A stretch of 37,472 nt of DNA from Acidimicrobiia bacterium (GTDB lineage Bacteria > Actinomycetota > Acidimicrobiia > IMCC26256 > PALSA-610). The stretch is from contig JADGOO010000237.1 of NCBI GenBank assembly GCA_017882905.1, positions 1 through 37,472 of the forward strand. The letters are read 5' to 3'. The notes beneath the pieces were generated by a model. The model searched no databases. It was given only the letters and a program-made list of their open reading frames with translations, and had not been told where the DNA came from. The translations under genes and the position numbers were made by a program. This document shows positions 1 to 37,472 of the stretch, one piece after another (position 1 is the stretch's first letter; every line of letters begins with the position of its first letter).

Positions 1-314
1 CCGGCCTGCATCATCTGGTCCGCGAGGTAGAGCGCGTTCACGCCCGAGAGACAGACCTTGTTGATCGTGATCGCCGGCGTGCTCATCGGGATGCCGGCCT
101 TGAGCGCGGCCTGGCGCGCGGTGATCTGGCCCGCGCCGGCCTGCAGCACCTGGCCCATGATCACGTAGTCGACCTGGTCGCCGGTGATCCCGGCCCGTGC
201 GAGCGCCGCGCCGATGGCGTGGCCGCCGAGCTCGGCACCGGAGAACCCGGCGAGGGCCCCCGAGAGCTTGCCGATCGGGGTGCGGGCGCTGCTGACGATC
301 ACCGTGCCGGGCAT
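1..314 (-). CDS. Acetyl-CoA acetyltransferase (thiolase), N-terminal part, truncated by window edge
   Basis: Reverse translation begins [43 protein letters not shown]...[16 protein letters not shown]...[20 protein letters not shown]; thiolase N-terminus incl. nucleophile context VCLSG (NKVCLSG). Confidence 0.93.
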
Positions 315-363
315 GAGAGACCTCCGGGCCTGTCCGATTCGTGAAGGTTCCGGAGTCTATTCC

Positions 364-375
364 TACCGACAAGTA
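364..375. promoter_or_regulatory. Imperfect operator-like palindrome TACCGACAAGTA upstream of thiolase
   Basis: Resembles TACCGATCGGTA (7010) and TACCGATCAGTA (29741); 50 bp upstream of thiolase start. Confidence 0.45.
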
Positions 376-452
376 ACCGGAAATGTCCGGAGTCGAGCCT
401 GCGGCGATCGGAGCAGCCCGGGAGCGACGGAGGAGCGACACGGGTGCACAGT

Positions 453-481
453 GAGCTCGCCGCGCCGGACGAAGTAGGCGC
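453..481. repeat. Copy A of dispersed GC-rich intergenic repeat (diverged)
   Basis: gagctcgccgcgccggacgaagtaggcgc is about 25/29 identical to the core repeated at 31531 and 31629. Confidence 0.6.
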
Positions 482-496
482 AGGGAACAGGCGGAA

Positions 497-1357
497 CTAC
501 ATGTCGAGGCGGGTGAGCCAGTAGTCGGCGTCGAAGCGGTCGTCGCCGAGCAGGTAGCGGAACAAGCGGATCCGGTTCACGAACTCGAGGCGGTGCGTGT
601 CGGCCTCGTGCCACGGCATGGCGGTGCACAAGATCGTGGCCAGATCGTCGTCGGCCCGGGTGGTGCGCTGCCAGAAGATCGGCTGCTGCACGAAGTCGTC
701 GGGGGTGAGATCGGAGTCGTCCCAGAGGCGCACCTGGCGCACCGTGGGGTTGAGGCGCACCTTGACCATGTGGCGGGTGCGGTCGCTGCGGTTCGATCCA
801 CCACCGTGCCACATGCCGTGATGCAAGAACAGCAAGGTTCCCGCCGGACACACCACGTGCTGCTGGCCGCGGATGTTCTGGTAGCGGCCGATGGCGGCTT
901 CGCTCACGACGCGCAGATGGCTCCCCGGCAGGAACCGGGTGCCACCCATCTCGGCGGTGACGTCATGCGGGAACCACATGATCTGCACGTCGAACGCGAT
1001 CCGGGTGTCGATCGTGGAGTCCTGGTGCCAGTGCTGCGACGGCAACGGTGCATGGATGCCGAACGCCTCGCGCTCCGGCGCGCCGAGCGTGAGGTGCACG
1101 AAGTGGTGATCGACGAGCGGCTCGGGGCCGACCAGGCTCTCCATGACGTCGCGCACGTCGGAGAGCGCGAAGAGCGAGTGGAGCGCCGAGCCGGGCGGGT
1201 ACGCGCGCGACAACGGTGTGCCGGCCCGAACCTCGGGCACGCCCGGTTCGGTCACCTGCTCGAAGTACTGCTCGTTCACCGCGGCGGGGACCAGGGCAGG
1301 AAACATGAGATAGCCCTGGGCCACGAAGCGGGCCATGTCGCGCGTGGTCAGCTTCAC
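497..1357 (-). CDS. Phytanoyl-CoA dioxygenase (PhyH) family protein
   Basis: VKLTTRDMARFVAQGYLMFPALVP...QHWHQDST...PGTLLFLHHGMWHGGGSNRSDRTRHMVKVRL; His/Asp iron-ligand pattern of PhyH oxygenases. GTG start at 1357 chosen over the longer ORF. Confidence 0.85.
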   Translation of the reverse strand: MKLTTRDMARFVAQGYLMFPALVPAAVNEQYFEQVTEPGVPEVRAGTPLSRAYPPGSALHSLFALSDVRDVMESLVGPEPLVDHHFVHLTLGAPEREAFGIHAPLPSQHWHQDSTIDTRIAFDVQIMWFPHDVTAEMGGTRFLPGSHLRVVSEAAIGRYQNIRGQQHVVCPAGTLLFLHHGMWHGGGSNRSDRTRHMVKVRLNPTVRQVRLWDDSDLTPDDFVQQPIFWQRTTRADDDLATILCTAMPWHEADTHRLEFVNRIRLFRYLLGDDRFDADYWLTRLDM

Positions 1358-1647
1358 TGCGTGCCCGCCGGTACTGCGGGCGGCACCTCGACGAGCTGCT
1401 CGAACCAGAACTCGTACTTCAGGTACGACGTCTGCAGCTCGGTACCCGGGTGGTGCGGGAGCAGTGGCGATGCCTGGAACAGCCTCCACCCGTCGCGAAG
1501 TGCCGCGAGGCCGCTCGGGTAGGGCGGCTCCGACTCGTCGCCGGCCATCGACGTCCGCTCGCCGGTGCCGTCCCACTGCGACCACGCCACGACGGGCGCG
1601 TCGAGCGCCGAATCGGAGAGCCACAACACGAGCAGCTTCTGGCGCAC
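1354..1647 (-). CDS. Conserved-looking small hypothetical protein, translationally coupled to PhyH gene
   Basis: VRQKLLVLWLSDSALDAPVVAWSQWDG...GWRLFQASPLLPHHPGTELQTSYLKYEFWFEQLV; GTGA 4-bp overlap with the PhyH start. Confidence 0.7.
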   Translation of the reverse strand: MRQKLLVLWLSDSALDAPVVAWSQWDGTGERTSMAGDESEPPYPSGLAALRDGWRLFQASPLLPHHPGTELQTSYLKYEFWFEQLVEVPPAVPAGTQ

Positions 1648-1696
1648 GGTGCGCAGATTATGGACGTCTGACAGGGCCCCGGTAGTTTGCGCGCCC

Positions 1697-3049
1697 ATGC
1701 CGAGTGCAATCGAAGCCATTCGCGACGCCATCGTCAACGACGCGCCCGCCGAGGAAATCGCGGCCCTCGAGCTGCCCACCACGGCGCGCGGCGCACTCGT
1801 GCGCGAGGAAGACGTCGACATGTTCGGCGACCTGCCCGACGACGATCGCGACCCGCGCCAGGCGTTGCGCATCGAGGAGTTCCCGCTCCCGGAGCTGGCT
1901 CCCGATGAGGCCTACGTGGCCGTGATGGCGAGCGCGATCAACTTCAACACGGTGTGGTCGTCGATCTTCCGACCGCTTCCCACGTTCGGGTTCCTGAAAC
2001 GGCTCGGCCGCGAGAGCTACTGGGGCAAGCGCCACGACCTCCCGTACCACGTGCTCGGCTCCGACGCGAGTGGCGTCGTGCTGCGCGTGGGGAGCGCGGT
2101 GCGCAGCTGGAAGCCCGGTGACCGCGTCACGGTGCAGTGCAATCACGTCGACGACCAAGATCCTTCGTCGCACGACGACTCTATGATGGCGAGCAACCAA
2201 CGGATCTGGGGCTTCGAGACCAACTTCGGTGGCCTCGCCGAGATCTCGGTCGTCAAGGCCAACCAGCTCATGCCCAAGCCCGAGCATCTCTCGTGGGAAG
2301 AGGCAGCCTGCAACGGCCTGTGCAACTCCACGAGCTACCGCATGATCGTGTCGAAGAACGGCTCGCACATGCAGCAGGGCGACTCCGTGCTCGTCTGGGG
2401 TGCGAGCGGCGGCATCGGTGCGTACGCAGTGCAGTACGTGCTGAACGGTGGTGGCACGCCGGTCGGCGTGTGTTCGTCGGAGAAGCGCGCCGAGCTGTTG
2501 CGCGCGATGGGCTGCGACGCGGTGATCGACCGGCGCGCCGAAGGCTTCCGCTTCTGGAAGGACGAACACGAACAAGACCCCAAGGAGTGGCTGCGGCTCG
2601 GCAAGAAGATCCGCGAGCTCGTCGGCCGCGACGTCGACATCGTGTTCGAGCACCCCGGACGCCAGACGATGGGTGCGTCGGTGTTCGTCGCCAAGCGCGG
2701 CGGTCTCATCATCACGTGCGCGGCAACGAGCGGCTTCATGATCGAGTACGACAACCGCTACCTGTGGATGAACCTCAAGACGTTGAAAGGCTGCCACTTC
2801 GCGAACTACCGCGAGGCATGGGCGGCGAACCAGCTCGTGTGCGATGCGCGTGTGCACCCCACGCTGTCCCGCGTGTTCCCGCTCGAACAGACCGGCGAAG
2901 CCGCCTACGCGGTTCACAAGAACCTGAGCGAAGGCAAGCTCGGTGTGCTCTGCCTCGCTCCGGGCGAAGGTCTCGGCGTCCGCAACGAAGCACTGCGCGA
3001 GCAGTACCTCGATCAGATCACGCTGTTCCGCCGCTTCGAACAGGGTTAG
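1697..3049 (+). CDS. ccr: Crotonyl-CoA carboxylase/reductase
   Basis: 450 aa MDR-type protein: FNTVWSSIFRPLPTFGFLKRLGRESYWGKRHDLPYHVLGSDASGVVLRVG...GFETNFGGLAEI...VWGASGGIGAYAVQYVLNGGG...VFEHPGRQTMGASVFVAKRGGLIITCAATSG; characteristic of Ccr. Confidence 0.95.
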   Translation: MPSAIEAIRDAIVNDAPAEEIAALELPTTARGALVREEDVDMFGDLPDDDRDPRQALRIEEFPLPELAPDEAYVAVMASAINFNTVWSSIFRPLPTFGFLKRLGRESYWGKRHDLPYHVLGSDASGVVLRVGSAVRSWKPGDRVTVQCNHVDDQDPSSHDDSMMASNQRIWGFETNFGGLAEISVVKANQLMPKPEHLSWEEAACNGLCNSTSYRMIVSKNGSHMQQGDSVLVWGASGGIGAYAVQYVLNGGGTPVGVCSSEKRAELLRAMGCDAVIDRRAEGFRFWKDEHEQDPKEWLRLGKKIRELVGRDVDIVFEHPGRQTMGASVFVAKRGGLIITCAATSGFMIEYDNRYLWMNLKTLKGCHFANYREAWAANQLVCDARVHPTLSRVFPLEQTGEAAYAVHKNLSEGKLGVLCLAPGEGLGVRNEALREQYLDQITLFRRFEQG

Positions 3050-3059
3050 CTGGAGCCAC

Positions 3060-4499
3060 TCACCGATCCAGCGCGGTGAGCTGCCACGAGCCGTCGCGCA
3101 TCGCGAGCACGTAGAAGCGTCGATCGCGGAAGCGGACGCGCAGCGACTGCAGCTGTGCCGGGGTGCTGTGCGTTGCGTAGATGACCGGCGCATCGAGGTC
3201 GTAGGGATCGAGCAGGGTCGGGTGGTGATCGCCGATCCGGTCGGAGTCGTCGAGCACCACGACGCTGCCCTGCGGTGCTCGAAGCGCGGCGGCGAGCGCC
3301 GGTGCTTCGGCATCGCGCCCGTCGAGCTTGTCGCGGATCTTGCCCGGTACGAACACGATCGTTGCGGCGAGCAGCGCCACGACGGTGCCGAAGGCGATCG
3401 CGCGCCCGCGTCGCAGCACCGCGGCGATCGTCGGCGCGCCGAGGATCACGAGAGATGCCACCGCCGGTACGTAGTAGTGCGGACCGAGCCCGTCGCGCGC
3501 TCCAGGCGCGGTCAGCTTCGTGGCCCACCAGAACACGTACCCGGCGGGCCACACGACCGCGAGCCCCGCGAGCAGCCACGTGCGAGGGTCGGTGCGCCTC
3601 GACCAGACCGTGACAGCCGCGGCGGCGACGAGCAGCCAGCTGCCGAGCACCCAGGTAGGGAAGAACCAGAGGTTCTGCTTGAGTGCGAAGAAGGCGTCGC
3701 GCATTCCGTAGTGCACCGTGGCGCCGATCGCGTCGACCCGCCGATCGCCGAAGAAGAACGAGTTCGCGCCGCCGGTGGCGCTGAGCGGAAAGCGCAGGAG
3801 CCCGCCCGTCACGGCGCGGTTGATCGCGAGGGTGATCGCCGCCGGCGCGGCGCCGCCGACGCACGCCCACGCCGCGAGCCGGGCGCGTGAAGTGGCGCCG
3901 CGCGTCACCACCGCGGCATACGTGGCGATGACGACGGCGACCAGCAAGCCGTCGAAGGGTCGCAGTGCGAACGTGCAGGCGACTACGAACCCGGTAGCGG
4001 CAATGTCGCGCCGTGCCGCGGTGCGCAGTGCCCGAAGGGTGAACGCGCCCGCGAGCGCGACGAGTGCCGTGTCGAACACATACGGCAGGTATGTGGCGGA
4101 CAGCATCCACACGAACGGCGATGCCGCGAACGCGACGACCGCGACATGGCGCGCGGTGGTGTCGTCGAGCGCTTCGCGCGCGAAGAACGCGACGGCGAGG
4201 ACTGCTGCGATCGCCGTGAGCATGAGCGCGACTCGCGTGCTCCCCGCCGCGCGCGCCACGGTGAGCACCGCCGACCACGCGGTGGGGAACGGGAACACCA
4301 GACGACCGTGGGCGATCCCAGTCAGCGTGGGCTGGAACAGCGGCGCACGCTCCGCCGGAAGCGTGAGGTGTCCGTGCGCCAGCGCGTCGGCCTGCGTGAG
4401 GTACACAGCCTCGTCGTGATCACCCGATCGGTACGGGAACAGGTGATACGAGAGCACCACCGCGCCTGCGCCCGAGACGGCGGCGGTGGCGCCCGGCAC
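3060..4499 (-). CDS. Multi-pass membrane protein, glycosyltransferase (GT-C/GT39)-like
   Basis: Many hydrophobic segments; N-terminal loop HLFPYRSGDHDEAVYLTQADALAHGHLTLP typical of GT-C acidic motif proteins; C-terminal LDDSDRIGDHHPTLLDPYDLDAPVIYA. Confidence 0.7.
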   Translation of the reverse strand: MPGATAAVSGAGAVVLSYHLFPYRSGDHDEAVYLTQADALAHGHLTLPAERAPLFQPTLTGIAHGRLVFPFPTAWSAVLTVARAAGSTRVALMLTAIAAVLAVAFFAREALDDTTARHVAVVAFAASPFVWMLSATYLPYVFDTALVALAGAFTLRALRTAARRDIAATGFVVACTFALRPFDGLLVAVVIATYAAVVTRGATSRARLAAWACVGGAAPAAITLAINRAVTGGLLRFPLSATGGANSFFFGDRRVDAIGATVHYGMRDAFFALKQNLWFFPTWVLGSWLLVAAAAVTVWSRRTDPRTWLLAGLAVVWPAGYVFWWATKLTAPGARDGLGPHYYVPAVASLVILGAPTIAAVLRRGRAIAFGTVVALLAATIVFVPGKIRDKLDGRDAEAPALAAALRAPQGSVVVLDDSDRIGDHHPTLLDPYDLDAPVIYATHSTPAQLQSLRVRFRDRRFYVLAMRDGSWQLTALDR

Positions 4500-4513
4500 G
4501 AGCCACGCGCGGC

Positions 4514-5710
4514 TCAGCCGGCCGAGAACGCCACGACCTCGTTGCCGAAAGCCGTGACGACCACTCCGTTGCGCACGAGCGGCGGTCCTGCGGCGACCGT
4601 GCCCGACTTGTGCGCGTCGCCCGTTGCGATCGGCGCGCAGGTCGCCGCGCCGCAACCGCCGGCTGGGAACGTGACGAGCCGCGCACCGTTCGTCGCCACG
4701 TAGACCTTGCCGTTGGTGATTGTCGGCGCGACGGTGATCGGCGCACCTGCGTCGCCCGTCCAGAGCTGAGTGCCCGTTGCCGCGTCGAGCACGCGCACGA
4801 TGCCGTCGGCGCCACCCACGTAGATCTTGTTGTTCGACCACGCGGTGGGGCCGAGCGCTGTGGAGCTGGTGAAGGTCCACACGAGCTGTGGCGCGTTGCT
4901 GTACACGTTGACTATGCCCGTCGTGCCGTTCGACGCGATGGCGACGCGGCCGGGGCCGGCATACGACGGTCGTTGCGGGCTGGGGTTCACGGGAATGGTC
5001 GCAGTCGGCAGGCACCAGGGAGGCGCGCCGGGGATCGGTACGGGAATGCACGGCCCGGCGGAGTCGAACATGTAGATCGCGGCGTCGACGGGGACCCAGG
5101 CCCGACCGCCGGAGATCAGTGGGGTGCCGATCGCGGCCGACCCGAACGTGATCCACCAAGTCCGCCCGAATGCCAGCGAGTACAGCGGACCGACGCCGCT
5201 GCCGTACGCCCCGCCCACGAGCGCGCTGAGCTGGCCGTCGACGACGAGCTGTCCACGGAGCGTGTGGAACGCCGGCGAGTTCTCGGTGAACTGACCGTTG
5301 AGCGGGTTGTAGATCACGGAGCCCGCTCCGCCCTGCGCGTAGAGCGATGCGTCGATCGATCCCTGCACCAGTGTCGGCGCGCCGAGCGTCAGGTGGTTGC
5401 CGAACTCGTCGGGGTGCGTCACACTCCAGATCGTCGAACCCAGCGCGAGCCGCAGCGCGCGCGTCGTGTTGTCGGCCGTGACGATCACGCGGTTCTGCCA
5501 CAGCACGGGCTGGTTGACCGTGGCGCCGCTCGCGGTGGCATTGCGCCAGAGGATCGGGATGATGCCGCGTGGCACGGTGGTGGGAGCAGTCGTCGCTGGC
5601 GCGCCCGCCGAGCTGCGCGCGCCGCTCGCCGAGGGCGCCGCGATCCCGATCGCTGCGACGACGAGCGCGAGGGCAGGAACGGCCACGATTGCACGGCGGC
5701 GTATCGACAT
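4514..5710 (-). CDS. Secreted PQQ-like beta-propeller repeat protein
   Basis: Signal peptide MSIRRRAIVAVPALALVVAAIGIAAPSASGA; repeated blades such as NKIYVGGADGIVRVLDAATGTQLWTGDAGAPITVAPTITNGKVYVATN. Confidence 0.8.
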   Translation of the reverse strand: MSIRRRAIVAVPALALVVAAIGIAAPSASGARSSAGAPATTAPTTVPRGIIPILWRNATASGATVNQPVLWQNRVIVTADNTTRALRLALGSTIWSVTHPDEFGNHLTLGAPTLVQGSIDASLYAQGGAGSVIYNPLNGQFTENSPAFHTLRGQLVVDGQLSALVGGAYGSGVGPLYSLAFGRTWWITFGSAAIGTPLISGGRAWVPVDAAIYMFDSAGPCIPVPIPGAPPWCLPTATIPVNPSPQRPSYAGPGRVAIASNGTTGIVNVYSNAPQLVWTFTSSTALGPTAWSNNKIYVGGADGIVRVLDAATGTQLWTGDAGAPITVAPTITNGKVYVATNGARLVTFPAGGCGAATCAPIATGDAHKSGTVAAGPPLVRNGVVVTAFGNEVVAFSAG

Positions 5711-5791
5711 GCACCGACCGTAGGCGCCCTGCCTCGTCGGGGCAACGGTCGAACCGGTGCCCAGAGGCCGGCTTCCGTACACTCGCGCGCC

Positions 5792-6193
5792 ATGCTCCTC
5801 ACCGAGATCGACCACGTGGCCATCGCCGTCCACGACCTCGAGGCCGCCATCGCGTACTACCGCGACACGTACGGCTGCGACGTCGAGCACCGCGAAGTCG
5901 TCGAGAAGGACGGCGTGGAGGAAGCCTTGTTGAAGGTGGCCGACTCGTACATCCAGCTGCTCACGCCGATCCGCGACGACTCGCCGGTGGCCAAGTACAT
6001 GGAGCGCAAGGGCGAGGGCATCCATCACGTGGGCTACCGAGTTGACGACTGCGCCGCCGCGCTCGATGCCGTGAAGGCCCAAGGCCACAAGGTGATCGAC
6101 GAGGCGCCGAGGCCCGGCAGCCGCGGCACCACGGTGGCGTTCGTGCATCCGAAGACGGCGTTCGGCACGCTCATCGAGCTCGTGCAGGAGTAG
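5792..6193 (+). CDS. mce: Methylmalonyl-CoA/ethylmalonyl-CoA epimerase (VOC family)
   Basis: 133 aa MLLTEIDHVAIAVHDLEAAIAYYRDTYG...LLTPIRDDSPVAKYMERKGEGIHHVGYRVDD...FVHPKTAFGTLIELVQE. Confidence 0.93.
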   Translation: MLLTEIDHVAIAVHDLEAAIAYYRDTYGCDVEHREVVEKDGVEEALLKVADSYIQLLTPIRDDSPVAKYMERKGEGIHHVGYRVDDCAAALDAVKAQGHKVIDEAPRPGSRGTTVAFVHPKTAFGTLIELVQE

Positions 6194-6966
6194 TGCCCGG
6201 GTCGCCGCAGCGCGTCGTGGTGTTGTTCCACGGGGCGCCCGGTTCCCGGCTCTTCGTACCGGGTCCGGTGCCGCAGTCGGTGCGGCTCGTCACGTTCGAT
6301 CGGCCCGGCTACGGCGACGAGCCACCGCAGGCCGCTCGCACGCTCGCCGACACGGCTCGCCAGGTCGCACAGCTGCTCGACGGCCATGACGTCGAGCGCG
6401 CGGATCTGATCGGCTGGTCGGGTGGCGGGCCGTTCGCCGTCGCCGCCGCGCACGCCCTCGGCCCCGACCGGATCGAGTCGTTGGCGATCGTGTCGGCTCC
6501 TGGTCCGCTCGACGAGGTTCCGGGTGCGTGGGAGGCCCTCGGCGACTACCAGCGACCGACGGCCGAGATGTCGCGGCGCGAGCCGGAGCGCAGTGCCCGA
6601 GCGATCGCTCGCCACATGGCAGCGTTCGTGGCCGAGCCCACGAGCTTTCTCGGGAGCGGCCGGGGCCCCGACGGCCCGGTGCTGCGCGACCCCGTCGCTC
6701 GGGCGATGCTCGATGCCCAGATCGCGGCAGCCGTGCGTCAGGGCGCCGCGGGCGTGGCGGCCGATCTCATCGCCATGTGGCAGCCGTGGCCGTTCGCGCT
6801 GGCCGACCTACGGGTGGCGACGCGCGTGTTCCACGCTCGGCGCGACCGTCACAACGAGGTCGACGCGCGCACCTATGCCGAACGCATCCCCGGTGCATCG
6901 CTCACCGTCTGGGACGACTGCGGCCACCTCGGCATCATCCTGCACTGGGCCGAAGTGCTCGGCTGA
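6193..6966 (+). CDS. Alpha/beta hydrolase
   Basis: LFHGAPGSR, RPGYGDE, nucleophile elbow GWSGGG, C-terminal DCGHLGIILH; GTG start overlaps stop of mce (TAGTG). Confidence 0.9.
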   Translation: MPGSPQRVVVLFHGAPGSRLFVPGPVPQSVRLVTFDRPGYGDEPPQAARTLADTARQVAQLLDGHDVERADLIGWSGGGPFAVAAAHALGPDRIESLAIVSAPGPLDEVPGAWEALGDYQRPTAEMSRREPERSARAIARHMAAFVAEPTSFLGSGRGPDGPVLRDPVARAMLDAQIAAAVRQGAAGVAADLIAMWQPWPFALADLRVATRVFHARRDRHNEVDARTYAERIPGASLTVWDDCGHLGIILHWAEVLG

Positions 6967-7009
6967 CGAACGACGGCCGCGCACACGGTCGGCCTTCGCC
7001 CGGCCCGGC

Positions 7010-7021
7010 TACCGATCGGTA
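7010..7021. promoter_or_regulatory. Perfect 12-bp palindrome TACCGATCGGTA upstream of pccB-like gene
   Basis: TACCGATCGGTA equals its reverse complement; extends to GGNTACCGATCGGTANCC; 13 bp before the ATG at 7035. Confidence 0.6.
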
Positions 7022-7034
7022 CCCTTGGCGCACT

Positions 7035-8597
7035 ATGTCGAAGCCGCACCCGATCGAAGAGCGCATCGAGCAGCTCGCCAAGCTCAAGGAAGAGGCGCTC
7101 AGCGCAGGCTCCGCGGCCGCCGTCCAGCGCCAGCACGACCGCGGCAAGCTCACCGCCCGCGAGCGGATCGAGAAGCTCCTCGACCCCGACAGCTTCCACG
7201 AGCTCGACATGCTCGCCCGCCACCGCGCGTACGGGTTCGGCATCGAGAACAACCGGCCGCTCACCGACGGCGTGGTCACCGGCTGGGGCACGATCGACGG
7301 CCGCAAGGTCTTCCTGTTCGCCCAAGACTTCACGATCTTCGGTGGCGCGCTCGGCGAGGTGTTCGCCGAGAAGATCCACAAGGTGATGGATCTCGCCGCC
7401 AGTGTGGGCGCACCGTTCATCGGTCTGAACGACGGCGCCGGCGCCCGCATCCAAGAAGGCGTCGTCAGCCTCGCTAGCTACGGCGGGATCTTCTACCGGA
7501 ACGTGCAGGCGAGCGGCGTGGTCCCTCAGATCAGCGTGATCCTCGGACCCTGCGCGGGGGGCGCCGTCTACTCGCCCGCGATGACCGACTTCATCTTCAT
7601 GGTGAAGGACACGTCGTACATGTTCATCACCGGGCCCGACGTGGTGAAGGCCGCGACCGGCGAAGACGTGACGCAACAAGAGCTCGGCGGCGCTATCACG
7701 CACGCAACGAAATCGGGCGTGGCGAACTTCGTCGCCGACGACGAAGAGCAGTGCCTCGAGATGGTCCGCTACTTGATGTCGTTCCTACCGTCGAACAACC
7801 TCGAGGACCCGCCGTACTACGCGCCCACCGACGCACGCGACCGTTCGTGCGATGCGCTGGCCGACATCATGCCGGCGTCGGCGAACCAGGCCTACGACAT
7901 GAAGGCGGTCATCACCGACATCGTCGACGACGGCGACTTCTTCGAGGTGCACCCGCTCTGGGCCATGAACATCGTGTGTGGCTTCGCGCGTCTCGACGGC
8001 CATGTGGTCGGCATCGTGGGCAACCAGCCGAAGATGCTCGCCGGCGCGCTCGACATCGACGCGGCCGAGAAGGCCGGCCGGTTCGTGCGCACTTGCGACG
8101 CGTTCAACATCCCGCTGCTCACGTTCGTCGACGTACCGGGCTTCATCCCCGGCACCCATCAAGAGCACGGCGGCATCATCCGCCACGGCGCCAAGCTGCT
8201 GTACGCGTACTGCGAGGCCACGGTGCCGCGCGTGCAGGTGATCACGCGCAAGGGCTACGGCGGTGCGTACGTGGTGATGAACTCCAAGTCGATCGGCGCC
8301 GATCTCGCGTACGCGTGGCCGTCGGCCGAGATCGCGGTGATGGACGCGAACGGCGCGGCGAGCATCATCTTCCGGCGGGAGATCGAAGAAGCCGCCGACG
8401 CGGTGGCGCGCAAGGCCGAGCTGGTCGACGAGTACTCGGAGCGATTTGCCAACCCGTACGCCGCGGCCGAGCGCGGTTACGTCGACGACGTGATCGATCC
8501 CCGCGCCACCCGGCGGGTGTTGATCGACGCGTTCGAGGTGCTGCGCACGAAGAAGGAGAACCTCCCGGCGCGCAAGCATGGCAACGGCCCGCTCTGA
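7035..8597 (+). CDS. pccB: Acyl-CoA carboxylase (propionyl/acetyl-CoA) beta (carboxyltransferase) subunit
   Basis: 520 aa; GLNDGAGARIQEGVVSLASYGGIFYRNVQASGVVPQISVILGPCAGGAVYSPAMTDFIFMV, VDVPGFIPGTHQEHGGIIRHGAKLLYAY; classic PccB/AccD. Confidence 0.97.
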   Translation: MSKPHPIEERIEQLAKLKEEALSAGSAAAVQRQHDRGKLTARERIEKLLDPDSFHELDMLARHRAYGFGIENNRPLTDGVVTGWGTIDGRKVFLFAQDFTIFGGALGEVFAEKIHKVMDLAASVGAPFIGLNDGAGARIQEGVVSLASYGGIFYRNVQASGVVPQISVILGPCAGGAVYSPAMTDFIFMVKDTSYMFITGPDVVKAATGEDVTQQELGGAITHATKSGVANFVADDEEQCLEMVRYLMSFLPSNNLEDPPYYAPTDARDRSCDALADIMPASANQAYDMKAVITDIVDDGDFFEVHPLWAMNIVCGFARLDGHVVGIVGNQPKMLAGALDIDAAEKAGRFVRTCDAFNIPLLTFVDVPGFIPGTHQEHGGIIRHGAKLLYAYCEATVPRVQVITRKGYGGAYVVMNSKSIGADLAYAWPSAEIAVMDANGAASIIFRREIEEAADAVARKAELVDEYSERFANPYAAAERGYVDDVIDPRATRRVLIDAFEVLRTKKENLPARKHGNGPL

Positions 8598-8836
8598 TGC
8601 GCGTGTCGCCGAATCCCTCCGACGAGGAAGCCGCCGCGATCGCCGCGGCGATCACCGCCGTGCTCGAAGCCGAGCGGTGCGCGGCGCACGCCGCGGCGCT
8701 GTCGGCGGCCGCGGCACAGCGCGACGACACCTTGCACGTGTGGGTGGAGGCGTCGCGGCGCAGTGCGCAGCGCGCCGGTCTCGCCCGTGGTCCCTGGCGG
8801 CTGTCGGGCCGGCTCTCGCGGCGTTCCCGGGCGTGA
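8597..8836 (+). CDS. Small acyl-CoA carboxylase epsilon-like subunit
   Basis: 79 aa MRVSPNPSDEEAAAIAAAITAVLEAE...; position immediately after pccB with TGATG overlap; NPsdEEaAAi...L pattern of actinobacterial epsilon subunits. Confidence 0.65.
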   Translation: MRVSPNPSDEEAAAIAAAITAVLEAERCAAHAAALSAAAAQRDDTLHVWVEASRRSAQRAGLARGPWRLSGRLSRRSRA

Positions 8837-8843
8837 TCGCCGT

Positions 8844-8873
8844 GCTCACCGCGGTGGCGCGCGACCGGTGAGC
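8844..8873. terminator. Possible hairpin terminator after carboxylase genes
   Basis: GCTCACCG (8844-8851) / CGGTGAGC (8866-8873) inverted repeat; no T-tract. Confidence 0.35.
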
Positions 8874-8881
8874 CGAGCGCC

Positions 8882-9991
8882 ATGACCACGGTGCACGACG
8901 CCGAGCTGTTCACCGTCGGCGTCGACGACATCGTCGCGACGTTCCGGACCGACGGAGTGCACGAGGTCAGCACGCATGTCGGCGGCCGCACCGTCGTCAC
9001 CGAGGGCGAGCGTCATCTCGTCGCCGTGGGCGGGCTCGAGCCGAGCCGAGCGATCGAGCTCGCCGTCGACGGCGCGCCCGCCACCGAGCTGCTGCCCGCG
9101 TCGTTCGCCACGCTCGTTGCGCCCGCGGGCAGGAAGCTCGCCACCTTCGCGACGGTGAACGACGTGCACTTCGGCGAGACAGTGTGCGGGCAGCTCGGCA
9201 CCCCCGAGGAGCTCGGACCGGTGTTCCATGCCGACGAGGGCGCCGAGCCGTACCCGGAGGTGATGAACCGGGCCGTGATCGCCGACATCGCGGCGATCGA
9301 TCCCGACGTGGTGCTCGTGAAGGGCGATCTCACCGATGCCGGCACCGAAGAGGAGTACGGCGCGTTCCTGCGTGCGTACGGCCGCTTCGGCGCCCGGCTG
9401 CACCATGTGCGCGGCAATCACGACGCCATGACGAGCGACACCGTCGCGGCACACGCGCCCTTCGCGATCGAGCTGGCCGGCGTGACGTTGGCCGTGCTCG
9501 ACACGGTCGTGCCCGGGAGCGACAAAGGACGCGTCAGCGCCCTGCAGATCGAATGGCTCGACTCGCTCGCCGCCGCGACCACCGTCCCCGTGCTCGTGTT
9601 CGGTCATCACCACCCGTGGGATCCCGCGAGCGACGACCGCAACCCGAGCTACTTCGGCATCAATCCCGACGACAGCGAAGCGCTGTGTGGCGTGATCGCT
9701 CGCCGCGCCGCGATCGCGGGTTACTTCGCCGGCCACACCCATCGCACCCGCCTGCGTCGCTTCGCGGCCGCGCGTCACGTGCCCATCGTGGAGATCGCCT
9801 GCGTGAAGGACTATCCGGGCGCCTGGGCGCGCTACGACGTGTACGAGGGCGGATACGTGCAGACCGTGCGGCGGGCGACTGCACCCGACGCGCTCGAGTG
9901 GACCGAGCAGACGCGCAACATGTTCGCCGGCCTGTACGCCGACTACGCCCGCGGCAGCCTCGGCGATCGCTGCTTCGCCGAGCCCTTTTGA
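8882..9991 (+). CDS. Calcineurin-like metallophosphoesterase
   Basis: Motifs VNDVHFG, VKGDLTDAG, VRGNHD, VFGHHHPW, AGHTHR. Confidence 0.9.
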   Translation: MTTVHDAELFTVGVDDIVATFRTDGVHEVSTHVGGRTVVTEGERHLVAVGGLEPSRAIELAVDGAPATELLPASFATLVAPAGRKLATFATVNDVHFGETVCGQLGTPEELGPVFHADEGAEPYPEVMNRAVIADIAAIDPDVVLVKGDLTDAGTEEEYGAFLRAYGRFGARLHHVRGNHDAMTSDTVAAHAPFAIELAGVTLAVLDTVVPGSDKGRVSALQIEWLDSLAAATTVPVLVFGHHHPWDPASDDRNPSYFGINPDDSEALCGVIARRAAIAGYFAGHTHRTRLRRFAAARHVPIVEIACVKDYPGAWARYDVYEGGYVQTVRRATAPDALEWTEQTRNMFAGLYADYARGSLGDRCFAEPF

Positions 9992-10185
9992 CGCCGTACG
10001 GGGCCTCCTGACCAGAACCTGGCCGCCGGTTCGGAACGTTTGCGCTCCGCCCGGTGATCGTGTTCCTCGCGCGTTGTGCGTCCGTCCCTTTCCTCGCGGC
10101 GGCGAGGTTGGTTACGCTCCGTGGTCGTGGGGTTTTGGGGGACGAGGAATCGACCCCCTCGGGGAATCGAAATGAGGGAGACAGC

Positions 10186-12135
10186 GTGATCGCATCACGG
10201 ACCATCCGGCGCGCGGCTGCAGGGCTGGCCGCCGGCGGAATGCTCGGTGCCATCGTCATCGCCGCACCCGGCGCGACGACGCTCGCCAATGCGTCGAGCT
10301 CGCGAACGGCAACGGTCAGTACCAGTGTGAGTGCACCCGTCGCTGTGCGCTCGCTGCAGGTGAAGGGCGCGCTGGCCACCTTCCCGCGCGTCGCCTCCGG
10401 CTCGACGGCCATCGGCCATCTCGACCCGGCGAGCGTGAGTGAAGACGGGCTCTACCACCGCCGTCTCTCTCCCGGTGGTGGTGCGCACCCGCTGCCGGTG
10501 GAGCCGTCAGTGTCGAGCACGCCCATCACGGGTGCCACGCGGATCGGAGCGTCGCGTACGGGTCTCAACGCGTACCAGGAGCGCGCCGCCAACAACGGCA
10601 ACCAGTTCACGTTCGTTCCGCCCGACCAGGGCCTGTGTGCCGGCAATGGCTTCGTGCTCGAGAGCGTGAACGACGCGCTGCGCGTGTACGACTCGTCGAT
10701 GCGGCCGCTCACCGGCGTGACCGACACGAACACGTTCTACGGCTACCCGCCCGTCATCAACCGCACCACGGGTGTGTTCGGCCCCGAGCCGACCGACCCG
10801 AGCTGCTACTACGACGGTGAGCACCACCGCTTCGTGCAGGTCGTGCTCACCCTCGACGTCGACCCCAGCACGGGCAACCTGCTCGGCTCGAACCACCTCG
10901 ACGTCGCCGTGTCGAAGACCGCCGACCCGACGAAGTCGTGGACGCTGTACTCGCTGGCTGCCCAGGACGACGGCACGCAGGGGACGCCGAAGCACAAGAG
11001 CTGCCCGTGCATCGGCGACTACCCGCACATCGGCGCCGACGCCAACGGCATTTACATCACCACGAACGAGTATCCGTTCAGCAGCGACCCCGGTGTGTTC
11101 GGCAACAACTTCAACGGCGCGCAGATCTACGCGCTTCCGAAGGCCGCGCTCACCAGTGGCGCGAGCAGTGTCCCGGTGCTCCACTTCCAGAACCTCGTTG
11201 CCGGCGGAACTCCGGGCTTCACGGTGTGGCCGTCGCAGGCGGCATCGGGCCGGTACGCCACCGCGAACAACGGTACGGAGTACTTCGCCCAGACCACCGC
11301 GGCCGAAGAGGCGCTCGGTACCGGTACCTCGACGCACCTGCTCGTGTGGAAGCTCACGAACACGGCGTCGCTGAACACGGCGCACCCGGCGCCGGCGCTG
11401 AGTGCGCAGTTCGTGAACAGCGAGCAATACACCTCGCCGCCGCCGAGTAACCAGAAGGCCGGTTCGGCCCCGCTCGGTGAGTGCCTGCAGGTGGCTCGTT
11501 GTGGCAACGACGTGCTCGGGCTCTCCGACCCGGCCACTGCCATCCCCGGCAACATCGACAGCCTCGACGGTCGCATGCAGCAGACCTGGTACGACGGCGG
11601 CAGGCTGTGGACCGCCTTCGGTACCGGCATGAGCGTCGGCGGCACCACCCGCACCGGCGCCGCGTATGTGGTGCTCAACGTAGGCACCTCGGGTGCCTCG
11701 GTGGCCACGCAGGGCTACGTCGGCAATGCGCAGAACAACCTGCTCATGCCGGCGGTTGCCGTGCTGCCCGGCGGCAAGGGCGTGCTGTCGCTCAGTGCAA
11801 CTGGTGACACGCTCGACCCGAGCTCGGCGTTCATCCGCATCGACGCCACGGGTGTGCACGGACCGGTGAACCGCATCGCCGCCGGTGGTGCGCCGCTCGA
11901 CGACTTCTGCGAGTACAACGCCTTCGACTGTGCCGCGAACGGGAGTCCGCCGCTTGCACGACCGCGGTTCGGCGACTACGGCGCGGTGGTGCCTATGGGC
12001 GGTGTGCTCGTGGTGGCCAACGAGTACGTGGCGAGCAGCTGCACGCTCAACACGTGGTTGGCCGACGGCACGTGCGGCGAGACCCGCGCTCCGCTCGCCA
12101 ACTGGGCGACGCGGCTCACCGCAGTGACGCCGTAG
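10186..12135 (+). CDS. Large secreted protein of unknown function (649 aa)
   Basis: GTG start preceded by gaggga; Tat/Sec-like N-terminus VIASRTIRRAAAGLAAGGMLGAIVIAAPGATTLANA; mature part with paired Cys (CPC, CEYNAFDC). Confidence 0.75.
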   Translation: MIASRTIRRAAAGLAAGGMLGAIVIAAPGATTLANASSSRTATVSTSVSAPVAVRSLQVKGALATFPRVASGSTAIGHLDPASVSEDGLYHRRLSPGGGAHPLPVEPSVSSTPITGATRIGASRTGLNAYQERAANNGNQFTFVPPDQGLCAGNGFVLESVNDALRVYDSSMRPLTGVTDTNTFYGYPPVINRTTGVFGPEPTDPSCYYDGEHHRFVQVVLTLDVDPSTGNLLGSNHLDVAVSKTADPTKSWTLYSLAAQDDGTQGTPKHKSCPCIGDYPHIGADANGIYITTNEYPFSSDPGVFGNNFNGAQIYALPKAALTSGASSVPVLHFQNLVAGGTPGFTVWPSQAASGRYATANNGTEYFAQTTAAEEALGTGTSTHLLVWKLTNTASLNTAHPAPALSAQFVNSEQYTSPPPSNQKAGSAPLGECLQVARCGNDVLGLSDPATAIPGNIDSLDGRMQQTWYDGGRLWTAFGTGMSVGGTTRTGAAYVVLNVGTSGASVATQGYVGNAQNNLLMPAVAVLPGGKGVLSLSATGDTLDPSSAFIRIDATGVHGPVNRIAAGGAPLDDFCEYNAFDCAANGSPPLARPRFGDYGAVVPMGGVLVVANEYVASSCTLNTWLADGTCGETRAPLANWATRLTAVTP

Positions 12136-12157
12136 CGAGTCGGTATCGATGTTCGTG

Positions 12158-12187
12158 CGAGGGGCGGCCCGATCGGGCCGCCCCTCG
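12158..12187. terminator. Strong bidirectional hairpin between convergent genes
   Basis: CGAGGGGCGGCCC-GATC-GGGCCGCCCCTCG perfect inverted repeat followed by ttcgttc. Confidence 0.85.
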
Positions 12188-12226
12188 TTCGTTCACGGCG
12201 CGAGTCATCGAACGCGCGCCGCGTGC

Positions 12227-13270
12227 TCAATGTTGGTTGGTCGCCGAGCTGTAGTAGACGACGCAGCCGCCGAGGCCGTGATTCGCGTTGTTGCTCCACA
12301 GCGACTGCACCGGGAACGTTCCGGTGGAGAACGCGACGTCGATGGTTGCTCCGGCGCCCGATCGGATCCATGCGCACTTGTCGCCGTTCTCGGCGCCGCT
12401 CGCGTCGGTCCAGCCGGACGGCGGCACCGGATCGGTGACCGCTTCGCCGTACTCGTGACCGGCCACGATCGTGACACCGTCGAGCGCGCCCGCCCGACCG
12501 GAATGCACGAAGCCCGCCCCGCAGCCGGCTCCCGCGTTGGGGATGTACGGCAGCGCCACGAACGCGACATCACCGATGATCGTGTTCGTGTACGCGTCGT
12601 GATATGCGCAGTACTGAGTGCCGAAGCCCACGGGCACGATGCCAGTTGGTGTGACGATCATGTACTGCGCCGATGCGTTCGCCGCGGGCGTCTGGTTGGC
12701 GAAGTGCTTGGCGGCCCGACCGGCCGCGGCCCGGAACGACGACGTGCCCGGGTTCGCGGGCGCGTTGTACGTGGTGTCGTACCACACGCCGGCTAGCGGG
12801 GATCCGGCTGCGTGGGTGACGTGATGACCGGCGGTGCCGCACTGCGTGGTGCCGACGGCGACGCCGTCGCAGTACTGCGTGGTCGACGTGCTCCAGCGCT
12901 CGGCGCCGCCGAGCCCGCGCAGGAAGTGCTGGAGCACCGGGGCGACGCCCGCGGGGTCGTTGGCGAAGAGCAGGTCGCCGTTGGTGACGTGCGATGCTCC
13001 CCATTGCTTGCCGTAGAACACGAGGTACACGCGGGGCGCGGTCTCGACGCCGTGACCGAGGTGGCCACCGCGGTACACGAGGTTCGCCGCGGCCGCGTGC
13101 ACAGTGGTTGTGGAGTTCGGACCGTTGGGGCGCACGCGCATCACGCGTGCGGTTGCGCTGAGCTGTTGGTCGGGTCGATTGGGTCGGTGCGGGCTCGTTG
13201 CGTGCGCCGGCGATGCGAGGCCAACGGTTGTGGCCGCGCACGCGCCGAGCACGAGAAGACGACGGAACAT
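12227..13270 (-). CDS. Secreted EXORDIUM/phosphate-induced (Phi-1)-like protein with HEYGEAVTDP motif
   Basis: Signal peptide MFRRLLVLGACAATTVGLASPAHA; VYLVFYGKQWG, TQYCAYHDAY, AGHEYGEAVTDPVPPSGWTDASGAENGDKCAW. Confidence 0.6.
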   Translation of the reverse strand: MFRRLLVLGACAATTVGLASPAHATSPHRPNRPDQQLSATARVMRVRPNGPNSTTTVHAAAANLVYRGGHLGHGVETAPRVYLVFYGKQWGASHVTNGDLLFANDPAGVAPVLQHFLRGLGGAERWSTSTTQYCDGVAVGTTQCGTAGHHVTHAAGSPLAGVWYDTTYNAPANPGTSSFRAAAGRAAKHFANQTPAANASAQYMIVTPTGIVPVGFGTQYCAYHDAYTNTIIGDVAFVALPYIPNAGAGCGAGFVHSGRAGALDGVTIVAGHEYGEAVTDPVPPSGWTDASGAENGDKCAWIRSGAGATIDVAFSTGTFPVQSLWSNNANHGLGGCVVYYSSATNQH

Positions 13271-13276
13271 GGAATG

Positions 13277-13360
13277 GGTCCTTTCTCAGGACTGACGGGA
13301 GATGGCTCACGACGAGCCGTCTCGAAACCGCACCCGTTCCCGCCGGGTCCCGAAAGGACC
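13277..13360 (-). promoter_or_regulatory. Candidate structured 5' leader of the Phi-1-like gene
   Basis: GGTCCTTTC (13277-13285) pairs with GAAAGGACC (13352-13360); internal hairpin GAGATGGCTC-ACGAC-GAGCCGTCTC (13299-13323). Confidence 0.4.
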
Positions 13361-13566
13361 GCCGGCGCTCCGACGAGCGGACACTAGGCGGTTGCGTGCT
13401 CGCGACCAAGGCCAGCGCGCCGCGCGCGTGCGGGGCTGAGTGGCCTCACGACCGGAATGTTCGCGGCTGTGTCGTCGGGCTCGTTCCCTGTGGTTCGCGA
13501 TGGAGCGTCTCGTACGCTTCGCTGCGGCGCGACCGGCTTCGGTCGCGACAGCTTCGGGGAGGAAGC

Positions 13567-15525
13567 ATGCGTCGTGTCGCTGCGATCGCGGCCGCTGCCG
13601 TGGTGAGTGTGGGGATGGCCGGGGGGATGGCCGGCCCGGGGGCGTCCGGTGCGAGTGCCGGGCCCCGTGTCGACGTGATCAATGCCGTGCCGGCGTGGGC
13701 CGTGCATGGTGCGCGGCGCGGCGATGCCGCGCCGAGCCGCACCGTGAGCCTGCGCGTCTACCTCAGCATGCGCAACGCCGGTGCGGCGGCCGCGCAGGTG
13801 CAGGCGCTCAACGATCCCAAGAGCCCGTCGTTCCACCATTACCTGAGCGCCGCGCAGTTCCGCGCGAGCTACGCGCCGTCGAACGCGTCGGTCGCCGCCG
13901 TCTCCGCGTGGTTGCGGAGCGCGGGGCTGCGCGTCGCCTATGTGCCGCAGAACCACTACTACGTGTCGGCAACCGGCGACGTTGCCGCGGCCGAGCGCGC
14001 GTTCGCAGTGCGCCTCGGCGAGTACGCCGCGCACGGCAAGGTGCTGCGCGCCCCCGACGCCGCGCCGAGCACGCCGTCGTCGCTCGCCGGCACCGTGATC
14101 GCCGTGGTCGGCCTCGACGAGAGCGCGCAGCTCTTGCACCCGAACACGGTCGTCGACAGCAACTCACCGTCGGCACCCCCCACGCCGGGCTTCCGCAACG
14201 CAGCGCCCTGCTCGGCCTACTGGAACCAGACACAGGCGACCGACCTTCCCGCGCTCGCTGGTCACCCGAACCCGTTGCCGTGGGCGCCGTGCGGTTACAC
14301 GCCGACGCAGCTGCGCTCCGCGTATGGCGTCGCCGGCGCGGTCGCGGGTGGGCTCGACGGCCGCGGTGTGACCGTGGGCGTGGTCGACGCGTTCGCGTCG
14401 CCCACGATCCGCGCCGATGTGCAGCAGTACGCCGCCGCGCACGACGCCGCGCATCCGTGGACTGCCGGGCAGTACAGCGAGCAGGTTCCCCCGGGCATCT
14501 TCCATGTCGGCGCCGACAACCCGTGCGATCCGCAGGGCTGGTACGGCGAGCAGACGCTCGATGTGGAAGCCGTGCACGCGATGGCGCCCGCCGCCGACGT
14601 GATCTACGCAGGCGGCAAGTCGTGCGACGACCCCGCGATCGACGCGGCGCTCAACCACCTCGTCGACGGCAACCGCGTCGATCTCGTGACCAACTCGTAT
14701 GGCGACGTCGGTGAGGGCGTGAGCCCCGACGCGATCCGGGCGTTCGATCAGATCGCCACCCAGGCGGCCGTCCAAGGCATCACGCTCACCTTCTCGTCGG
14801 GCGACGATGGCGACGAGACCGACAACCTGCCGCAGCCCTCTGCCGACTTCTCGGCCAGCTCGCCGCTCGTCACCGCCGTCGGCGGCACGAGCACCGGCAT
14901 CGACGCCAACGGTCACGACGTGCTCGAGCGTGGCTGGATCACCGAGGTCTACGGACTGAACGCGAGCGGCACGCACTGGGAGGACGGCGGCTTCCTGTAC
15001 GGCTCCGGTGGTGGCACGAGTCGGATCTATGCCGAACCCGCATACCAGCGCGGTGTGGTGCCCGACGCGCTGGCCAAGCGCAACGGACCGCGGGGTCGCG
15101 TCGTGCCCGATCTCGCGATGCTCGGCGACCCGAACACCGGCATGCTCGTCGGCCAGACCCAGACCTTCTACGAAGGTGTGTCGTACGGCGAGTACCGCAT
15201 CGGAGGCACGAGCTTGTCGTCTCCGCTGTTCGCGGGCTTCCTCGCGCTCGGCGCGCAGCATGCGAACAGCCGCTTCGGCGTGGTCAACGACCTCGCGTAC
15301 AGCATGCCGGCGAGCGCGTTCCGCGACGTGACGCCCGGGCCGAAGATCGGCGTGGTGCGCCGCAACTTCAACAACGGCCAGAACGCCAACGACGGCTACA
15401 GCACGCCCACGATCCGCGACTTCGACAACGAGTCGACGCAATCGATCCACACGGCGCTGGGCTACGACGACGTGACCGGCCGCGGTGTGCCGAACGGCAT
15501 GGCGTTCATCGACGCGCTGGGCTGA
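13567..15525 (+). CDS. Secreted serine-carboxyl peptidase, sedolisin/kumamolisin family (S53) with propeptide
   Basis: Signal peptide; pro-domain SPSFHHYLSAAQFRASYAPS; catalytic E/D in YGEQTLDVEAVHAMAP, oxyanion region TFSSGDDGD, nucleophile GGTSLSSPLFAG, C-terminal GYDDVTGRGVPNG. Confidence 0.93.
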   Translation: MRRVAAIAAAAVVSVGMAGGMAGPGASGASAGPRVDVINAVPAWAVHGARRGDAAPSRTVSLRVYLSMRNAGAAAAQVQALNDPKSPSFHHYLSAAQFRASYAPSNASVAAVSAWLRSAGLRVAYVPQNHYYVSATGDVAAAERAFAVRLGEYAAHGKVLRAPDAAPSTPSSLAGTVIAVVGLDESAQLLHPNTVVDSNSPSAPPTPGFRNAAPCSAYWNQTQATDLPALAGHPNPLPWAPCGYTPTQLRSAYGVAGAVAGGLDGRGVTVGVVDAFASPTIRADVQQYAAAHDAAHPWTAGQYSEQVPPGIFHVGADNPCDPQGWYGEQTLDVEAVHAMAPAADVIYAGGKSCDDPAIDAALNHLVDGNRVDLVTNSYGDVGEGVSPDAIRAFDQIATQAAVQGITLTFSSGDDGDETDNLPQPSADFSASSPLVTAVGGTSTGIDANGHDVLERGWITEVYGLNASGTHWEDGGFLYGSGGGTSRIYAEPAYQRGVVPDALAKRNGPRGRVVPDLAMLGDPNTGMLVGQTQTFYEGVSYGEYRIGGTSLSSPLFAGFLALGAQHANSRFGVVNDLAYSMPASAFRDVTPGPKIGVVRRNFNNGQNANDGYSTPTIRDFDNESTQSIHTALGYDDVTGRGVPNGMAFIDALG

Positions 15526-15551
15526 CGCGAACTGGGTGTGGCGCACTCCTC

Positions 15552-15577
15552 GGGGCGGCTCCTTCGTGAGCCGCCCC
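15552..15577. terminator. Hairpin terminator after S53 gene
   Basis: GGGGCGGCTC-CTTCGT-GAGCCGCCCC. Confidence 0.75.
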
Positions 15578-15592
15578 TAACCTTTGGCGATC

Positions 15593-16723
15593 ATGGCTGA
15601 AGCGCTCGAAGGTCTGCGCGTGATCGACATGGCGACGGTGCTCGCCGGGCCTGGTACGGGGCGCTATCTCGCCGACTTCGGCGCCGACGTGGTCAAGGTG
15701 GAGTCACCGAGTGGTGACGGCACCCGGCACATGGGATGGATGCCACCCGACGGCGGCGATTCCTACATGTGGCAGCTCGTCGGCCGGAACAAGCGGGCGA
15801 TCGTGCTCGACTTGAAGACCGAGCGCGGGTGCGAAGCGATGTGGCGGCTCGTGGACCGCAGCGACGTGTTGATCGAGAACTTGCGGCCCGGCACGTTGGA
15901 GCGCCTCGGCTTCCCGCCCGACGCCCTGTTCGCGCGCAACCCGCGGCTCGTGCTGCTGCGCGTGAGCGGCTTCGGCCAGACGGGGCCGTACGCGACGCGC
16001 CCCGGGTTCGCGACCCTCGCCGAGGCGATGAGCGGGTTCGCCGCGATCAACGGCGAACCCGATGGACCGCCACTGTTGCCGCCGATCGCGCTCACCGACG
16101 AGATCGCGGCGTTGGCCGGCGCGTTCGCGGTGATGGTCGCGCTCCGCCACCGCGACCAGTCGGGCGCGGGCCAGGTGATCGACGTCAACCTCATCGAGTC
16201 GTTGCTCCAGGTGATGAACGCCTTGGTGAGCGCGGCCGCGCATCTCGGTTACGACCAGCCGCGTCTCGGCTCGGGCATCCCGTACACGGTGCCCCGCGGC
16301 ACCTACCGATGTCGCGACGGTCGCTGGGTCGCGATCTCCACGTCGGCAGAGTCGGTGGCGCAGCGGGTGCTCGAGGTGATCGGTGTCGCGGGCGACGCGC
16401 GGTTCGCCACCTTCTCGGGGCGGGCCGAGCACCGCGACGAGCTCGACGCCGCGGTCGCGGCGTGGATCGGAGCGCGGCCGTCGACCGAGGTGCTCGAGGT
16501 CTTCTCGGCCGCGCAGGCCGCGATCGCGCCGGTGCTGGCGATGACCGAGCTGCTCGCCGACCCCCAGATCGTGGCACGGGGCGTGATCGCCGACGTCGGC
16601 GGGGTCCGCCAGCAGGGTCCTGTGGCGCGCCTGTCGGTCACACCGGCCGTGTTGCGCCACCCCGGCCGGCCGCTCGGTGCCGACACCGACGAGGTGCTCC
16701 GGGAGCTCGGTCTGCTCGACTGA
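15593..16723 (+). CDS. CaiB/BaiF family CoA-transferase
   Basis: MAEALEGLRVIDMATVLAGPGTGRYLADFGADVVKVESPSGDGTR...NKRAIVLDLKTERG...IENLRPGTLERLG...RVSGFGQTGPYATRPGF. Confidence 0.95.
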   Translation: MAEALEGLRVIDMATVLAGPGTGRYLADFGADVVKVESPSGDGTRHMGWMPPDGGDSYMWQLVGRNKRAIVLDLKTERGCEAMWRLVDRSDVLIENLRPGTLERLGFPPDALFARNPRLVLLRVSGFGQTGPYATRPGFATLAEAMSGFAAINGEPDGPPLLPPIALTDEIAALAGAFAVMVALRHRDQSGAGQVIDVNLIESLLQVMNALVSAAAHLGYDQPRLGSGIPYTVPRGTYRCRDGRWVAISTSAESVAQRVLEVIGVAGDARFATFSGRAEHRDELDAAVAAWIGARPSTEVLEVFSAAQAAIAPVLAMTELLADPQIVARGVIADVGGVRQQGPVARLSVTPAVLRHPGRPLGADTDEVLRELGLLD

Positions 16724-16761
16724 CTCGATGCGCCGCTCACCCGGAAATAGTGCGGATGCAC

Positions 16762-16813
16762 GACGCATCGGGCGCCGCGGCGGGGCGCCTCGATGCGTCC
16801 CTCGAGGCGCCCC
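16762..16813. other. Three-armed mutually exclusive hairpin element
   Basis: Arm A GACGCATCGGGCGCC, arm B GGGGCGCCTCGATGCGTC, arm C TCGAGGCGCCCC; B pairs with either A or C. Confidence 0.6.
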
Positions 16814-16903
16814 TCGAGCGGACTTCACGCGGCGCGGCGACGCATTCGCGCGGCGCGTGGGGATTTGTTGATGAAGCGACTCGTGTTCACCTTGCCGACG
16901 GGT

Positions 16904-16957
16904 CTATCCACAGGTCGCGGGGGTTTTCCACAAAGCCTGGCCTCGTGCTGTGGACAA
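16904..16957. promoter_or_regulatory. Cluster of three DnaA-box-like 9-mers
   Basis: CTATCCACA (16904-16912), TTTTCCACA (16924-16932), TGTGGACAA (16949-16957; = TTGTCCACA on minus strand). Confidence 0.5.
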
Positions 16958-17000
16958 CCTGGCCCTTCTCGGTGAACTTCTGGGGCGGTACAAATGGGCC

Positions 17001-18815
17001 ATGACCGATGTCGCGACGCACCGTGCCGATCTCGACCGTCGCGCCGCGGGTCGGACCGTCGCGACCCTCTTCCAGGCCACGGTCGCGGCGCATCCCGACC
17101 GTGGCGCGCTGCGCTGGCGCGACGCCGACGGCGAGACCTGGCACGAGCTCACCTGGGCTCAGTGGGCCGACCAGGCGACCCGCTTGGCGGGGGCGCTCGG
17201 CGAGCTCGGCGTGGGCCGCGGCGACCGTGTCGTGTTGATGATGCGCAACCGTCCCGAGTTCCACGTGGCCGACATCGCTGTGGTGCTGTGTGGGGCCACG
17301 CCGATCTCGATCTACAACTCTTCGGCGCCCGATCAGGTGCAGTATCTCGCCGGCCACTCCGAGGCCACGGTCGCCATCGTGGAGGACGCCGCCTATCTCG
17401 AGCGCGTGTTGTCGGTACGGCGCGATCTTCCTGCCCTCGACCACGTGGCCGTGGTCGACCACGACGGCGCCGCGCCCGCCGGCGTGTTGCGTTGGCACGA
17501 TCTGCTGGCGCACGCGCCCGTAGATCTCGCGACCGCCGTGACGATCGCCAAGCCCGAAGACCTGGCGACCGTGATCTACACGTCGGGCACGACGGGACCG
17601 CCGAAGGGCGTGATGCTCGACCATGCCAACGTGTGCTGGACGGTCGAGGGTTACCTCGACATGCTCCAGAAGGACCCCACCGGTTGGCGGGTGGTGTCGT
17701 ACCTCCCGATGGCGCACATCGCCGAGCGGATGAGCTCGCACTACCTCGCCATCGCGGCACCGTTCGAGGTAACCACGTGCCCGGATGCCGGCGCGGTGAG
17801 CGGCTACCTCCCGCACGTGCGGCCGGAGTCGTTCTTCGCGGTGCCGCGCGTCTGGGAGAAGTTCCATGTGGCGTTGCGCGCCGCGCTCGGCCCCGACGAA
17901 CAACGGCGCGCGGAGGCCGATGCCGCGCTCGCGATCGGATGGGAAGCCGCGGAGTACCGCGCTCGCGACGAGGAGATGCCCGCCGATCTCGCCGCGCGGT
18001 TCGCGGCCGTGGAGCCGACACTCGCCTCGGTGCGCCGGCTCGTGGGTGTCGACGAGCTCGTGGTTGCGTTGAGCGGCGCCGCGCCGATCCCGCTCGACGT
18101 GTTGCGCTTCTTTCGCGCACTGGGCCTACCGGTCTCGGAGATCTACGGACTCTCCGAGACGAGTGGCCCGATGACGTGGGAGCCGTTCAAGGTGCGTGTC
18201 GGAACCGTCGGGCGTGCGTTCGCCGGTGTGGAGGTTCGTCTCGGCGACGACGGTGAGGTGCTGTGCCGGGGCGGCAACGTATTCCGCGGCTACCTCAACG
18301 AACCGGAGAAGACTGCCGAAGTGCTCGACGCCGACGGCTGGTTCCACAGCGGCGACATCGGCGTCATCGACGATGACGGCTACCTCCGGATCGTCGATCG
18401 CAAAAAGGAGCTGATCATCACCGCGGGCGGCAAGAACATCTCGCCGGCGAACCTCGAAGCGGCACTCAAGGAAGGCGAGCTCATCGGGCAGTGCTGCGCG
18501 ATCGGAGACGGCCGCCCGTTCGTGAGCGCCCTGATCGTGCTCGACGCAGAGACGGCGCCCGCCTGGGCGAAGGCGCACGACATCGCCTTCGACGGGCTCG
18601 CTGCGCTCGCCGTCCATCCCGATGTGGTTGCCGAGGTGCAGCGCGAGGTCGATGCGGCCAACGCACGGTTCTCGCAGGTGGAGCGCATCAAGCGCTTCGT
18701 GATCCTGTGGGAGGAATGGCTTCCCGATTCCGAGGAGCTCACACCCACGATGAAGCTGAAGCGGCGCGGCGTGCACAACCGCTATGCCGAACAGATCGAG
18801 TCGCTCTACCGCTGA
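17001..18815 (+). CDS. Long-chain acyl-CoA synthetase (AMP-binding)
   Basis: VIYTSGTTGPPKGVMLDHANV, SYLPMAHIAERM, YGLSETSGPMT, DGWFHSGDIGVIDDDGYLRIVDRKKELIITAGGKNISPANLE. Confidence 0.96.
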   Translation: MTDVATHRADLDRRAAGRTVATLFQATVAAHPDRGALRWRDADGETWHELTWAQWADQATRLAGALGELGVGRGDRVVLMMRNRPEFHVADIAVVLCGATPISIYNSSAPDQVQYLAGHSEATVAIVEDAAYLERVLSVRRDLPALDHVAVVDHDGAAPAGVLRWHDLLAHAPVDLATAVTIAKPEDLATVIYTSGTTGPPKGVMLDHANVCWTVEGYLDMLQKDPTGWRVVSYLPMAHIAERMSSHYLAIAAPFEVTTCPDAGAVSGYLPHVRPESFFAVPRVWEKFHVALRAALGPDEQRRAEADAALAIGWEAAEYRARDEEMPADLAARFAAVEPTLASVRRLVGVDELVVALSGAAPIPLDVLRFFRALGLPVSEIYGLSETSGPMTWEPFKVRVGTVGRAFAGVEVRLGDDGEVLCRGGNVFRGYLNEPEKTAEVLDADGWFHSGDIGVIDDDGYLRIVDRKKELIITAGGKNISPANLEAALKEGELIGQCCAIGDGRPFVSALIVLDAETAPAWAKAHDIAFDGLAALAVHPDVVAEVQREVDAANARFSQVERIKRFVILWEEWLPDSEELTPTMKLKRRGVHNRYAEQIESLYR

Positions 18816-18880
18816 ACGGGCGCGATCGGCCGAGTCGGGGATCGCGTCGCCGCCCGGCAGCCTCGGCTATACCTGGCGCC

Positions 18881-19396
18881 ATGGCGACCAGCGCGACGCG
18901 CCCGGCCGCAGTGGCGGGCGACTTCGAAGACGCCTTCGATCACCTCTTCGCGCGCGCGTACTCACTCGCGCTCGCCATGGTCGGCGAGGCGCTCCTGGCC
19001 GAAGAGCTGACGGTCGAGACGTTGGCTCGTACCCGCGTCGACTGGACGCGGATCGTGCGCCGGAGCCGGCCCGACTGGTACGTCGTGCGCGTCGTGACCC
19101 TGCTCGCGATCGACGCGGTGGCGCGCCGTGAGCCGGTGCTCGAGGTGACCGCGGATCCTGACGCCGCCGACGACGACAGCGGGATACGTCTGCATCACAA
19201 CGAGGCGACCGCGTTGCGGGCGCTTCCGCGCCGCCGGCGCGAGGTGGTCGCGCTGTGGTGCTTCGGTGGCTACGCAAAGCCCGACGTCGCGGCGATCCTC
19301 GCGCTCGACCCGAGCGTGGTCGAGGCCGAGCTCGAGCTTGCGCGCGTCCCGCTGCAGCAGGCGCTCGGCGGCGCGCCCGGCGATGGCTCCCCGTGA
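18881..19396 (+). CDS. Divergent ECF/sigma-70-like factor
   Basis: Region-2-like DAFDHLFARAYSLALAMVGEALLAEELTVETLART and region-4-like ALRALPRRRREVVALWCFGGYAKPDVAAILALDPSVVEAEL. Confidence 0.6.
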   Translation: MATSATRPAAVAGDFEDAFDHLFARAYSLALAMVGEALLAEELTVETLARTRVDWTRIVRRSRPDWYVVRVVTLLAIDAVARREPVLEVTADPDAADDDSGIRLHHNEATALRALPRRRREVVALWCFGGYAKPDVAAILALDPSVVEAELELARVPLQQALGGAPGDGSP

Positions 19397-20259
19397 TGCA
19401 CGACCCGACGCCCGACCTACCGCCCGAGCTCGCGGCGCGCCGCCGCGAGCTGAGCCAGGCGGTGCGACGCCGTGCCGCGCAGCTGCGTCGGCGTCGAGCG
19501 CTCATCGTCGCGGGCCCGTGCCTCGCGGTCATTGCGGCGGGCTTCTGGGCCGCGAATCGAGGTGGCGGCACGCCCACCAAGCTCAACGTGTCGGCGAGCA
19601 CGTCGACCACGCGCGCCACCACGGTGAGCACGCGCGTGTCGACCACAACCGGGCGCATGTCGACCACGACGATGCCGCGCAAGCCCACCGCGCCGACGAC
19701 CGCGCACGCGGTACCGACCACTGCCGGTGGTTCCACGCGAACCACGGTCTCGGTGCTGGGCAACATGACACCCACCACCACGTTCGACACGTCGGTGTGC
19801 CACAACAGCTTCGACCCTCGCTGTGGCTTCTTTACGTGGCAGCCGCCACCCAATCCGAACTTGCCGATGTCCGTGCGCGCGGCGGTGTCCGACGTGGTTC
19901 CCGCGGTCGGCGAGGCGGTATCGGTGACGATCGACGTGAGCGACGGTGACGCGGCACCAGTGTGCGTCTCGGCCAACTACGCCGGCCGCGCCGTCGCGCT
20001 CACCGACAGCTACGGCCGTGCGATCCCTGCGTGCGGCGCCACGTTCTGTCCGGGTCCCACGCGCTACGGCGCATGGGCGCCGCCCGCTCCCGCGGGTGGT
20101 TCGCGCCGCGCGTTCGGATCGTTCACCCCTACGGCGGCGGGGAGTGCGGCGCTGTCGGTGCTCGCGAACAGCGGTACTGGTTGCGCCTACCTGCCCTACG
20201 GTTCCGCCGGATCGACTGCGGTGACGATCAACACGCACTCGACGCCGCCGACCACGTGA
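19396..20259 (+). CDS. Single-pass membrane protein with Thr/Ser-rich linker (candidate anti-sigma or surface sensor)
   Basis: Basic N-terminus, one TM (ALIVAGPCLAVIAAGFWAA), STTRATTVSTRVSTTTGRMSTTTMP linker and a Cys-containing extracellular domain; start overlaps preceding stop (GTGATG). Confidence 0.6.
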   Translation: MHDPTPDLPPELAARRRELSQAVRRRAAQLRRRRALIVAGPCLAVIAAGFWAANRGGGTPTKLNVSASTSTTRATTVSTRVSTTTGRMSTTTMPRKPTAPTTAHAVPTTAGGSTRTTVSVLGNMTPTTTFDTSVCHNSFDPRCGFFTWQPPPNPNLPMSVRAAVSDVVPAVGEAVSVTIDVSDGDAAPVCVSANYAGRAVALTDSYGRAIPACGATFCPGPTRYGAWAPPAPAGGSRRAFGSFTPTAAGSAALSVLANSGTGCAYLPYGSAGSTAVTINTHSTPPTT

Positions 20260-20279
20260 GTCCCAGCTCGCCCGCAGGT

Positions 20280-21344
20280 TCAGCAGCGTGCTTCGAACAC
20301 CAGGTTGAACGGTGTCTCGGTGGCCCGCCGAAAGCGGGAGAAGCCGCCGTCGGCGACCACGCCGGCGATGCGCGTCTCGCCGGCCTGCGCGCCGAGGCAG
20401 CGGGCACCGTCTTGCGCTCGCGACGCCGGCGTGCAGATGCACGTGGAGGCTGAGTAGAACACGCGGCCGACCGGCGTGAGGTTCTCGGCCAGGGTGTCGT
20501 GGGCGAAGGGCTCGACGATCATCCATGTGCCGTCGGGCGCGAGCGCGCTGTGCACGTGTGCCGCCGCCGCGCCTGGGTCCCCCATGTCGTGCAGAGCGTC
20601 GAACACGCACACGAGGTCGTAGTCGGTCCCGGGGAAGCGATCGGCCGACGCGACCTCGAACGTCACTCGATCGGCCACGCCCGAGTCCGCCGCCGCTTTG
20701 CGCGCCACGTCGATCGACGCCTCGTGATAGTCGAAGCCGAGGAACGTGGAGCGCGGGTACGCGAGCGCCATGATGACCGTCGACGCGCCATGACCGCAGC
20801 CGATGTCCGCGACTCGGGCGCCGCGCCGGAGCTTCTCGTCGACGCCGTCGAGAGCGGGTATCCATCCCGACGTCAGGTTCGCCACGTAGCCGGCGCGGAA
20901 GAACTTCTCGGTGCCGCAGAACAGGTCGTGATGGTGCTCGTGCCAGCCAACGCCGGCACCGGTCCGGAACGCGTCGGTGATGGCGGGCTCGTCGCGCATC
21001 GTCGATCCGGCCAACAAGAACGCGCCGGGCAGATACAGCGGGTTCGTCTCGTCCGTGAGCACGAACACTTGCTCCTCGGTCAACCAGAACGTGTCGCTCT
21101 CGGCGTCGTACTCACACCAGTGGCTCGCGGCCTGTGCACACAGCCACTCGGCGATGTAGCGCGTGTCGGTGCCGGTGCGCGCCGCGAGCGTCTCGGGAGT
21201 GACCTGCTCTCCATCGGCCATGGCCTTGTAGAGGCCGAGGCGTTCACCGATCACGACGGTGGTGGCGTGCAGCACGGCGCCGAGGTCCCCGACAAAGCTG
21301 CCCACGAGCCCGTCGAGCTTGGCTTGATCGATCGTCATCGTCAT
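20280..21344 (-). CDS. Class I SAM-dependent methyltransferase with N-terminal winged-helix-like region
   Basis: VADIGCGHGASTVIMALAYPRSTFLGFDYHEASIDVARKAA, FDALHDMGDPGAAAAHVHSALAPDGTWMIVEP. Confidence 0.9.
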   Translation of the reverse strand: MTMTIDQAKLDGLVGSFVGDLGAVLHATTVVIGERLGLYKAMADGEQVTPETLAARTGTDTRYIAEWLCAQAASHWCEYDAESDTFWLTEEQVFVLTDETNPLYLPGAFLLAGSTMRDEPAITDAFRTGAGVGWHEHHHDLFCGTEKFFRAGYVANLTSGWIPALDGVDEKLRRGARVADIGCGHGASTVIMALAYPRSTFLGFDYHEASIDVARKAAADSGVADRVTFEVASADRFPGTDYDLVCVFDALHDMGDPGAAAAHVHSALAPDGTWMIVEPFAHDTLAENLTPVGRVFYSASTCICTPASRAQDGARCLGAQAGETRIAGVVADGGFSRFRRATETPFNLVFEARC

Positions 21345-21383
21345 CTCCTCCAGTGTCGGGGCGCAGCGCCCCTCCGCTGCCAT

Positions 21384-21454
21384 GACGATCGTCGGGGCCG
21401 ACTGCAGGACGATTGCAGCGCCCCGGCCCGGTGCCTGCAATCGTGCTGCAATGC
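21384..21454. promoter_or_regulatory. Operator-like repeats in divergent intergenic region
   Basis: GACGATCGTC palindrome (21384-21393); ACGATTGCAG (21409-21418) inverted against CTGCAATCGT (21435-21444); extra GCTGCAATGC (21445-21454). Confidence 0.5.
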
Positions 21455-21474
21455 ACCATGGAGATGATGCGCCC

Positions 21475-21900
21475 ATGACCACTGCGCAAGAATCCGCCAG
21501 CCCTTCCACGACCGGCTCCGACGTCGTCACCGCGCTGCTCGATGCCATCGAGGCGGGCCGCGTCCGTGGATGTCGCGCCTACGCCGCCGACGCGGAGCTC
21601 GATGCCACGGTGCCCAACTGGCGCTTCTCGCGCCGTGGCGCCGCCGCGATCCTCGCCGTGTACGAAGAGTGGTTCGCACATCCCGGGCGCTTCGAGACGT
21701 TGCGCCGCCTTCCGATCGATGGCGGCGAAGTCGTGGAGTATGTGCTCACATGGGCCGAGCAAGGGGTTCCGCACGCGGCACACCACCTGCACGTGTTCGA
21801 GCTCGACGATGATGCGAACCTCGTCGTGCGGGACACTGTGATGTGCGGCGGTCGGTGGCCGGCGTCGTTGCTGGCGGAGATGGAGGCGTCCCGTGGCTGA
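21475..21900 (+). CDS. SnoaL/NTF2-like small protein
   Basis: VVTALLDAIEAGRVRGCRAYAADAELDATVPNWRFSRRGAAAILAVYEEWF; typical SnoaL-like fold sequence pattern. Confidence 0.65.
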   Translation: MTTAQESASPSTTGSDVVTALLDAIEAGRVRGCRAYAADAELDATVPNWRFSRRGAAAILAVYEEWFAHPGRFETLRRLPIDGGEVVEYVLTWAEQGVPHAAHHLHVFELDDDANLVVRDTVMCGGRWPASLLAEMEASRG

Positions 21901-22876
21901 TGTGGTCTCGCTCGACGAGCTGTTGCGCGACGCGACCCATCGCGAGCCGCTCGAGCACAGCGACTCGAAGTCGGGTGCGGCGATGGAGCGCCTGCGCATC
22001 GGCGATGAGCGCTTCGTGCTGAAGCGACTCGACGCGCGGCACGACTGGACGATGCGTGCGGTCGGCGACGTGTACGGCTCGACGGCAGTGCTCTGGCAGC
22101 GTGGCCTGTTGCAACGGCTACCCGCCTGCATCAATCAGCCGATCATCGGCGTCGCATCCGACGGACCGGCGACAGTGCTGTTGATGCGCGACGTGGGTCG
22201 CTGGCTCGTTCCGCCCGGTGACGAGCCGATCCCCGTCGCGCACCATCTTGACTTCATCGATCACATGGCCGCGCTCCACGCCGAGTTCTGGGACGCCGGC
22301 CCGGAGATCGACGTGGTCCCGATGGTCAACCGCTACTTCGAGCTCTCACCGTGGATGGCGATCGCCGAGCGCGAGCTTGGTTCCGATCAGGTAGTGCCGC
22401 GCCTCGTTGCGCAGGGTTGGGAACAGCTCGAGCAGGTCGCGCCGAAGTCCGCGGCAGTCGTGCTTCCACTCGCGTGGGATCCGTGTCCGCTCGTCGCGGC
22501 ACTGGAGACCACGCCGACCACGTTCGTGCACGCCAACTGGAAGCTCGGGAACCTCGGCCGCGACGACGACGGACGCACTGTGCTGATCGACTGGGAGTCG
22601 CCTGGTCGGGGCTCGGCCTGCGGCGAGCTTGCGTGGTATCTGGCGATCAACTCGGCGCGCCTGCCGCTGAGCAAGGAAGCGACGATCGATGCGTACCGCC
22701 GGTCGCTCGAGGACCGCGGTATCGACACGGCTGCGTGGTGGGATCGCCAGCTCGCGCTCGCGCTGCTCGGCGGTCTCGTGTGGTTCGGCTGGGAGAAGTG
22801 CCTCGACGGCTACAACGACGAGCTCGCATGGTGGGAGCAACGGGCTATCGAGGGGGCCGCGCTGCTCGATGTGTGA
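21893..22876 (+). CDS. Aminoglycoside phosphotransferase-like protein with altered catalytic loop (HANWKLGN)
   Basis: RFVLKRLD, FVHANWKLGNLG, VLIDWESPGRGSACGELAWYL; GTG start overlaps preceding gene by 8 bp. Confidence 0.8.
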   Translation: MADVVSLDELLRDATHREPLEHSDSKSGAAMERLRIGDERFVLKRLDARHDWTMRAVGDVYGSTAVLWQRGLLQRLPACINQPIIGVASDGPATVLLMRDVGRWLVPPGDEPIPVAHHLDFIDHMAALHAEFWDAGPEIDVVPMVNRYFELSPWMAIAERELGSDQVVPRLVAQGWEQLEQVAPKSAAVVLPLAWDPCPLVAALETTPTTFVHANWKLGNLGRDDDGRTVLIDWESPGRGSACGELAWYLAINSARLPLSKEATIDAYRRSLEDRGIDTAAWWDRQLALALLGGLVWFGWEKCLDGYNDELAWWEQRAIEGAALLDV

Positions 22877-22905
22877 GCGGCGCGGCCCGATCTGATCGAG
22901 TGGGC

Positions 22906-25900
22906 TCAGCGATCGAAGCGCGTCGTCCACGCTGCGTGCAGGCTCGCGGCGTGTTCCGGCGCGGCCGCGGCCAGTGCAACCATGGAGGCGCGGGCGCGAT
23001 CGTGCCACGCATCGACGCCAGTGTCGTGCGCCACCTCGGCGATCCGCCACCATGCTTCGAGGGCCATCACATGCTCGATACGGGAGAGATCTGCTTCAAC
23101 CTCGGCCAGGTCGAAGCGCGCGCCGAGTCGCGCACCGGCGCGCACCGCGAGAAGGCGTGCGCCAACCGCGTAGCGGTTGACGCCGATCGCGTCGGCATCG
23201 GAGGCCAACGCAAGCGCGTCGTCGCGCGCGCGCTCGTCTTCGTTCGCAGCAAGCGCGCCGCGCACAGCGAGCTCACGTGCCTTCAAGCGCAGGCGCCAGG
23301 CGAAAGCGAGGTCGCCCCTATCGGCTTCTCGCGCCGCGGCGAGTCGAGCCGAGCAATCGTCGAGATCGCCGCGCGTGATTGCCGACTCGGCGAGATCGAG
23401 ATGAGCGGCGATGAACGTCTCGGCCATGTCGGCTGCTCCAACCGCGAGCGCCTGGCGGTTCGCGGCGTCGGCATCGTCGTTGGCGCCGAGCTGGCGAAGT
23501 ATCCATCCACTGAAGTTGTGCCCGCGACCGGAGTAGCGCGGCGTGTGCCGGTCGGCCACCTCGGCGTTGTACCGAGCGAACTGGTCGAGGGCGACCTGCG
23601 GCCGGCCTGCACTCGCGTGCGCATGACCGAGGAACATCAATGCGTGCAGGAGCACTGTGGTGAGCGGGGCGCCGGCGCGCCCCCGCGTCACTGGATCGAG
23701 GAGCGCGATCGCGTCGTCGACTCGGCCCTGATGCGCGCGCAGAACACCCAACCAAGCCGATGCGGCGGTGCGCTCCGGGCCGTACGCAGCGCTCGCCGCT
23801 CCGACGAGCAACTGCTCCGCGCCCGAGAGATCGCCCGCAGCGTGGCGGACGCGACCGGCCAGCACGAGACAGGACGTGCGCCGGCGCGCGTTCGTGGCGT
23901 GTGCGAGCCCGTCGTCGGCGTGCTGGCGCGCCGTCGCGAAGTCGCGCCCGTAATAGGCGCTCCATCCGGCGAGCTCGTCGGCCTCGGCGGTCGGTTCGAG
24001 CCGCGCCGCGTTCACGGCCGCGGCCCGCGCCTCGTCGAACTGTTCGAGCGCCATCAACGAGCGCGCGCGGGCAAGGTGGCCGGCCGCGGTCTCGTGCAAC
24101 GCGATCGACTGATCGGCGAGCGCGAGCGCCGCTCGGTTGTCGAAGCGCTCGCCGGCGAGCGCGGCTGCTTCGATGAGTGCCACGGCGGCCAACGCCCGAT
24201 CGCCGCCCTGGCGCGCGTGCCACGCGACGGTCAGGGGATCGCTCCGGCGGCCGGCGAGTAGGCGACCGGCCTCCCGGTGCAACAGGGCCCCGCGTGCCGC
24301 GCTCGCAGTTGAGATCAAGGCGTCGCGCACGAGAGCGTGGCGGAAGACAAAGCGCTCACCGTCGTCGATGAGCATGCCGCGCGCCGCGGCCGTCTCGAGA
24401 TGCTCGAGCACCACGATCGGCGACTCGCCGAGCACTCCGGCGAGCACCTCGAGCTCGACTCGGCTGCCGAGCACGGCGGCGGCGAGCAGCGTGGGCGCGG
24501 CCGGCCCGAGGCGCACGCATTGCGCGACGACCGCCTCGACCACGGTCGCGGGCAGGCCGTCGTCACCGGCGCGGACGAGCTCGCGGAGCAACAGTGGATT
24601 GCCACCCGAGCGTGCGAGCAACCCGTCGGCCCGCTCCGCGCCGACGAGCTCGCGCACCGTGTCGAGGCCCAGAGGCTCGACGCGATGGCGATAGGTCGCT
24701 GCGATCGAAGGGCCCTCGCCCACGCGGTGTGTGCTCACGATGACCAGCGCCGGCACGTGACGATGCAGATGAGCGAGGCATTCGATCGAGACGGGAGGGG
24801 CTCGGTGCAGGTCGTCGATCACCAACGCGGGCGCGTCGAATCGGTCGAAGACGGCAGTCAGCGCGCCGTACAACACCGCGACGCCCACGACGCTGTCGTC
24901 GAGCACTGCTTGCCGGGCGCCCGTCGCGCCCTGCTCGCGAGCCATACCGAGCAGGGGGGCGAGAACAGCACGCTCGCCGCGGAGCAGGTCGGTCGTGGCG
25001 GCGGGCCCCGAGGATCGCAAGTGCGACGCGAGAGCATCGAGCACCGGCTGGAACGGCAATGAGCGTGCCGCTTCGTCACACGTCGCGCGCAGCATCGTGG
25101 CCGGGCGGTTCGTGATGCGCTCGGCGAGCGCTGCCGCGAGCGTCGACTTGCCGATGCCCGGCTCGCCGTCGATCACGAGCCATGAGCCCGGCCGCGCCGC
25201 GCGCTCGAGCATCGCGAGGTCACCAGCCCGACCGGGTGGCGCCGCATCGGGCGCAGCCGGTGCATCGGGCGCGACCTCGTCGCGCAGGATCGCGTCGTGG
25301 AGTTCCTCGGTCGCCGGCGACGGATCGGTACCGAGGTCCTCGACCAGCCGCGCGCGCACCCTTGCGTATGCCGCGAGCGCGCTGGCGCTCTGCCCGGTGG
25401 CCACGTAGGCGCGCATCAGGATCCGCAGCGCAGCTTCGTCGTACGGGTCGGCATCGAGCGCGGCGTGGGCATGTTCGAGCGCGGGCGACGGGCGGTGCAG
25501 GGCAAGCGCCGCTTCGGCCGCAACGTGGCGTGCGGCGCCGATGCGACGCGCCACGACGTCGCGTTCGACGGTGAGCCAGTCGGCGCCTGCATGCTCGGGC
25601 AGCAGATCGCCCCGGCTGAGCGCCAGCGCGGCGGCGGCCGCGCTTGCGGCGGCCGCCGCGCTGCCCATCGCCAACCGACGCTGGGCTTCGAGCACCAGCT
25701 TGTCGAGCTCGTCGATGTCGATCGCGTCGGCCACGAGGGCGTAGGTGCCGTCGCCGGTGCGGATGGCCCCGCGCCCGATCGCGGCGCGCACGCGGCTCGC
25801 GAGCACCGCGAGATCGGCATTCGGGCGCGCGGGCAGCGCGGCGGGCCAGACCGCGTCGACGAGGGTGTCGACGCTCACGCTCTGGCCGCGTGCGATCGCG

Positions 25901-25992
25901 AGCCGCCCGAGCAGGGTGCGCGCCTTTCGGCTGCCCAGTCGTGCGCCGTCGACTCCGTCGACGGCGAGTCCTCCGAACAGGCGCACGTGCAC
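22906..25992 (-). CDS. SARP/AfsR-type regulator: winged helix + BTAD + AAA ATPase + TPR-like C-terminus
   Basis: VHVRLFGGLAVDGVDGARLGSRKARTLLGRLAIARGQSVSVDTLVDAVWP; BTAD ALRILMRAYVATGQSASALAAYARVRARLVEDLGTDPSPATEELHDAIL; P-loop GEPGIGKSTL; LVIDDLHRAP. Confidence 0.92.
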   Translation of the reverse strand: MHVRLFGGLAVDGVDGARLGSRKARTLLGRLAIARGQSVSVDTLVDAVWPAALPARPNADLAVLASRVRAAIGRGAIRTGDGTYALVADAIDIDELDKLVLEAQRRLAMGSAAAAASAAAAALALSRGDLLPEHAGADWLTVERDVVARRIGAARHVAAEAALALHRPSPALEHAHAALDADPYDEAALRILMRAYVATGQSASALAAYARVRARLVEDLGTDPSPATEELHDAILRDEVAPDAPAAPDAAPPGRAGDLAMLERAARPGSWLVIDGEPGIGKSTLAAALAERITNRPATMLRATCDEAARSLPFQPVLDALASHLRSSGPAATTDLLRGERAVLAPLLGMAREQGATGARQAVLDDSVVGVAVLYGALTAVFDRFDAPALVIDDLHRAPPVSIECLAHLHRHVPALVIVSTHRVGEGPSIAATYRHRVEPLGLDTVRELVGAERADGLLARSGGNPLLLRELVRAGDDGLPATVVEAVVAQCVRLGPAAPTLLAAAVLGSRVELEVLAGVLGESPIVVLEHLETAAARGMLIDDGERFVFRHALVRDALISTASAARGALLHREAGRLLAGRRSDPLTVAWHARQGGDRALAAVALIEAAALAGERFDNRAALALADQSIALHETAAGHLARARSLMALEQFDEARAAAVNAARLEPTAEADELAGWSAYYGRDFATARQHADDGLAHATNARRRTSCLVLAGRVRHAAGDLSGAEQLLVGAASAAYGPERTAASAWLGVLRAHQGRVDDAIALLDPVTRGRAGAPLTTVLLHALMFLGHAHASAGRPQVALDQFARYNAEVADRHTPRYSGRGHNFSGWILRQLGANDDADAANRQALAVGAADMAETFIAAHLDLAESAITRGDLDDCSARLAAAREADRGDLAFAWRLRLKARELAVRGALAANEDERARDDALALASDADAIGVNRYAVGARLLAVRAGARLGARFDLAEVEADLSRIEHVMALEAWWRIAEVAHDTGVDAWHDRARASMVALAAAAPEHAASLHAAWTTRFDR

Positions 25993-26024
25993 AGCGCGAT
26001 CATGCCCGCCCTGCAGCGCGGGCG

Positions 26025-26807
26025 TCAGGCGTCGGGTGCGACTTCGACCCGGTCGGCGCCGTGGCGGCGGGCTTCTTCGAGTGCCCGGCCCGACTGCTGC
26101 ACCAGCTCGGCGGCGCCGAGCGCGTGCGTGGGGTAACAGGCCACACCGGCCGAGATCGTGAGCGCGTCGCCCACGGGTGAGGCGAGCAGCGTGCCGCGTA
26201 CCCGCTCCGCCGCCCAGACCGCACCGGCCTCGGGTGTGTCCTCGAGGATGGCGCCGATCATCAGCTCGCCGAGCCGGCACGCACTGTCGCTCTCGCGCAG
26301 CGTGCGGCGCACCACGTCGCCGACCACGGCGAGGGCCTGGGCCCGCGCCATCTCGTCGTCGGCGTTCGGCATCGAGTCGATCTCGAAGATGACGACCGAG
26401 ATCGGCCGCAGCGAACGGCGGGCGGCGGCAACCTGTTGCTGGACGAGCACCGCGAAGTAGCGCTCGTCGAACAGCCCGGTGGCCGAATCGAAGGCGTGCT
26501 CCGCCTTCTCCTTGGGGGTCTGCGGCGCCCTGGCCCGCTGTACCTCCTCGTCGAGCGTCTCCGACAGTGCGTCGAGCTCGCGGTTGAGCCGGGTGATGTC
26601 GTGCTCGGCCGAAGCCCGTCCGGCCTCGGCCCGGTGCAGACGGGCGGCCAGGGCCGCGGCCGCCATGCCTGCGACCACGCCGGCCGCGCCCGCGAGGACG
26701 CCCCATTCCGCCTGAGACGTCACTACGGACACCACTCCGGCCGCGAGCGCGGTCATCGCCGCGCCCGTCGCCACCAACACTTGTCGATCGTGCATCGCGG
26801 GTCTCAT
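26025..26807 (-). CDS. Membrane protein with degenerate GGDEF domain
   Basis: N-terminal TM segments; FDSATGLFDERYFAVLVQQQVAAARRSLRPISVVIFEID...ACRLGELMIGAILEDT...LTISAGVACYP; GGDEF replaced by GELMI. ATGA overlap with upstream mutase stop. Confidence 0.8.
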   Translation of the reverse strand: MRPAMHDRQVLVATGAAMTALAAGVVSVVTSQAEWGVLAGAAGVVAGMAAAALAARLHRAEAGRASAEHDITRLNRELDALSETLDEEVQRARAPQTPKEKAEHAFDSATGLFDERYFAVLVQQQVAAARRSLRPISVVIFEIDSMPNADDEMARAQALAVVGDVVRRTLRESDSACRLGELMIGAILEDTPEAGAVWAAERVRGTLLASPVGDALTISAGVACYPTHALGAAELVQQSGRALEEARRHGADRVEVAPDA

Positions 26808-28792
26808 CGGCCGGAGCGGGCTCGGGCCTGAGCGGAGACATGCGCCAGGGCCAGGTCAGCGACATCCGCCATGATCTGGCTGATCCGGTAGTCCTTGGGT
26901 GTGTAGACCCTCGCCACCCCTGCCGCGAGCAGTCGGTCCTGGTCAATGGGCGGAATGATCCCGCCGACCACCACCGGCACATCGACGCCGTCGGCCCGCA
27001 GCAGCCGGATCGTCTCGGGCACCAGATCGAGGTGTGAACCGGAGAGGATCGACAGGCCCACGATGTCGACGTCTTCATCGCGGGCCGCCGCGGCGATCTG
27101 GGCGGGCGTGAGCCGGATGCCCTGGTAGACGACCTCCATGCCCGCATCGCGGGCCGCCACGGCGATCTGCTCGGCGCCGTTGCTGTGGCCGTCGAGGCCG
27201 GGCTTGCCGACCAGCATGCGCAGCGGCGTGCCCCGTTCCACGGCGGCGGCGCGCACCCGGTCGCGCACCTGCTCGAGCTCGGCGCCGACCGCAGCGTGCA
27301 CGAGGCCCACGCCCGTGGGCGCCCGGAACTCGCCGAACACCTCGCGGAGCGTGCCGGCCCACTCGCCGACGGTGCCGCCGGCCTTGGCGAACGCGATCGT
27401 GGCCGGCACGAGGTTGTGCTCGGTGGCCGCCACCCGGCGCACCTCGTCGAGCGCGGCGGCCGCGGCCGATTCGTCGCGGTCGGCCCGCCATCGCTCGATG
27501 GCCTCGATCTGTTCGCGTTCGGCGGCCGGATCGACCACGAGGATGGAGTTCTCACCGTCGAGCCCGGCCGTGAGCGGCGATGCGGCCGTCTCGGTGAACG
27601 TGTTGACGCCCACGATCGTGGTCTCGCCACTCTCGATGCGGCGCACGCGCTCCGCGTTGGACTGCACGAGCGCGCCCTTCAGCTCGTCGATGCACGCGAA
27701 CGCGCCCCCGGCGTTGATGATCCGGTCGAGCTCGGCTTGGGCCGCGTCGGCGAGCTCGCGCGTCTTGGCCTCGATGACCTTGGAGCCCTCGAAGATGTCG
27801 CCGTACTCGAGCAGGTCGGTCTCGAACGCGAGCACTTGTTGGATGCGCAACGACCATTGCTGGTCCCAGGGGCGCGGCAGACCCAGTGCTTCATTCCACG
27901 CCGGGAGCTGCACCGCGCGCGCCCGCGCGTCCTTGGACAGCGTCACGCCGAGTGCCTCGAGCACGATGCGCGGCACGTTGTTCTCGGGCTGCGCCTCGGT
28001 GAGCCCGAGTGAGTTCACCTGCACGCCGTAGCGGAAGCGACGCGCTTTGTCGTCGGTGACGCCGTAGCGCTCCTTTCCGAGCCGATCCCACAGGTCGGTG
28101 AACGCACGCATCTTGCACGTCTCTTCCACGAAGCGGATGCCCGCGTTCACGAAGAAGGAGATGCGTTCGAACACGGCGGGCATGTCGTCGCTCGTGACGC
28201 GTCCGGTCGCGATCACCGCGTCGAGCACGTCGACTGCGGTCGCGAGCGAGAACGCCAGCTCTTGCACCGGGGTCGCGCCCGCTTCTTGCAGGTGGTACGA
28301 GCACACGTTGATCGGGTTCCACTTCGGAACGTGCGCGACGGTGTGCGTGATCACGTCGACGGTGAGGCGCAACGACGGCTTCGGCGGGAAGATGAAGGTG
28401 CCTCGCGACAGGTACTCCTTCATGATGTCGTTCTGCGTGGTGCCCGCGAGCTGCTTGGCGTCGACGCCGCGCTCGTCGGCCAGCGCGAGATAGAGCGCCA
28501 TCAACCACATCGCGGTCGCGTTGATCGTCATCGAGGTGTTCATGTCCTCGATGGGGATCGCGTCGAAGAGCGCACGCATTTCGGCGAGCGTCGGCACGGG
28601 AACACCGACCTTGCCCACCTCGCCGCGCGCCATCGCGTCGTCGGGGTCGTAGCCGGTCTGCGTGGGCAGGTCGAACGCCACCGACAGGCCGGTCTGGCCT
28701 TTGGCGAGGTTCGTGCGGTAGAGCTCGTTGGACGCCCGGGCCGAAGAGTGCCCCGAGTAGGTCCGCATCACCCAGGGGTTCGTTCTCGGCAT
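26804..28792 (-). CDS. ecm: Ethylmalonyl-CoA mutase (B12-dependent, MCM superfamily, MeaA-like)
   Basis: PWVMRTYSGHSSARASNELYRTNLAKGQTGLSVAFDLPTQTGYDPDDAMARGEVGKVGVPV...KWNPINVCSYHLQEAGATPVQELAF; C-terminal B12 motif GLDGHSNGAEQIA. Confidence 0.92.
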   Translation of the reverse strand: MPRTNPWVMRTYSGHSSARASNELYRTNLAKGQTGLSVAFDLPTQTGYDPDDAMARGEVGKVGVPVPTLAEMRALFDAIPIEDMNTSMTINATAMWLMALYLALADERGVDAKQLAGTTQNDIMKEYLSRGTFIFPPKPSLRLTVDVITHTVAHVPKWNPINVCSYHLQEAGATPVQELAFSLATAVDVLDAVIATGRVTSDDMPAVFERISFFVNAGIRFVEETCKMRAFTDLWDRLGKERYGVTDDKARRFRYGVQVNSLGLTEAQPENNVPRIVLEALGVTLSKDARARAVQLPAWNEALGLPRPWDQQWSLRIQQVLAFETDLLEYGDIFEGSKVIEAKTRELADAAQAELDRIINAGGAFACIDELKGALVQSNAERVRRIESGETTIVGVNTFTETAASPLTAGLDGENSILVVDPAAEREQIEAIERWRADRDESAAAAALDEVRRVAATEHNLVPATIAFAKAGGTVGEWAGTLREVFGEFRAPTGVGLVHAAVGAELEQVRDRVRAAAVERGTPLRMLVGKPGLDGHSNGAEQIAVAARDAGMEVVYQGIRLTPAQIAAAARDEDVDIVGLSILSGSHLDLVPETIRLLRADGVDVPVVVGGIIPPIDQDRLLAAGVARVYTPKDYRISQIMADVADLALAHVSAQARARSGR

Positions 28793-28820
28793 CGTTGGCT
28801 CCCCGGTCGTGCCGGAAAGG

Positions 28821-29678
28821 CTACTTCCGGTGGTAGTCGTAGAACCCGGCGCCGGTCTTGCGACCGAGACGCTCGGCGCTCACCATGCGCCGCAAGAGCG
28901 GTGCCGGCGCGTAGTTCGGGTCCTTGAACTCTTCGTAGAGCGCTTCGAGGATGGCGAGGCTCGTGTCGAGCCCCACCAGGTCGAGCAGCTCGAGCGGCCC
29001 CATCGGGAAGTTGCAGCCGCCCTTCATGGCGGTGTCGATGTCGTCACGTGTGGCGACGCCACCGTCGAGGAGGCGCACCGCGTTGTTGAGGTACGGGAAC
29101 AGCAACGCGTTCACGATGAAGCCGGCCTGGTCCTTCACCTGCACCGGCTGCTTCGAGCACGCGGCGGCGAACTCCGTGGCCGCCACGATGGTCTCGTCGC
29201 TCGTGGTGATGGCCCGCACGATCTCGACCAGCGCCATCGCCGGCGCCGGGTTGAAGAAGTGCACGCCGCACACGCGGTCGGGGCGGCCCGTGTGCATCGC
29301 CATCTCGACGACCGGCAGCGTGGACGTGTTCGTGGCGAGGATCGCGCCGTCCTTGCACACCCGGTCGAGCTCGGTGAACAGGTGCGTCTTGGCGCCGAGG
29401 TCTTCGACGATCGACTCGAGCACGAGGTCGCAGTCGCTCAGCTCGCCGAGATCGGAGACGGCTCGCACCCGGCCGAGCACGGCCTGGCGTTCGGCGTCTT
29501 CGAGCTTGCCGCGGTCGACCTGCTTGGCGAGCGACTTGTCGAGCCCCGCGACCATGGCGTCGGCGGTCGACTTCGCACGGCTGCGCAGCACCACCTCGAA
29601 GCCGGCCTTGGCCGCCACCTCGGCGACGCCCGAACCCATGATGCCCGAGCCCACGATGCCCACGCGCTTGATCGTCAC
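28821..29678 (-). CDS. 3-hydroxybutyryl-CoA / 3-hydroxyacyl-CoA dehydrogenase
   Basis: VTIKRVGIVGSGIMGSGVAEVAAKAGFEVVLRSR...LATNTSTLPVVEMA...VCGVHFFNPAPAMALVEIV...DQAGFIVNALLFPYLNNAVRLLDGG. Confidence 0.95.
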   Translation of the reverse strand: MTIKRVGIVGSGIMGSGVAEVAAKAGFEVVLRSRAKSTADAMVAGLDKSLAKQVDRGKLEDAERQAVLGRVRAVSDLGELSDCDLVLESIVEDLGAKTHLFTELDRVCKDGAILATNTSTLPVVEMAMHTGRPDRVCGVHFFNPAPAMALVEIVRAITTSDETIVAATEFAAACSKQPVQVKDQAGFIVNALLFPYLNNAVRLLDGGVATRDDIDTAMKGGCNFPMGPLELLDLVGLDTSLAILEALYEEFKDPNYAPAPLLRRMVSAERLGRKTGAGFYDYHRK

Positions 29679-29740
29679 GAGCGTTGCCTCCTGGCCGGCG
29701 CACGCGCCGGGTGCCGTTCGACCGGAAAGTCCGAGAATGC

Positions 29741-29752
29741 TACCGATCAGTA
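29741..29752. promoter_or_regulatory. Operator-like palindrome TACCGATCAGTA upstream of hbd
   Basis: Embedded in GCTACCGATCAGTAGC (29739-29754), one-base variant of the site at 7010. Confidence 0.6.
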
Positions 29753-29773
29753 GCCACGAAGGGCCAACTGGCC

Positions 29774-29913
29774 CTCGCCGCTCGGTGGTGCATCGAGCCG
29801 GTCGTGGCGGGGGCCTTCTCCATTGGTTCGCCTTCGGCAAACGCTCGCCGCTCGGTGGTGCATCGAGCCGGTCGTGGCGGGGGCCTTCTCCATTGGTTCG
29901 CCTTCGGCAAACG
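29774..29913. repeat. Exact tandem duplication, 2 x 70 bp
   Basis: 29774-29843 and 29844-29913 are identical (ctcgccgctcggtggtgcatcgagccgg...ccttcggcaaacg). Confidence 0.97.
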
Positions 29914-29926
29914 TATGCTCCGGCGG

Positions 29927-30628
29927 GTGACGACCAAGGTGCGCAGTCGAGGCACGCTCGCGCTGGTCGGCGGCGGCGAGTTCGACTCGTCGTTGCGGGA
30001 TCTCGACCAGCGCTTGCTCGCCGCGAGCGGTGGCACCGACGTGCTCCTGCTCACCACCGCCACCTCGTTCGAGGAGCCGGCCCGAGTGGTGGCCCGGGCC
30101 ACCGAGCACTTCGCCGCGCTCGGCGCCACGGTGCGTGAGGTGCCGGTGCGCAACCGCCGCGACGCCGAGGACGACACCCTCGTGAAGCTGGCCAAGAGCG
30201 GGCACTTCGTGTACCTCACCGACGGCTCGCCGCTGCACCTGCGCAGCGTGTTGAAGGACACGTCGTTGCTGGCCGTGCTCCTGGGCGGCTGGCGCAACGG
30301 CGGCGTACTCGCAGCCAGCGGCGCGGCCGCGACGGTGCTCTGCGATCCGATGGTCGATCCCCGGGGTGGCGCGTACACCGTGGGTCTTGCGCTCGTGGAC
30401 GGCCTCGCCGTGTTCCCGCACCACACCAACGCGGCCGATCACCTGTGGGCGCGATCGCTCGACCTGCTTCCGGCGCACGCGACCCTCGCCGGTGTCGACG
30501 ACCACACCGCGCTCGTGCGCGACGCCGAAGGCGCGTGGGAGATCGTGGGTGAGGGCGGCGTCACGCTCGTGCGCAACGGCAGCACCGAGCGCTACAAGCC
30601 GGGCCCGTGCCCCGATCTCGACGCCTGA
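29927..30628 (+). CDS. Peptidase S51 / cyanophycinase-like (class I GAT-like) protein, nucleophile motif altered
   Basis: GTLALVGGGEFDSSLRDLDQRLLAASGGTDVLLLTTATSFEEP...VYLTDGSPLHLRSVLKDT...GVLAASGAAATVLCDPMVDPRGGAYTVGLALV. GTG 29927 or ATG 29915 start. Confidence 0.75.
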   Translation: MTTKVRSRGTLALVGGGEFDSSLRDLDQRLLAASGGTDVLLLTTATSFEEPARVVARATEHFAALGATVREVPVRNRRDAEDDTLVKLAKSGHFVYLTDGSPLHLRSVLKDTSLLAVLLGGWRNGGVLAASGAAATVLCDPMVDPRGGAYTVGLALVDGLAVFPHHTNAADHLWARSLDLLPAHATLAGVDDHTALVRDAEGAWEIVGEGGVTLVRNGSTERYKPGPCPDLDA

Positions 30629-30634
30629 ACGCGC

Positions 30635-31408
30635 TTACTTCTCGGTGATCGTGATCTTGATGATGTAGAGCGGCCGCGTCGGAGGGCCGTCGGAGGCCGG
30701 CGCGAACTGCTCGATGGCGTTCGCCGCGCTGAGGCCCGTGGTGACGACGCCGAAGTACGCGTACTGCGCAGGGAGCTGCTCACCCTGGGTGCCCGTGACC
30801 ACGAAGAACTGCGAGCCCATCGTGCCGTTCGGATCGGCACCGGTCTTGGCTGCGGCGAGTCCACCGAGCGGGTAGTGGCCCGACTTCGGCACCGCACCCT
30901 TCACCGTGTATCCGGGGCCACCGCTGCCGTCGCCCTTCGGGTCGCCGCCCTGGATCACGAAGTCCTTCACCACGCGGTGCCACGACAGACCGTCGAAGAA
31001 GCCCTGCTTGGCGAGGAACACGAAGTTGTTCACCGCCACCGGGCTGTCCTTGGCCGCGAGGGTGGCGACCATCGTGCCGCACGACGTGACGATCGTGGCG
31101 GTGTACGTCTTCTTCACGTCGATCGTCATCGGCGGCGCCGTCTTGTACGTCTTGCCGTTGCCGTGCTTGGTGGGAGCCTTCGTGGGGCAGGGGTCGACGG
31201 CGGTCGTGGTGGTGGCGGGCTTCGCCTTGCTCTTGTTGTTGCCACCGAAGATCGACACCGCGCCGACCACGACCACGATCGACACCACCACGATCACGCT
31301 GCGCTGGATGAGCTTCTTGCGCTGCGTGCGCTTCAGCATCGCCTCGCGCTCCTGCGCGGCGAGCGCTTGGTTCTGACGCTTGCGTGCGCGCCGGTCGGCC
31401 TTACCCAT
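30635..31408 (-). CDS. Membrane-anchored cyclophilin-type peptidyl-prolyl cis-trans isomerase
   Basis: MGKADRRARKRQ..., TM VIVVVSIVVVVGAVSIF, cyclophilin core VNNFVFLAKQGFFDGLSWHRVVKDFVIQGGDPKGDGSGGPGYTV...GTMGSQFFVVTG. Confidence 0.93.
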   Translation of the reverse strand: MGKADRRARKRQNQALAAQEREAMLKRTQRKKLIQRSVIVVVSIVVVVGAVSIFGGNNKSKAKPATTTTAVDPCPTKAPTKHGNGKTYKTAPPMTIDVKKTYTATIVTSCGTMVATLAAKDSPVAVNNFVFLAKQGFFDGLSWHRVVKDFVIQGGDPKGDGSGGPGYTVKGAVPKSGHYPLGGLAAAKTGADPNGTMGSQFFVVTGTQGEQLPAQYAYFGVVTTGLSAANAIEQFAPASDGPPTRPLYIIKITITEK

Positions 31409-31530
31409 CTGCGTGCCTTCCCTCTCCGGACTGGTGCCCGCCTGAGCCGCGCGTCCGGACCGCCGAACGGCGGCGCATTCTACGGTCGCCACCCGCCGAA
31501 CCTCGGTCGAGCGAAGCGAATGCAGACGGC

Positions 31531-31562
31531 GAGGCACTCGCCGCGCCGGGCGAAGCAGGCGC
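31531..31562. repeat. Copy B of dispersed intergenic repeat
   Basis: gaggcactcgccgcgccgggcgaagcaggcgc, identical to 31629-31660. Confidence 0.9.
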
Positions 31563-31628
31563 CTGGACACACGCAGGAAAGCGGTGGCGAAGCGAGCGCA
31601 GGAGCGAGGGACGAGCGAGATGCGGCGT

Positions 31629-31660
31629 GAGGCACTCGCCGCGCCGGGCGAAGCAGGCGC
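31629..31660. repeat. Copy C of dispersed intergenic repeat
   Basis: Exact 32-bp copy of 31531-31562, 98 bp downstream. Confidence 0.9.
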
Positions 31661-31712
31661 AGGGGAAAACGCGTCAAAGTGTCGAAACCGGCCACTGGTA
31701 GCCTCGGAAATC

Positions 31713-32936
31713 GTGGCTCTCGTCGTCCAGAAGTACGGCGGCACCTCCGTTGGCGACCCCGAGCGCATCAAGGCGGTGGCCGATCACATCGCCCGCACCC
31801 GTCGCGCCGGCGACGACGTGGTGGTCACCGTGTCGGCCATGGGCAAGAGCACCGACGACCTGATCCGCCTCGCCCAAGAGGTCTCGCACACGCCGAACGT
31901 GCGTGAGATGGACATGCTGCTCACCGCGGGGGAGCGCATCTCGATGGCCCTGGTGTCGATGGCCGTGAACGACCTCGGTGTACCGGCCGTGAGCTTCACC
32001 GGTAGCCAGGCGGGCATCGTCACCGACACCCAGCACGGGCGGGCCCGCATCGTCGAGGTGAAGGGCGACCGCATTCGAGAGGCCGTCGCCGACGGCAAGG
32101 TGGCGATCGTCGCGGGCTTCCAGGGCGTGAGCACCGCCAAGGAGATCGTCACGCTCGGCCGCGGCGCGAGCGACCTCACGGCTCTCGCGTTGGCGCACGT
32201 GCTCGGCGCCGATGCGTGCGAGATCTACACCGATGTCGAGGGTGTGTACACCGCCGATCCTCGCATCGTGCCCAACGCGCGCAAGCTCGCGCGCGTGAGC
32301 CTCGACGAGATGCTCGAGATGGCTGCCACGGGCGGGCGGGTCCTGATGTTGCGGTCGGTCGAGTTCGCACGCAAGTACGGCGTGCGCATCCACGTGCGGT
32401 CGAGCTTCACGTGGGCTCCGGGTACGTGGGTCGAGGAGGCTTCCGAAATGGAGAGCATGGAGCAGGCGATCATCTCGGGCGTCACGCACGACACGTCCGA
32501 GGCGAAGGTCACCATCGAGCAGGTGCCCGACCAGCCGGGTGTGGCCGGCAAGCTCTTCCGCGCCCTCGCCGACGCCGGTTGCAACGTCGACATGATCGTG
32601 CAGAACGTGTCGACCGAGGGGCACACCGACATCAGCTTCACCCTCCCCAAGGACGACCTCAGCAGCGCGCACGAAGTGATGCAGCGCGTGCTCGGTGCGG
32701 TGGGTGCCAAGCAGTACCGATCCGACCTCGACGTGGGTCGCGTGTCGTTGATCGGCGCGGGCATGAAGTCGCATCCGGGTGTGGCAGCCACCATGTTCGA
32801 GACGCTGGCCCGGGAGGGGATCAACATCGAGATGATCTCCACCTCGACGATCCGCATCTCCTGTGTGGTCGCCGAGGCCGATGTAGAGCGTGCCGTGCAG
32901 GCTTTGCACGACGAGTTCAAGCTCGGGCAGGTGTAG
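31713..32936 (+). CDS. lysC: Aspartate kinase with ACT domains
   Basis: VALVVQKYGGTSVGDPERIKAVADHI...GRGASDLTALALAHVLGADACEIYTDVEGVYTADPRIVPNARKL; ACT repeats at C-terminus. Confidence 0.97.
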   Translation: MALVVQKYGGTSVGDPERIKAVADHIARTRRAGDDVVVTVSAMGKSTDDLIRLAQEVSHTPNVREMDMLLTAGERISMALVSMAVNDLGVPAVSFTGSQAGIVTDTQHGRARIVEVKGDRIREAVADGKVAIVAGFQGVSTAKEIVTLGRGASDLTALALAHVLGADACEIYTDVEGVYTADPRIVPNARKLARVSLDEMLEMAATGGRVLMLRSVEFARKYGVRIHVRSSFTWAPGTWVEEASEMESMEQAIISGVTHDTSEAKVTIEQVPDQPGVAGKLFRALADAGCNVDMIVQNVSTEGHTDISFTLPKDDLSSAHEVMQRVLGAVGAKQYRSDLDVGRVSLIGAGMKSHPGVAATMFETLAREGINIEMISTSTIRISCVVAEADVERAVQALHDEFKLGQV

Positions 32937-32938
32937 CG

Positions 32939-33970
32939 ATGCGAGTAGGTCTGATGGGTGCCACCGGCCTGGTCGGCACCGAGATGTTGAGCGTGCTCGA
33001 GGAGCGGGGCTTCCCCGTGGAGGAGCTGCGCGCCTTCGCGTCGCCGCGCTCGCTCGGCCGCCGGCTTCCGTTCGCGGGCGGCGAGGTGGTCTGTGAGGTC
33101 CTTGCCGACGGTTGCTTCGACGGGCTCGACCTCGTGATCGTCGATGTCGACGAGTCGATCTCCGAGGAGTGGGCGCCGAAGGCTGCGGCCGCCGGCGCGA
33201 TCGTGATCGACAAGTCGTCGGCGTTCCGCATGGATCCTGATGTGCCGCTCGTGGTCGCCGAGGTGAACCCCGACGACATGCGCTCGCTCCCGCGCAACAT
33301 CGCATCGTGCCCGAACTGCACCACGATGGTGTTGCTCGTGGCGCTCGCCCCGTTGCACCGCGCCGCCGGACTCGACCGTGTGGTCGTGAGCACGTACCAG
33401 GCGGCGTCGGGAGCGGGGCAGCCGGGCATCGACGAGCTCGAGAACTTGTGGACGAAGCTCAACGGTGAGTCGCGTCGGCTGCGCCGCGCCGCCCTGCATC
33501 CCGATCTGCTCGCGCTCGGCGATGTGTGGCCCAAGCCCATCGCGGGCAACGTGATCCCGCTCGCCGGTTCGGTCAAGGAGCAGGGCTACACGTCGGAGGA
33601 GTGGAAGCTCGTCTACGAGACGCGCAAGATCCTCCACGACGACGCGATTCGTGTGAGCGCGACATGCGTGCGCGTGCCGGTGTTCGTGGGTCACTCCATG
33701 TCGGTGAACCTCGAGTTCCGCCGCCCGATGGACAAAGCCGAAGCCGTCGAGCTGCTGCAGGCCGCGCCCGGTCTCACGCTCGTCGACCACGGCGACGGCG
33801 CACCGACGGCACTCGAGGGCGCCGGGGTCGACCCGGTGCTCGTCGGTCGCGTGCGCGACGATCCGTCGTTGCCGGGTGCGATCAACCTCTGGGTCACCGG
33901 CGACAACCTGCGCAAGGGCGCGGCGCTCAACGGTGTGCAGATGGCCGAAGTCCTGCTTCAGCAGCGCTGA
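32939..33970 (+). CDS. asd: Aspartate-semialdehyde dehydrogenase
   Basis: MRVGLMGATGLVGTEMLSVLEERGFP...ASPRSLGRRLPF...DKSSAFRMDPDVPLVVAEVN...IASCPNCTTMVLLVALAPLH...STYQAASGAGQPGIDEL. Confidence 0.97.
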   Translation: MRVGLMGATGLVGTEMLSVLEERGFPVEELRAFASPRSLGRRLPFAGGEVVCEVLADGCFDGLDLVIVDVDESISEEWAPKAAAAGAIVIDKSSAFRMDPDVPLVVAEVNPDDMRSLPRNIASCPNCTTMVLLVALAPLHRAAGLDRVVVSTYQAASGAGQPGIDELENLWTKLNGESRRLRRAALHPDLLALGDVWPKPIAGNVIPLAGSVKEQGYTSEEWKLVYETRKILHDDAIRVSATCVRVPVFVGHSMSVNLEFRRPMDKAEAVELLQAAPGLTLVDHGDGAPTALEGAGVDPVLVGRVRDDPSLPGAINLWVTGDNLRKGAALNGVQMAEVLLQQR

Positions 33971-33976
33971 GCCTGC

Positions 33977-34578
33977 GTGCTCGCGCACCTCGACGACCGC
34001 ATCGCCAGTGCGGGCTTCGCGTCGGGCGACCGCTTCGTGATCGGCGACTGGCAGAACGCGCCGATCGGGCCGATGCACGACATGATGTGGGCTACGGCCG
34101 AGGGCGAGCGGGTGCTGCTCGCGCCCGATGACCGGGTTGCCGAGTTCGTGTCGAGCGTGTACGTGTTCGACCGGATCGATGTGGTGCCATTCAAGGTGAC
34201 CGGCGACCGGCGCGGCTTCGAGCTGCACGCCGGACCGGTGCAGCTCTCGCTCGCGACGGGCTTCGCCATCCGCGTCCCGTCCTGCGGCCGTGCTGGTTCA
34301 CGCGCTACGTGGAGGGTCCGATCGCGCGGCTGCTCCTCGATGTGGAGACGTTCGGCGTGAGCCCCACCGGCGTCAACGAGTGGTACCGGTCCACGGGGTT
34401 CCGCCTGGTGCGCGCCGCCCACGCGGCGGTGGCCGGGAACGATCTCGGTGCATGGGGCCCGGCGCGTCCGGCATTGCGAGTCGGTTTCGGCGAGGCGCCC
34501 CGCTTTGCGTCGATCGTGGAGCTCCGCACGTCGGTGTCGGGCGGTGCGGCCGACACGTGGAGCGGCACGGCGCCGTGA
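33977..34578 (+). pseudogene. Hypothetical protein gene split by an apparent frameshift
   Basis: Frame 33977..: MLAHLDDRIASAGFASGDRFVIGDW...LSLATGFAIRVP; continues in another frame as LRPCWFTRYVEGPIARLLLDVETFGVSPTGVNEWYRSTGFRLVRAAHAAV...TAP*. Confidence 0.65.
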
Positions 34579-35906
34579 GCGTGGAGGTCGCCGTGTTCAC
34601 GCGCGACCTGCGCGTGCGCGACAACCCGATGTTGGCCGCGGCTGTGTGTGCCGACGCGATCGTGCCGCTCTTCGTGCTCGACGAGGCGATGGCCGCGGGT
34701 TGGCACGGCGCACCGAACCGGCGCCGGTTCCTCTACGAGTCGCTGCGCGACCTCGATGCGACGCTTCGTTCGCTCGGAGCGCCGCTGGTGGTGCGGCACG
34801 GCGAATGGGTCGAGGAGGTCGCGGGGATTGCGCGTGCCGTCGACGCGACGCGTGTGCACCTGGCGCGCGACGTGTCGGGATATGCCCGGGATCGCGTGCG
34901 CCGTCTGGCCGCGCGCGTCGGCTCGGTGCAGCTCGTCGAGCATCCCGGTGTCACGGTCGTGTCAAGCGGCGAGCTGCGAACGGGGAGCGGTGACGCCTTC
35001 AAGGTGTTCACGCCGTACTACCGGCGCTGGCTCGCTGCACCGTGGCGGCGGCCGGTGAGCGTGCCGGAGCGGCTCGTGGCCGTGCCCGACGCGCGCAGCG
35101 ACTACGTGCCCGACCCTGCCTCGGTGCGCGACACCGCGCGGGATGTGGTCGCGGGCGGCGAGCAGGCTGCACTGGCGCGGTTGCAGCGCTGGGCGTCGAG
35201 CTCGCTCGCGCACTACGCCGATCGTCACGACGATCTCGCCGCCGACGACACCTCGCGGATCTCGGCCGCGTTGCACTTCGGTTGCCTGTCGCCGCTCGAG
35301 GTCGCCGGCCGGCTGCGCGATCGCGCCGGCGGCGAGCCGTTCGTGCGCCAGCTGTGCTGGCGCGACTTCTACCACCAGCTGCTCGCGGCGCGTCCCGAGC
35401 TCGCGTCGCGAGATCTGCGGCAGGGTGGACCGTGGCTCGACGACGACGCGGGGTTCTCGGCATGGTGCGCGGGTCACACCGGCTTCCCGGTGGTCGACGC
35501 CGCGATGCGCCAGCTGCTCACCGAAGGGTTCATCCACAACCGGGCCCGCATGATCGTCGCCTCGTTGCTCACCAAGGACCTGGCCGTGGATTGGCGGCGC
35601 GGCGCGGATTGGTTCATGCGCCATCTCGTCGACGGCGACGTGGCCAACAACCAGCTCAACTGGCAGTGGGTGGCCGGCACCGGCACCGACACGAATCCGC
35701 ACCGGATCTACAACCCGCAGCGCCAGAGCGAGCGCTTCGACCCCGACGGGACGTACATCCGCCGGTACGTCGCCGAGCTCGCGTCCGTGCCCGGCGCCGA
35801 GATCCACGACCCGAGCCCCGAGACGCGGGCCCGGGTGGGCTACCCCTTGCCGATCGTGGACCACCGCGAAGCGATCGAGCAGTACCGGGCGCGGCGTCGA
35901 TCCTGA
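34575..35906 (+). CDS. phr: Deoxyribodipyrimidine photo-lyase (cryptochrome/photolyase family)
   Basis: VSVEVAVFTRDLRVRDNPML...RISAALHFGCLSPLEV...RQLCWRDFYHQLLAARPEL...TNPHRIYNPQRQSERFDPDGTYIRRYVAEL. Confidence 0.95.
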   Translation: MSVEVAVFTRDLRVRDNPMLAAAVCADAIVPLFVLDEAMAAGWHGAPNRRRFLYESLRDLDATLRSLGAPLVVRHGEWVEEVAGIARAVDATRVHLARDVSGYARDRVRRLAARVGSVQLVEHPGVTVVSSGELRTGSGDAFKVFTPYYRRWLAAPWRRPVSVPERLVAVPDARSDYVPDPASVRDTARDVVAGGEQAALARLQRWASSSLAHYADRHDDLAADDTSRISAALHFGCLSPLEVAGRLRDRAGGEPFVRQLCWRDFYHQLLAARPELASRDLRQGGPWLDDDAGFSAWCAGHTGFPVVDAAMRQLLTEGFIHNRARMIVASLLTKDLAVDWRRGADWFMRHLVDGDVANNQLNWQWVAGTGTDTNPHRIYNPQRQSERFDPDGTYIRRYVAELASVPGAEIHDPSPETRARVGYPLPIVDHREAIEQYRARRRS

Positions 35907-35920
35907 CAAGATGACGCTCG

Positions 35921-36712
35921 ATGAGCACCCACCAGACACGAGTAGCCATCGTCACCGGCGGCGGTGACGGCATCGGGCGCGCCGTGGTGCGCCGACTCGC
36001 GCGCGACGGCACCGCGGTGCTCGTCACCGACATCGACAGCGCCAACGGCCGAGCAGCCGTCGACGAGGTGACCGCGGCCGGCGGAACCGCGGAGTTCGTC
36101 CGTGGCGACGTGGCGCAGAAGGCCGACGTGGTGGCGGTCGTGCAACATGCCCTCGACCGTTGGGGACATGTCGACATCGTGATCAACAACGCGTGGGGCG
36201 GAGGCTCGCTCACGCGCGTCGAGCGCAAGACCGACGCCGACCTCGCCCACGGGCTCGGCGTGGGCTTCTACGGGCCGTTCTGGGCGATGCAAGCCGCGTT
36301 CGAGTCGATGAAGGCGAGCGGCTGGGGCCGCATCGTCAACCTCTGCTCGCTCAACGGCGTGAACGCCCACATGGGCACCCTCGAGTACAACTGCGCCAAG
36401 GAAGCGCTGCGCGCGCTCACGCGCACCGCGGCCCGAGAGTGGGCGCCGTACGGCATCTGCGTGAACGCCGTGTGCCCCGGCGCCAAGAGTGCAGCGTTCC
36501 GGCGCGTGATGGCCGAGCACCCCGAGCTCGAAGCAGCCGCCGACGCGTCGAACCCGATGGGTCGCATCGGCGATCCCGACGACGACATCGCACCGGTGAT
36601 CGCGTTCCTCGCGAGCGACGACTGCCAGTACGTCACCGGGAACACCCTGTTCGTCGACGGTGGTGGACACATCAACGGCGTGGTGTGGGCGCCCGATCTC
36701 GATGCCGGATGA
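35921..36712 (+). CDS. SDR family NAD(P)-dependent oxidoreductase
   Basis: RVAIVTGGGDGIGRAVVRRLARDG, INNAWGG, YNCAKEALRALTRTAAREWAPYGICVNAVCPG, VTGNTLFVDGGG. Confidence 0.95.
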   Translation: MSTHQTRVAIVTGGGDGIGRAVVRRLARDGTAVLVTDIDSANGRAAVDEVTAAGGTAEFVRGDVAQKADVVAVVQHALDRWGHVDIVINNAWGGGSLTRVERKTDADLAHGLGVGFYGPFWAMQAAFESMKASGWGRIVNLCSLNGVNAHMGTLEYNCAKEALRALTRTAAREWAPYGICVNAVCPGAKSAAFRRVMAEHPELEAAADASNPMGRIGDPDDDIAPVIAFLASDDCQYVTGNTLFVDGGGHINGVVWAPDLDAG

Positions 36713-37472
36713 CGGTGCGTGCGCCGTGGCGCGGTAGCGAGCGGGTCGTCGCCGCGGCCGCTGCCGTGCTCGTGGTCGCGCCCGTTGTGATCGATCTCCT
36801 CGCACGCGGCCGGCGCCGTGCCTTCGCGTACGTGGCTGCCGACGCGTTCTTCTACTTGCAGGTCGCGCGCAACTGGGCTGACCGCGGTCGCGTCTCGTTC
36901 GACGGCAACCGTTCCACCAACGGCTTCCACCCACTGTGGCAGATCGTGCTCGCCGCGATCTGGCGGCCGGCGCGCGCGGTGTTCTCGGAAGCAGACATGC
37001 TGGTGCTGGTTGTTCTGCTCGGCGCGGCGTTGCTGGCGGTGGCGACCTTGCTGCTGGCGCGCGCGCTGCGCGACGCCGGTTGTCTCACCCCATGGTTCGT
37101 CGCGCTCCCGTTCGGTGCTTACGCGCTGATCATCGCTCCGCTCTGGGCGGGCTTCGGCCACGGGTTCTCGGCGCTCAACTCTCTCGAAGGCCCGATGCCG
37201 CTGTACGGAACGGCGTGGAGCTACGCGAACGGCATGGAGAGCGCGTGCGTGTGGTGCGCGTTCGCGCTGCTGTTGGCCATCGGCGTACGTCGGTCTTGGG
37301 CCGGTACCAGCAACGATCGCCGTCGCGCACCTGGTGGTGCTTGCAGCTCGATCGCGTGATCGTGAGCCGCGCCCACTCGACTCACCGGCCGTTCGGTTCG
37401 ACGTGTTGCTCGCCGGCACTGCGGCGGGCGTGATCGCGATCGGGCTCTACGACGAGCTCTTCGTGCCGGCGA
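36709..37472 (+). CDS. GT-C-like multi-pass membrane protein, apparently frameshifted near 37290 and truncated by window edge
   Basis: AADAFFYLQVARNWADRGRVSFDGNRSTNGFHPLWQIVLAAIW; intact frame ends at 37359, but hydrophobic reading continues in another frame (GPVPATIAVAHLVVLAARSRDREPRPLDSPAVRFDVLLAGTAAGVIAIGLYDELFVPA). Confidence 0.65.

Follow-up and report, generated by a model that had tools for sequence, protein, structure and literature searches.

The window, by which we mean the whole analysed stretch of 37,472 nucleotides, comes from an Acidimicrobiia genome and covers a region of the ethylmalonyl-CoA pathway. It encodes a crotonyl-CoA carboxylase/reductase (Ccr), a thiolase, a PccB-like carboxylase subunit, a 3-hydroxybutyryl-CoA dehydrogenase (3HBDH) and a B12-dependent acyl-CoA mutase (Table 1), which together are the signature of this pathway. 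The first-pass annotation of this DNA had placed the thiolase, carboxylase and dehydrogenase genes on one acyl-CoA route, but had not recognised the pathway as such. With 506 bits, the mutase scores below the cut-off of the methylmalonyl-CoA mutase equivalog (876 bits), and from the gene context we infer that it is the ethylmalonyl-CoA mutase (Ecm).

Table 1. Genes and predicted operator sites in the window, and related features elsewhere in the same genome (contig handle before the colon).
Feature	Position	Strand	Remarks
Acetyl-CoA C-acetyltransferase (thiolase), start; cut by contig end	3..314	-	Pfam Thiolase_N, E 2e-32; NCBIfam acetyl-CoA C-acetyltransferase matches
Operator 1 (predicted)	364..375	-	Gene-oriented GGTTACTTGTCGGTAGGAAT; upstream of thiolase
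Crotonyl-CoA carboxylase/reductase (Ccr)	1699..3049	+	TIGR01751, 550 bits (cut-off 379); start codon inferred
Operator 2 (predicted)	7010..7021	.	Perfect palindrome TACCGATCGGTA
PccB-like acyl-CoA carboxylase carboxyltransferase subunit	7035..8597	+	Pfam Carboxyl_trans, E 4e-199
B12-dependent acyl-CoA mutase, in line behind 3HBDH	26804..28792	-	Pfam MM_CoA_mutase and B12-binding
3-Hydroxybutyryl-CoA dehydrogenase (3HBDH)	28821..29678	-	Pfam 3HCDH_N/3HCDH; NCBIfam NF005875, 368 bits (cut-off 319)
Operator 3 (predicted)	29741..29752	-	Gene-oriented GGCTACTGATCGGTAGCATT
Predicted site at acyl-CoA dehydrogenase / divergent thiolase-like gene	C195:752
Predicted site at acyl-CoA synthetase gene	C101:2216
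FasR-like TetR gene, outside the window	C250:26379-26990		PF00440 (TetR_N helix-turn-helix) match, 70 bits

Three 16-mers, CTACCGACAAGTAACC (363-378), CTACCGATCGGTACCC (7009-7024) and CTACCGATCAGTAGCC (29740-29755), had initially been reported upstream of the thiolase, pccB and 3HBDH genes. All of them are located as claimed, and the distances to the genes hold as well. Operator 1, whose distance from the thiolase ATG at 314 (minus strand) is about 50 bp, is a degenerate copy with AGTA as its second half. Operator 2 ends 13 bp ahead of the pccB ATG at 7035 and overlaps a putative -10 element (TACCCT); the pccB mRNA is probably leaderless. Between operator 3 and the 3HBDH GTG downstream of it at 29678 (minus strand), a start with an AGGAGG Shine-Dalgarno sequence, the distance is 62 bp. 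Operator 3 also overlaps a putative -10 element (TAGCAT). A search of the window for TACY-N4-RGTA returned exactly the positions 364, 7010 and 29741 and no further match, compared to a mean of 0.10 matches per shuffle, and never more than 1, in 300 dinucleotide shuffles. The three sites are more than chance, and the observation is confirmed. A 70-bp unit that is perfectly duplicated in tandem (29774-29913) adjoins operator 3 on its upstream side, between the divergent genes for 3HBDH and a peptidase S51.

We also searched the whole 4.36-Mb genome. The sequence TACCGAYNRGTA occurs in five places, three of them inside the window. The related form TACYGRYCRGTA is found at five sites, all in the 5' regions of acyl-CoA-type genes: pccB, 3HBDH-mutase, an acyl-CoA dehydrogenase gene with a divergent thiolase-like gene, an acyl-CoA synthetase gene, and a branched-chain keto-acid dehydrogenase gene with a divergent SDR gene. 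Other one-mismatch matches lie mostly within ORFs. A search that included a TANNNT hexamer in register (TACYNNNCRGTANNNT) gave four matches genome-wide, again all before genes of the acyl-CoA type. These genome-wide statistics are pattern searches against reversed-motif controls. Such a control, which contains ATG/CAT, serves only as a rough yardstick, and the short form gives more control than motif matches. Based on the sequence, the predicted regulon of this genome comprises the three window sites together with those on contigs C195 and C101 (Table 1).

Upstream regions of orthologs were compared for all three window genes. Conservation is class-wide for 3HBDH and extends to five family members for the thiolase, where the thiolase/ccr intergenic region carries a counterpart site. 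For the pccB site, on the other hand, none of the 30 orthologs examined showed conservation. They have only a leaderless -10 element in common, and among the genomes examined, this site is private to the genome studied here. The ccr promoter of this genome has kept GGTAGTTT, with the TACC arm missing. A phytanoyl-CoA-dioxygenase-like gene (497-1624) separates thiolase and ccr in the window; in several relatives, the two genes are directly divergent and have one operator common to both.

In the 3HBDH promoter, TACY-N4-GGTA is kept in nearly all family members. Across the class, 80 3HBDH loci contain TACC-N4-GGTA 41 times, nearly always once per locus and in the 3HBDH promoter, where it overlaps a putative -10 element, while spacers of 2, 3, 5 and 6 occur 2-4 times in total in the same loci. 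Among non-redundant 3HBDH promoters, 21 of 61 carry the spacer-4 element, and other spacers between 0 and 12 are present in none or one. Some lineages have a 20-bp perfect palindrome at this position (TAGTTACCAATTGGTAACTA), and a continuous series of sites connects the strict form (GTTACCGATCGGTAACC, TAGTTACCAATTGGTAACTA) with that of the window. The consensus first put forward, C-TACCGA-N2-RGTA-N-CC, was too narrow: the conserved element is TACC-N4-GGTA, often GTTACC-N4-GGTAAC. We dropped the narrow consensus because TACYGRYCRGTA alone mixes several TetR systems. The 3HBDH loci L230, L268, L273, L277, L278, L290 and L292 derive from metagenome records titled Bifidobacterium breve, but are Acidimicrobiia-like; the records are probably mislabelled.

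These data also bear on another explanation, according to which the sites are nothing but core-promoter context, that is, a GGTA-flanked -10 element plus a chance TACC upstream. GGTA followed by a TANNNT hexamer indeed recurs in the leaderless promoters of this clade, including those of pccB orthologs that lack the TACC arm. But the TACC arm is restricted to spacer 4, with next to no occurrences at other spacers, and this class-wide specificity argues strongly against mere -10 context. Moreover, strict sites recur ahead of a regulator gene (see below). We consider this explanation very improbable.

The strict motif GTTACC-N4-GGTAAC far exceeds its reversed control in 198 Acidimicrobiia genomes. 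At least 48 of the 68 strict sites fetched adjoin a gene for an acyl-CoA dehydrogenase, thiolase, 3HBDH, mutase or TetR protein. Some of the remaining sites lie beside glycerol-3-phosphate dehydrogenase-like, lipase-like or Fe-S oxidoreductase genes; a few precede genes without any obvious link (sigma factor, glycosyltransferase, TrkA). Outside the class, the motif (L415-L433) is located ahead of genes for thiolase, carboxylase, enoyl-CoA hydratase, ETF and 4Fe-4S oxidoreductase, so that the operator may predate the class.

The first-pass annotation had seen no candidate regulator gene in the window, and indeed no TetR gene is encoded there. The same is true for the pathway cluster regions of the family, and the 80 class-wide 3HBDH loci contain just two TetR genes, both without sites. 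The TetR genes located beside strict sites form one orthologous family with 43-75% identity and an invariant GVTKPVLYQHF segment. The genome studied here encodes one clear ortholog outside the window (242 bits, compared to 93 bits for the next TetR protein; Table 1), and its AlphaFold model (pLDDT 85) matches all-helical TetR structures. A PccB paralog is encoded a few kb from this gene, likewise in several relatives. By sequence, the nearest solved protein is FasR (6o6p, E 5e-28, with the G176 ortholog as query), and a fold search with the AlphaFold model also returned FasR as the best hit (6o6o, probability 1.00, 32% identity). Scores against the NCBIfam FasR equivalog NF053731 (119.5, 114.9 and 149.7 bits) are far under the cut-off of 330 bits; by this standard, the proteins are relatives of FasR, not FasR itself.

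This FasR-like TetR family is present in 94 of the 198 Acidimicrobiia genomes, single-copy in all but one. It is encoded in 40 of the 43 genomes with the strict motif, compared to 54 of the 155 motif-free genomes (Fisher p 2e-12, with shared ancestry uncorrected and with a TetR model for which part of the source genomes had been selected by the motif). Two of the three strict-motif genomes without the regulator are incomplete, and some of the 54 genomes that encode it without a strict motif carry the looser TACC-N4-GGTA at 3HBDH. The spacer-4 operator is present in 12 of the 30 promoters of FasR-like TetR genes that were read, and other spacers from 0 to 9 in none. Within the TetR family, an operator in the regulator's own promoter is frequent, though not a universal feature. 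At locus L404, the operator is followed in line by an acyl-CoA dehydrogenase gene and the FasR-like TetR gene; at L413, each of these two genes has its own site.

Several other palindromes share the core, but not the flanks, of these sites. The 18-bp palindrome TTGTACYGRYCRGTACAA is located at branched-chain keto-acid dehydrogenase E1 and SDR genes (L012:1501, corresponding to G000 C211:27984; L047; L022) and likely represents a separate regulon; in the genome studied here, about 4 kb separate it from a TetR gene. CTACCTACYGGTNGGTAGG-like palindromes precede fatty-acid desaturase genes (L153, L039, L151, L164, L079, L018 and, in our genome, C2:3388), in some genomes between the desaturase gene and a divergent TetR gene. 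Two tandem copies of TACCATATGGTA lie directly upstream of another, unrelated TetR gene (G000 C16:47600-47627; L399); apart from weak matches, this was the only operator found before the TetR genes of this genome. The same core with different flanks thus marks other TetR systems, and the bare 12-bp core is insufficient to assign a site.

It is therefore conceivable that the FasR-like protein acts on strict GTTACC-N4-GGTAAC only, and that a different TetR protein, or overlapping paralogous ones, occupy the window sites. This genome has 53 TetR-domain matches, at least three other site types have the same core, and the promoter of the FasR-like gene of this genome lacks the operator, as do those read from members of its order. 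Yet the 3HBDH sites intergrade between the strict and the window form, and the C195 site precedes the same acyl-CoA dehydrogenase family as strict sites elsewhere, so that we regard a separate regulator of the window sites as unlikely. Judging from the sites, their spacing specificity and position, the genes that they precede, their occurrence in several genomes immediately before the TetR gene itself and the co-occurrence of motif and regulator, the three sites are probably operators of one FasR-related TetR protein, through which Acidimicrobiia would control both acyl-CoA catabolism and the ethylmalonyl-CoA pathway. The comparative evidence thereby supports the TetR-controlled acyl-CoA regulon suggested at the outset, with corrections regarding the pccB site and the other TetR systems.

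For the mechanism, we propose that a dimer of the FasR-like TetR protein would bind TACC-N4-GGTA, in many lineages extended to GTTACC-N4-GGTAAC. TetR proteins bind similar cores, as described for TTHB023/PfmR (PMC7022988). Since the 3' half-site overlaps the putative -10 element, binding would most likely block RNA polymerase and hence repress transcription. The releasing ligand would then be a CoA thioester, by analogy one with a long acyl chain, and the genes for acyl-CoA dehydrogenase, thiolase, 3HBDH-mutase and related functions would be switched on together. A variant that overlaps with this reading is that the FasR-like protein activates its targets, like FasR at fas-acpS. FasR (Rv3208) of M. 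tuberculosis, the characterised protein to which it is most closely related, is an activator, and long acyl-CoAs release it (PMC7382501); repression can therefore not be assumed. But a position over the putative -10 element is typical of repression, and the targets are catabolic genes, not the fas operon. Activation thus seems rather unlikely to us.

The proposed regulon is new, but its type is known. Acidimicrobiia are known mostly from metagenomes, and our literature searches did not find any described regulator of their carbon metabolism; searches for the literal motif returned nothing relevant. The analysis names a candidate operator, a candidate regulator and a set of targets for acyl-CoA and acetyl-CoA assimilation throughout the class, all of which can be tested. 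Only tentatively do we propose a wider view: Acidimicrobiia, and perhaps other actinobacterial lineages as well, could use a relative of the mycobacterial regulator of fatty-acid synthesis as a master repressor of fatty-acid degradation together with the ethylmalonyl-CoA pathway, acting through one spacing-specific operator that recurs class-wide. The system also offers a case for studying how target genes change within a family of lipid regulators.

FasR activates fas-acpS via three inverted repeats and binds long acyl-CoA in a tunnel, with release from the DNA. The acyl-CoA theme is common to FasR and the Acidimicrobiia TetR proteins. The targets differ: FasR acts on the fas-acpS synthesis operon, whereas the genes found here serve degradation and acetyl-CoA assimilation, with predicted operators over putative -10 elements, and no fas gene was seen among the Acidimicrobiia targets examined. 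The DNA co-crystallised with FasR contains AACTCGCCAGTA, one mismatch from TACTCGCCAGTA (PMC7382501), a likeness that, coming from one oligonucleotide, is only suggestive. PfmR/TTHB023 and SbtR of Thermus thermophilus are TetR proteins that recognise palindromic cores near ACYGRYCRGT at lipid genes (PMC7022988), but the flanks of their consensus differ from those of the Acidimicrobiia operator, and PfmR structures rank under FasR in the fold search. The mycobacterial BkaR (Rv2506) is an autoregulated TetR repressor encoded beside acyl-CoA genes. Its operator, GTTA-N-T-N4-A-N-TAAC (PMC3920632), does not agree with the conserved TACC-N4-GGTA, and we rejected BkaR as the regulator; its structural similarity to our TetR model is also lower than that of FasR. 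Finally, the ethylmalonyl-CoA pathway itself is under the control of a TetR protein in Methylobacterium extorquens: CcrR, as cited in PMC10370305, is an activator of this pathway, and it is alphaproteobacterial.
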